Under the pieces are notes generated by a model. The model was not told where the DNA came from. It searched no databases and worked only from the letters and a program-made list of their open reading frames with translations. Source: Sabellastarte sp. h YS-2021 (lineage: Eukaryota > Annelida > Polychaeta > Sabellida > Sabellidae). Taken from it: DNA of 64,000 bases. Location: assembly GCA_964017235.1 (NCBI GenBank), contig OZ024936.1, forward strand, positions 49,279,028 to 49,343,027, in the 5' to 3' direction. Shown in pieces: positions 1-64,000 of this stretch. How positions within the stretch are numbered: position 1 is the first letter of the stretch; every line of letters starts with the position of its first letter. The translations under genes and the position numbers were made by a program.

Positions 1-542
1 TGCAACACAAAATGGTAACTGATACTAAAATTTATGCAAAAGTCTGTCCATCCATCTAAAACCCTTAGCCAATAAAATCCTCACATTTAGGCCAATACAC
101 GGCCATTGAATTATTGTGTTGATTTTTTTTTTAAAAACATAAAAGTTTTATCTGAGTGTACAATGGTGTGTTATACACCACTGAAAGCTCGGATTATGTG
201 CTTTTAAAACACACACAATTCATCAAAATGGACAATATGGTTGTGGAGAAATTCAGGAGATTCTGTATAAGTAGAATCAGTGCAAGTTGATTTTAGGCTT
301 ACATAGAGCTAGTTTTAAGTTTGCTTTATATTTTAGATGTCAGTGGCAGTAAGGCAGAACAACAACCAAGACCTATAGAGTGGTGGTAGAACCTGTAATA
401 CAAAGCTTTAACTGATACCACACACATATATATATATTGTTGTTGTTCATGTTGTTGTTGTTTCAACAACAACCAAGACCTGTAGATTGGCGGTAGAACC
501 TGTTGTTTTGTTGTTGTTTTTGTTCTAGTGTCCAAGTCTTAC
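1..542. other. DYRK intron after exon 7, with a short duplicated segment
   Basis: No coding exon recognised. A segment of about 38 bp beginning AACAACCAAGACCT is present at about 358-392 and again at about 467-502, separated by a short TA and GTT microsatellite (about 421-465). Confidence 0.5.
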
Positions 543-679
543 CTCTTTTTATTCCTGATGATTTTGACTGCAGTGTGGTGTCCCACCTTATGGTCATAGA
601 CTTTGACCACCTGACCGAAGGAGCCTTTGCCCAGAACCTCCAACACTTCATACCTGTAGGCTAGATGATCTCCTATCAC
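543..679 (-). CDS. DYRK4: DYRK exon 7: kinase subdomains I-II
   Basis: Acceptor CACTGTATAG, donor AAAAAGAG|GTAAGAC; 137 nt, phase 0 to 2. It encodes residues 351-395: [20 protein letters not shown], then [20 protein letters not shown]. The glycine-rich loop (GKGSFGQV) and the ATP-anchoring lysine (AVK) are intact, so this is not a decayed copy. The next kinase exon should begin with the C-helix segment; no sequence for it is visible in 1-542, so it lies left of the window. Confidence 0.95.
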
Positions 680-3600
680 CTATACAGTGTGAAGGCAAAA
701 ATGGGTTAAACATTCATGTTAGTTAAAGGCTATTCCAACAATTAATCTCTGCCCCTGTGATTCTGATTGGTTTAAGTTTCCTTCCACAAATACATTTTAT
801 TGCTTACTTTGTCCTTGTAACAAATAGATTATATACATACAGGGTAATTTCAAATGTAAATCTGAGATTAAAGACAGAGTCATACAATTCTGATAATATA
901 AAGTTGCAGTGGTATGGAAGGATAACTACCTTTACATAATATTCTTTACATTTTCATTGCAGAAATAAAATATTTGCCTACTTCAGTACACTTATACCAA
1001 ATTAAAGTGAATGTCAAATGATGGCATGTTTGGTAAAGGATTTTAGATTTTTTTTTTGTTTTACGTTGCGTTCAACAGCCAGGGTCATATTGCGACAGGT
1101 AGTTTACGGGTGGAGGAACCAGTGCATTCTAGTAGGTCAAGATTCTGCACTGTAAACCACTGGGCATTGGCAAGTAACTACCAACTTTCCAACATGAAGC
1201 ACCTGGGCTGAGATTCAAACCGGTGACCTCAGAGGTTGAAGGCAAGTACTCTAACTGCTACACCATCGAGCCCCCCCTATTTTGGTAAGGGAGGCAAATA
1301 AAATTAAACCCCCTAACGGTAAATCTCAAGAACTAGAAATTTAATCTACCTAACCAGTAATTCTTGGTACACTGGCTAAAATGTTAAAAGGAAAAGGCTT
1401 CCGGGGTTGTGATATGTACTTACTCTGTACTTACTTCTTGTGAAAGACATCTACTTAACGGAGTCCAAATTACATGTCTTTGAGTTACCATTACCTTGAT
1501 ATATGATCCATTTTCGTCATCATATCCATTGTTCTGGGAGGCTCCACTTCCACCATCCAATTTCTTGGCTTCCAAACCCAGGAAGTAGACTTCTGGGTAA
1601 TCTAGCACTTCCTGTTGTTCAAATGCACTTAATTTACTTCTGTATATCTTTAGGGCTTCTGGAAGTAGAAAGAAAATAAATCAACATTCTATTAATGTGT
1701 GATTGAAAACTAATAACTAAGTGATAAAATCCTAAATTTGTCAACACAAGAGAAAATTTAAGCAACAATGGTCCATATGGTTTAATTCTAATTCTAATAA
1801 TTCTAATTCTAATAGCACTTTTATAGCACTTAATCTCTGTCAAAAGACAGACTCTAAGGCGCATCACACAAACACATTGTTCAATATTCATAAACCAGAG
1901 ACATTGCAGGGGTCAACACCGCAGAGAAAGCAGGAGGAGATTGGAAATTTAGGGTGGGTATGCTTTTCCAAAGAGGTATGACTTTAACTTTGACCTGAAA
2001 GAGACAAGTGAGTTTGCAGAGCAGACCTCATCAGGAAGGTCATTCCAAATTATAGGTGCGTCATACACAAAACTGAGTCCAAAATGCTTTCGAGACTTGA
2101 AAACTGAAGCAAAGTGGGGAACCTCAAGAAATATGCCATCAGATTGACTTCGACGAGTGTTAAATGTTGTTGAATATTGTTGTCATCATTGATAGTAACA
2201 TAAATAATGATTATTGGAAAATCAAACAAGGGAAGCAAATAATGTCTACAACAAGATTGTAATGGTGATAAAATTTGATACAATTTCTTTGCCAACAATG
2301 TCAGTTGGAATTAAATCAGATTTTACTTTTTGCTATGTATGTTTAACTGATATCTTCTGTTCAGTTGCTTACCCTGAGTGACTTCAAGATTTTTGTGGAC
2401 AGAAGTGTCACTATATTGATTTGGATGTTGTAATTTGTCTGTTATAAAATTGTACATCCGTCCACTAAATTGTGGCACGTTAAGTTGATTATGTACATTG
2501 TTTCAGGCCCAAAAAAATAAAGATTATAGAATAAAGATTTAAGCTTATTTAAAACTTCAGTTGAAAATATCAGCATCAATATAAATTGAAATAACAGTGA
2601 AATAAAAACAAGAGTTCATATTTATAATTATTACAGTAAATATTTTAAAGCTATCTAAAGCTACTAATTTCAATTATACTATAACAGGCAAATACTTGAA
2701 GCAAAAATGTTTAATATAATTCTAGATATTGTTACAGTAAAGGTAAACATAGGAAGATCTTAAGCCATCAGTATACCAAATTTTGTCTGTCTTCACTTTA
2801 AATATAAACAAAAAGGAAATCAGCTTCTGCTGGTCTTGGATTGTCAGTTGATACAGAGTCTACTGTTCAAAGTAAATTAAAATGAAAACTTAAAACACAA
2901 AATAATTTAATCTGCAAGCAAATACATCACCTCACAACAGCAAAACTTGGCAAAACACAGCAAATACACTTGGAAATTTTCAAAACCAAAATAAAGGCTT
3001 AGTGGATGTTACAAACTTAAAGTGAGTCTGCCATTTTCCATAGTTACCTGTTTGCCAGTTGACAATTTGAAATCACCAACTCAGTGATTCATAAATTTTT
3101 TTACCAAAGTATTTGATTCAATCCATATCTTTTGAACACAGTCACACAAGCTTTTTTGTCTTGTCTAGATATAACATTAAGTTTATGATGCATTATGCAT
3201 GCTATGTACTGGATAATTTGCAAACAAATTGCAAACATATTTTTTGCATACCAATTGATATTTACCAACATTTACAAATATATAAAGTTTGAATATCACA
3301 GATGACAGACAACATTCCTTCTACTCATTACTTTTAAAGTATTCAATGGATTTGACCAAAGACTACAAAAAGTCAGATCACTCACACAGCATTAAGGGCT
3401 TTTGCTTGCAGAAGTACAAATCAAGATTACTTTTGGTAGCAAATCATTTTATTTTGCAGTTCAAGGACTATGGAACAGTCTTCAAACTGTTGCATATTTC
3501 AAAAAATCATTGGAAAATATTCTTGAAAAAACCTTTGACAGGTCTACAAAATTGTCCATTACAGTTATTTTATGGCTTTTTTAAACTTTATTATCAAGTC

Positions 3601-6600
3601 TTACAAGTATGATCAGTGTCTGATAGTAACACAGATATGATAGATAACACAGTGACATGACATCACATGGATATAGATACCCACAGATCCTGTACATCCA
3701 ATAAGGCATACTCTGCAAAGCCAGTTACTCCATGTAACTGTGGCATGCTTTATTCTGACTGGCTTAAAATGTTCGGAGCATGCCTTAATAGAAATGCGAA
3801 TCCATTTGAAGACCCAAGAGTAATTTTTAGTTTAAACTACAAAGCAGACCAAACTAAGTGAATGCATATAAAAGAGATATAAATGAAGAAAATAATCAGT
3901 TGTAGTAATTAGCAAACAATCTGGTTGGTCCAGTTAAGTCAGGAAAAAGTAAGACTGCAACAACAAAAATGCAGAAACAATTTGTTGTACTTTAAACAGA
4001 GAGAAAAAGGATGAACAATCGCAGATCACATCTATGGAAAAAGGCATTTAAATCATGTCACTGCACAACTGCAAAAAAAGGAAAACAAAACCAAAAACAT
4101 GAAAGGCATTCTGGGTGTCTTGTGTACCTTCTGGGGACAAGGGGGTTGGGGCACCAAATGTGTCGCCATGGCGTTGGTGCTGTTGGCTGCTTGGCTGACG
4201 TAAATTCTCGCTTTGTGAACGAGTAGACCTAGCAGCACTTGTGCGGACTGAAACAATAGAAGATATGGATCGTGCTGAAACATTGGGACTTAAGTATAGA
4301 GCTGAAACATTGGCATTAGTATAGAGGCTTTTCCGCATCCTAAGTGTGTTTTTCATTGAATACAAACCCCAGCAGAAACTGCAAGGAATTCTGAGTACCA
4401 TTGGTTACATTTATTATATTAAATAATTCTTTATTTTTCATAAAAATATCAATATATTGGGAAGCCAGACTGTCCTTTGATACTGATACTGAATTTCCAT
4501 AACAATACTATTGTCATTTAAGCACATAAACAAGGCAAATATTGCAAAATAATTTATGCAGCATATTCATGCAATATTGTCAAGGAGTTTGCTGTATACT
4601 TCAGTCAAGAATGTGGTCCATTTGATGAAATGACAAATGGCAATATATCAATGTGTGACTCTACGCTTATTTGTTAAAGTTAAGGCATAAAATTCTTAAA
4701 TTTGGTTCTGCAAGATATCTGATGTTATTTTATTTTCCCAGAACACTAATTTTTAAACCTTAATGCCCTCATGGTGCCGAATTAGTAGAATGCACTTTTT
4801 CCTGTACATTAATATTTCATATCTAAATAAATGAAAAGTTCTGTAAAATGAAAACCAAAAAAAAAATATGACATAAAGAAATATGCACAACACCTTAAAA
4901 GACAATATGCAGTAAATAGTGACAAAAATGAATGTATAAATATATATACATAAATTATACACCAACTAAAGCTTTGCGTACTAGTATGTCTAATGTTATC
5001 TACACTTGCAAATAAAAATAAATTGCAAATTATGTCTATCTAATAGTCTCCATATAACATAAAAAGTCTGTTATGGATAAAAATTAAACTAATAGTTAAG
5101 ATCAAATTATTTCAAATGTATCTGAGTTTCAGAAATAATTGCTCTAATAGAGTAAGAAATCTAAAATTCGCCACGTATCTGAAATTCGCCACATGTCAAA
5201 ATACTAATAAAATAAATGCATTGTGGTGAGATTTGTTGACTGTATAGTAAATTAAGGCTTTCTGAACTGAAAAATACCAATTTTTAGACAAAAACATCAT
5301 TTTCTTCATAAAATTAACTAAGGTTTTAGAGGTGGCGAATGTTAGATTCCTGGCGAATTTTAGATTTCTTACTCTAACATGTAATTGTCATTTTTAACAG
5401 TCTATGTTAATCTTTGTGACTATGCTACCATACAAAAAGCATCACAATGTGGATTATTATCCTTATATCAAACACTTTCTGTCTGGGATGTACATAAGTC
5501 AAGATTTCAGTCAGTGTGCATGTCCTTTATTATTTCATACCTTTTATAATAATTATATATTATTTCTTTTCCCTTTGTATTCTAATATTTTCACTGTCTT
5601 ACCAGAAGCAGTTGCTCATGTGTATTCACTCAACTATTATATTTTCAGTCTCTTACCAGAAGCAGTTACAGATGTGTATTCACTCAACATGGATACTTTG
5701 TTACCTCCTTGGTTCATGTCTTGTCTTTCTTAATAATAATAATAATAATTCTTAATAATAATATTAACTTTTACCGGTAGAACTAGTGGATGCATCTCAC
5801 TCAATGTACTTACATTAATTTATTTTATATTTCTACCTTACGGTTTATTAATAATAACTCCCTTACCTGAAGACTGAGTTTCTGTTGCCATGACACCCTT
5901 TATTTCACTGCTGTGTGGCTATTTAGCCATACACTAGCACATATGCGCTGGCATGGTGATAAAAACGCAGACTAATTTACCTGTAAATGGTCATGGAAGT
6001 ATCTTGATTTTGTGTGTCTATTATCACTAATTACTGTTACTACAGGTATCAAAGTGCTATTTGATCCATGCCTACTGTGGGACATTAAAAGCTAAAGTGA
6101 CTTCCATTTACCCAACTGAAAGACCGAGCGTCTTAATTGGATGACCATTTTTGTCTTCCATTGGGGATACAGGACCCAGTCAAACAGGATTCTTGCCATT
6201 TTAAGTGGTCATTTAAGTCACTATGCATCTTCCTCTGCTGGTGATGAACCCCCCCCCCCCAAGTCTTCTGTTTTACTAGGGTCAAGGATGTTACCCACTA
6301 GTCCACAGTATACATAGACATATACAATTACTGTTGTCTCACTTTGTGTTTTGACCTTTCACAATAATTCTTGCTACAGAAGTCATAGATGTGCCTTTTT
6401 TCTCTGTTTGCTCACTTGCTGTTGTCTTACTCTGCTTAATTTAATCTTTCTCTCCAAGTTTCCTGCTCTCTGAAATGGTCCTGTCCCTAATTAATAAGCT
6501 CTTTGTTATATTACCATTAATAGTACTCACTCCCTGGCAGACTGCAATCCTCTCACACTTGTTATTTTAAGTGACTTAAATTCAATTTCGATAAATATAT

Positions 6601-9600
6601 ATTTGTTATCTCATACTTTTGTAATTTTTAAGCAATATTGACACATAATATACCGAATTAAACAGAATGATCATTTTATTGTTCCACCTGTCATATAGAG
6701 AACACAGAGAAGAAAATTCAGTTTTAAAATTTTTCCTGTGACCTCAAATAACAATGGTTCAAAGGCGGAAAAATCTGTCTCGAGTTTCACTGAAAGATCT
6801 GTAAAAGCCAGACGTATCCATGTTTAGCATTATAAGGGTTAATTGTACTGACACTACCAATCAAAATAGATTCATGCGCATCTGATGACCCCAGTGACCC
6901 ATCACCATACACTCATACCCCACATTTCAAGGAAACTTCCAGCACGATGGAGGGTATTGACAGAAGTTCATTTTTGTAAATATTATAAAAACCTCCTTAA
7001 GTTAACCCACGTATATATTACACTAGACAGTCAGTCTTCCACTTGCTACTATCTCACTCCCCACTCCTCTTTTTGAAGTACTACCTACTGCATGAATTTC
7101 TTTTTATTATATCAATTCCTTCCACTCACCCACCACACCTTTTTACTAAATAACAAGGCTGAAAAGAGTTTTGCTCTACATGCGTGAGCTGCACAGCCAT
7201 CATAGACACAAGTAGTGCACTAGAATTTATAAAAGTCTGGCGACAAAAACAAATTCCCATACCTGGCCCAGAACTCAGATGGTCACCCATCCAAGTACAA
7301 ACGTAGCCCATTATTGCTTAACTTCAATGATGAGACAGGTACTCATCAAGCTACACCAATTCTTATGAAAGTCTGGAGACAAAACAATGAAAAAAATGAA
7401 AAAAAAAGTGATCGCTAGAAGCACAAGCCTCGCTAGAGCTCCCACTTTAAAAAAAGGGGTTTCAGTCTACTAGCACGTGATCAGCAAAACCATCAGAGAC
7501 ACGAGTAGTGCACTGAAGCGGTCACCCATCCCAGTACTAACATAGCCCATTGCAAGCTAACTGCAGTGAACAGACAGATACTCATCACAATATGCCAGAA
7601 TTCATGAAAGTCTGAAGACAAAAAACGAAAAAAAAAGTGATCTCTAAAAGCGCCAGCCTAACTAGAGCTCAACATGGAGAAAAATGAAAAAAGTGATCTC
7701 GAGGAGGTGTGAGCCTCCCTAGCTCACACATAATAGTAATTGTCTCACCTGCTGAAGTCATAGAAGTGTGTTCACTGAGTGTCTCCACTTGTTGCTGTCT
7801 CACCCTCCTCTCCTCTTTCTCCCGTGCCTCACGCTCTCTCTCCTGTCTCTGTCTTTCACGCTCTATGCGTTCCTGCCGATGTCGTTCCCTCTCTGTTCTG
7901 TCACTGAAATAACATTTCTTTCTTTTTGTATTCTATTGTTGGTATTCGAGCCTAGTAAAAATATCTTCTTTTCTACAAGACTAAAAGTGCTATTTTATCC
8001 CATCCTGGCAGTACGCATACAGTTTAAGCTCTTGTAAGAGGCAGTCTCCTAAACTGAAAAAACAGTCTCATTGATCACCATTTATCAATACTCCTGAGGT
8101 TCTGAGGGATCACAATCTTTTTGGTTGTAAGTTGCTTTTGAGTAATATTTAGGCTGCTAAGACTTATTTTTAGGGTGTAAGAACTGATGATTGCTCTGCT
8201 ACAACCAAACGTGTAGTACATTCTTCGGTAACACAGAGCCAATTATAGAGTAAGAAATCTAAAATTCACCACATATCTGAAATTCGCCACATGTGGAAAA
8301 ACTAATAAAAAACATGGCTCTCCAGTTTGCTTAGGGGGGAGGGCTACTATAAATTAAGGAGGTCTTAATTCATAGAATTAAAGAAGCTTTTAGATGGTGG
8401 CAAATTTTTCAGATTTCTTACTCTATGTGTCCCATGAGAAGATTAGTCAAAAGTCATGACTGTCTTCAGTCATACAAATCATGGCAATTAGGAGCAAGTC
8501 ATCAGACTTAACATTTTGATCACATGACTAATCTCTTCCTCGGGACAAACAGCTTCTTTTGTTAATTTTTCTGCCCCTACTTCAACAGGATCAAAATTCA
8601 TTTGGACGTGGACAAGTGGTCAGAGTACATGAGCAATGATGGACAATTGGATGTAGTCCAAGTTTAACCATGGACAACTAAATGGAATCCATGGTTTAAC
8701 TTGGACACTAAAATGTAGTCTATGGTCTGGTCCTCCATAATGAATGTGAATTTTGATGATCACTCATGGATATCCATGGTCAACTGTTAGATACCACACA
8801 GTCCACAGTCAATCAGGCTCTCACTTTTGCATAGGGGGAAGGGATATTATAAATCAAGAAGGTCTTACAACAAGTCTTAGAAGTGAAACCAGGGTGTAAC
8901 ATTGAAGAACCAGAGATTCTCTTTATCCAATTTTTTTTTTTTTTTTTTGAAAACCAGGCTTACATTAATACCTACATGAGTGACTAAATCACATTGGCCC
9001 ATTTATATTTACATTTGTATTCTTAGAAAAAAACTATTTGAATAAGAATTTTTCAGAAGTGTCATAAAATTGTATTTTCAATAGTTTTTTTCACACACAA
9101 TACCTCTCTGCTAATCAAAAATTAAAACACAAATTTAAATTTTACACATTTCCTACACAGCTAATGTATTTCAATTTGTCGTTATTATTTTTAGAATTCC
9201 ACACTTAATTGTTCTTAAAACTTTTTTCTTATTGTGAGAGAATTCTTACAATAAGAGTAATTCTAAAATAAGAATGTTAGTGAATATATAGACCCTGGAC
9301 TGAATCCAGACTGACACATACAGTAAGGAATCTAAAATTTGCCGCATATCTGAAATTTGCCACGTTTTGAAATGCTAATAAAATAAACAAACTGAGGTAA
9401 AATTTATCGAGAGTATAGTAGATGAAAGCCGTCTGCACTAAAAGATACCAATTTTAGGACAGAGCAGCATTTTCCTCCTAGAATTTCCCAAGGTTTTAGA
9501 GGTGGCTAATTTTAGATTCTGTACTCTAGTAGTTTATCTACAATGGCTACAAAAATAAGTGTCTCTCCACTAACCCTTCTTTGAAGAAGTCCCTGGATGA

Positions 9601-12456
9601 TGCATATGTTGGTTGTCTGGTGAGACCTTCTCCCCCACCACCCTGCAGTTGAGGTAGACCTTGTGAGGTGCCCAGGTCACTGGAGGAATACTGAATGGTT
9701 GGCTGTCGCCGGCTGCCATCTCTTGACGGGGGAAGCTGAGGTAATGTCGGTTCAACACGGGCAACCAGTTTCTGTGTAGAAATACAAATAAATACATATC
9801 TATCACTTGTTTAATTATTGACTTTGGATTATATGTTTCCTTATATCTGATGTTGTCCCAGCCAACCTTAGTTCTTCCTCCATTCTTTTTTTTTTGGGGG
9901 GGGGGGGGAAATTGGTTGGTACTGATTGGTTGGTAGTAGTCAGGAAATCAATCAAATAAAGCAAATCATATCTTTATGAGTAAAATAAGGAATCTGAGTT
10001 CGACACAGTATGTGAAATTTGCAGTTGGGGTCACACTTTAAAAATAAGACAAAATAATAAAAATTTGTGACATTTTGTTTCAGGTGAGATCAGGGGCTTA
10101 ATTAATGTTCTCACAAAAATCACAAATGTGTAAAAAAATTCAAACAAATAAAAAAAAATAGATGGAAGCTCACTCACTAAGGAGTCTGGGTATAACCGTG
10201 ACAATTTCAACATTTCTTGCAATAACAACTTTAAAGAGAAACTTGTGAGCTTGAACTGGTGAAGCAGAGTTTCTGACGTGCCCAGATCGATATATCGGTA
10301 CTGAATGGTTAGCTGCTAAGCCTTGCTATGTATTGGTTGGAAAAGCTTGGAACAAGTTTCCAGATGTTATGCAATAGTAGAGTAAGAAATCTAAAATTCG
10401 CCAGGAATCTAAAATTCGCCACCTCTAAAACCTCAGTTAATTTTATGAAGAAAATGATGTTTTTGTCTAAAAATTGGTATTTTTCAGTTCAAAAAGCCTT
10501 AACTTATTATACATTCAACAAATCTCACCACAATTCATTTATTTTATTAGTATTTTCACATGTGGCAAATTTCAGATATGTGGCGAATTTTAGATTTCTT
10601 CCTCTACTTGTTGCTTCTTAATAAAGAAGATTTGTTGTGGGAACTTTGAATCTTAAGTTTCATTAAATAAAGCAAAAATCCATTAATTCCATCAAGTAGA
10701 TTTACATTTTTAGCCAAATACTCACGCCATCTGACTGAATATATCCATTCTTCCCCTTGCTTTGACTATATTTGTTGCTTCCTATGGGAATCTGTGCTGA
10801 GAACTTTGGATCAGGTGCCTGCTGCACTCGTTGATTACGGTTGAAGCCTCCATGTTGTGGACTCTGAAAAAGAATAGCCAAAAGTAGGAATCTAGAAGTT
10901 ATAAGGGGTTCTTCTTTTGGTATGTAAAAAAATAATACATGTGAGAATTAGGATGTCAACTGCATTTGTTGTAGTCTACTGTAAGCATATGGAAAATCAA
11001 AATCTCATTTCAGGGGCCCTGAAAAAATATCTGGGGCCAGTATCACAAAAGGACTTACCCCAGAATGAGACTCAAAGTTAAGACATTTGTCTTTAACACA
11101 ACCTAAGTCTATGACCTTAGACTTTGTAGATTTCACAAGCTTTGGCAAAGTCTTGGGCTTACAGTTAAGTCTACCTCAGAGTGGGCTTGAAAAATAAACT
11201 TAAATATGACCTCTATAAATTTTTCTCAACCTTAAAATTTTGAAATGCTCAAAACATAAGGATAAATATATAGAACATCCCTCTAAATTAGTTCTTGGAT
11301 ATTTGTATGAGATTACAAGTTTTCCATTGAAAAACGGCATTTTTTAAAGGACAAAATTGTTTGAAACAAAGGATATAGGTTACCAGTAAAATAGTATCAG
11401 CTGAAAATAAAGGGTCACATTGCATAGCGTAATACTGTAGTTATGTGATAAGCTTGGTTTTGGCTAGCTTACCCTTCGTAAAATCAATTTAAGCCCCAGA
11501 TTTAGCTGACACAAAAGACTCAGACTTAAGTGCCTGAAAACTTGGCTAAGTCTAAGACCCTTTGTGAAACCAGGCCATGGTATAGTGTAAAAACAGGAAC
11601 TTCATCTCTGGGGGCACCCTTTTATAGAAAGACAAAACAATCAAAATTTGAGCCAATTTTGCATCATTGAAATCAGAGACCTAATGCAGTCACAAAAATC
11701 AGAAATGTGTAAAGAATCTCCTACAAGGCACAGTAATAGGTGATTTCTTTACTTGCAAGTTTTACACAGAGTACTGAATTTCGTATTTCTATACATGGCT
11801 CTCAGAAGAGGCAACAAAAACCTATTATTTCAAACAAAGCAACTTCTCTTTGTGTAAAATACTATTGGATCTATGTTATGACAGATGTTCCAATGTGACA
11901 GCTTTGCAAATTCTGTTGACAGAACTTCAAATCTCCAATATCTGAACCTCAGAGCAATATCATCAATTTGTCAACAGGATTGAAGTTCTATCAACAGGAT
12001 TTCAATTTCTGTCAACAGAACTTCAAATCTCTCCAGACCAATTAATACAAGGACTGCAAGTTCTGTCAACAGAATTTGAAATTGTGTCAGATATGAAGTT
12101 CTGTCATGCCATATATACTAAGAAACTCACATCTATCATCTGATGATTTCACACTAAAAAAAAACAAATACAATCCTTACCAGTTTATCCTGGTACTTGT
12201 CATTTTTATAGGAATGTCGTAGTTTTTCCAATACTGTCCACACATCTGACATTTGAAGGTGAGAATTAGCCTTATGTGTTAACGAGTGGGTATAACTGTG
12301 AATAGATGACGTCTCAATGTCCGGGAGACTCTCTATTGACCGAGAAGCGCGCACTTTATTTGAGCGATGCTTCCCCATATTTTGCAACTTCTGAGCTACT
12401 TGTACCCAAGGACCAATATTAGGTTTGTTCCGATAATTGCCTGATCTGTTATTCAT
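543..12456 (-). CDS. DYRK4: DYRK4/DYRK2-like protein kinase, N-terminal part, seven exons (gene runs off the left edge)
   Basis: Class II DYRKs are dual-specificity kinases that autophosphorylate a tyrosine in their own activation loop during translation and then phosphorylate Ser/Thr substrates. Joining 12456-12181, 10863-10726, 9771-9575, 7903-7749, 4247-4128, 1658-1495 and 679-543 gives 395 codons plus 2 nt with no stop; all junctions are GT-AG and phases match (0, 0, 2, 1, 1, 0, 2). Residues about 1-295 are low-complexity and family-specific, with an Arg/Glu-rich helix at about 205-245. Residues 296-350 match the NAPA/DH-box region, and 359-395 start the kinase domain with GKGSFGQV (367-374) and AVK (Lys389). 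The words GLEAKKLD and IIRNKKR look more like vertebrate DYRK4 than DYRK2/3 from memory; the subtype is less certain than the family. The N-terminus is longer than the usual 150-220 residues. The catalytic loop, activation loop and C-terminus lie outside the window. Confidence 0.9.
1050..1275 (-). repeat. tRNA-derived SINE, family 1 (minus orientation)
   Basis: Read on the minus strand it begins GGGCTCGATGGTGTAGCAGT (A-box-like), has GGTTTGAATC (B box) about 50 nt later, and ends with a core CTGTTGAACGCAACGTAAAAC and an A-rich tail. Same family as 52831-53050; its tail core is shared with the plus-strand SINEs at 15463 and 38199. It sits in the DYRK intron between exons 6 and 7. Confidence 0.85.
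1495..1658 (-). CDS. DYRK4: DYRK exon 6: NAPA / DYRK-homology box
   Basis: Acceptor TTTCTACTTCCAG, donor ATCAAG|GTAATGG; 164 nt, phase 1 to 0. It encodes residues 296-350: [19 protein letters not shown], then [18 protein letters not shown], then [12 protein letters not shown]. This is the conserved block in front of the kinase domain of class II DYRKs. The NAPA region helps the nascent kinase fold for tyrosine autophosphorylation, and the acidic DDENG part is the DYRK-homology box. It is the best diagnostic piece of the gene. Confidence 0.95.
1780..2100 (-). mobile_element. 5'-truncated non-LTR (CR1/L2-like) LINE 3' end
   Basis: On the minus strand it ends in a GAGATTAAGTGCTATAAAAG motif followed by AGAATT repeats, the same 3' tail found at 36655-36865, 28425-28485 and 38770-38830. 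The upstream 200 bp matches the 3' part of the 38770-39515 element (conserved CTCATCAGG and TTTAA-TTTGATCTGAA-like words). Confidence 0.6.
2101..4127. other. Intron between DYRK exons 5 and 6, AT-rich
   Basis: No gene or clear element recognised. The sequence is 65-70 percent A+T by eye with short open frames that have no coding character. Confidence 0.5.
4128..4247 (-). CDS. DYRK4: DYRK exon 5
   Basis: Acceptor TTCTATTGTTTCAG, donor CCAGAAG|GTACACAAG; 120 nt, phase 1-1 (symmetrical). It encodes residues 256-295, Ser/Gln/Arg-rich ([20 protein letters not shown]) and ending GAPTPLSPE, which leads into the conserved NAPA segment of the next exon exactly where class II DYRKs have a TPE/SPE-ALK junction. 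Confidence 0.85.
4248..5149. other. DYRK intron, AT-rich part
   Basis: Between exon 5 and the first MITE copy. Nothing recognised beyond poly-A/T runs and a short (TA)n. Confidence 0.5.
5150..5374 (-). mobile_element. 225-bp TA-MITE (family GAGTAAG), copy 1
   Basis: Terminal inverted repeats (TIRs) start GAGTAAGAAATCTAAAATTC and end in the reverse complement; the element is flanked by TA on both sides. Strand is relative to the commonest orientation (copies 7, 10, 12). Sub-terminal CTAAAATTCGCC is repeated about 16 bp further in. Confidence 0.9.
5595..5692 (-). pseudogene. Two decayed look-alikes of the 3' end of DYRK exon 4
   Basis: On the minus strand, GAATACACATCTGTAACTGC then TTCTG|GTAAGA (about 5650-5690) lines up with the end of exon 4 (GAACACACTTCTATGACTTC then AGCAG|GTGAGA), including the donor position. 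A second copy lies 54 bp to the left (about 5597-5634). No long open frame remains. The match is short and judged by eye, so homology is probable rather than proven. Confidence 0.45.
5728..5757. repeat. (TAA)n microsatellite
   Basis: Six or so AAT/TAA units, then a second short block. Confidence 0.9.
6070..6312 (-). repeat. tRNA-headed SINE, family 2 (minus)
   Basis: Minus-strand reading starts TGTGGACTAGTGGGTAACAT (A-box-like) and runs into GGTTCATCACC, then GGTCATCCAAT...GTCTTTCAGTTGGG, the body shared with 57640-57925 and 56680-57010. A run of twelve C (6249-6260) interrupts the head. Confidence 0.65.
6375..6445 (-). pseudogene. Decayed look-alike of DYRK exon 4
   Basis: Plus-strand GAAGTCATAGATGTG and TCACTTGCTGTTGTCTTACT match exon 4 (GAAGTCATAGAAGTG and CCACTTGTTGCTGTCTCACC) in the same order and nearly the same spacing. 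It lies 1.3 kb downstream of exon 4 within the same intron. No intact frame. Confidence 0.55.
7025..7078 (-). pseudogene. Decayed look-alike of DYRK exon 4, middle part
   Basis: Plus-strand TTCCACTTGCTACTATCTCA then CTCCCCACTCCTCTTTTT aligns with exon 4 (CTCCACTTGTTGCTGTCTCA then CCCTCCTCTCCTCTTTCT), about 31 of 37 positions. It is 0.7 kb from the real exon. Confidence 0.55.
7150..7440 (-). repeat. 5S-rRNA-derived SINE, copy 1
   Basis: On the minus strand GAAGTTAAGCA, then TTTGTACTTGGATGGGTGACC correspond to 5S rRNA internal promoter box A and box C. The 5S-like head is followed by a tail (CTAGTGCACTACTTGTGTCT); on its other side is a GAGCTCTAGCGAGGCTTGTG block with a T-rich stretch, common to all copies. 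Confidence 0.75.
7441..7740 (-). repeat. 5S-rRNA-derived SINE, copy 2
   Basis: Tandem with copy 1. GTTAGTACTGGGATGGGTGACC (box C region, minus strand) is intact, while the box A region is altered (AGTTAGCTTGC). The GAGCTC-GCTCACACC block occurs twice at its right side, next to DYRK exon 4. Confidence 0.7.
7749..7903 (-). CDS. DYRK4: DYRK exon 4: Arg/Glu-rich charged helix
   Basis: Acceptor TTATTTCAG, donor TCAGCAG|GTGAGACA; 155 nt, phase 2 to 1. It encodes residues 204-255. About forty residues are almost only Arg, Glu and Gln ([17 protein letters not shown] and onward), predicting a long single alpha-helix or coiled coil, followed by a Thr/Ser-rich end. I do not know such a segment from vertebrate class II DYRKs, so it may be lineage-specific. 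The intron that follows (4248-7748) contains several decayed sequences resembling the 3' half of this exon; they are listed separately. Confidence 0.85.
8248..8423 (-). mobile_element. TA-MITE (family GAGTAAG), copy 2, internally replaced
   Basis: Both TIRs and TA flanks are present, but the inner part differs (176 bp; contains CTTAGGGGGGAGGGCTACTA). Confidence 0.8.
8436..8762. repeat. Two small foldback sequences
   Basis: GAAGATTAGTC (8436) is inverted at about 8525-8541 (GACTAATCTCTTC). Further right, TCCAAGTTTAACCATGGA (about 8657) faces TCCATGGTTTAACTTGGA (about 8688), an inverted repeat with one mismatch, inside a larger pair GATCAAAATTCA / TGAATTTTGATGATC (8589 and about 8748). Confidence 0.6.
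9321..9526 (-). mobile_element. TA-MITE (family GAGTAAG), copy 3, diverged
   Basis: TA-flanked; degenerate TIRs (AGTAAGGAATCTAAAATTTG / TTTAGATTCTGTACTC). Older than most copies. Confidence 0.8.
9575..9771 (-). CDS. DYRK4: DYRK exon 3 (65 codons + 2 nt)
   Basis: Acceptor TCTACACAG, then AAA CTG GTT; donor GAAGG|GTTAGT. It encodes residues 139-203, a proline-, serine- and glycine-rich linker ([10 protein letters not shown], a run of four Gly, [11 protein letters not shown]). Local GC is clearly higher than in the flanking introns, as expected for an exon. The exit phase (2 nt carried) agrees with exon 4, whose first base completes a Gly codon. Confidence 0.85.
9985..10240. repeat. Dispersed CAGTATG element, copy 1
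   Basis: Contains CACAGTATGTGAAATTTGC, then AAAATAAGACAAAATAATAA, then TCACAAAAATCACAAATGTG. The same order recurs at 11600, 24183, 32205, 35490, 46150, 50535 and 55765. Confidence 0.65.
10380..10604 (+). mobile_element. TA-MITE (family GAGTAAG), copy 4
   Basis: 225 bp, TA-flanked, near-consensus, in the DYRK intron before exon 2. Confidence 0.95.
10726..10863 (-). CDS. DYRK4: DYRK exon 2 (46 codons, phase 0-0)
   Basis: A strong acceptor (CTATTCTTTTTCAG) opens at AGT CCA CAA and a strong donor (GATGGC|GTGAGT) closes it. The length is 138 nt, so the exon is symmetrical at phase 0 and could be skipped or joined to any first exon ending at phase 0. It encodes a Gln/Ser/Gly-rich linker (residues 93-138) with no motif I recognise. 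This is the natural common acceptor for the alternative first exons proposed further upstream. Confidence 0.85.
11031..11580. mobile_element. MITE with GGCCTGGTTTCACAAAG-like ends
   Basis: Left end GGGGCCAGTATCACAAAAGG and right end (reverse complement) ATGGCCTGGTTTCACAAAGG are imperfect inverted repeats of about 25 bp, followed on both sides by related TTAGACTTA-type words. About 550 bp, no coding capacity. The target duplication is not clear. Confidence 0.6.
11600..11790. repeat. Dispersed CAGTATG element, copy 2 (no CAGTATG core)
   Basis: Shares AAAGACAAAACAATCAAAAT, GCATCATTGAAATCAGAGACCT and TCACAAAAATCAGAAATGTG with the other copies. Confidence 0.55.
11895..12115. repeat. Degenerate tandem repeat of TCTGTCAACAGAACTTCAAAT
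   Basis: About six imperfect units of 20-45 bp spacing (TGTTGACAGAACTTCAAATC, ATCAACAGGATTTCAATTTC and so on). Noncoding, in the intron after exon 1. Confidence 0.7.
12181..12456 (-). CDS. DYRK4: DYRK exon 1 (start codon exon, 92 codons)
   Basis: ATG at 12456 is directly preceded by an in-frame TAA, so this is the first possible start of this open frame. The exon runs 92 codons to a donor (CTG|GTAAGGATTG) at phase 0. The product is basic and Ser-rich, with an [11 protein letters not shown] stretch that looks like a basophilic phosphosite cluster, and ends in a helical [16 protein letters not shown] segment. I see no known domain. Phase 0 joins cleanly to exon 2. An acceptor-like AACAG just inside the frame could instead make this an internal exon, but it would need a 2-nt carry-over that none of the upstream candidates supplies. 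Confidence 0.8.
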
Positions 12457-12674
12457 TTATAGCAGGCGTAAGTAAGCAAATAGGCAAACTATGTTTCACT
12501 AGACAGTGCACACAACTTCAATATAGATCATTTGATGCATAATAAGAAACATACAATGGGTGAGTACCAGTTTTCGTAGGATACTCATGATCACATAAGA
12601 TCAATAAGAATTATATTTTCTATCTTTCTTAAAATCTGAGTGTTTGAAATGTGTCGGCATTAATAAAATATCAA

Positions 12675-12925
12675 AAGTGTTTTAACATTCCAGTACTCAT
12701 AAGAAATAGAGTCATGCAATTTGAAAACATTCCATCTGTGTTTAAATATCCAAACACTTAAAAGAACCATAGTCACACACATTCTGGTTTATCTAGCTGC
12801 ATGGTCACACATACTTTAACATTCCAGAACTTATTATGAGAAATAAAGTCTTGTGATCTGAAATGTTCCATCTATGTTTAAATATCCAAACACTTAAAAG
12901 GAACATGGCCACACATATTATGGTT
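12675..12925. repeat. Direct duplication of about 135 bp upstream of DYRK exon 1
   Basis: TTTAACATTCCAG...GTTTAAATATCCAAACACTT and the following AAAAG(A/G)AC block occur twice (about 12677-12785 and 12811-12920), 220-480 bp upstream of the exon 1 ATG and so possibly in promoter or 5' leader sequence. Confidence 0.7.
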
Positions 12926-13694
12926 TTTAATAAGACATATGGTCAAATATTTTTGAAATGCTTCATTCATCACCGAGTTTTCCCCGAGTATTTTCTCATA
13001 ATTACCCTTTCACAGTAGTATTCTTATCAAACACCCTCATTTTCAATCTTACAACAAAGACGTCAGCCACACATAAATTTCATGACGACAATGTGCAATT
13101 TCTTTTTGTTTTAAAACACAATAATAATGAATTAAATTATGTTATATCCATAATCAACTCTGGAGTGTCAATTGCTACAACTCTAGCAATATTCACTTTC
13201 TACTATTCCCTTTGATAGCAGACTTAAAAGTTCCATAAAGTAATGTAATTGAAATAATATTCTACAGTACTTGGGTAAAAAGTAGCCAATTCATATATGT
13301 TTAAGCACCACAGGTATCAATAATGTTTAAATTATATTGTATAAACAAAAACTCTTGAGATTTGTAAATACAAGTTGCAAACAAACATTCAATTGTACAG
13401 GTAACTATAAATCAGTGGCTCATAATCCTCTGGACAGTAAGAGTATGACATTTGCAATGAAGTTCTTAAACACCTCTGGGTGTTGCATACACATACGACT
13501 TTCATTAATGATCTGGAATGAATCCGCCTTAAAACCAGACTATAATGGGATAAGGAGATACAAACATATTACAGAACAATGAACTACAAAGAAAAATACA
13601 CTGTGCATTAGGATATGCATTTAATGTATAAAAGTATGGTATCCTGGAACTGTCATCTCTACTGTAGAAATAAAATACATACGTGCACACTTTA

Positions 13695-14070
13695 TCAGTG
13701 ATTATAAAGACCGGAAGTGCGCAGACTACACAAAACAATGCAGTGCGCATTTTTTTGGTGTCCATTTATCTGAAGCAATAAATGGACGATAGTCAATAAA
13801 ACACAATCAAACAATACAGACAAAATATAGTGTGACAAAAATATATGGGAAAAATTATATTTATAACAATATTTATGGATTAATAAATCAAATTGGTCTT
13901 TATAATAGAAATGAAGTCCTCAGGTTTGTACATTATCACCTGTACAAAAAGACGGAACTTCCGGCATAATGGACTCGTGCTACCGTGCTCAACCATTATA
14001 CCCGCTGAAAGTACCAATTCCTTTCATACAGGTCATAAAGTACTCACCCTTGGACTTTATTTCTGCATTC
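13695..14070. mobile_element. Foldback element, copy 1 (ATAAAGACCGGAAGTGCGCA)
   Basis: Starts ATAAAGACCGGAAGTGCGCA, includes AATACAGACAAAATATAGTG and AATATTTATGGATTAATAAA. It ends in a hairpin of AGAAATGAAGTCCTCAGGTTT facing CCTTGGACTTTATTTCT. Same order as copy 2 at 14302. Confidence 0.75.
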
Positions 14071-14149
14071 AATCATAAAATAACCTCAAATAAAGGCCTC
14101 TTTTACTGCGTCCTATCCCTAATGACAGGCTAAAGAACCTCAGGAACAT

Positions 14150-14298
14150 TAAAGGATAAATGGTCATCCATGAGACTCTGTCTTTCAGTAGGGAAATATC
14201 AGTCGCCAAAGCTTGGGCTGTACATGTGCAATAGGGAAAGGTCAAATAGTGCTTTGTGTTCTGTTATAACAGAGATATTGTGCGGAGTATAAATACCA
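14150..14298 (+). repeat. SINE family 2 body fragment
   Basis: GGTCATCCATGAGACTCTGT followed by TTTCAGTAGGG and CTTGGGCTGTACATGTGCA matches the body of 56680-57010; the head is missing. Confidence 0.5.
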
Positions 14299-14301
14299 TT
14301 A

Positions 14302-14630
14302 TAAAGACCGGAAGTGCGCAGACTACAGAAAACAATGCAGTGCGCATATTTTTGCGTACAATTATCTGAGGCAATAATTGGACGATCGTCGATAATACAG
14401 GACCAAACGATACAGACAAAATATAGTGCGACAACTAGGTGTGTTTTGAAGCATATTTACAATAATATTTATGGATTAATAAATGAAACCGGTCTTTATA
14501 ATAGAAATAAAGTCCTCAGTTTTGTGATTTATAACCCGATATAATTCGCTACGCGCTCGTCCGTTATTCGCCGGAAATTTGTGAATTATCTAGGGTTATA
14601 AATCACAAAACCTCGGACTTTAATTCTACA
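14302..14630. mobile_element. Foldback element, copy 2
   Basis: About 85 percent alike copy 1 by eye over the first 200 bp. Its right part is an inverted repeat: AGTCCTCAGTTTTGTGATTT ATAACCC facing GGGTTATAAATCAC AAAACCTCGGACT. The GC-rich loop (ATTCGCTACGCGCTCG) stands out from the surroundings. Confidence 0.75.
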
Positions 14631-14689
14631 ACAATACAATACTTAAAGAGTAAGATCTTGGTGTGGTCATTTGAAAACTCAGTTTAAGC

Positions 14690-15400
14690 CACCAGTTGCG
14701 TTATCCAATTAAATCCCAGACTTTGTAAAAGGAAAAGATGACACTCAGCTCTCCATTTACCTTGCACATAAGAACACTGCTGCATATCATAAATCGAATC
14801 AATTTCTGCATAATGTTAAGCACTGGATGTCAAACAGCAGGCTTATGCTGAATACTGACAAAACAGAATTTATTCTGTTTGGGTCAAAACCTCAATCAAA
14901 CAAGCTCAAATCCAATTTTCCAAACAATATTCTGGGTACCCCTTCGTTTCCCACAAATAGTTGCAGAAACCTTGGGGGGGGGGGGGGCTTGGTTTGATGC
15001 CGGGTTCTGATTTGGTACTGGGAACTTGGTACACGTACTTGGTACGCTCATTTGGTACAGTAACTGTTAAAAAGGTTTGTGGTGGCTGCTTTGCTCAGAT
15101 GTGAGATCTCAGACATATCATAAAGTACCTCATACATAAAGCTGCAATACTTGCATGTAATGCTCTTGTGGGTAGTCGCCTTGACTACTGCAATTTTCCG
15201 TTTAGAAGTCTGTCCAAATCAAATGCCAAAAAAAAACTATAGTGTGTCCAAAGTAGCCTAGCTTGAAATATAACAAAAAGCAGCAAATTTTCTAGAATAA
15301 CACCTGTTCTTAAAGAGCTACACTGGTTGCCTGTTGAACAATGCTCTTTTTCAAAACTCTAACTCAGGTATACAAGTACTTCCACCTAGCCTCAATGGTA
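14690..15400 (+). pseudogene. Decayed non-LTR reverse transcriptase (CR1/L2-like LINE)
   Basis: Across shifting frames I read DDTQLSIYLA (catalytic DD), WMSNSRLMLNTDKTEFILFG, RNLG, NALVGSRLDYCN and RITPVLKELHWLPVEQ, the usual order of the 3' half of CR1/L2/Jockey-type reverse transcriptase. Stops, frameshifts and a 14-G run (14974-14987) break it. The SINE at 15463 lies just after it. Confidence 0.85.
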
Positions 15401-15462
15401 TTGACCTGCTTATGTCTCTGGATTCTGATTTTTTTTTCCTGTTCCCTTTACGGTTCTAATAG

Positions 15463-15697
15463 GGGCCATGGTGGCAGAGTGGTAACACACTCGCCTCCCA
15501 CCTCTGAGGCTGGGGTTCGGTCCCCAGCACGGCCTCAGGTGGGAAAGCTGGTAGTTGCTTGCCGTTGGTCGGCAGTTTACAGTACAGAACCCTAACGAAC
15601 TGTATGTACTGGTTTCCTCTGCCCTTCCAACTACCCGTCGTGATATGACCTGTACAGTGTTGAAAGCGACGTAAAACCCCAAATAAATAAATAAATT
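15463..15697 (+). repeat. tRNA-derived SINE, family 1 (full length)
   Basis: Head GGTGGCAGAGTGGTAACACA (A box) and GGTTCGGTCC (B box); body; then tail CGTGATATGACCTGTACAGT, GTTGAAAGCGACGTAAAACC and (AAAT)n. Best-preserved copy in the window. Confidence 0.9.
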
Positions 15698-15769
15698 TAT
15701 GGTTCTAATAGTCTTTATGGTCCTTACAGCCTGTCATATGATAGAGATAATGCACTGTAAAAGTACTCA

Positions 15770-16015
15770 CAACATTAACAAGGCCGAAAGGGGTTCAGTC
15801 CCCTAGCATGAGCCGCAAAACCATCAGAGACACGAGTAGTGCACTGAAGCGGTCACCCATCCCAGTGCTAACATAGCCCATTGCTGCTTAGCTTCAGTGA
15901 TGAGACAGGCACTCATCACACTATACCACAATTTGGGAAAAATCGAGAGACAAAAAAAAAGACGAAAGAATAAAAATGTTATCTCTAGAAGTGTGAGCCT
16001 CACTAGAGCTCATGC
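15770..16015 (-). repeat. 5S-rRNA-derived SINE, copy 3 (best preserved)
   Basis: Minus strand: CACTGAAGCTAAGCAGCAAT, then GGGCTATGTTAGCACTGGG, then ATGGGTGACCGC. This matches 5S rRNA from box A through box C in order and spacing. A GAGCTCTAGTGAGGCTCACA block with a T-rich run lies at the right. Confidence 0.85.
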
Positions 16016-16306
16016 TAAACAAAGACAAAAGGCTCAGATTCAAGTCCATCAGTCTAAATCCAACACCCTTTGTTCTACAAAGTTTTAACAATGTGATAAT
16101 ATAGTGTAAGAAGTAGCCAGATTGTATCAGTTACTACATGGGAAGTACAAGGTGTTATTTCAAATTAAATGACAGCCAGGAACCACCATACGAAATATTG
16201 ATTTGGTATTAGCTAATGCCAATCTCTAAATCTTACCCAAAATAAGTGTAAGGTGGTTCACCTATAATGGGATTATGTCTATATGTCAGTAACAAGTTAA
16301 GGGTTA

Positions 16307-16530
16307 GAGTAAGAAATCTAAAATTCGCCAGGAATCTAAAATTCGCCACCTCTAAAATCTTAGTTAATTTTATGAAGAAATGATGTTTTTGTCCAAAAAC
16401 TGGTATTTTTCAGTTCACAAAGCCTTAATTTACTATACAGTCAACAAATCTCACCACAATTCATTTATTTTATTAGTATTTTCACATGCGGCGAATTTCA
16501 GATATATGGCGAATTTTAGATTTCTTACTC
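16307..16530 (+). mobile_element. TA-MITE (family GAGTAAG), copy 5, with 28-bp flanking repeat
   Basis: TIRs intact and TA at the left, but the right side reads GA instead of TA. The 28-nt sequence starting ATGTCTATATGTCAGTAACA occurs at 16275-16302 and again at 16532-16559, immediately outside the element. Confidence 0.9.
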
Positions 16531-16559
16531 GATGTCTATATGTCAGTAACAAGTTAAGG

Positions 16560-17493
16560 ATTACACATTATAGAGATCCTGAATGTAAGGATTAAAGCTC
16601 CCTATATGAGAAAGATAATATGGTTAGATCACCTTTGTACAGTTTAGTTTACTGTACTCTATCTTTGTCTGTAATTTTGCTTATTTTAATAAAAAAAATC
16701 ACACTTTTGATGTGAAATTACACACATGACAAGTAAAAATTTTATCCTAGCATTTATTTGTGTGCCACTAATTGTGAAATATTCTACAATGACAACATTC
16801 AAACTATAAGTTTCATAAAATGTAAAATTTAAACAGCAGGAAAAAACGCAGTGAAATTATAATGTAATCATGACAAATTGACATATTTCTACAGAAATGG
16901 CATGCTGAAAAAGTGTTTCTTACTTTATAATGTCCTCATTCAATCTATGCCAATGTCTGACGTGAAAACTGAGCTATGAGGGAATTTGAAAATGTCAAGT
17001 TTACTTATTTTTTTATCACAATAGAAAATTGTTCAATGAAAGAAAATTATGTCCCACAGGCATCATAAATATGCAAACAGTTTTCTTATAACAATCATTT
17101 ATTTAACTTTTTGATCAGAATAAAAATAAATTTTATTAAAGAGAGATATTTTAGTAGCTGAATAATATTTTGATTGCAATTTATCATAAATCTTGACATT
17201 TTTGAAACACAAATATTATATAGCACAAAATACACAAATGCTTTGAAATACATCGACTCAACCATCAGATATTTTAAGTCATTGTCTATTTTTCCCTAAT
17301 ACCCAAGTACTGATGGCAGACATTGTTGTTATACATCAGAGATAAATGGCCAATCTTGTGTCTTTATATAACAGGAAGCTTATTTGTTTGAACTGGATAA
17401 CCTTCTTTTTTGCCCACTACATTTTTTGACGATTCTTGTACTTTTTTCATCAAGATAAAAAGACAAAATATTTTGATGGCAAATAAGCTGATA
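16560..17493. other. AT-rich intergenic or intronic DNA
   Basis: Nothing recognised between MITE copies 5 and 6. Confidence 0.5.
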
Positions 17494-17715
17494 GAGTATG
17501 GATTCTAAAATTTGCCAAAAAAGTCAAATTCGCCACCTCTAAAACCTTGCTTAATTCTATGAAAAAATTATGTTTTGTCTTGAACTAGGTATTTTCAGTT
17601 CAAAAAGCCTTAATCTACTATACATTCAACAAATCTCACCTCAATTCATTTATTTTATTAGTATTTCTACTTGCGGCGAATTTCAGATATGTGGCAAATT
17701 TTAGATTTCTTATCC
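17494..17715 (+). mobile_element. TA-MITE (family GAGTAAG), copy 6, diverged
   Basis: TA-flanked; left TIR decayed (GAGTATGGATTCTAAAATTT), right TIR ends TTTCTTATCC. Confidence 0.85.
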
Positions 17716-18629
17716 TACATTTGCATCCTGTTCAATAAAATATCAAGTGTCCCCTCGCCCCCCTACTTAACCAGGTTTTCTAGATAACAGGGTAACTTTG
17801 AATGGAAAAGACCCTCTAAGGACCTGAGGTTTGCTTCTTTGTAAAGGTCAATACTGAATATAGACTACCAAATATAGAATATAGTATGCTTTTAAATCTA
17901 GATCTTAGTAGGCCCTGTGTAAGCCGCTACGAAGTGTCCCAGTGGGCTGACAGTGAGGCTACTATTAAGATCCTGAGATAGTAAAGGTTCTAGTGAGGAG
18001 AGCCTACTAATTACTGTAGTGAATACTATCTCAGTGAAACTGATTGTAGAGATTTATTAGACTAGTAGTATTTAAAAGGCTACTTTAGTAGATAGTAGGC
18101 TTTGGTGAAACTGGGACCTGAGTTTTACATCTTCTTAAAGGGGAATACTGCTTAACAGACGTCTACATAAAAGGGTCTGATTGTACAGTAAAATATACAA
18201 AATTCATCACAGTATGTGGTATTTGCTAGAGAGGAAACCCACTTTTCTATTACCTTGTCATGTAGAAAATGCCTTACATTATTTTGCTATTGTTTTATTA
18301 TGACTACATTATGCTGCTAATTTCCCCAGATGCAAAAATTGGCAAAAATTGAGGTTATTACCTCCAGCAATGAGGTATTACTTTCATACCCGTTTAATAT
18401 TTATGAAAAAATATTTATGATATCTAGACCTCGAAGGCCTACAGGCCTTAAGACATCCTCTAAAGACACGCAGAAAAATCGCTTTTCATTTTTTAACTGC
18501 AAGGGTCTATACTGACATTTTAAAAAATACTTGTAATTCCAGAGTTATGGCTGTTTGCATTGTGGTAAGGTAATGTATGTAAATATGAGCAGATATAAGA
18601 GCAGCATACCTCCAAAAAGGGATAAATAG

Positions 18630-19445
18630 TGTTCTATATGGACCTAAAACATGTGGGAAAAAACTCAATGAGAACATTTTTAGTTATTTGGAGCAAGCCT
18701 TGTGGTATTTAGCATTGCATCGGTGAAGTTATGTTTTACAAAATCGCCATTGGTGGCCATTTTTTTAGTAATTTTGTCCAAAATCAATTGGGTTCCTCTA
18801 ATAAGTAATATCAATGACTGTACAAAGTTTGAAGACAATCAGTGAAAGCAGTCTGGACTTACAACACACACAAGCTTTAAAACTGGGTTTCGGCCATCTT
18901 AAAAACAAGATGACGGACAAATTTTTTTTTTCAAAAGTAGTCCCCTTGACCCTAAAGTACACACAGGAAACCTGAACTTGATATCCCTAATGGTTTTACT
19001 CTAATGATATACTACAGAGTTGACAAGTGCTCAGTCAGCAAAATGTCACAATTTGTTACAAATCATATTTTTGTTTAATATGGCATTAAAAAAATGTTCT
19101 ATATGGGATAAAACATGTTGGAAAAACACAATGGGAACATTTTTGAGACATTTGAGGCAAGCCTTGTGGTAGCATCACATCGGTAAAATTGTGTTTTGCA
19201 AAATTCCATCTGTTGGCTATGTTTTCAATCAATTTTGCACAATATCAATAGGCATCCTGTCATGATTAATATCAATGAATGTACAAAGTTTGAAGACAAT
19301 CGGTCAAAGCAATCTGGACTTAGAGCTTTAAAAATGAGTGGTGGCCATCTTGGAAACAAGATGTCAGGCGTAATATATTTTTTTTCAAAAGTTGTCCCCT
19401 TTGATCCTGAAACAAACACAGAAAACCTGAAGATGATGTCTTGAA
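18630..19445. repeat. Tandem pair of diverged units, about 460 bp apart
   Basis: TGTTCTATATGG..AAAACATG, GCAAGCCTTGTGGTA, TGTACAAAGTTTGAAGACAA and GTGGCCATCTTGGAAACAAGATG-type words occur in the same order at 18636-19000 and 19095-19445. The second has a short open frame but no coding signature. Confidence 0.8.
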
Positions 19446-19549
19446 CTGTTTTGCTGTAATAAGTAAAATTATGATGAAACCTGAAGGACATATGATTTTC
19501 ATCAGATGTCCTACCAATATGTACCCTTAATATGTACCCCTAAATAAAA

Positions 19550-19695
19550 CTGGTCCAGGCTTTATATTAGAAATAAAGTCCACAGATTTGTACTTAACGA
19601 CCACTACCATGCTTATTCATTATCTGCTGGAAGTGCTGTCCTTTACAGCGGTCATAAAGTACTCACCTTTGGACTTTATATCTAAAATATCGATT
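19550..19695. mobile_element. Foldback element, copy 3 (hairpin part only)
   Basis: AGAAATAAAGTCCACAGATTTGT faces CACCTTTGGACTTTATATCT, like the hairpins at 13905-14065 and 14505-14625. Confidence 0.65.
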
Positions 19696-20228
19696 TTGTT
19701 AGCCATTTTTGTTAACTATAACACATACAGGAAGTTCAGAAACACTGGCAAAAGAAAACTAGACATTTTAAGGTAATTGTTTCATTTACCGGAAAATCTT
19801 TTACCTATATCTTTTGTTACTATAAAGGCCCCCATTTTGAAAAAAAAATTTGTAGCCCTGGGGCATTTATAATAGAAATTACAGTATGTAAGACAGGATC
19901 AGTGTAAATATTGAATGTATCTTGTTATTTTGTAATCTTATCCTGATTAACCCTACTGATGTATAATATCCACATTGTAACCACATTTTCAGACACAATG
20001 CACTGACACTCACATAATTAATACTCCATAATTAATGCATTCAGAAGTCAATGAGTGGCATATAGTGTAACAAAATCTATAATCTGGGCGGATAAAGCAT
20101 CGGTGAATCCAAGCATGATACATCAGTCTCACAGGTACATTCTGTGTAAAATATTCAGTAATGATTAATAGCCTATAACAAAGTCTTGCAAATCTCTTGC
20201 CAGTTATTACTGACTTGTGAAAAATATA

Positions 20229-20453
20229 GAGTAAGAAATCTAAAATTTGCCAGGAATCTAAAATTCGCCACCTCTAAAACCTTAGTTAATTTTATGAAGA
20301 AAATGATGTTTTTGTCCAAAAATTGGGATTTTTCAGTTCAAAAAGCCTTAATTTACTATACAGTCAACAAATCTCACCACAATTTATTTATTTTATTAGT
20401 ATTTTCACATGTGGCGAATTTCAGATATGTGGCGAATTTTAGATTTCTTACTC
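20229..20453 (+). mobile_element. TA-MITE (family GAGTAAG), copy 7
   Basis: 225 bp, TA on both sides, near-consensus. Confidence 0.95.
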
Positions 20454-20606
20454 TACATTCAGCTGATTTTTCTGAAAGGTTTTTAATTTGGCAAGATCTG
20501 AGAACAAATATCGTGACAAAAATAACAAATATGTAAAAATTTATAACAAGGCAAGGAAAAAATTTTCTCGCTGGCAAGTGTCATATACTGAGGTGAATTT
20601 CTTGTA

Positions 20607-20766
20607 CAGTAGAACCTCTATTATCCGACCTTCTATTATCCAAATTTTCAATTATCCGACCTCAAACCCACTCTCCCAACTCCATTTAACCCTGTTATTT
20701 TAGCCCTTCTATTATCCAAACCAATTGTCCCTCCCCCAAGAGGGTCAGATAATAGAGGTTATACTG
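20607..20766. mobile_element. pogo/Tigger-like MITE
   Basis: TIRs CAGTAGAACCTCTATTATCC and (reverse complement) CAGTATAACCTCTATTATCT, TA duplicated on both sides, 160 bp, no coding. These ends are typical of pogo-type Tc1/mariner relatives. The ATTATCC word recurs four times inside. Confidence 0.85.
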
Positions 20767-21009
20767 TATCTTATTTTCTCCAGGATATTGTCTTCTGGGG
20801 TATTGTCCATCATTCTTGCTCACCACTTATACGTCAGTATTCACCATTAATACTTCGCCACTAATCAGTTAAAATGCTTATAAATACTGGCCTGTGTGGT
20901 CACTGGTTTGAATCTTCTTCCAGATATCCAGTGAGACATACTGACCAGCTTCAATAAGACCCTAGCTCTTAAAAGCACCATAGAAACCCCAATTTTGACA
21001 ATTATTATG

Positions 21010-21470
21010 ACACACTCACCTTTAATATCAATTAATGCTCACCATTCTATTCTGTACTTCAGTAATTGCCACTAAGTGAATTTTTGTATTCATTGTAACT
21101 ATTAGCACTGTACTGCAGGGCCAAGTTACTGAGGATCACTGTTGTTCAGTGTGGCTGAGCACTCTTCACTGGTGTCCACAAATACTCATCAAATCAGTTT
21201 ATATTTTAGTACTCACCACTTCTACTTGGGTATTCCTCATACATAAACCTTTAAACATATCACTACAGGATCATTAAGACAGAATATCCTTTTGACTAAC
21301 TCATAAATTAGCTTACACTTATCAGTGCCACCATTGCTAGTCATTTGTATTTCAGGTTTGTACACATGCACTTTATAATTCACCACAATGCTGGACTTGA
21401 AACCTTTTTTGTGCTATAGTAATCACCTCATCACTGGTACTAAAACCAGCTTTTTGTTTTTAGTACTCAC
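21010..21470 (-). pseudogene. Scattered decayed look-alikes of the 22887-23015 exon
   Basis: On the minus strand three pieces match that exon: AGTACCAGTGATGAG|GTGATT (about 21430) for its donor end, ATGGTGGCACTGATAAGTG (about 21325) for its middle, and GTAACTTGGCCCTGCAGTAC (about 21120) for its SNLALQY part. Four donor-like GGTGAG(C/T) sites also cluster here (about 20818, 21023, 21215 and 21461). No intact frame. Homology judged by eye. Confidence 0.4.
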
Positions 21471-22221
21471 TGTATCATTTTGGGACTGAAGCAATTTTTT
21501 TGCACTTTATTCAAAATTGTCAAACACTTATGAAACGGTGTAACATCCGGGTACTGTCATAAACATGTATAAAGGAAGCAATAGATTTTGCTGCTTTTAA
21601 ATGACAGAAGATGTAATGTCTGTGATTTTTGAAGTTTTTTTTAGTTAATAATTGAAATAATACTGGCTTCTTACTTTTCACAGAAAAGTGATTTGCAGTT
21701 ACAAGGTGTCTTGTCTGTAAGTGAGAAATGAAGAAGTGCACAAATACAATAATATTATTGTTAATGCTTACTAGAATACATTAAAATGAGGTATGAAGGT
21801 CCTTATTGTACAGCTATTTACCAAACTGAACTACAAACAGAACTGTTTTTTTATTAAAAAAAAGTACAAACAGAACTGGTATTTGCACACACCTTTTCAA
21901 AAAACTTAAAAATCTAACTCACTAAAATATATTAAATTGTGAATATTGTGTAAGTATCATTTCATTTATTTGTGGAATCTTTCATGACTTTTTACAGTAA
22001 AATATTTTCTACACTGATATTTTATCAATTTATATTATGTATGCCTAATACACATTCGTGAGACTTTCCAGGCCAATTGATGACTGTGTTTATCATCAAC
22101 TACATCACTAAAATAATTATAATATTATTATCATTATTTATATATATATATATATTGATTTCAGTTTAATATCAAAATTTAAATGTGGAACTGTAAGCTA
22201 CATTACATTGAATTTCTATTA

Positions 22222-22426
22222 GAGTAAAATCTAATATTCGCCACCTCTAAAACCTTAGTTAATTTTATGAAGAAAATGATGTTTTGTCTTAAATTTGGTA
22301 TTTTTCAGTTCAAAAAGCCTAAATTTACTGTACATTTAACAAATCTCACCTCAATTAGTTTATTTTATTTAGTATTTCAACATGCGGCGAATTTCAGATA
22401 TGTGGCAAATTTTAGATTTCTTACTC
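22222..22426 (+). mobile_element. TA-MITE (family GAGTAAG), copy 8
   Basis: TA-flanked with a shortened left end (GAGTAAAATCTAATATTCGC). Confidence 0.9.
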
Positions 22427-22802
22427 TATACAAATACAGTGGAGCCTCAATTATTACCTCCACCAAGAAATGTATGCCTTTGAGTGTGTTTGTTGGTCTG
22501 TCTGTCTATTTGAGTAATATTATAATAATAGAAACCTTTACATGGCACAAAATTAATGAGGATCCTCTAATACTAAATCCGAATATTATTAGTATTTCAA
22601 CATGTGGCGAATTTCAGATATGTGGCGAATTTTAGATCTCTTACTCTATACAAATACAGTGGAGCCTCAATTATTACCTCCACCAAGAAATGTATGCCTT
22701 TGAGTGTGTTTGTTGGTCTGTCTGTCTATTTGAGTAATATTATAATAATAGAAACCTTTACATAGCACAAAATTAATGAGGATCCTCTAATACTAAATCC
22801 GA
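22371..22802. repeat. Tandem duplication, 220-bp unit, including the MITE right end
   Basis: Unit 22371-22582 repeats at 22591-22802 with only about five differences. It begins inside MITE copy 8 (AGTATTTCAACATG) and continues into flanking DNA that starts CAGTGGAGCCTCAATTAT, itself pogo-like. The second copy has a 57-bp MITE fragment. Confidence 0.95.
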
Positions 22803-22886
22803 AAAAAAACGACAGCCCAAAAACCTTGCAAAAAGTTGTTGCTCTGCTCTGACCTGAAACCACATGTTTTGTTCTTCAATACTTAC

Positions 22887-23015
22887 CACATCACTTGTAC
22901 TATACTGTAGTGCCAGATTACTCAGGCTCACTGATAGCGCTCCTTTCTGTGTAACTTCTCTCGCACTTATCGGTGCCATCATGTGACTCCCTTGTGTCGT
23001 TGGCTGCAGTTTCAT
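22887..23015 (-). CDS. Candidate alternative first exon A (43 codons, phase 0)
   Basis: ATG at 23015 (G at -3, in-frame TAA 45 nt upstream) opens 43 codons, MKLQPTTQGSHMMAPISARE then VTQKGALSVSLSNLALQYST SDV, ending at a perfect donor GATGTG|GTAAGT. The codons are visibly GC-richer than the flanks. The phase 0 exit fits DYRK exon 2, about 12 kb away on the same strand. No domain recognised, and no transcript evidence is available here. It could belong to an unrelated transcript. Confidence 0.5.
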
Positions 23016-24182
23016 GTCTTTTGATTTTAGTATTTCCAGTGTTTTGTTTCCTTATACATTTACACAGAAATTACTACACGGACATCATTTAGAGATTTGA
23101 AATACCATAAAGATTACTTGCAGAGAAGTTCCACCAATGTGCAATTTATATAAAATATATCACACGATTTTTCATCAACTTTTGTCTTTTTGTATGCAAG
23201 CAATACTTTGAAGTAATCACTTTAAATTATATACATGCACAGGTTCACTGTATTGAAAACATAGTCCTTCATCCAACATATTTGTGAGTGCAGTCAACCA
23301 CTTTTGTAACATCACAAACAGGTAATGTTATTTCAGACTATTTTGACTGCATTAAAGTTTCACGGGTTATAAAACATACCATTTATCCATGTCCATATAT
23401 CAGTACTTGGACTTTTTTACCATTTATATATATATAGGTTTTATATTGTTGGGAAATCCTTAATAATAATTATTTTCAAATAATCAATTTATAGTTCATC
23501 TGGTATACAAGCAAATATCCATTTTGTCATATCATGATTTCATGGTTAATATGATGTTCAAAATCTACACAATTTCCTTCATCCTGACCTAAAATAATTA
23601 TAAACTGTCAGTTTGGATATCTAGTTCCAATAAAGCATCAAATATAAGTGCATGATGAAGTATAGAGCTTCAAAACAACCTATTCTCCTCTTAACACTCA
23701 TATCTGAATAATCCACTGAATAATTATTAAATTTTTTTAATTGGTAAGTATAATTTAGAAAATATCACCATTTTTATGACAATCTTGGTAAGCTAAAGAC
23801 TTCTTTTTACTTTTCATAATGAATACTTAATTACTTAATATATAGTAAATAAATTTATATTGAAAAAATCTACTCTGTGAATTGTTTTCTTAAACTACTG
23901 ACAATAATGTTATTGTTAAAAATATTTACTAATTAATGTAACAATTTAAGATACACAAAAGTATGACCAAAATCATTTAGAAGTAGATATTTTGGCATGA
24001 ACCTATGTCATACACATACCTTAAGCATTCACTTTATCATTTGTTTTGTCATGTGAATTTCTTGTTTTGTAAATATTCTATAAAAATCAATAAAACACTG
24101 CCTCAATGGTTACAGATTTAATAATCAATCCAAAAGGAAAATAACAGTACTGAAGCAGCAACCATAACAGACTGGTAAACAA
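23016..24182. other. AT-rich DNA upstream of candidate exon A
   Basis: No gene, MITE or SINE recognised; if exon A is real, its promoter should be in the first few hundred bases of this stretch. Confidence 0.45.
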
Positions 24183-24430
24183 TGTGAAATTCACAGTATT
24201 TCACAGTATGTCAATTCACCATGGAGGCTGGGGGTGGGGGATGGGGGGGGGTAGGGCGGGGTGGGCGGCACTGGTCACCCTTCAAAATTGAGATAATATG
24301 ATCAAAATTAGTGGTAATTTTACAGAGGACACCAGAGGCCTAATGCAGTCACAAAAATCACAAATTGTGATCGATATAGGATGGGTTTCCTCACTAGAAA
24401 ATTTTACATACTGTCTGAAATGTCAGAATT
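24183..24430. repeat. CAGTATG element, copy 3, with a G-rich insert
   Basis: TTCACAGTATGTCAATTCACC is followed by a very G-rich strand (24226-24268, runs of 4-9 G) and then the usual GAGGCCTAATGCAGTCACAA continuation. The G tract can form G-quadruplexes. Confidence 0.65.
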
Positions 24431-25560
24431 CTTACTATACTCTAAGTGTTTCAGTTACTCCACTGTTGAGAAAATATCCAGCATATATTTCACAAAAAGG
24501 TAAGATATGGAAATATGCTTGCAATATTCCATTAAAAAATTTAAAAATCACAGTAATACCAGTTGCCACAGTAATCAAAGTATTGCCATAGACATTTTTT
24601 ATCAGATATCTATATAATAACTTATTAAATACATGCCGGTTAGTTTGTTTCATTTGTCTTGAATCTGAATACCACTTTCTTGATAATAATTTTTGTATAT
24701 ATATCCATCTTCTCATTAACTTTGAGTAAACAACTGAAATCACAGATATTCATATTGCTATCTCACACTATTTACTGACACTTTATGTTTCAACCATTCA
24801 AGTATGTAATGTTAACTATATGTGCAGTGAATCTCATGTGTTATAAGGGTCCTCTATCATTACACAGAGACAATCCTATTTACCAACTATCAAGACAAAT
24901 ATTCTCTTATACAAAGCAGGAGTTTCATAATTAGTTTCCTCTGAAAATGGATGAAGAACTAATCAGCTTAGTCTTTGGTAGCCATTAGATTCCTTCCAGA
25001 CAAGTTTGCTGTGAAAATCACCTTAAGTAATTAAGTTTTAACTTATAGTCCAAGATGTAGTGTTATTATTCATGTACTCAGTCATTACTGAAACTTTATA
25101 CTTGTATCATTCAAAATGTAAAATAAACATTTTTGTCATCAGCATACTGTAAAATACTTTCTTGGAGAAAATGCATTAAAATATACACAAAAAATTCTGT
25201 TTTAGTTTAAGGACTTGTGTTAGTTTGCAGGCTTCTATGGAACTTCCACCTGTGAATAACAAAAACTACAAGGCATTATAAGTATAACTACTTGTATAAG
25301 CAACTTATGACCTTCTGTTTGGGATTCAGGTATTGGAGTGATCACCAGCAATGAAATCAATTGTTTTAAGCAGACTATCTGTGAGGCTTTAATAAGCATG
25401 ATCATTCCATATAAGGAATTACGGGACCAACAAAATTATACCTGTACTATAAATAGATGGCTAATGAATAGACATGATTAACACTACTAAACACGATATA
25501 TTTCAGTTCACATGATAATCTTATAAACCTAGAGTATTTTAAAGCCTTCATACAAAAACA
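24431..25560. other. AT-rich DNA
   Basis: No gene or element recognised. Confidence 0.45.
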
Positions 25561-25561
25561 A

Positions 25562-25800
25562 AAAGAGTCAACAAGAGCACTCAGAGAGTGCATACCTCTA
25601 CTAAGGCCCAACATATCCACTATTACTTATGAGGGCAAAGATATAATGACAATCCTTTGCAAAACATCCTGGATTAAGAAATGGTGGCAGATCATTTCCA
25701 AAATTAAAATCAGTTTCAAGTTATACCTAGACCCTACTGCTACGAAAGTTTGATGTAAATTGTTGAGGTATTTTTATTGTAATCTTGCTAATGGAAAAAA
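25562..25800 (+). repeat. Dispersed repeat (AACAAGAGCACTCAGAGAGT)
   Basis: GTCAACAAGAGCACTCAGAG, then AGGCCCAACAT and TTACTTATGAGGGCA. It matches 60900-61205 (opposite strand) and a fragment at 52420-52465. Confidence 0.65.
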
Positions 25801-26168
25801 ACGACAGAATTTAATGATCAGACAACCTCATTTGAGGAGTTAATTGATAACATATGCTGAGCCAGTGCATCTGTGAGCTAAATTGGTAACAGGAATTGGT
25901 TTCAGTTGTGCCTTAAGGGCCAATACACACAAAACTGATCCAATACAATGCACTTAGATATAAACCTTCATGATACTGAACAAAATGGTGAAGAGAGTTC
26001 AAAATCAGGCCAGAATTAAGGAGTTTCTGGTCATTTTAACAGTGCTAAATATTCATTGCTACTTCCTAGTTGTCAAAAACGCACAAGTCTCACCTCTTCA
26101 ACATAGTTTTTTCCCACATATCTCATGTAGATCCAGGGTCTCTGTGGCGTTTAACAGTCTAAGTTTAT

Positions 26169-28380
26169 CAGGCCTTGGGTGAATACTCTCAAAAGTATTC
26201 GAATAGGAATATAAATACTTTTGATTTCCATGAATACGAATATGAATATGAATCAATTTCAAAAGTATTTGAATACGAATACTTTTCATTTCCATGAATA
26301 CGAATATGAATATGAATACTTTTTAACTAAACCCCAAAAATATTTCACACAATCATTTTTTTAATAAATCTTAATAAGTTTACCTTTTTGAATTAAATAT
26401 ACAAACATGAAAGCAAAATTCAGTAAATGATGGTTTCAGATTTACATCATATTTGACAACAATTCATTTTTTCTCCACAATCTGAATATTCAATCTGATA
26501 AACTTGAGCTACTCAAGTGGCCTTTTTGAAAAGGGCATCTTAGGGGCATCTAAACATATTGTAATTTAACTGAGATAACCATAATTTTGGAAATCTTCAT
26601 GATGGGATTTCTACTGTTACAAGCCTGTCACAAATATTTTTCACATAATTTTGCCTAAGAAATATTCATATGTGACAAATGTCACTGGTATTTAAACACA
26701 TGTAACCTAACCCCCTATTGTAGCAAAGGCAAACACACTAGCCACTTCAAGGTAGGTAGCCTGGTGTTTATAATTTTCATAAATTTGATAACATAAATCT
26801 TCATTGTGAAAACCAATTTGAATAGAAGTTCTCATGAAATCATTTATCAATATAGAAATTAAACACACAAACTAATTGCATTTATGAGAATAGAGATCTA
26901 AGAGAGGAAGTTATACTCTCAATTATTTTGCTCCAATAGGACACTGTCATTATTATGTAATACAACATTTATTGATTAAAGTATTTATTAAATATGTGTT
27001 GTTAGTTTCCCTATGCATATAATGATAGACAGCAAAATTTCATACTTATATCTAAAACTTGTCAGTACAGGACCAAAAAAAATCAAAAATAGTATCAGAG
27101 ATGCCCGTACCCCACAGCCTGGGGAAATAGTTTTCAACACCATGAGATATAGAAGTAGTAAAACAGTACAAAGATCGGGATAATTTCAGGGCAGTGTCAG
27201 TTATATTAAGGACTAAATGATGTTTAAGTAGAGAAAATAACATGTAAGAGAAACAAAATGTATGCAAAGACAAAGTATTAAAACAAGACAATTCAATAGC
27301 AAGATGACAGCATTAATCAGTAAACTAAAAACTATGATGCACACCTACAACCCCTAAGCAATGTCCCTACCAACTATCAACTTCCTACACTTTACAGTTT
27401 CAGAGATATTGCCTGGACAAAATTTTAAAGGTCAAGGTCACTACGGCAAGGTCAATTGTCAAATCAAGGTCACACCATGACATTACACACCTACAACCCC
27501 CAACCAATGTCCTTACTAAGTATCAACTTCCTACACCTTATGTATACGCTTTCTGAGATATAGCCTGGACAAGATTTTATAGGTCAAGGTCACTACGGCA
27601 AGGTTAAAGGTCAAATCAAGGTCACACCATGATGTTGCACACCTACACCCCCTAACCAATGTCCCTACCAAGTATCAAATTCCTACACCTTACGGTTTCT
27701 GAGATATAGCCCGGACAAGATTTTATAGGTCAAGGTCACTATGGCAAGGTCAAAGGTCAAATCAAGGTCTCACCATGATGTTGCACACCTACACCCCCTA
27801 ACCAATATTCCTACCAAGTATCAACTTCCTACACCTTACGGTTTCCGAGATATAGCCCGGGCATGATTTTATAGGTCAAGGTCACCACGGCAAGGACAAA
27901 TCAAGGTCACACCATGATGCTGCACACCTACACCCCTAGCCAATGTCCCTACATAATATCGACTTCCTACACCTTACGGTTTCCGAGATATAGCCCGGAC
28001 AAGATTTTCAAACTCAAGGTCACTGCAGCAAGGTCAAAGATCAAATCAAGGTCACACTATGATGTTGCACACCTACACCCCCTAACCAATGTCCTTACTA
28101 AGTATCAACTTCCTATACCTTACAGTTTCTGAGATACAGGTTGGACAAACTTTTCCCGCTGCCCGCCCGCCCGCCCATCCGGACACCATGGGTGAAAACA
28201 ATACCCCGACAGCCCTTAAGGGCTAAGGGGTAAAAAGTGAAAAATATTTAATGTACTGAATACCAACACTTTTGAAATGTATTTGAATATAAATACTTTG
28301 CTTTTTTCGCAAAAGTATTCGAATACACAGAAAAGAGTATTCAAATACTTATCAATACGAACATGAATACCCCAGGCCTA
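26169..28380. mobile_element. Composite 2.2-kb element with inverted ends around satellite array 1
   Basis: The left end AGGCCTTGGGTGAATAC and the right end (reverse complement) AGGCCTGGGGTATTC are inverted, each followed by about 100-150 bp of GAATACGAATATGAA / AAAAGTATTCGAATA repeats in mirror order. No coding capacity. The inner part holds the 146-bp satellite. Confidence 0.5.
27300..28150. repeat. 146-bp satellite array 1 (six units), rich in AGGTCA half-sites
   Basis: The landmark ACACCTAC occurs at 27341, 27487, 27639, 27785, 27924 and 28069, giving a period of 139-152. Most units carry TCAAGGTCAC, AAGGTCAAAGGTCAAATCAA and GAGATATAGCC. The array ends at a GC-rich segment (about 28158-28225, GCCCGCCCGCCCGCCC). 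Confidence 0.95.
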
Positions 28381-28424
28381 ATGTTTATGGAATAATGATT
28401 TTTTTAAATTAGTTTCCACTGTTG

Positions 28425-28485
28425 CACCTAACAGTCTGCCTTTGAAGAGATTAAGCACTATAAAAGTACTAAACAGAAATACATG
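28425..28485 (+). mobile_element. LINE 3' tail fragment
   Basis: GAAGAGATTAAGCACTATAA AAGTAC matches the 3' ends at 36830 and, reversed, 1825. Confidence 0.5.
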
Positions 28486-29159
28486 TTGATGTTATTTACA
28501 GATCTGATAAAAGTTGTAACAGTCCATATAATACAGTGTAAAAGTTGAAATTTTCAAAAGGCAATTCAACTTTAGCTATGACAGCTAGTGACCTTGAAGA
28601 GTGAGAATTAATTTGTAAGCCTCACACAAATGCCATAATTGTCATCAATAAATATTCCATGGTAGTTTTCATATATTGTGCAAAGTCACATTAATTTTGA
28701 TCTCTGTGTATCCCACATGTTGCCACAAGCCAAATTCAAAGCCATGACCAGAGACATATGAGAGTAAATTGATTCAATGCCTAATTGATTAATCATTTGA
28801 CTGCTCTGAGGCCACTCAGGCTGCTGATAATTTGGAGAAACCTTGCAGCAGTTGATGTTTTTCAGCTAATATTGCTACTAATATACATGTAGAGTATATA
28901 ATAGCCAACAAAAATATGTGGCATTAACAACTGTACCTCAGTCCTGTAGCCAGAAGAACTGCAATATTATCTTATATATTTTGTGTGAAGAACTTGTTAT
29001 AATGTCATACCTACGACTTTAAGAACTTTACTATAATTACTTCATACTTGTGGTATAAACAGCCTGAGAAGTGTACTATTAAGATCTATACTCAGATATG
29101 TTGTGATAAGAACTGTACTATTCCCTCAGATCTGTCTTATTAACAGGTGAGCAATTATG

Positions 29160-30450
29160 TTTGATTTTAAAGTTCAAGGTCACTATGGCAAGGTCAAAGG
29201 TCAAATTAAGGTCGCATCATGACATTGCACATCTACACCCTTCAACCAATGTCCCCACCAAGAATCAAGTTCCTGAAACCTCACAATTTCCTAGATGTAG
29301 CCTGGACAAGATTTTAAATGTCATGGTCACTACAGCAAGGTCAAAGGTCAAATCAAGGTCCAATAATGAAATTACGCACCTACACCCCTCAACAAATGTC
29401 CCTACCACGCATCAAGTTTCTACACCCTACAGTTTCCCAGATATAGCCCAGGCAAGATTGTAAAAGTCAAGGTCACTACAGCGAGGTCAAAGATCAAATC
29501 AAGGTCACACCAGCCTATCTGACTACTAAGTATCAAGTCCCTACACCTTACGGTTTCTGAGATAAAGCCTGGATAAGATTTTAAAGTTCAAGGTCACTAT
29601 CGCAAGGTCAAAGACCAAATCAAGGCCACATCATGACATTGCACACCTACACCCCTCAACCAAGGTCCATACCAAGAATCAAATTACTGCACCTTACAGT
29701 TTCCAAGATATCGATTTTAAATGTCAAGGTCACTACAGCATGGTCAACGGTCAAATCAAGGTCACACCATAAAATTACACACCTACACCCATCAACTAAT
29801 ATCCCTACCAAGCATCAAGTTCCTACACCCTACAGTTTCCCAGATATAGCCTAGAAATGACTGTAAAGGTCAAAGTCACTATAGCAACGTCAAAGGTCAA
29901 ATTAAGGTCACACTACACTCCCTAATCAATCTACACCCCTAATCAATGTCCATATAGAGTATCAACTTCCTAACCCTTACGGTTTCTGAGATATAGCCTA
30001 GACAAGATTTTTAAGGTCAAGGTCACTACAGCAAGGTCAAAGTACAAATCCCGGTCACACCATGATGCTGCATACCTACACCTCTTAACCAATATCCCAA
30101 TCAACTTTCTACACCTTACAGTTTCCCAGATACAGCCCAGGAAAGATTTTCAGGGTCAAGTTCACTACAGCAAGATCAAAGATCAAATCAAGGTCACACC
30201 ATGACGATGCACACCTACACTCCCCCAAGCAATGTCCCTACCAAGTATTAACTGCTTACACCTTACTCTTTTTAAGATATAGCCTCATTTTCAAACTCAA
30301 GGTCAGTACAGAGAGGTTAAACATCAAACCAAGGTCACAGCATGAAGTTGCATACCTACATCCCCCAACTAATGTCCCGACCAAATATCATCATTCTACA
30401 CCTCACTGTTTCTGAGATACAGCCCGGACAAGCTTTTTCCGGATTTGTGT
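29160..30450. repeat. 146-bp satellite array 2 (eight to nine units, more diverged)
   Basis: Same unit as array 1, less regular, with one unit shortened near 29520 and a local duplication near 29920. It lacks the AGGCCT inverted ends seen around array 1. Confidence 0.9.
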
Positions 30451-31022
30451 TCCCTCAGACACTGCTTGTACAGAATTGAGTTCCTAAACACACCAAAGTG
30501 ATTGGATATAACCTGACAAGATAGGATAGGATCTAAGCCAGCTATACACTAAATCAATTGTGCAAAAATCTCAAAATCAGACCATAAATACGGAGGGTAT
30601 GGCCATTTTAGTTGAAGGAGTCTGTAGTATATGCTTTCTATATTCCTGTTGATCCAATAAAACTTGTAGAATTATTCAAATTCCTCAATCCCTCAGAACC
30701 CAAGATACTGTTACTGGATTTAGATAATAGTAGAACACTAACCTATTCAAGATAGGCTATCCTCCCCCATAGTCTTCTCCCCTTCAGACGCTAACATGGA
30801 TAGAGACTTACTCTGGAAATTGGACTATCTCCGCTTTATACATAAGTGCCCTTAGAGGATATAAACATCAACTGGCCCTTTATAAATACTTCTGTATACT
30901 AAAATGAAAATTGTTTCTTTCAGATCAGATTGTGTCAATTATAGTGTATTCAGACAATACCAGTTATATTACCTGTAACTTTATTATAGAATTAGAAGCA
31001 TTTGGAGTATACATGACTTTAC

Positions 31023-31184
31023 CTTGGCCCTGTTCAATGCATGCTTGAAACTGATTTTCTTGATGTCTCCCGGTCTTGCTTTGAGAACAGTATATTCATC
31101 TGCCAACTCAATTGCACTGTGACCACACAGGCTACTAGACCATAACATGTCTGTGAGAATCCTTGAACCAGTAGACCAAACCAT
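31023..31184 (-). CDS. Candidate alternative first exon B (54 codons, phase 0)
   Basis: ATG at 31184 in a strong context (AGAATGG), preceded by an acceptor (TTGTAATCACAG at 31189), so a short spliced 5' leader is likely. The 54 codons include SRILTDMLWSSSLCGHSAIE and YTVLKARPGDIKKISFKHAL, a well-mixed protein-like composition, and end at donor GCCAAG|GTAAAG, phase 0. It fits DYRK exon 2. I do not recognise the protein. It cannot follow candidate exon C directly, since phase 0 entry meets a TAG. Confidence 0.6.
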
Positions 31185-31199
31185 TCTACTGTGATTACA

Positions 31200-32200
31200 A
31201 TCCTAAGTTATGATTCATTTGAGAAACATCGCATTTTGGATATTAAAGCTTGCTTTAGCAAGTTAACATTCTTCAGAAACTCAAAAACTCATTTAAAAAG
31301 GTCACTGGAAAAGTTTTAACTTTGTTGAAATTATCATATCACTAACTACAATTTCAATGTTGTTAAACCACACAGTATAGCCATTATCAATCATCAATTG
31401 CAAAGTAAACTGCTTTAAAAGAGAAGGGTTACCATAAATATCCATATTTTTACATAAGAGTAAGTCAAACTTGCTTTAAAGACTATGTGACTATCATATT
31501 ATCTTTAATATCTTATAGCAATGTAAATATAATATTTTATGGCAATTCACAGTATAATATCCCCCTTTGTATAATATTATTGAGTAACGTGGTTCATTTT
31601 GTAAAGTGACTACAAATATTGAAAGATGCACACAAATAATCAGCTATCATATCCCTTGAAGAGTTTAGAATTACAATTAGCAATACATCACATTCATGAA
31701 CTTCAAAGTCAATTTAAGGACCATAGCAATTTTCCTCTTTTTTCAGTATCTTTTTTCTATATTTGATGTGATATTATTATGAAAAGGTAATACCAACATT
31801 TAGTCACATAACATTATATAAAAGACCATGAGATTTCTGATACAGGTGGGTGTGTACTTGAACTAAATTACAGTAAGTGCTCGTTAATTTGCGACCCAAT
31901 TATTTTTTGTGCCACACCAATAAAATTAGTTGCAGTATTGAGTGAATAATAACTAAATGCACAAATATCAGTATAACTGAGGGTTATACTAATTTTTATC
32001 CAAAATTCTAATTATGATGTGCTATGTTATTAAATTAAAATCTTGAGGTTGGGAAACTGAAAATTAGCACAAATATAATTCTTCTTCATTACTAATATGT
32101 GACAGACATTTTTATAGGGTGTAATTGTGGTACCAGATAGCCACTTGTAGCTGCAGTTAAACATGTTTTTCTTTCAGGAGAGATATATAAACATACACTC
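31200..32200. other. AT-rich DNA; possible promoter side of candidate exon B
   Basis: Nothing recognised except one pogo-like end (CAGTAAGTGCTCGTTAAT) near 31871 without a partner. Confidence 0.4.
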
Positions 32201-32204
32201 CAGG

Positions 32205-32440
32205 AACAAAATATGAAATTCTGCACAGTATATGAAATTTGCCACTAGAGGACATGAACTTTAAAAATAAAACAAAATTCTCCAGATTTGTATCAAAAAT
32301 TTCATCAGTAGAAACCAGAGGCCTTATATAATCACAAAAAAAAATCAATAATGTGTAAAGGAATTCCCACAAGTCAAGGAAAAAGAAAGGGCTTTCCTCA
32401 CTGGCAATTTTTCATACTGTGGCAAATTTCCACATTTGGT
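32205..32440. repeat. CAGTATG element, copy 4
   Basis: CACAGTATATGAAATTTGCC, AAAATAAAACAAAATTCTCC, AGAGGCCTTATATAATCACA and CATACTGTGGCAAATTTCCA, in the family order. Confidence 0.75.
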
Positions 32441-32694
32441 GCCATACATATATCCAAATAAATTGTTAAAGGTGTAGTACGTGCTTATTAATGTTCTCAG
32501 GCTAGAGGTCACTGCAATTAAGGTATGTTATGTCCACTTCAAAATCTATCAATGGTATTCTTAGTTATATGTGATCCCTTAGTCATAAACTTTCCATTTT
32601 GTCCGATATATTTAAAACATTTTCTTGTTGAACTGACTAGAATAATTAGTATGTCTATATAAGACTATACTTTAAGGAATAAAACTGTACAACA

Positions 32695-34070
32695 AGAGAA
32701 TTTAAATACACCACAGTATGTGAGAGTTACCCAACTATGTGGAATTCACCGCAGTTTATAAAATTTACCACAGTTTATGAATTTTACCATTCTATGTGAA
32801 ATTCATCACAGCATGGATAATTCAGTACATTATATGAATTTTACCATTCTATGTGAAAGTTATGACAGTATACATAATTCAGTACAGTATGTAATATTTT
32901 ACCATTTTATGTGAAATTTATGGCAGTATGCCAAATTCATCACAGTATGTGAATTTTACCATTCTATGTGAAATTTATCACAGTATGTGATATTTTACCA
33001 TTCTATGTGCAATTCATGACAAAATACAGAATTTATCACAGTATGTGAATTTTACCATTCTATGTAAAATTCATGACAGTATGCAGAATTCAGCACAGTA
33101 TGTAAGATTTTACTATTCTATGTGAAATTTATGACAATATACTAAATTTACCACAGTATGTGAATTTTACCATTCAATGTGAAATTCATCACAGTATGTG
33201 ATATTTTACCATTCTATGTGGAATTCATGACAGAATACAGAATTTATCACAGTATATGAATTTTACCATTCTACGTGAATTTCATGATAGTATGCAGAAG
33301 TCATCACAGCATGTGAACTTTACTATTCTATTTGAAATTTATGACAGTAGGCCAAATTCATCACAGTATGTGAATTTTACCATTCTAAGTGAAATTCATC
33401 ACAGTATGCAGAATTTAGCAGAGTATATGATGTTTTACCATTCTATGTGAAATTCATGACAGAATGCAGAATTTATCACAGTATGTGAATTTTATCATTC
33501 CATGTGAAATTTATGACAGTATGCCAAATTCATCACAGCATGCAGAATTTAGCAGAGTATATGATATTTTACCATTCATTGTGAAATTCATGGCAGAATG
33601 CACAATTTATTACAGTATGTGAATTTTACCATTCTATGTAAAATTCATGACAGTATGCAGAAATCATCACAGTGTGTGAATTTTACCATTCTGTGTGCAA
33701 TTCATGACAGTATGCATAATTCAGCACAGTATGTGAATTTTACCATTCCATGTGAAATTCATGAGAGTATGCCAAATTCGGCACAGTATGTGAATTTTAC
33801 CATTCTATTTGAAATTCATGACAGTATGCCAAATTCAACGCAGTATGTGAATTTTACCATTCCATGTAAAATTTAGGACAGTATGCCAAATTCAGCACAG
33901 TATGTAGATTTTACCATTCATAGTCCAGAGCATGTGAAGTTCACCAGTCTATATAAAATTCACTGCAGTATGTGAAATTTAAGTAAAATTCACCTGACAC
34001 TACCACAATATATAAACTTCATTAAAATATGCGGTATCTAAGCAAAATTAAGCATAATATGTGAAATTAT
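32695..34070. repeat. Minisatellite, 19-20-bp monomer in 57-58-bp higher-order units
   Basis: CAGTATGTGAATTTTACCAT, then TCTATGTGAAATTCATGA, then CAGTATGCAGAATTCATCA repeat about 22 times. TTTTACCATT recurs at steps of 57, 57, 58, then 40 and 58, so the unit is three monomers with occasional loss of one. Short open frames inside have no coding meaning. Confidence 0.95.
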
Positions 34071-34074
34071 TCAA

Positions 34075-35485
34075 GTTGCACTACCACTTTAAATTTAGGT
34101 ACAAGAAGCACACTTCATCAAAATTCTGCCACATAGAGCATTTTTGGCCACTTTAATAGTCATGAAAAGCACATATCTGAGAGGACTTTGGCCCTCAATT
34201 CAAAATTAGAAAGATGGATATTGGGGCTTTCCACAGTGAAATATACATTGTGGTAAATTTTTCCACAAAAAGCCTTGATTTTTCAATATATTGAATTTTA
34301 AAGCTTTTAAAAATATTTATTCCCTCAAACAAAATTTCTCCCCTTATTCTGTCTGTTTGCACAAGTATCCTTCCCCAAATATTACTGAACATGTCCTTTT
34401 ATATTTAAATCCCATGGCAATGCAGCACCAGTTTTGTTTAACATAGGGCTCAAAATTGATAAAAGGTGAATTTTTTTTAAACTACTGCTCAGTTACCCAA
34501 TTTCATCGCCTGTCCAAGTTTGTCACTTGCATTTTTTGTCTTTAATTGTAGAGTTGTACATCATCATTATTAGTAACCGATTCCTTTATGTCAGTATCTA
34601 TGTTTCATGTCTTAACAGTTTTTAAGGCAGGTGATGAACTTGGGTAGGCAACAAACTTGGGTAGTTGAGCAATTCAATGATAAATTTGAAGTTGGTAGGG
34701 ACCTGGTATGCAAATGGAGACTATATATCTCAGAATGATTTGAAAATGGTGCACCATAATAAAACAAACTTTTTGGAATACCACAGAGTCATTACCTGTG
34801 TTAAAATTTGCTTAGGCAAATTAAAAGATGTTTCTAAACTTCACAAAAAAAAAACAAATATCCCAAACTGAATAAAAATAATTTGTAAATCAAATTCTAA
34901 ATTATGTGAGTTTTTGCAATTTCTTGAAAAAAAAATATAGTTAGAACAGGAGTATGTTGCCAAATTGGAATTGAAACACAGTTATTTTACAAAGTCCTTG
35001 GGTAATTTTAACCAGAATTTTGCAAGCTAGTTTTTGTCATGTTATACAGCAATCCAGCATAATAAAAGGACGAAACTCTGCGCATTTGAGAAAACTTGTT
35101 GTTTAATGTTTAGTGTGCAATATAATGCATGGTGTTTTGTTTTCTGTTGTAATGTGTTGTATCATGTGTTTTAATGTGTTTATAAATAAATAAAAAATTC
35201 AATGAAATTGCCAAACAATAAACAAGTTTAGGTAAGTCATTAAAATATGAGAGTCTGATCAACTCTCTGCTTTCTTTACACGTGCTTACTTAAATATGCC
35301 TGCTATTTTAATCCTGTAACAAATACTTGAAGTACATAACAAGTGACAAGAACCCTTGACCTACTGAATCAAATGCTTTGGTTTCACCCAATTACTGAAC
35401 CAATCCATGTACAACAATGCCCATAAAGCATGCAACTCTGACAGGTATTTTCACACTGCATACTAATAACCTATCGGAAGTAAAG
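34075..35485. other. AT-rich DNA
   Basis: No gene or element recognised; several poly-A stretches. Confidence 0.45.
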
Positions 35486-35489
35486 AATA

Positions 35490-35705
35490 TGAAACTAGAC
35501 ACAGTATGTGAATCTCGCTTCTGTGGGGCACTCTTTTAAACTGACACAACATAATTACATTTTGTAATAATTTGCACCAGGGGAGATTGGTGTTCCAGTG
35601 TAATTACAAGACACAAATATGCATGCAATTTACCACAATTCAAGGAAATACAAGTTTCCTTGCTGGCCAATTTTCTATACTTTTCAAATGTCACATTCAA
35701 ACTAT
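35490..35705. repeat. CAGTATG element, copy 5
   Basis: CACAGTATGTGAATCTCGCTTCT, then TTTTAAACTGACACAACATAA, GCACCAGGGGAGAT and CTTGCTGGCCAATTTTC. Confidence 0.65.
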
Positions 35706-35969
35706 ATCAGTTAGGTTTATGACTTTGTTTCATGCTGGAAATACACAAGTGACAATGTAATCAGAATATCCTACAATGTAGACAGGCTGTATTACAACCC
35801 CCCCTCCCCCCTTCTTTTGGAACCTGTGGGCCATTTAATGCCCACTTCATACTGCACCAATTCGGGCTGTCCATATATTCCATAAATTTAAATTCATTTG
35901 AACTGCTCTGTTGTTCTTATTAGGCTAAGTGCAAGTAGAACAGTAACAAAAATTGCCATGACTACAGTA

Positions 35970-36450
35970 AAAAGTGTAAAATTTGCCACAGTATGTGAAA
36001 TTCACCACAGTATGTAAAATTTGCCATGGTATGTGAAATTTGTCATAGTATGTAACATTTGCTATGGTATGTGAAATTTTCCACAGTATGAGAAATTTGC
36101 CATAGTATGTTAAATTTGCCGTAGTATGTGAAATTTGCCACAGTATATGAAATTTAACATAGTGTGTGAAATTTGCCATAGTATTTTAAATTTGCCACAG
36201 TATATGAAATTTGCCACAGTGTGTGAAATTTGCCACAGTATATGAAATTTGCCACAGTATGTGAAATTTTGCCATAATATGTGAAATTTGCATGCAAGGA
36301 AAACCTCCTTCTATTTCCTTGACTTGTGAGAAACTTTTATGCATTTGAGATGTTTTTGACCACATTTAAGTTCCTCAGATCTCCCCTAATGCAAAACTGG
36401 TACAAATCTTGATTATTTATTTTTCTTGCTTTTAAATGATGACCCCAAGA
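35970..36450. repeat. CAGTATG element, copy 6, with an expanded 20-bp array
   Basis: About sixteen units of TTTGCCACAGTATGTGAAAT (35975-36290) are followed by the rest of the dispersed element in reversed order (CTTGACTTGTGAGAAAC, TCAGATCTCCCCTAATGCAA). It shows the array growing inside an element copy. Confidence 0.9.
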
Positions 36451-36654
36451 AGTGAACTTCAACAGTTCTTATTCTACTTCCTCAGTAAAAATAATATTTA
36501 AATTAAATGTATACTTAATCAATTATTAACAATATTATCCTAATATGCATTTTAGCCTCAAACCAGCATATTCAGTTACTTCACCACGAGAAGTTTAATA
36601 TGAAAACTGTAAAATTGTATTTTTTCTTGTTTAAAATACACTAGTACAGATGTT

Positions 36655-36865
36655 TAAAGTCTCTCCTGTTTCAGAAAAAGGTTAAAATCATATCTCTTCA
36701 GAAAGGCTTTCCCACCTTAGCATATACTATGTCCAGCTTCTCCATGACATTGGCAATGGCTATGGAATGATGATGTTTAAAATTGGATTCTGGTGTTGTG
36801 CCTTAGAGTGTGCCTGGCAGAGATTAAGTGCTATAAAAGTACAGAACAGAATAGAATAGAAGAAT
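36655..36865 (+). mobile_element. LINE (CR1/L2-like) 3' end
   Basis: Encodes a decayed LKSYLFRKAF-like end (AAAATCATATCTCTTCAGAA), then 3' UTR and tail GAGATTAAGTGCTATAAAAG followed by AGAAT repeats. Confidence 0.75.
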
Positions 36866-36884
36866 ATCTACTAACATTGACGTA

Positions 36885-37080
36885 ATTATGAAGCCTTGGC
36901 CTAGCAGTTAACAAGTTTATCATTTATAAACATCCATCATACCTATGGTTGTGGGTTTAAACCCACTTCACGGCAACAGGTGAGATTCACTGATATAAGA
37001 GATTCAGCTGTGACAAGGGATGTGAAACTCCAATCCTTAATAAAATTATGTTCAATCTCACATTGTATTTATCACGTTTC
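36885..37080 (+). repeat. tRNA-headed SINE, family 3
   Basis: TTGGCCTAGCAGTTAACAAG (A-box-like) and TGTGGGTTTAAACCCAC (B-box-like), then an A/T-rich body. Confidence 0.6.
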
Positions 37081-37137
37081 CAGAAGGTAGGATTAAAGTG
37101 TGACAGGAAGCAGAGCATAATGCTGGTCAAAATGTTA

Positions 37138-37361
37138 GAGTAAGAAATCTAAAATTGCCACATATCTGAAATTCACCACATGTGAAAATACTACTAAAAT
37201 ATATGAATTTTGGTGAGATTTGTTGAACGCATAGTAAATTAAGGCTTTTTGAACTGAAAAATGCAAATTTGTAGACAAAAACAGCATTTTCTTCATAAAA
37301 TTAACTAAGGTTTTAGAGGTGGCGAATTTTAGATTCCTGGCGAATTTTAGATTTCTTACTC
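37138..37361 (-). mobile_element. TA-MITE (family GAGTAAG), copy 9
   Basis: TA-flanked, reverse orientation, near-consensus. Confidence 0.95.
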
Positions 37362-37699
37362 TACACTATAAGTTTTTGTTCATTTGAATTTTTTTTTGCA
37401 ATACAAACACATGATTAACACAGATGAAACACACTATACAAACAATGAACAGGGATAAAATACATTCTGTTACATAATTCAGGAAAAATCTTCATTTTTT
37501 TCTCATTAAAGCCCATTAATACTTGTAGAGGTTCTTCAGTATTAAAATCATGTAAAACTATGACCATCATTGAATACCAGTGATTGATTTAATTATGTCT
37601 AGAATATCATCCTCTGATGTGCATTCGATTTTCTTTTATGTATATTTATTTGATATATTGATGACACATTTTAACTAACTGGCTATCAACTAGCTTTCC

Positions 37700-37792
37700 T
37701 ACAGAGTAACATAACTTAGATTCAAGCCCACTACATCAGATGAGAGAGACAAGAGCGTTACCACTTAACCAATTGGGTCACATCCTGCTATC
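37700..37792 (-). repeat. tRNA-like SINE head
   Basis: Minus strand GACCCAATTGGTTAAGTGGT and GTGGGCTTGAATC resemble A and B boxes; the rest is unclear. The 19-C run follows at 37868-37886. Confidence 0.5.
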
Positions 37793-37867
37793 TTTAAGAC
37801 TAAAAATTTTATATTTTCTGAGGTGAATGATATAGAGGCACTGAATTTTAGAGTTATCATTCAATAG

Positions 37868-37886
37868 CCCCCCCCCCCCCCCCCCC
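37868..37886. repeat. Poly-C run
   Basis: Nineteen C in a row, which is length-unstable in assemblies. Confidence 0.95.
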
Positions 37887-38198
37887 TTTATAATATACAC
37901 AGCCATATTGTAAGCTTTAGTGGCACATTTACTGCATACAGTTATCCACATTTCACACAACAAGTAGAAAACTCAGAAATTTATCTCTGAGTGAATGGAT
38001 AACACCACTGAAGGTTCCTTTTAAATGCTACACAATCTTCTGCAGAATTATAACTTAAAACAATAATAACTTGTAGACTGGACAGAAAGTATATGTACAA
38101 CTTTGAACAAAAAGTTAGCATTAGTGCGGATAAAATAAGATTATTCATCACAATAAAACAAAAGAACACTAAGTGCCATAAATCGGTGTGCTTTGCAA

Positions 38199-38432
38199 AT
38201 GCTGGGGCCACCGTGTGGCACAGTGGCAAAACACTAGTCTCCCACTTCTGAGGTTTTTGGTTCAAACCCCAGACCTTGTGTGGGATAGTTGGTAGTTGCC
38301 TACCCATGGTCAGCTGTTAATAGTGCAGAACCTTGACCAACTGTTTATACTGGTTTCCTCTGCCCACAAAACTACCCATCGTGATATGACCTGTACAGTG
38401 TTGAAAGTGACATAAACCCAAAATAAAAAAAA
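38199..38432 (+). repeat. tRNA-derived SINE, family 1
   Basis: GTGTGGCACAGTGGCAAAAC, GGTTCAAACCCC, then CGTGATATGACCTGTACAGT, GTTGAAAGTGACATAAACCC and poly-A. A close relative of 15463-15697. Confidence 0.9.
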
Positions 38433-38769
38433 TTACAAATGCTTTTTAGTTTGCTACTTTTATTTACTAACTTTACTTAGAAGACTTGTGGCTTGAAATT
38501 TTGCCCTTGTTTATATAAGGTCAATCAGATCAGAAATTAACATCACATTTGAATAATTTACCATATAAATGTTTAATAGAAACATTCCAGATGATGCTGT
38601 TTGGACTTTTTACATTGAATTTGTAAAGTGTCTTTGATCTACTATTAATTTTCTATTAAAATTACATTAATTATTGATTACTTCAATACAAACTTCTTTG
38701 CATCATCACAGTGCATAGAAGGTTCAAATGAAATAGGCTGATTTTGTTGAGGTCTTCTACTGTAAATAA

Positions 38770-39515
38770 CAGCCCTGGGTGAGAATAATATTCTAATTCT
38801 AATAATTATGACTTTAATGGTGTTTAATCTCGACAGAATGCAGATTGTAAGGGGAGTATATCCACAAGCATGGCTCCGCAAAATCATATATCTGGAGAGA
38901 TGGAAGGGTGAGCAATCACAGAGACATCAAGAAAGAACAGAAACTAAGGTGAATATGCCTTGGAGAACAAGTAGGATTTAAGTTTTGATCTGAAGAAATT
39001 GTAAGAGTGAGGTGGCCGATCAAATCTCATCAGGCAACTCATTTAAAATATTAGGATCAATATAAACAAAGCTATTGTTGAAATCTGTCATTGATTGGGG
39101 GGATAGATGGAACAAACACTCTGTCAGACCTACTTGGCTTGATATTATGGGAAGAGGTTTACAAAGATAAATATGAACTGATGTATTTAGGAAAACCCAA
39201 ATAGAAGCATTTGACATGTACACCAGTGTAGCTGTTTTAACAAGTGAAGTTCAATAGCCTGCCAGTGTAGACTTCTAAGGACGGGGGTTTAGATACAAAT
39301 GCCCATTTCTGTTAATGAGAACCCTGGAAAGACTATTTTGAATACACTGTAACTTGTGCAAGTTAAGCCTCAAAGGACCTCTGAAGAGATTGTTGCAATA
39401 GTCAAGTCGACTGCTAACCAAAGCAATTGCTGCCATGATGGCAGTTGCATGAGGAAGGTACTTCCTAACATGTTTGTTACTCCAACAGTCTCTGGTTATA
39501 ATTATTCTCAACACT
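38770..39515 (-). mobile_element. 5'-truncated CR1/L2-like LINE with RT C-terminus
   Basis: 39514-39275 encodes IMAAIALVSSRLDYCNNLF then LHKLQCIQNSLSRVL, the conserved block after the reverse transcriptase catalytic core. From there to 38770 is 3' UTR ending GAGATTAA...TTATTAGAATTAGAAT, the tail shared with 1780-2100. It gives the orientation of that whole family. Confidence 0.85.
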
Positions 39516-39743
39516 TTTTCTTCTTATTGTTATTAATCATGCTTAATACTAGTATTATTGAAGGTCCATATGATCAAATATGAACTAATCCATAGCATAT
39601 AGTCATGTTACTTCACCCAATGAAATGGACATATTTTTTAATTAATAATAAACAATTGAGATCCAATTACAGCAACTCATATGTAATGTTTTGCTGTAAA
39701 CTTTTAAGTATATTAGTATTTTTTGTTAAAATAGTAAAATTAC

Positions 39744-40058
39744 CGGTTCTTGCAATGGGAACTTCTTTCCTTGCACCGTCACACCAGAAATCTCAAATGG
39801 AGTGTTGTGGTGACTCCCTCTTGAGGAGCCACTCAAAGTATGCACATATGCACGGTCCAAACTCATAGCCTCACGATGATGATGTGAAGCTGCAGCTGTA
39901 CCCACATAGTGGTAGTGAGGATAGGATATAGGCAGTGATTCCTGGTCACTCATAGACTTGGAACATTGGCTGGTTGAAACATCAAAATCTTGAGAACTGG
40001 TAAAGGTGGTTTTTCTAGCAAAGAGGTGTTCTGTACACCTTACACCCTTACATATTTG
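39744..40058 (-). CDS. Candidate exon C (70 codons from ATG, or 105 if internal; phase 0)
   Basis: An ATG at 39953 opens SDQESLPISYPHYHYVGTAA through ISGVTVQGKKFPLQEP, ending at donor GAACCG|GTAATT, phase 0. The frame is open further up to 40058, where a pyrimidine-rich acceptor (CATTCTTTGATGTAG) precedes it, also at phase 0; a nearer acceptor (CACCTTTACCAG) has a different phase. It is either a first exon or an internal 0-0 exon fed by candidate exon D. His/Ser/Tyr-rich, no domain recognised. Exit phase fits DYRK exon 2, 29 kb away. Confidence 0.6.
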
Positions 40059-42549
40059 CTACATCAAAGAATGGAGAATATGAAGTTGTAGAAGAATATT
40101 TTGTCAATTGACGAGATCTCTTTAGACTTTCAGGAATACTGGTAGCGTTACAAATTAGAGATGCTTCTCACTGTGACAAACTGAGTACATTTGGAGGTCA
40201 TTTGATGGTTGGCCTTTAAAAGACTTGAGATATAAAACCATAAACACGGATGTGCTTCACAAAGCACAGATGACTTGACCACTGATGAATTTTTTTAAAT
40301 TTGTGAGTGTCTATATACAATACAGACTGATGCTGTAGATGGTGTAGTTTACTCAAGTAGATGCACCAGCATTGTTGGCACTTTAAAGACCTCATAAAAA
40401 ACAAACTTTCACAATCATTATGTTGTTTTTAATCTAGTTACTAGGTGGAAATCTATGATTAACGCAGGACATTAGTTTACATGTTGCTTTATGATTCTTT
40501 ATCTTATATTGTAGTCGGCCATTATCCTTTGACGCTTTAAAGACTTGAAGTGAAATATGCTCAGGTTACTATCAACACTTCAAAACTGATTTTGAATTTG
40601 GAACTATATTGTGGCATAAATACCTCTTATTTAAGGTTTTATAGTGCAAACACTTTTGCAGCAAAGTATCATCTCTCATTGCTATGTCTTCTGATGCTTC
40701 AAGGTTATTCTACACAGTTTTCAAGGTCATATATATAGGTCACATATCCTTAGTGCCAGATTAGGTACATTAAAAACAAATTCTGGTGGTACTCTCCTCC
40801 AGTAGAAAACAAGAATTGAACTTTGTGTTCTTATTCCATCACATTAAATTAAATACATGTAATCAAACTAAATGCTTCCTTTTTGATATTCAGTTGTCAG
40901 GTAAACTCAGTGCATTCTCACTATAAGAACGTCTGCATGTTTCTATTGATACTTGTTAATTTACAACTACCTGATATAGGTAACAAAATATTGAAAATAT
41001 ACCTGACAAGATTCTGCAGGATGATTGCTGCAAGTTTTTTCATTGGTCATTTCCATGTGTCATTCAGAGATAAATTTCAAATTCTGTAAATGACTTACAT
41101 TTACAAAGTTGTACTAGATTAGTTATAGAATCCTTAACTGTCCATTAGAAACATTTAACACATTATTAAAACTTCAATCTCCTGTCGGCAGTTAGTATCA
41201 TAGTCTACAATTTATTATTTGCCAATGTCCACACATAACAGAACATAAATTAACAATAACTGACCAGACATTTATACTGACCATTGAATTTGCATCACAA
41301 ATAATTAGGTCTGCAACATACACAAACAATAAAGTCCCATCTTTTTAATTTTACAATTGTAAAATAATTTATGTTTTTATACAAATAGATATTAATTACT
41401 CAAGCCAACTATTCCACTCATTGCCCTGTTATACAGATGTATATCCTTGAGTTAATAATTAACACTGGTGTACAAGTGTGGCATTATCTATTTGCACTCA
41501 AAACTCCCATAACAGCATCAGTATGTCCAATTGGTTGAAGGCCACTTTGTGCTAGTTTCACAATGATTGTCCTTTTCTTGTACAATAATGGTCAAGTTAT
41601 TGACTGCTTTATAATTCATTCTCTATAGCATCAGATAGCTTCTATCAGTATTACTATATTAGCCACTGTTCCACTAATATAATGGCAAATGACCTTTGCC
41701 ACATTTTCTATAATTACAGCTCTGATAAGCTCTCGAGTTATTTCATTTTAATCAAATGCCATTCTTTCCCGGTGTTTTAAAAAATTTAAACAGTAGCAAA
41801 AGAAATTAAAATCTCCCCAATAGATAAACTCATGAATGACACAGATCATTGACAAGGTATTTGAAACTACCCATAAGTCTCTGTAACATTAAGTAAATAA
41901 TGATATATTTGTGACATGGTGTGAACAAGTCTCCAGTTACTAGTTTTAAGCCAAACAATTCATAAGACTTAAACAAAACATATTCAATACAAGTATGAAA
42001 CATGCTCATTTCTGGGATATACACCAGTAGAATATATTATCCTGTTACTAATCTATTTATCCTGACATCCCAACTGTATTATTATCCACACAAAATCCAT
42101 CTAAACAATTACACAGATCCCAAAAACAACTAAACCAGATTGATTTATAAAGAAAAAGAATTGATACAGACATATACATGCATATATATATGTTTGCACA
42201 CCTGTATATAGGCCGTCATTTAAAGGTATCTTAAAACATTACAAAGAGGGGAATTATGGTAGATTTGACAAGTGTCTTTAAGCCTCTATTATTTACACAT
42301 AATAAACTACTGGTACACACTAAAACATGCATGTAATCTAACTGAAAATAATATATCAGCTAATAAGATTTCATTCATCCCAATTAGAGGCAACTGATTT
42401 ACTGCATTGAAGGTATTTTCTTTGCGGGGAGTTGGCATATTTCCTGCAATAGAAGCGTCTTCCCAATAATAGCCCTACCAAATCAGCTTGGCTTTGGCTT
42501 GACAAAGTTGGGTCTTCAGCCCAGTTCAACAGCCAGGGTCATTTTGGAG
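40059..42549. other. AT-rich DNA
   Basis: No gene or element recognised in 2.5 kb; short (TA)n only. Confidence 0.45.
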
Positions 42550-42637
42550 GTAAATGGACAAAACCCTTGAGGACAAAACACCAGGGGACAATACCACGGA
42601 AAAATATGACTGCTAGGACACAACCCCGGAGTTTTAA

Positions 42638-42681
42638 GGGGGGGGGGGGGGGGGGGGTGGGTGGGTGGGTGGGTGGGTGGA
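42638..42681 (+). repeat. G20 followed by (GGGT)n: strong G-quadruplex tract
   Basis: About twenty G, then five to six TGGG units inside the left arm of the long-TIR element. Confidence 0.95.
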
Positions 42682-43025
42682 TGTGTAACCCCAGGGTTGG
42701 AAGTCCAGAAAAATTATCATATGATAAAGCACAAAAAAAAAATTTAAACATGATTTCAATCTTTTTCACACTTGAAATTTACTTGGGCAAAATGTTTTCA
42801 GTTTAAAGATTAAAGAAATCCTAATGTAATTTAGAAGTCACAAATTACTACTCTGGCTTAATTTAAGTCTGTTCATGCAGTTGCCTTTTAACTGTAGATG
42901 AAAAGAAAAAGGTTAGTTTCATGCATTTTTACAGTATATATATATATATATATACAAATCTGTTACACTGGAAAACAAACAAAAAAGAAAAAAATTTAAT
43001 AAAGTTGATAACTTAATAATTATAT

Positions 43026-43397
43026 ACCGTAGCCGCGCTCCGTAACGCTCATGCTTTTGAAAGCGCCCATCCACAATCTTACGTTATCGCTCATATGTCG
43101 TTTCGAGGTAAACTGTCTCCATATAAACCCAATAATCGGTGAAATATTATTAATTTGTATCAATTTTCAACAAAACTTTCCTTATTTTAGCAGTTATGAC
43201 AACTTTTATTGCATCGAGATTTGTTTACCAACCGCATATTTTACTTCCAGTCGGTGTGTGCTAAAACGCGGTTTACCTAAATTCGGGTTATTTTTTTCGA
43301 AACGCCCGGCTGGTTTTCATTGTCGTAAACGCCCATCCCCAACTTTCACAAATATTTGGTCACATTGCCCATGGGCGTTACAGAGCGCGGCTACGGT
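43026..43397. mobile_element. GC-rich-ended MITE, nested
   Basis: TIRs ACCGTAGCCGCGCTCCGTAA and (reverse complement) ACCGTAGCCGCGCTCTGTAA, about 28 bp with two mismatches and TA at each side. CpG-rich, in contrast to the surroundings. An open frame of 138 codons across it is a by-product with no protein character. Confidence 0.85.
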
Positions 43398-43919
43398 ACA
43401 ATGCTTTATAGAAAGAAAACTGAATTGTAGCAGTTGGAATCCACTTTCACTGATAACAAAAGGATAGGGGGGAGGGCTGCATCTCTGCTTTGATGATTAC
43501 ATTAATTGGAAGCCACATCACATTACCAATTCACACACAAGTCTTTTTTGCAAATTAAAGGAATTGGAAGCCATATCATTATTGCATTTATCGTTATTGG
43601 ATTTTTGTGTCAGGATTTTCAATTCCCCATCTTTGGATTTTCAATGGGTTTGCAAATATTGGGGGACTTTCAGTCACAGGATTGAAAACATATTCATACT
43701 GAAAAGCTTAACCTACTAACTACCAATATATGCATGACTGTCCTGTAAAAAGAACTAAACAAATATACACACATGTATATCAATTTAAAATAACATTGCA
43801 ATTTAAAAGAGCCTGGGGTTTTGTCCACCCCCTTAAATTTAACTCCGGGGTTTTGTCCTAGTAGCTATATTATTCAGGGGTTATGTCCTCTGGGGTTTTG
43901 TCTGGCATTCCATATTGGA

Positions 43920-44028
43920 ACAGGTGCTCTCAGCAATGCCACTTGAAGGATTCAAACCCACACAGAGTTAACAGCCTGTAATTAGATGCTAATATTGCTA
44001 ACCACTAGGTCAGTGAGGACCTTACTTT
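43920..44028 (-). repeat. tRNA-like SINE head
   Basis: Minus strand TGACCTAGTGGTTAGCAATA (A box) and GTGGGTTTGAATCC (B box). Confidence 0.6.
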
Positions 44029-44349
44029 GGCTTGAATACAAAAACATGTAAAACAATATGGTCCTTCCAGATTGTAGGGTGAAGGTTTCTGCTCCCTCTG
44101 GCACTGGTACTTGTTTCCCTTTGATTCTTATAGGAAAAATGCTCTGACTCCTATTATTGACTACAGTCACTGGCCATGATTGCAATCACTTCATAATTGT
44201 GTACATTTAAGATTCTGCGGAGTTTGCTAAGTTAGCAAATGCCTCAAAATGGCACAAAGATAAAATAAACATCTTTAGCCAATAAAGATCACTGAATTTT
44301 AAAGGTGCTGATTCCAAGTGGAAACTACATTATGTATAGGTAAATGCCC

Positions 44350-44445
44350 AGGTAAGTGTCCAATATTTGAAAATAATGGATTGTTTAAGAGGTCCCAAGG
44401 GATCAAGTCAACAGTCCATTATTTCAAATATTTGGACACTTACAA
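44350..44445. mobile_element. Compact hairpin MITE
   Basis: GTAAGTGTCCAATATTTGAA AATAATGGA is inverted as TCCATTATTTCAAATATTTGGACACTTAC around a 30-bp loop. A half copy (ATATTGGACACTTTT) is at about 44660. Confidence 0.8.
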
Positions 44446-44449
44446 GGCT

Positions 44450-46145
44450 ATTAGCCTATTAAAATTTACACTCTTCCCTTAATTTGTAATTTTTATGATG
44501 TTGTTTAACATTCTTAATTTTCATTTCTTGTAATTCTGCTTTGTAATTTTGATTTTTCATTTTTATGGTCACTTTAGTAGAAATAAAGGTATAAAAGTTT
44601 CACTTGGAATGTGTTTTAAAAGGGTTTACATACATGGAACAACTATCCATTAATAAAAAATATTGGACACTTTTAATAAAAGAAAAATGATCAGGTGTAA
44701 TTTAACACCCCTAAAAAGCACTCTACAGGTTATCCAATAGGTACTGGTATATATGATACATTTGTGTCAATGCGTATTTTCAACAAAAGAAATGAAATAT
44801 AAATTGCACAAAATAAGTGTACTTGTTTAATTAATGTTTAGTATGTCAGGCCTTATTTAACTAATAATAAAAAGTTTCTGCAATAAGTATATAACTACTT
44901 ATGACACCTAATACACTGCCCTGGAGTTTTAATTACAGAAAATACAGCAGTTATTAAGAAAAAGCCGTATAAATGTAATTGATTATCCCAGGAGAGATTG
45001 CAGATTAGATACCCCATGCATTAGCTCCTGGGTAGGCATAAAAACAGACTCACAGGAAGGCTTAACTAGACGCTCTTTTGTGACAAGGTGGTGAAAAGAG
45101 GACAAGAGATTTGTCTGGGAAGCAAGGACATGGAATGGATGGCTGGCATAGTGTAGCCTTCTCTAAGGCTTATTTATTAATTTGATAATTTTAACTACCA
45201 TATTGTAACCTGTGATACGTGACTAGGTAATTAATCTATTTATTTGCAGAGACCAATGAGTCAGGTCATTTAACAAGCAGATACAACTGTTTTTCCTGCT
45301 TTTCATGCATAAAAAACTGGCAACAAGGAAAAACAAATATCTATTTATTTTCTAACATTACTTGTGTATTTTTTTCTCTCATTGTTATTGTACTACTAAT
45401 GTGTGGATTGTTTTATTTATTGTTACTGTCCTGTTTGAAAAAAATAAATTTTAAAAAGCAGACAACGGCTAGTTGATTGATTGATTGATTGATTGAGTTA
45501 GCCAATTACATGTACGTGTATTAGTTATAGGCTGTTTTTAATACACAACACATAATATGGTTTTATTTGTTGAGGAAAGTAGTGGACATGAATTAGACTT
45601 GATTCTGTACTCTCTATGATCATACTGAAGTCTTCTTTTTACTTTTCACACCTTTTCAAAGCCCAAAGGCAAAGAGGTCAAAGGTCATCTGAAATCACCA
45701 ATTCCTCTGCCAAATCAGTGATGCTAAAGTAAACATGCGAAAATATATGACTAACAAGTAACTCACAATTAATATATACACATATGAAAGTACTATCACT
45801 GCTTTGAATACAAGGGTTTATATACAAGATTTATAAATATCATCTATAAACAGATGAAAAGTGAATTTATAGGATTTTTGTCCCAACAACAAATTTCCCT
45901 TTTAAAAGCTTACCCATTTCCAGGCTAGATGTATATTTCTTAGCATGTAACTTGTGATTAGTGATCCATGATTCTTAAACTCATTTTTAAAGTCAAATCT
46001 CAAAAAAGAAAAAGTGTGTCAAAAGAAATTTTTAAGTAAACACTTTTCAGTTATTTCTTTCACTCATGAAACAAAAAAGAATTAGTTAATTATAGGCCAT
46101 CACTATTTACAAATGTTATTCTGATATACAATAAATAAAAAAGGG
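44450..46145. other. AT-rich DNA
   Basis: No gene recognised; a (GATT)n microsatellite at 45472-45496. Confidence 0.45.
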
Positions 46146-46149
46146 GAAC

Positions 46150-46335
46150 TTTGCCTGAGAAAACCTTGACTTGGATGAAATTCTTTTGAAATTTGTGATT
46201 TGTTTTTACTACAAATACCCTTGATCTCCCCCTGGGCAAAATTGGCACTACTTTTGATTAGTTTGTCTTAGTATCAAATGGTGCACCCCCAGCGGCAAAT
46301 TTCACTTCCTGTGTCTAATTTTACATTGCTTGCTG
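46150..46335. repeat. CAGTATG element, copy 7 (decayed)
   Basis: AAACCTTGACTTGGATGAAA, GATCTCCCCCTGGGCAAAAT and AATGGTGCACCCCCAGCGGC follow the family order, reversed. Confidence 0.5.
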
Positions 46336-46941
46336 TATATCTGAATGTGACAGTCAATTATCAATTACAATTTTTTGCTCTTCAAATGACAACAAAAATG
46401 CTTGACATTTTGTGTTTTTAAACACTGTTTGTGTGGGTGATTAGTGGAGTATAATTAAACTAAAAAATCTGGCAAAGTGTGTTTGTAGATCAGCAGTCAT
46501 GATCAGGTGGATTGTGGATAGGCGATAGGCATCTGAAACCCATTATTAATTAAAAATTACATTCAGAAAACATGAAATTTGCCCTCTTAGTTAGTATGCT
46601 TATTATATGTACAACAAGCGAGTGTAAGCACTGATTTGGGTCTACTGTTGACACTCAATGATATTTCAGCTGACATGCATTTAAAATGCATTCAAACACA
46701 TTTTAACTTGAACTTATTTATTTATGTATTATAGAGACATACTTCTAATTATGAAGAAAATGGTGACAAGCCAATGGAATACCCAGGCCTAATGGGCTTA
46801 TTGGTCTCTACATACCAAATATGTACCGTTTCATTGATTTTTACCTTGATATCTGGAATTACTTCTTTAGTAGAAGTTTCTCCTGGTACTTTGGGATTCC
46901 ACAAGGTTCAACTATAGCTTTGATTGACTTTGATTGCTGTA

Positions 46942-47166
46942 GAGTAAGAAATCTAAAATTCGCCAGGAATCTAAAATTCGCCACCTCTAAAACCTTAGTT
47001 AATTTTATGAAGAAAATGATGTTTTTGTCTAAAAATTGGTATTTTTCAGTTCAAAAAGCCTTAATTTACTATACTGTCAACAAATCTCACCACCATTCAT
47101 TTATTTTATTAGTATTTGCACATGTGGCGAATTTCAGATATGTGGCGAATTTTAGATTTCTTACTC
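46942..47166 (+). mobile_element. TA-MITE (family GAGTAAG), copy 10
   Basis: 225 bp, TA-flanked, consensus-like. Confidence 0.95.
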
Positions 47167-47656
47167 TACCTATTTCCAGTCTATTTACAAAAGTGTGCAG
47201 TCTTTTCAGCTGTAACATTTGAAACATTTTAGTGCACTTTTCTTGTTCCACAAAATCGTGTGTATACCCAAAAACAAATCTATTTTAAGAGTCTATAGCT
47301 CCTGTTTATATTTTTGCACAAAAACATGCATAAGCCTGATATTAAAACTTTAAACCGGAAAGTGGCATGGAACGGATTATGGTTCATGAAGGATAAAATG
47401 GTAGGCTGCATAGTGACCATGGGTACGTCTTTTACGCAGTTCCTAAATAGTAAATATATAATGCTAAATAAACTATCAATCGGCCCTATCATTAAACCAC
47501 TCACCCCTATGGACCTTCGTGGTTAATGCAGCCAATAGTTTAAAACCATCATAAAGCACTCACATTTGTCATTATTTTACTTATATTTTATACTGTAATT
47601 AACTGTAAAATGACAACAATAGGCATGGACTAATAATAAGATCAGTGAAGATCAGA

Positions 47657-47857
47657 GGCCATATTCTACAACAATACTTAGATAATTTCTAACTTAGATT
47701 TCAAGTATTTGTTAGATTTCAAGTGAGAAATTAGGAAACTGACCATTCCTAACTATTGTTTCGTGAATACAAAGTCCAATAAAAACTCCAGTGAAAATCC
47801 TTCCCTTACTTAGATCTAAGGTCACCTTGTCTAAGTATTGTTGTAAAATACAGCCCC
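47657..47857. mobile_element. hAT-type MITE with 8-bp target duplication
   Basis: TIRs GGCCATATTCTACAACAATA and (reverse complement) GGGGCTGTATTTTACAACAATA. Flanked by AGATCAGA (47649-47656) and AGATCAAA (47858-47865). 201 bp. Confidence 0.75.
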
Positions 47858-48039
47858 AGATCAAATTTGATAAAAAGAAAGGCCAACCTTAGATGAGATT
47901 TAGATTAGATTTTTGGATCAGCACAGGTTTACTATTCATAAAATATTTGATCCATTTTTTGTAGTTACTAAAGTAATTAACAGAATATACAATATTTAGA
48001 TAAAGCATTATGCATATAGTTAATTTCTATCATTAATTA

Positions 48040-48265
48040 AAACACGCTTGTGATGTCATTCTATTGTTAAAAGTGTGCATTATTTTGTATATAATGCACA
48101 CTTTTTGTTCTAATTTACAGACATCTAAAACAGTCAAATGTTTCTTTTTTACTTGAATCATATGTGTGCCTCACTGGAAAAATAATGCACACCTTTACTG
48201 AACCCCTTTAGGGTCTCGTAAAGTGGGCATTATTTTTCATACTTTACCTATTACGTAAAGATGCA
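48040..48265. repeat. Direct repeat, left copy, beside the hAT relic
   Basis: TTGTGATGTCATTCTATTGT then TAAAAGTGTGCATTAT, and later GGGTCTCGTAAAGTGGGCAT, shared with 49935-50525. Contains a perfect 15-bp hairpin (AAAAGTGTGCATTAT / ATAATGCACACTTTT). Confidence 0.85.
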
Positions 48266-48529
48266 ATTGCTTGGTATTGAAATAATAATTTTAAATATTT
48301 TCAGTAACACAGCTACCAGGAAAACAAACCATTAAGTACACTTTGTTAGTTAAACTGGTCTATCAAGAAAACTGTACCTTTTTTAGAAACAATAAAGGGC
48401 TTCACAAACACCAGTCAAGTGGTACAGTCAAAATTTTAACATTTTGCTGAACAGCCAGATTTTACTTGTCCTTCAGAAAGGGTGATTTTACATGACAATG
48501 TTGGATTTAATTTTAAATCAAATAGGGCA

Positions 48530-49530
48530 AATTATTCAGAAGGGTCTATCTGGTCTAAAAACCTTCCCTGCCACACTAAATAGTCTTTCTACTGGAGCTG
48601 ATGAGGCAGCTAGGCACAAAAACTTCCTGGCTAATTTGGCAATGCGCGGCAAATCCTTCTCATATTGTCTCCAGGTTTCCAATGGATTTGAGTCTGGATC
48701 TTGTATAGACTATAGACCGCTCCAGATACTTCTTTACTTCAGATAGGGCTGGGGTTGGTGTGGTATTTTGTTTTGGTTGTGCCAATCTCTTAAAAGCAAA
48801 GCCTTCAGCCTTGCAATGCTTGGTTGGTGGTGGTTTCATCTCATCTGTTCTTTCTGGGTTGGGGGTTCCGTCCAACTCTACTGCTGATGTCAGTCTTTAG
48901 AGCAGGGCCTTCATTGATTCCTTCTCATCTTCTTCACACCACTCAAGCTTTAGTTGAGGATCCAATATAGAGGCACACTGAAAGTCTTTACATTTGAGGA
49001 AGGGACTTAGCCTTTTTGTACTGATTCCTTTAAACTACTGACCAAAGAGCAATTAAATTTAACACTGAGTGAATCAATTTCATTGAGTAGATTTTTTACT
49101 ACAGGGATCACCAGGCTGGCAGAAACTGTTTTCTCATTTTGAACAGACAGCGTGGCTTGCTCAAAAGGTGTCAAAATTTCTACCAGTTCATTCAGGTACA
49201 TGCGGTCATGGGATGTCAGTTAAGGGACGTCTAGTTGTTTCAGTTTTTCTGTGGAAATGGACAGCAGTGACTTAATCATGGTAAGCTGACTATTCCATCA
49301 TGTACTGGTTGCTGCCTGGACACGATTTTCTCCTGCTAATAAATCAGATGCTGTGGTAGAACATCTTATGTGAGACACAATGTTTGAGGCCTTGGATATG
49401 ACTTTATTCAAGACACCAGCACTTTTCAGCCCATCTTTTACAACCAGGTGGAGATTGTGACACATGCAGGACTCGCGGTTAAAGGGGATGTACTCGTACA
49501 ACAATTGAACTAACAATACTACACTCTATA
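48530..49530 (-). pseudogene. hAT-superfamily transposase relic
   Basis: Minus strand, in order: CHNLHLVVKDGLKSAGVLNK and IVSHIRCSTTASDLLAGENR; TSHDRMYLNELVEILTPFEQ; CASILDPQLKLEWCEEDEKE; and the C-terminal dimerisation block WRQYEKDLPRIAKLARKFLC LAASSAPVERLFSVAGKVF. This is the layout of hAT/ZBED transposases from the RNase-H-like domain to hATC. At least three stops or frameshifts split it, and the BED finger and N-terminus are absent. Composition is GC-richer than its surroundings. Clearly inactive. Confidence 0.9.
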
Positions 49531-49934
49531 CAACATAATCAGGGCAGTCAGGAGGGAAACTTGTTACAGTATAGTTGGGATACAGGTGCATTATAGGTAA
49601 ATAGGAAAGTATAACTTTCACTGCAAGAATTAAAATGGGCGATATATTAGCTCCTTATTTTAGATGACTTGATTTCTATAATAAATCAGTGGGCTGTGGC
49701 TTCAATTAAAGGTGATTCTACGGGTTGTGAGTACCACCTAACATGATTGCACTGATAACTATTCGAGACAAATTTACACTGTTAATCATTTGAGAAAAAT
49801 TTACAGACTGACTGTGCTGAGATGTTGATGTCCTACTGATGATGGTAATTATTACTAATTGTAGCTGCTACTTTATATCACCTTCTGCAGGTGACAAGAC
49901 CAAGTGATTATGTGACATGTATCTTTCTACTGCA

Positions 49935-50525
49935 ATTAAAGCACACTTGTGATGTCATTCTATTGTTAAAAGTGTGCATTATTTTTAGGTAATGTACACT
50001 TTGTGTTCTAATTTGCAGACACCTGAAACAATCAAATGGTGCCCATTATCTAGTCCAAAAAATTGTACATTTAAAAAAAAAAACCATTTCTTTTCATCGA
50101 TAGGATTACATAAAAATTCTAGTAAATCAGTTGAATTATCCAGTTCATTTGCTCAAAAAGTGTTCTGTGTTATAAACACTTCTGAGTTATAAACAGATTA
50201 TTAGAGTTAATTTTATTCCTGCAATCCGTTTAGAGTAACAATTCTACCGAACAGAAGAACTACACCAGATACCAATATAAACACATGGGCAATATACAAA
50301 GGCCAATATATAAATAACTACGAATCAAGTATATTGTGATTTAGGTTAATTGATTGTCAAGAGTTTTTGAAACAATTCCATAAAAGTGGAATTATTTCAG
50401 GGAGTTGTATCGAAAAGTTTGTGAGCTTTAAGTTCGGTAAAGCCTTCGGGGTCTCGTAAAGTGTGCATTAATATTTTCCCCAGTAAGGCATAATTTTTCA
50501 TACTTTACCTATGACATAAAGTCTT
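49935..50525. repeat. Direct repeat, right copy, with an extra 400 bp inside
   Basis: First 105 bp about 90 percent like 48040-48144. Then 400 bp of unrelated DNA, then GGGGTCTCGTAAAGTGTGCA and CATACTTTACCTATGACATA. Confidence 0.8.
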
Positions 50526-50534
50526 GTACCTTGT

Positions 50535-50990
50535 GAAAAATGTAAAATTCACCATTCACCACAGTATGTGATAGAGTAAGAAATCTAAAATTCGCCAGGA
50601 ATCTAAAATGCGCCACCTCTAAAACCTTAGTTAATTTTATGAAGAAAATGATGTTTTTGTCTCACAATTGGTATTTTTCAGTTCAAAAAGCCTTAATTTA
50701 CTATACGTCAACAAATCTCACCACAATTCATTTATTTTATTAGTATTTTCACATGTTGCGAATTTCAGATATGTGGCGAATTTTAGATTTCTTACTCTAT
50801 TTAGCACAGTATGACTGAAACTCACCACTAAAAGACACCCTTTAAAAGTAAGACAAAACAATTCAAATTTTGTGCCAATTCTGCATCAGGAGAAATCGGT
50901 ATTTGTAAAGAAATTCCGACAATCAGGAAAATAGAAGGCGGTTCCCTAATTGACAAAGTATTACACATTTATTGTGGTAAATTTCACATT
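50535..50990. repeat. CAGTATG element, copy 8, interrupted by MITE copy 11
   Basis: CACCACAGTATGTGA stops at the MITE and continues TTTAGCACAGTATGACTGAA, AGTAAGACAAAACAATTCAA, CTGCATCAGGAGAAATCGGT after it. Confidence 0.8.
50574..50797 (+). mobile_element. TA-MITE (family GAGTAAG), copy 11
   Basis: TA-flanked, 224 bp, inserted in the CAGTATG element, hence younger than it. Confidence 0.95.
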
Positions 50991-51982
50991 TTAAACTCTA
51001 CAACTTTGATCTGTTTGACCATCTGAAGGCCTTTTGTTTTCTGTGGTTGTCATCACACAAACAAACCAAGGAGTTCTGTTCATGTCACAGATATTGTGCA
51101 ATGAGGTTTTATATCATAGTAATTCTAAATCTAATTCTTATCGTACTTTTATTATAATATTTCCTTTTCAAAATGTTGACAGAGGAAGGGTGAAAGACTG
51201 TGAATCATATTTCACCAATAAGAAATTATTTTCCTTTTCCAAATTTCAATGGACAATAATCTATAATATATAAAAAGAAATGGTGAGAAATAATGTAAAA
51301 GTTTAGATTTTAAACATTGCAAGTTTTAGTAATAATTTGTATTTGTTTAAACTGACGCCTTGTCCAAATGCTATGTAATGACTTGATGAAAGAGACTTGA
51401 GAAACCAATCCCTAGGTGACAAGTTAAGGAATATATAAAGTAAAGGATGTCTGTTTACATGAGCATGGGCGATAAAGTGAGCAAGGGTGCTTTGGCAGAT
51501 GAATTTGCGACACATATATTCAAGTGAGACCATATGGTAAAGCAAGCATACTTGCAGAGTTTTCAAATTCCGGAATGGACCAGTATGCCACACTGCTGCG
51601 AGATATCATAAAGCATTTCAGAATTAATTTGTACAAATTAATACAATCATATTTTTACAGTGCATATTCTCTAACTTACACACTCTAAGACAAAGAACCA
51701 TACTCTTAGTACAAAATTTATTTAGGCACTGGATGTGCATGGATTGCAAGCCAAAGACACCAGAAAACCAAGAATCAGTGGAAGAGTCTTGCAAAACAAG
51801 TAGTTTTAGCCCTGCTTTGCAAAAATGTCAGAAAAGAAGCACTATAGGCATTACTGGGCAGTGTACTCTAGGGACTAAGATTATCACAGCAAAGTTATAG
51901 CAAAAATTCACAATTGGCCATAAAGGCAACTATGGTTCAGGAGAGAGACTGTTGTCTTGTTACACAATATGCTAGTGAAATA
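50991..51982. other. AT-rich DNA
   Basis: The stretch 51303-51600 is somewhat GC-richer but has no exon-like signal that I trust. Confidence 0.4.
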
Positions 51983-52207
51983 GAGTAAGAAATCTAAAAT
52001 TCGCCAGGAATCTAAAATTCGCCACCTCTAAAACCTTAGTTAATTTTATGAAGAAAATGATGTTTTTGTCTAAAAATTGGTATTTTTCAGTTCAAAAAGC
52101 CTTAATTTACTATACAGTCAACAAATCTCACCACAATTCATTTATTTTATTAGTATTTTCACCTGTGGCGAATTTCAGATATGTGGCGAATTTTAGATTT
52201 CTTACTC
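51983..52207 (+). mobile_element. TA-MITE (family GAGTAAG), copy 12
   Basis: 225 bp, TA-flanked, consensus-like. Confidence 0.95.
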
Positions 52208-52830
52208 TACACCAGTTGACAAGTATTTCTTGGCACTCTTTTCACATTTCAAATTAATGTCTGACCTTCTCACTTTAGAACATAGAACATATGAATTGTC
52301 CATGTTATATTTTGCAAAAAAAATATGGTAGTGAAATCATTCAATACCAATGGACACTTGGCTTTTAATAATTGAAGTATTTGTGAAGTGCCAAATTGAC
52401 GACAACATCCCCTCAGACACTGATATAAACAAGAAAACTCAGACAGTGCATACTTCCACAAAAGCATGAATAGTTTACATCAGAACCTTATCTCTCTTTT
52501 CAAAAGCAAAATGGCTTAATAATAAGAAAATTAAGTCAATGGGAAAATCCAAGTCTTTGATTCTTTTTATCCAGGTTGTGATCCAGGCCACTCTCAAAAT
52601 TTAATGGGATCTAAGTTGGGCCAAGAACCATGTTTTCACTTATTTTTTTGAAGATCCAATCAGTAGTATTTGTGTAATCCTGCTAATAAACAAACAAAAA
52701 GGCAGCCAAAAAGTTAGTCATGAATTTAATACCTCCTTAATGGAGGTAAAAAGGGAATTATTTGACTGACTGATTAGATATAAACATTGGATGTGGCATA
52801 TCAAAGTAGATAGTTCAGGGGATGGATTAG

Positions 52831-53050
52831 ATTTTTTTTTTTTTTTTACATCACGTTCAACAGCCAGGGTCACATTGTGATGGGTAGTTTACTGGTGGAG
52901 GAATCAGTGCATACTAGTTGGTCAAGATTCTGCACTGTAAACCACCAGGCATTGGCAAGTAACTACCAAGTTTTCAACATGCAATACCCAGGCAGAGATT
53001 CGAACCAGCGACCTCAGAGGTTGAAGGCGAGCACTCTAATTGCTACACCA
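52831..53050 (-). repeat. tRNA-derived SINE, family 1, head cut off
   Basis: Same as 1050-1275; the tRNA-like head ends abruptly at TGGTGTAGCAATTAGAG, joined directly to a MITE fragment. Confidence 0.85.
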
Positions 53051-53051
53051 G

Positions 53052-53169
53052 GCTTTTTGAACTGAAAAATACCAATTTTTAGACAAAAAAATCATTTTCT
53101 TCATAAAATTAACTAAGGTTTTAGAGGTGGCGAATTTTAGATTCCTGGCGAATTTTAGATTTCTTACTC
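53052..53169 (-). mobile_element. TA-MITE (family GAGTAAG), copy 13, half only
   Basis: Only the half next to one TIR remains (GGCTTTTTGAACTGAAAAAT to TTTCTTACTC, then TA). Confidence 0.9.
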
Positions 53170-53859
53170 TATATATGTTAAACCTACATAGCAGACATAA
53201 ATATATTTTGTTTATACACATATTATGAAGCTACAAAGTTTATGAAAATAATTGGCAATAAAAATATTTACTGCGGAGTTTACTTGCTATAATTAATTTT
53301 TAGATGCTTTGGATTGTAAATTTCAAAATTATTGCTCATCAAAATGTAACTTTATACAATGTAATAGAACATGGAGTCCTCAGGTTAGTTGAAGCATAAA
53401 CACATGAAAATACAATGTGTTAAGCAGCACTTGTCCGTAAAATCATTTTTCAATTACATTTGAACCAAACCACCAATTTCCAATAATATAAATATTAATG
53501 CAAGTGAAAATTCAGAATATTTAACTAAAATTAGTAAACCCATTGAAAATTGGATGCATGAAAAGACTACTAACATAAAAATATCACAGATTACCATACA
53601 GTAGATTCCGTAGAAATAAAATCAATTAATGCTAAACTTTAGTGTTGTTTTGAGATTTTAAAATCAGAAAAAAACTCCATAAAATTGGAAGTTAATCATC
53701 TAATGCTGTGGATGATGGAGGTACCAAATTATACAGAATCTATTGTATATTGAATTTTCTAAATTTTCTTTTACATGTAATCTGTAACTACTATGATGAA
53801 AAACATGAGCATAAGTAAAATATAAAACAGACCATTCATGTATAATCTCTCAAACTTAC
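53170..53859. other. AT-rich DNA
   Basis: Nothing recognised. It lies just downstream of candidate exon D, so it would be intron. Confidence 0.45.
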
Positions 53860-53937
53860 TTTTTCAAAAGTAACTGGCTTCATGAACATGTCAGCTGGTT
53901 TAAATTCCCCAAATGTGATCTCCTTTTTGGCCCACAT
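53860..53937 (-). CDS. Candidate alternative first exon D (26 codons, phase 0)
   Basis: ATG at 53937 (A at -3), MWAKKEITFGEFKPADMFMK then PVTFEK, followed by a perfect donor AAA|GTAAGT at phase 0. The short peptide has a convincing mixed composition in very AT-rich flanks. It could feed candidate exon C at its 40058 acceptor (phase 0) or DYRK exon 2 directly. With only 26 codons, chance is not excluded. Confidence 0.45.
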
Positions 53938-55169
53938 TTTTGTTGTTTTTTTTTCTTTGTTGTGTTTTTTGTCGAAAAATAACTAGAATTCCATGAAATT
54001 ATAAGATAAAAGACTTTCTCATTTGTCCATTTCTGTTCTTATGTCACATACAACTGTTGTATCACATCCTTTTTCATGACTAATTTTATAAAGTGATTTG
54101 CTTTTTCAACTAAAATATGTATTAGTCTGTTTATTATTCACAAAATTCCTCACAACAATAAAACCTGTGTGGTTAATCTACAGGTTAATAAAATATTTTT
54201 AAAAGTATTCCTTTTTTGTCAATTTCAAAGTTTTAATCACCATTGGTTAAACTGAGCCACTCAATTGTTCCAACAGCTTAATCCTTTGTTTCGGTTTTTT
54301 TTTCACATTTGATTCTCCCTTCTACTCATCATATGTACATTATTACCAATTAACACTTACTATAAATAGACACATTTGTCACTTAACATTCAATTTGTTA
54401 CTGATTAACACTTATTTACAGATGCTTCTGCAGAATAAGAAAATATAATATGAATCTCATTCAGTCACAACAATAACTGTGTATTAATGTCATCAAGCTT
54501 CATCAACATTAACAACTGTAAGTCACACATTATTGTGCAGTTTTTTATGATAACAATAACAACTTAATGTGTAATAGTAGCCACAGACGTCAGAATGTAA
54601 TATTTTAGCCAAAAATAAACGCTGAAAATAAATCAATAGTAGATATCAAATGTACACCTATGATCACCCATAAAAACAGACCAACTGTGTAACTATTACA
54701 GAAGCATACCTAACCTTAGTTAATAAATAAAATTATACAGGACCTAGATATTCTAAATCTTTAACCAGCTTTGCAAATGTTTGGGGCTGCATGGTTTTTG
54801 ACAATGAAATTGCACTAAGTGTTTTATCAATGCTCAATATATTTCAATTGTAAGCTGCAAAAAGGAAAAGATTAGGGGTATTTTTCTTGCTGAAGAAATC
54901 TATGGATAATCTATTATTATCCTGTTTGTTTTGATTATCTGGGAAAAAAACTCAATATTTTGTCAGTGTTACAGATACAATAAACTGTTAACAGCATTAT
55001 ATGTATTATTTCAGTACAATGAATAACAGTGTGTGACTGCTTTATATAAAGTAAAAATCTGTGATGCCATGTAATGTATGACAAGAGGACTTGAAGAGCA
55101 CAGACCCTCTGTCAAGACACAGCAAAAGTCTATGTGGTAATGTCACAGAAAGTTTTATAAATAATTCTG
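53938..55169. other. AT-rich DNA upstream of candidate exon D
   Basis: No gene or element recognised; poly-T and poly-A runs. Confidence 0.45.
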
Positions 55170-55171
55170 AG

Positions 55172-55446
55172 ACCTAGGCAGGTATTTACAAAGACTCTTA
55201 AACTAATGTTAAAATTCACTTATAAACTCATCTTTATGAGCTTATTCTTAAACTCTAACTTTTTACATTATAAAAAATTCTTAAACTCATCTTATAACTC
55301 ATGCACAAACTGATTTTCTGAGTTTATTCTTGAACTCAAAGAAATTGTATTTACAAAAAAAAATATCAGTGAGATTTTGCTCATACTTTCCCAAAAATCT
55401 GAGTTTAAGTATAAGTTTAAGAATTTTTTGTAAATATGAGCCCTGA
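55172..55446. mobile_element. MITE with GGGCTCATATTTACAAA-like ends
   Basis: Left GGCAGGTATTTACAAAGACT CTTAAACT; right, reversed, GGGCTCATATTTACAAAAAA TTCTTAAACT. Many TTCTTAAACTC words in both directions inside. Confidence 0.75.
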
Positions 55447-55764
55447 AATTTGCCATAATCGGTGAAATTTGAAATAATTTACCTCACCCCTTAAAATTAC
55501 GCGACGGACTAGATGAATGATACACCGGTGAGGGTGTTTTAATAGAATGACAGGTTTAACAATAGATAGTTTCAGAAGCCAGCTAAAGACTCACTAATGA
55601 CTCAGTGGCATACCCCCACCTTAGTTATACCCTGGCGGGCGCCTTTTAGATGTCAACCCATGTCTGTCCCTGGACTCTCCCTTCTTGGACTTGAGCACAT
55701 TAGAGGATTTGTATCAATTTTGCGCTCTATAAATCCTACTATTATTATTATTATTAACAGAGTA

Positions 55765-55975
55765 GAGCAAGAAATATGAAATTTGCCTCAGTATGTAAAA
55801 TTTGCAACTGTGGAAACTCCCTGTCTATATTCCCTTGACTTGTGGGTAATTCTTCTCATTAGGTCTCCGTACTCCCCTGATAAAAATATGTCAAAAATAC
55901 TGACTATTTTGTCTTTACTTTTTAAAGTGTTCCCCAGTCACAGTTTTCATATTTTTTAATTACTATATCCATATA
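55765..55975. repeat. CAGTATG element, copy 9
   Basis: GAAATTTGCCTCAGTATGTAAAATTTGC-type start (55778), then TCCCTTGACTTGTGG, TCTCCGTACTCCCCTGAT and TTTTGTCTTTACTTTTTAAA, reversed order. Confidence 0.65.
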
Positions 55976-56042
55976 TTGAACCTACTGGTTGATGTTTAGG
56001 GTGGCTAGACTGTGCAAGTCAGTCTGGTTCATTACTGATGAT

Positions 56043-56416
56043 TAGTGTTGGTATCGAATAATAATATGTATATCGATATCAAACCATATTTTTGCCTTTC
56101 ATATCGATCGATATTGAAATATCGGGTCATTGATGTTTTCCGGGAGAGACATTCCAAACTCTTTCTCAGGTTTTAGTTGTTTCCCGAAACGTAAACAAAT
56201 ATGGCGTTTCCGCTTTAGCGGTAAGTGAAAGTTGAAAAAATAATATGAAAACCTTGATATTCTTCAAACATTGTCCTTTATTTGAATGAAAAACACCATA
56301 GTTGTACATCTTAAGCGGTATGTTTCGATATTGATAATGGACCCTACATTATTGATATCAGCGTATTTAGCATGGATCGATAAATATTTCAATATCGATA
56401 AACAATACCAGCACTA
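56043..56416. mobile_element. hAT-type MITE with perfect 8-bp target duplication
   Basis: TIRs TAGTGTTGGTATCGA and (reverse complement) TAGTGCTGGTATTGT; flanked on both sides by CTGATGAT (56035-56042 and 56417-56424). Sub-terminal ATATCGATATTG words are repeated. 374 bp, no transposase. Confidence 0.9.
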
Positions 56417-56679
56417 CTGATGATCTCTGTTTATCTGAGGATACATTAGTATCACATTTTGAAGATGATGGACGTTGATGTACAGTTTGGATACAGCATC
56501 AATAAACCTGCCCTGAAGCAAGCTGATCGTGAAGCTACACTCAGGGAACAGAACCTGTATGGAAACTACTCAAATAAATCTAGATTATATATTAAAAGCA
56601 CCTCAAACCTGACTTTATTGTAGAAAATAAAGTCTGAGAGAGTGTACTTAGTTGGCAAATTAAAGATGGCCCAATCAGT

Positions 56680-57010
56680 GTGCGTGGGCTCAAGTCCATT
56701 AGAAAGTGGGTAACATGCTCACACTGGAATCCGGAGGACATGGGTTCAATCCCAGGTAGATGCATAGTGGCTCCGACACCACTTAAAATGGAGTTCCCCT
56801 GTGATAGGGTCCTTTTTCCCAGTGCAAAGCTATAGAACCCATTGATACATTGATATATGGTCATTCCACTGACTCTGTCTTTTAGTTAGGGTACTGTCAG
56901 TCAACAGAGTGTTTGGGCTGGATCTGTGCAGTCAGAATGGGTCCAAAGCACTTTGAGACTTGTAGTGAAGGAGACATGGCACTGAGTATAAATATACAGT
57001 ACAACACAAT
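56680..57010 (+). repeat. tRNA-headed SINE, family 2 (fullest copy)
   Basis: AGTGGGTAACATGCTCACAC (A box), CATGGGTTCAATCCCAGG (B box), body ACTGACTCTGTCTTTTAGTT, and end CAAAGCACTTTGAGACTTGT then GCACTGAGTATAAATATACA, the kind of end shared with LINE partners. Confidence 0.8.
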
Positions 57011-57639
57011 AATGCTGTATGAATGTCCTTAATTCTCACAAAGCCATTACAATCTTAAGGACCTAATGGCAAAGATAAAGACTGCTTATAGTAAACAGTC
57101 AGAATTTTTGCAATTTTAATGTATTTTATTCACCCTTTTTGTACATATTGTTGACTTTAAGGTTACACTGTGAGGGTGAGAGTGGCAAACCCCTCAGGGT
57201 TATACTTGAACAATTTCAATTATAATATAGTAGATTTTAAGTTCAACATACAAGAGTTATAAAAATATTATCAAAAATTACATTAATTTTCAAATACTGT
57301 CAGTTGTATATAATAACCAACAGCTGTCATATATTCATTAACTTTCTTGGAACTGTTTTGTATCTATCTTTCCATGTAACTATTTTTTCATTACTGTCTT
57401 TAGTTGAATCACATTTTATCTTCACTTCCAATCTTTATAATTAGAAGCTGCTGCATAAGATTACATAGATGGCATTAAACTGCCACAACAATGAGAAATT
57501 CTATGAGTTTGGGAAAGAATTAATATAAAATAAGGAAGGTTCATAAGTGAAGAATTCGACATACTCTGGTGAATCTATCAAATGGGACCTCTGAGTGACC
57601 TGATGATTATTCACTTACCCCCATTGTACACAGGACTCA

Positions 57640-57928
57640 AAGTGCTACTTTACTTAATATCCTAAATGTACAAGTACAGCCCAAGCTCTCTAGTAACTGA
57701 CATTCTCCTAACTGAAGACAGAGACTATAAAGTATGATTGTTTATCAACGTCTCTGGGGTTCTTTCACCTGCCACTAAGATAGGATCCAATGGCCCACCA
57801 TTTTAACTGGTCATTCGAGCCATTATTTATCTGTCTGTAACTGGGATCAAACTCATGTGCTCTGTGTTCTAAGGTGAGTGTGTTACCCACTAGACGACAG
57901 TGGCATTGTGACTCGGGCAATACAAAGG
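57640..57928 (-). repeat. tRNA-headed SINE, family 2
   Basis: Minus strand GTCGTCTAGTGGGTAACACA (A box), GAGTTTGATCCCAG (B box), then GTCTTCAGTTAGGAG and CTTGGGCTGTACTT. Confidence 0.8.
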
Positions 57929-57934
57929 GATGCA

Positions 57935-58165
57935 AACAAGGCTGAAAAGTCTTCTGGTCTACATGAGCGAGCTGCAAAGCCATCAGAGACACTCAGAGTA
58001 GTGCACTCAGACACTCACCCAGCCAAGTACTAATGTAGCCCATTGCTGGTTAACTTCAGTGAAACGGCGGGTAGTCATCCCACTATACTAATTATCATGA
58101 AAGTCCAGTGATCACTAAAAAAGTGATATTTAAAAATATGAACCTCGCTAGAGTTCTTGCTTAAA
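57935..58165 (-). repeat. 5S-rRNA-derived SINE, copy 4
   Basis: Minus strand GAAGTTAACCAGCAATGGGC, ATTAGTACTTGGCTGGGTGA; more decayed than copy 3 but in the same order, lying directly behind SINE family 2. Confidence 0.75.
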
Positions 58166-58239
58166 AAGCAACATCTATACAACTTTAAAGCCATTAAACT
58201 TTTGGGACAAATGAGCTCTACTTTCTGGCTATTACAGGA

Positions 58240-58360
58240 TCATAGCATGAAAAATGTGAACTTTAACACAGTTTATAAAACTGGCCAGTGACTGTGAGGA
58301 TCAAACCCCAATCCCCCACCCCCGCTTCTGTTTAGTGTCAAACAGGATTGTGATATTTAT
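58240..58360. repeat. Decayed CAGTATG-like fragment
   Basis: GAAAAATGTGAACTTTAACA CAGTTTATAAAACTGGCCAG and the following GATCAAACCCC resemble part of the family; weak. Confidence 0.3.
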
Positions 58361-59280
58361 TTAATAATTTTTTCCACATGAACAGAAACATTCCAGTGTT
58401 ATTAGGTAAGTGGGCCAAAATATTAAAATGGATATTTAAAGTACAATACTTGCCGATGTAACTACCCTCACTTAATTTCTTGTCATTAACAAAAAGTCAG
58501 AGAGTAAAGAATGTGTAATTCATTCCTGAAGAAAACCTTATATTTTACAGTTGAATAATGGATAAATATTTATAAGATTTTTGATGAGCTCCTTTATCTA
58601 AACTATTGCAGGATTGCAATGAAATTGGTTTCTTAATTCTGTATTTTAAGTGTTGGTCACAAAGCTTAAGTTTTACACACTGTGGTAAATTTTGTGTCTA
58701 TAAATGTGGAGTAATTCCTTTTTATTAACACAAACCAAGGACAAAAGGTTATGGCTTTGTCGGCAAAAGGTCTCAGGGATTTTTACATTGTCAGTCAATC
58801 ATATTTTTATATTAAACTGAATGTAAAGGCAAATGTGACATGCAAGTGTTTATTTAAGAAACTGAGCAAATATATTTCGGTTTTCGTATGGTACAAAACT
58901 CATTTTTGTAAAAATTCAATCCATTTCCCTGATAATTTTTGTCTTCAATATTTATTTCTTTATCATTTTCAATTTTATCTTTTCAGCTAATAATTAAAAG
59001 AAAATTGAACTGGTATTTCAGGCACATTGAAAAATGCATTTAAAAGTAACTAAGAACTTGTTTTCCTAAGTGAGGTTAAAACATTGAAATTTCAGCTGAA
59101 GAAATCAAATCATGCAAACACAAGTTTAATATTTGATGGATGGGTTTACCATACTATTCAGTTTATCATATTATTCCAATAAATGAAAAAGCAAATATGA
59201 CACACACATATTTAATTAAGAACTGAGTAAATACTGTGATCTTGATACATACTAATATTTCAGTCAAATGAAAAACTAGA
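58361..59280. other. AT-rich DNA
   Basis: Nothing recognised. Confidence 0.45.
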
Positions 59281-59283
59281 CCT

Positions 59284-60170
59284 AGTGCATCGGAGAACCG
59301 ATACAAATTTGTATCCACCGGAAAGACAACTCACCGAAGCCAGTGAACCATCGTTTGACCTTGAAGGAGGAGTGCAAGACCAAATCTGACCACATCAGAA
59401 GATTCCCAGCCCATGATTTCCTATAAGTTGGTTTCACATTACAAACCCCTAGGACCAATAATAAGTGAGTTATAAGCACTTTTTGAGTTTGAATATCCTC
59501 GTTTGACCTTGAAGAAGTGGCCAACTGTCAAATTTGACCACATCAGAAGATTCCTACCATATGATTTCCTATAAGTTGGTTTCACATTGCAAACCTCTAG
59601 GACCAATAATAAGCAAGTAATAAGCACTGTAAGTTTTGCTATCCTCATTTGACCTTGCAGGAGGGGTCCAAGGTCAAATCTGACCGCACCAGAAGACTCC
59701 CAGCCCATGATTTACTATAGGTTGGTTTCACATGCCAAACCTCTAGGACCAATAATAAGGGAGATATAGGCACTGTTAAAGTCCACTACATGGGATACTT
59801 TGGCATTTTGTGGATGACCTTGAATTAGGAGCTTCCAGGTAAAATGTCTGCAAGGTTGTAGAGTACATGTGTATTTATTATACATGTCAGAGAGTCAACC
59901 TTCTAATTATGACAACCAGCCAGTAGAAAAAGGTGGATAAATTTTCAAAGAAATGCCCACGGCGGCCATCTTGTTTTTCAGAATTAGGCTTATTTCGATC
60001 CCAGAGAAGCTTACCTGCCAATGAAGATACTCTGCAAATTTGGTGAAGCTAGCTGGTGTAGTTTTCTGCTGAGAGCATTAACATAAAAAATCTCTACATG
60101 CAGCGGCGGTGGTGGCGGTGGCGTAGCAAACACTAAACCAAAGGATCCACCAGAGGCATCCGGTGGATAC
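59284..60170. repeat. Element with about 147-bp internal tandem repeat and GTATCCACCGG ends
   Basis: Three units starting TTTGACCTTG(A/C)AG at 59352, 59502 and 59648 contain GACCACATCAGAAGATTCCC-like and GGACCAATAATAAG words. TTGTATCCACCGG at 59310 is inverted as CCGGTGGATAC at 60159, bracketing the array. Confidence 0.75.
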
Positions 60171-60630
60171 ATATATATATGTCATGGTAGAAAGTCCAAT
60201 CTGCGGTAGAAAGTCCAATTGGAGTCTCTACCAGTAGAAAGTCCAATTGGAGTCTCTACCAGTAGAAAGTCCAATTGGAGTCTCTACCAGTAGAAAGTCC
60301 AATTGGAGTCTCTACCAACATAAACTTGGTAGAAAGTCCAATTGGAGTTTCTACCGGTAGAAAGTCCAATCTAGGAGATTTGGGTATTGCTCGGGAGTCC
60401 GAAATTTAATAAACTTGTTTAATATTCTAATCTCAAAGATTTAGGTATTTCTCTGCGTACCAGAATGTAATCTTTGTAGAAACTCCATATAAGCTTGAAA
60501 GAAAGTCCAACTAATAGCAGTCCAATTGGACTTTCTACGAAGTTTATGTTGGTAGAAACTCCAATTGGACTTTATACCTGTAGAATTTGAAATTCTACCA
60601 GATTTGACTTTCTACCATGACATATATATA
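60171..60630. repeat. Foldback element built of palindromic minisatellite units
   Basis: Outer inverted repeat ATATATGTCATGGTAGAAAG / CTTTCTACCATGACATATAT (about 30 bp). Inside, a unit AGTAGAAAGTCCAATTGGAG TCTCTACC, itself nearly palindromic, is repeated about four times in tandem on the left; related units lie on the right. Confidence 0.9.
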
Positions 60631-60894
60631 AAAAAAATCAAAGATGAATAATCAGCTGAATATATCAAATTATGGACACAAAAGTTCAGTATCTGAAAGC
60701 TTTACAATGCTGCTTAAAATAAAAAAATCTTAAAATCGTTCACACTTTGAAACAAAACATACTGTATTCTGTTACAATTAATAAGTCTAGGCTGTCCGTA
60801 ATATTCATTTTGCTTTTGATGTTTGCCAATATACACAATATGCATGTAAAGATAATGAATTAAATCAAATAAATGTATGTACCATTACTTCTGT

Positions 60895-61205
60895 CCATTT
60901 GGATAGATAGATGAGGCCATCCCCTATTACCTAAAAGGTTATGTAATTGGCAGCATGTGTTTGTCTGTTTGTTTGTTTGCAAAATAACTCAAAAAATTAT
61001 GGACGAATATGATGAAACTTTCCAAAAAATGTGGACCATGGCACAGGAAATAGATAATTAGATTTCAGTGGTGATCCGGATCACTTTCTGTACCAAAGCT
61101 TTTTTTGAAGTAATTTTTGTTTTATTATTGCACTCATAAGCAATATTGTAGGTGTTGGGCCCTAGCAGAGGAGTGTGCTCTCTGAGTGCTCTTGTTAGCC
61201 AACAA
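60895..61205 (-). repeat. Dispersed repeat (opposite copy of 25562-25800)
   Basis: Minus strand AACAAGAGCACTCAGAGAGC, GGGCCCAACACC and TTGCTTATGAGTGCA; farther left GTGATCCGGATCACCACTG. Confidence 0.65.
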
Positions 61206-61435
61206 AATTCCATAATTACCTGATTCAGTTGCAATTCTGAATGATACTTCTTATTCCACATGCTGTAACCTCTTAATTTTCATTGATAAACTATGAAAAT
61301 GATACACAAGAAGTAGCTATCCTAAATACAATATTTGCAGTCTGCAGCAATATACAGCCAATCCCTGAGTGGAATTCTGTTCAGAAGAAATATTTTGTGT
61401 GCCCATGACCTTCCATTTAACAGAGATTAACGTAC

Positions 61436-61516
61436 TCTCAAACATGTAGATGCCATAGCCAGTCACATCAAACTGAGCCTCACAATCAACATAATGTTCA
61501 CAAGAATGATCAGCTT
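61436..61516 (-). CDS. Candidate exon E (27 codons, phase 1-1)
   Basis: Acceptor TATTTATCCTTAG, 81 nt reading ADHSCEHYVDCEAQFDVTGY then GIYMFE, donor GAGA|GTACGT. It has two cysteines and a balanced composition unlike the intronic background. Phase 1 at both ends does not match the phase 0 series. Could be part of another minus-strand gene starting right of the window, or chance. Confidence 0.35.
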
Positions 61517-61769
61517 CTAAGGATAAATACAGGAATAAGAGTAATTTAGAATATATTAGCTACTGTTACGGAATGGTAGAAAAAATTGCAAAAGTGCATA
61601 GCAGTCACTATGTAAAGGAGCAAAGGAGATTACAGACAGTTTTGTTTGTCTGGGGAAGGTATAATGTTATTCAAAACAACAGTTTTATCCACAAGTCAAT
61701 GGTTGAAGAGTAATTCACACCACTTCATAGAGATTTATCACTTTTAATAAAGCATTCGATAACACATGT

Positions 61770-61920
61770 AAATATCCTTTATAGGCCACAAAGAAAAGTC
61801 TCTAAATTTTGTTTGCTAATTTCATGTTTACAAAATCTAAAGCCTTATTGAAGTCAATAAAATTGGAATGAAAACAAGGTTTTTTCTATTGTGATCATGG
61901 CTTGGATGAAATAAAATGTC
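61770..61920 (-). pseudogene. LINE reverse transcriptase motif fragment
   Basis: Minus strand FIDFNKALDFVNMKLANKI followed by a stop resembles the second conserved RT block (FIDFxKAFD). A 31-bp word ATAAAATGTCTACATTTTTG to its right recurs at 62515. Confidence 0.5.
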
Positions 61921-64000
61921 TACATTTTTGGCATAACAAAAAGCAGTTGCATGTAAGAAGTTCAAGAAAATCTGGCAAAAATTCCATTAATTCACTTTAA
62001 CTTTAATAAACATGTAAACTTCTCTGGCAATAAAAAATAATAACAGGAATATTTGCACATTATTATAACCTTGATACCCCTCATATCTGTAAAATTGATC
62101 TCTTTGATTGCAATATCTAGTATTTATTTTGGGGTATTTTATGACGAGGTTTGAAGACAAATAGATTATCAATGCAATACACTTCGAATAACTTCACAGA
62201 ATAATTTCAGCTTTGAAGTCAAAGATTTGACCCTCACAAAACATTCAGTGCCTTTTTTTGGTGACAGACTTCCAAATCTGATTTAAGGGGATATAAAGGA
62301 TAATACATACATACATAATTATGACTACCCCTTATCATGGAGTTCATTAAATTTTAATCAGCATTAAATTTTAAAATTTAAAGCAACAATGAAAGGTCCC
62401 TCTGTTTTCAATGAAATATGGAAATTTAATATGAAATCAGTATTAATCCATTTTAGCCACTATATCTGATGTAAAGTCTAATTTGGGGTTTTACGTCCTG
62501 TCAAATGGTTGAAATAAAATGTCTACATTTTTGGCAAGACAGACATTGAATAAACACCACATGTTATCACAAGCTCAAGACTCTAATGTACAAAAGCGAG
62601 AGCCTAGTGATTATATGCCTAAGTTTTTACCACTTATGACACATTCACACTGTTCTGGGCAGTTGTAGCACCACTTAATTGATTTTTGGTTCATGATCTT
62701 GTCCTTATTGTTTCATAAATGGACCTCGTACAGCACTTTTAAAAATGAGTCGCCCCTAAAGTAATGCCAGCCCCCAGCCCCCTACCCATCCCACTTTTAG
62801 TAATTTTAGTTAAGCACATGAGAGCCATGAGAGGGTTTTCTTCATTATTTTCATTGTTTTTATAGAAAGCTGAAGAAAGATTCTCAGGAATTTAAAAAAT
62901 TCTTATTTTTAGAAATATTCCTTACTCTGAGATTTTTTCTTATCCCAAAAATCTACTTAGAAAATGTTTGTTTTCTCTTATACTTACAATAAAAATTTAC
63001 TTAGAATTTTGCTGAGAATATATTCTTTGAATTATTTCTAAGAATGACGTTTAAATCTAAGAATGGTCAAAACCTTCCTTTAGTTGAGGATATTATGACT
63101 AACATTTCATGTATTTGTATCGTCTGAATGGAAATAGACAGTTACAGCATAAATATGGTTTCTATGACCAAATAAATCAAACGGACACTTCTGATGAGCA
63201 TGATTTTTATGAGAGGTTTAGATTAAAAAAGGTTGTTCCAAGAATAACAATGATAGTGAATATGTGCCCAGGTGTAAATTCTACATGTCTACAAAGCAGT
63301 TAAAACTATGTATAATAATCATATATACAGTGTAACTTTATATTGGTTCTGTGTCTTTATACTTAAATATTGGTGCTAAATATCATTAAGAGTACATTGT
63401 TAAATATCATTTCTGGTTTGTACAAACATGAATAAATGACACATTTAGTACACCTGTAACAATTGTTTTACAATTAAATATCAGAGGACATTATGACATT
63501 TGTATAAAATGAGAGTTATTACAGTTACACATATCCCTAATATGTGGTTAAGAAGCCCTTTCGTCATTGGTTCAAACTATACCTAGCTTTGCATAAAGAC
63601 ATCTTTAATGAAACATTCTACTGTTTTCTTTTCTTTGTAAACAAGTAAATATAGAAATAGAGAACAATAAAACAAAGATTAGGGGGTTAAATATACATAG
63701 TTTTACACTGTCCATTCACAAGGTATTGTTACTACTTGAACACTGAAAATGAGTATATTAATGTTTTTACAATTTTATGCTTGATATTTAGTCATCCACA
63801 GCGAGTCACACTTGACCTAAGTAGAGGGGCATACACACAGGGAATTTTCTCATCCATCGGATCCACTTAATATGCATAATTAACATTAAAAATTAGTCAA
63901 CAAATTCATTAATATTTCATTAATTATGCCAAGCAGTTAAACTCCGAAAAAGTGGCCAATATCAGAAAATATTTGCGAGCAAGGCCCGTTAGGGCCGACA
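61921..64000. other. AT-rich DNA to the right edge
   Basis: No gene recognised. 62870-63070 has weak inverted symmetry around TTCTTATTTTTAGAA/TTCTAAGAAT words and may be a decayed MITE. The last bases (GGCCCGTTAGGGCC) form a small GC-rich palindrome. Confidence 0.4.

What the first reader, a model, noticed from the sequence alone, without database searches (positions are those of the whole stretch)
10726..53937. Phase-locked set of candidate alternative first exons upstream of a DYRK kinase
Five minus-strand open segments (12181-12456, 22887-23015, 31023-31184, 39744-39953, 53860-53937) each start at an ATG, end at a GT donor and leave at phase 0. DYRK exon 2 enters at phase 0. Two donors are perfect GTAAGT; two segments have in-frame stops just before the ATG. 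A single random donor-ended frame has phase 0 one time in three, so five in one direction is suggestive, though I selected them. If real, the kinase has several promoters over more than 40 kb and interchangeable N-termini.
Basis: partly seen in the sequence, partly recalled or inferred. Interest (0 to 1): 0.75.

Follow-up and report, generated by a model that had tools for sequence, protein, structure and literature searches.

The report
Possible alternative starts of DYRK kinase
Upstream of an animal DYRK-type kinase gene, three of five proposed alternative starting exons look more like real coding exons than chance gives and two cannot be told from background; kinases of this family are already known to have alternative starts, so this would be an ordinary though untested example.

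Summary
The gene is a class II DYRK: six exons form a phase-consistent chain running into DYRK2/DYRK3 homology. Phase 0 itself is weak evidence: 11 of 31 minus-strand and 11 of 38 plus-strand ATG-GTAA segments have it. Ranking the 96 ATG starts of both strands by coding score plus donor puts the five at 1, 3, 4, 16 and 18. The top four, all minus-strand, score 17 or more; the best plus-strand one scores 14.1, and at most 1 of 1000 shuffles per setting gives three phase-0 candidates that high. So 12181-12456, 22887-23015 and 39744-39953 are plausible coding exons; 31023-31184 and 53860-53937 score like plus-strand background. 39744-39953 may be internal, fed by an unlisted candidate at 60015-60172. 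No transcripts or related animal genomes were available and the own-genome search did not complete, so splicing to 10863 is untested. DYRK alternative promoters with different N-termini are already reported (PMC7465136, passage): a known kind.

The parts
12181..12456 (-). candidate first coding exon (segment 1), 92 codons, donor CTG|GTAAGG, 1.3 kb upstream of exon 2; in-frame TAA directly before the ATG
   Evidence: 11 of 3178 minus-strand GT sites as good; rank 1 of 96; against: rank 30 of 69, negative score, with a two-strand background and no reward for length
22887..23015 (-). candidate alternative first coding exon (segment 2), 43 codons, donor GTG|GTAAGT
   Evidence: rank 2 of 69; rank 3 of 96; no acceptor above 0 from the in-frame stop to mid-segment; against: rank 8 by length and donor alone
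39744..39953 (-). candidate coding exon (segment 4), 70 codons from the ATG, donor CCG|GTAATT; alternatively internal with acceptor at 39969 or 39996 (entry phase 2) or at 39941 inside it (entry phase 0)
   Evidence: rank 1 of 69; rank 4 of 96; rank 7 of the 16 minus-strand internal exons listed, as 39744-39969; against: rank 10 by length and donor alone
   Evidence: (rank 2 of 96)
   Evidence: rank 16 of 96; ranks 16 to 23 over five scorings; for it: rank 4 of 69
   Evidence: rank 18 of 96; ranks 14 to 35 over five scorings
10726..10863 (-).
9575..9771 (-). DYRK exon, phase 0 in, 2 out
7749..7903 (-). DYRK exon, Arg/Glu-rich, phase 2 in, 1 out
   Evidence: one search found it with acceptor 7897
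4128..4274 (-). DYRK exon, phase 1 in, 1 out; its end starts the DYRK2-like homology
   Evidence: one search found it with acceptor 4247
1495..1658 (-). DYRK exon before the kinase domain, phase 1 in, 0 out
543..679 (-). DYRK exon with the start of the kinase domain; the gene must run on past the window's left edge
   Evidence: one search found it with acceptor 653

Best explanation
The window holds the 5' part of a class II (DYRK2/3-like) kinase gene on the minus strand. Its main coding start is most likely 12181-12456, spliced to 10863. One or two more distal exons, 22887-23015 (ATG-starting) and 39744-39953 (ATG-starting, or internal behind a first exon near 60172), give alternative N-termini by splicing to the same phase-0 acceptor. 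31023-31184 and 53860-53937 are most likely chance open frames. Shown: the open frames, donors, phases and the DYRK exon chain. Inferred: transcription from separate promoters, the junctions to 10863, and any function of the different N-termini.
For: The DYRK chain has five phase-matched junctions, and residues 298-404 of the joined protein align without a gap to a DYRK2 chain. The three candidates rank 1, 3 and 4 of 96 ATG starts on both strands, and within 1 to 4 under four of five scorings. Four minus-strand and no plus-strand candidates score 17 or more; 1000 shuffles per block size (100, 200, 1000 bases) give means of 0.31, 0.26 and 0.08, none reaches four, and three or more phase-0 ones occur in 1, 0 and 0 of 1000. 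A related scan for internal exons has five of the six DYRK exons among its six best on the minus strand, two of the five with a shifted acceptor, and the sixth, also shifted, at rank 12. None of the five lies in an in-window repeat. Alternative promoters giving different N-termini are reported for DYRKs (passage of PMC7465136).
Against: No transcript, CAGE or related genome was seen. No Pfam family reaches its cut-off in the five, and segment 1 has no solved-structure relative at E up to 10. Segment 1 scored negative in the first coding test (-6.2, rank 30 of 69); its rank 1 rests on length and donor, and 2.9, 2.7 and 0.5 per cent of shuffles reach its score. With length plus donor alone, segments 2 and 4 fall to ranks 8 and 10. 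As an internal exon segment 4 (20.2) does not exceed the best plus-strand internal candidates (21.2 and 19.8). The cut of 17 was set after seeing the ranks, and the codon model is generic. Only 3 of the top 4 are phase 0. G+C is raised in all five segments, the two weak ones too, so it does not separate them. Copy number in the genome could not be checked.
Confidence: 0.5

Rival explanations
1. Only 12181-12456 is a real first coding exon; the other four are chance open frames or remnants of other sequence, and the gene has one coding start.
For: It is the nearest and longest of the five and has the best donor: 11 of 3178 minus-strand GT sites are as good, and 5 ATG-first phase-0 frames of at least 276 nt end at a GT there, so about 0.02 expected with so good a donor if the two are independent. 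Segments 2 and 4 drop to ranks 8 and 10 by length and donor alone.
Against: Segments 2 and 4 rank 2 and 1 of 69 by coding score and 3 and 4 of 96 combined, above every plus-strand candidate (best 14.1).
Confidence: 0.3
2. One long linear transcript: a first exon at 60015-60172 (exit phase 2), segment 4 as an internal exon (39744-39969 or -39996, entry phase 2, exit phase 0), then exon 2. One distal promoter, not a set.
For: 60015-60172 ranks 2 of 96; phases match and the joined frame is open; segment 4 scores 20.2 as internal against 17.5 as initial (the first includes an acceptor term, so they are not strictly comparable), with acceptors in the entry phase needed.
Against: It leaves segments 1 and 2 unexplained; the acceptor at 39969 is only rank 127 of 2898 AG sites and that at 39996 rank 465; plus-strand internal candidates reach 21.2; 60015-60172 lies beside a 28-bp tandem array and encodes no Pfam match.
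Confidence: 0.12
3. All the distal candidates belong to something else: a mobile element, a relic, or a separate small gene on the same strand.
For: The window is repeat-rich: 22 per cent of it matches itself elsewhere. The third-ranked minus-strand internal exon candidate, 15502-15649, looks like repeat sequence (that label is my recollection). The 105-residue frame around segment 4 had a sub-threshold match to PF00974 (E 0.0026).
Against: None of the five segments has an in-window copy; the PF00974 match vanishes when the frame is split at the ATG; among the 16 best minus-strand internal exons listed, few strong ones lie outside DYRK to make up another gene.
Confidence: 0.08

Closest known systems
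Alternative promoters and N-termini of DYRK genes (review PMC7465136, passages seen)
   Same: Family (DYRK) and design: transcripts with different 5' UTRs and/or different N-terminal coding regions.
   Different: Here only sequence evidence, in what is probably an invertebrate (my guess); the starts would spread over about 27 kb (segments 1 to 4) or more.
Human DYRK2 long and short isoforms (PMC7658070, passages seen)
   Same: DYRK2 is the closest solved-structure homologue; two N-termini, 601 and 528 residues.
   Different: In human DYRK2 the difference comes from inclusion of exon 2, not from several remote first coding exons.
DYRK4 splice variants (Papadopoulos et al. 2011; only the reference line was seen)
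   Same: Class II DYRK whose variants, by the title, differ in localisation and catalytic activity.
   Different: Paper not held, so its exon layout was not compared.

Membership tests
class II DYRK kinase gene | region before the kinase domain and kinase start most like DYRK2/3 | tested here: met
   Joined exons match DYRK2 chains (best E 2.1e-40) and a DYRK3 chain (1.5e-35) over residues 298-404; DYRK1A/1B and CLK weaker and shorter. Pkinase start at 20.3 bits, below its cut-off of 31.7, with only 35 of 263 positions present. No DYRK4 chain was among the hits.
[quoted passage not shown]
   Named as class-defining in PMC7465136 (passage); its borders were not mapped here.
class II DYRK kinase gene | complete kinase domain with YxY activation loop | not testable with these tools
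   The window ends inside the gene; the own-genome search did not answer in 18 tries.
alternative first exons | ATG-starting exon with donor in the phase of the shared acceptor | tested here: met
   5 of 5, but such segments occur at base rate.
alternative first exons | coding signal above background | tested here: inconclusive
   Segments 1, 2 and 4 yes, 3 and 5 no in the combined score; one search gives segment 1 a negative score and segment 3 rank 4 of 69.
alternative first exons | junction reads to the shared exon and separate transcription starts | not testable with these tools
   no transcript data
alternative first exons | conservation in relatives | not testable with these tools
   No animal genomes are offered by the tools. 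Viral-contig scans for segment 4's frame and segment 1 and a prokaryote-genome scan for the joined protein confirmed no relative, as expected; segment 2 was too short to scan; 3 and 5 were not tried.

The most novel reading that the evidence does not exclude
A DYRK2-like kinase with four interchangeable coding starts (near 12456, 23015, 39953 and 60172) spread over nearly 50 kb, feeding one phase-0 acceptor directly or through one shared exon, so that tissue-specific promoters change the localisation or activation of one kinase by swapping its N-terminus.
Probability: 0.2. Interest if true: 0.4.

Novelty: new member of a known kind. Interest (0 to 1): 0.22.

Why it matters
If junctions confirm it, a class II DYRK of what is probably an invertebrate would share the multi-promoter design reported for DYRKs, and the different N-termini could be tested for localisation and autophosphorylation. 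As it stands it is a gene-model question that one RNA-seq alignment would settle.

Tried and rejected
Phase-locking as evidence was rejected on base rates, with the reservation that among candidates scoring 8.25 or more 7 of 10 on the minus strand and 1 of 8 on the plus strand are phase 0. A first coding score with a two-strand background and no reward for stop-free length ranked segments 39744, 22887, 31023, 53860 and 12181 at 1, 2, 4, 11 and 30 of 69; because the strands differ in G/C skew and length carries information, I went on to strand-specific backgrounds and to five alternative scorings. A simulation z-score was positive for all five segments (0.65 to 2.27) but only 0.23 to 1.86 for the six DYRK exons, so it does not discriminate.

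The sub-threshold match of the 105-residue frame around segment 4 to PF00974 was dropped: neither the 70-residue segment, the 35 residues before it nor an 84-residue part keeps it. Solved-structure matches of that frame, mostly WD-repeat proteins at E 0.42 and above, are noise; segments 2, 3 and 5 were not searched there. Contig scans for segment 1, segment 4's frame and the joined protein confirmed no relatives, which says nothing on conservation in animals. I suspected 5S-rRNA-like repeats in the intron near 7270-7590 from recollection; an Rfam search of 7000-7750 did not show one. Rfam at gathering scores and ARAGORN found nothing in the window.

Papers: PMC7465136, PMC7658070, PMC4883820 and PMC10952393 were seen as passages; others only as search listings.
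Full report
What is there. The five minus-strand segments exist at the stated coordinates; each begins with ATG, stays open and meets a GT donor at phase 0. The gene they are said to feed is real. Six exons on the minus strand, 10863-10726, 9771-9575, 7903-7749, 4274-4128, 1658-1495 and 679-543, join with matching phases at all five junctions and one open frame. Residues 298-404 of the protein joined from segment 1 and these exons align without a gap to a solved DYRK2 chain (E 2.1e-40), and the same stretch matches DYRK3 (1.5e-35), with weaker DYRK1 and CLK matches. It is a class II DYRK; the window ends inside the gene. The exons at 10863, 9771 and 7903 have no homology support of their own and rest on splice sites, frame and coding score. 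None of the six offers a good coding start: the only methionine in the chain is late in the exon at 7749-7903, so a coding exon upstream leaving at phase 0 is expected.

Is five in phase surprising? Not by itself. In 10864-64000 there are 31 ATG-first frames of at least 78 nt ended by GTAA on the minus strand, 11 of them phase 0, and 38 on the plus strand, 11 of them phase 0. Anyone can pick five phase-0 ones on either strand.

Are the segments individually better than chance? I scored ATG-first frames of at least 60 nt with a donor above zero, on both strands, by a generic codon model against the strand's own trinucleotides plus donor strength: 130 candidates from 96 ATG starts. The best plus-strand candidate has 14.1. 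With 1000 dinucleotide shuffles in blocks of 100, 200 and 1000 bases, the mean number at 17 or more is 0.31, 0.26 and 0.08 against 4 observed, and none reaches 4; three or more phase-0 ones occurred in 1, 0 and 0 of 1000, and a maximum of 24.9 in 2.9, 2.7 and 0.5 per cent (one search is the same with 60 shuffles in blocks of 200 and 1000). The cut of 17 was chosen after seeing the list.

At the lower cut of 8.25, which segments 3 and 5 pass, the minus strand has 10 candidates, 7 of them phase 0; shuffles average 2.3 to 4.1 and 0.8 to 1.5, and at most 1 of 1000 per setting reaches 7 phase-0 ones. But the real plus strand has 8 candidates at that level (1 phase 0), so shuffles understate real background there, and segments 3 and 5 cannot be told from it one by one. 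Five scorings keep segment 1 first; segments 2 and 4 stay in the top four in four of them but fall to 8 and 10 if only length and donor count.

Against this, the first coding test, with a background from both strands and no credit for length, gave segment 1 a negative score and rank 30 of 69, while segments 4, 2 and 3 ranked 1, 2 and 4. So segment 1 rests on length, donor and position; segments 2 and 4 rest on composition.

First exons or internal exons? From the in-frame stop to mid-segment, segments 2 and 5 and 60015-60172 have no acceptor above zero and segment 1 has one at 0.2, which fits initial exons. Segment 3 has four, all inside it, at 0.3 to 1.1. Segment 4 has five upstream of its ATG, the best at 39969 (2.6, rank 127 of 2898 AG sites), and three inside, the best at 39941 (3.1, rank 81, entry phase 0); the DYRK acceptors range from -0.1 to 5.5. 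With the acceptor at 39969 or 39996 it enters at phase 2 and is compatible with 60015-60172, which leaves at phase 2; the joined frame is open. A linear distal transcript is therefore a live rival to separate promoters. As an internal exon, though, segment 4 (20.2) is no better than the best plus-strand candidates (21.2 and 19.8).

Surroundings. None of the five segments has another copy in the window, though 22 per cent of the window is self-repetitive. G+C of all five (0.385-0.481) exceeds their 500-base flanks (0.273-0.344); the six DYRK exons lie at 0.402-0.543. Part of this comes from requiring open frames. Pfam finds nothing at its cut-offs in the five, and solved structures nothing for segment 1.

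Relation to the known. A review states that DYRK expression is regulated through alternative promoters giving transcripts with distinct 5' UTRs and/or different N-terminal regions (PMC7465136, passage), and human DYRK2 has two N-termini from inclusion of one exon (PMC7658070, passage). An oyster kinome paper gives five DYRK members, and the passages seen say nothing on first exons (PMC4883820). A search for 'alternative first exons' with 'bivalve' found two papers, neither on this subject by title. That the window is molluscan is my guess from repeat style, from no call. If confirmed this is another case of a known design.

Limits. No transcripts, no animal genomes, and the own-genome search did not answer in 18 tries, so junctions, conservation and copy number are all untested.

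Noticed in passing
60015-60172 (-): ATG-starting open segment with donor CAG|GTAAGC, exit phase 2, rank 2 of 96 ATG starts; beside a 28-bp array (60206-60317, 4.0 copies, 100 per cent matches).
   Followed up: partly
10426-10606 and ten further places such as 52029-52210, 20275-20456, 46988-47169, 5148-5328: A roughly 180-base element, the ten further copies 76-96 per cent alike and in both orientations, one about 120 bases downstream of the exon at 10726; looks like a short non-autonomous mobile element (my reading).
   Followed up: no
15502-15649 (-): Third-best internal exon candidate on the minus strand; looks like a dispersed mobile-element frame (my recollection of such peptides; no Pfam match for 15410-15649).
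   Followed up: partly
27334-28136 and 29163-30437: Tandem arrays with periods of about 121-147 and 284-286 bases rich in AAGGTCA-like motifs; another 146-base array at 59354-59776.
   Followed up: no
32712-33919 and 35975-36291: Arrays based on a 19-base unit, the first also read at multiples of it or near (57, 96, 115, 134 bases), with up to 62.5 copies.
   Followed up: no
39744-40058 (-): Sub-threshold match of the 105-residue frame to a viral glycoprotein family (PF00974, E 0.0026) that vanishes when the frame is split; taken as chance.
   Followed up: yes
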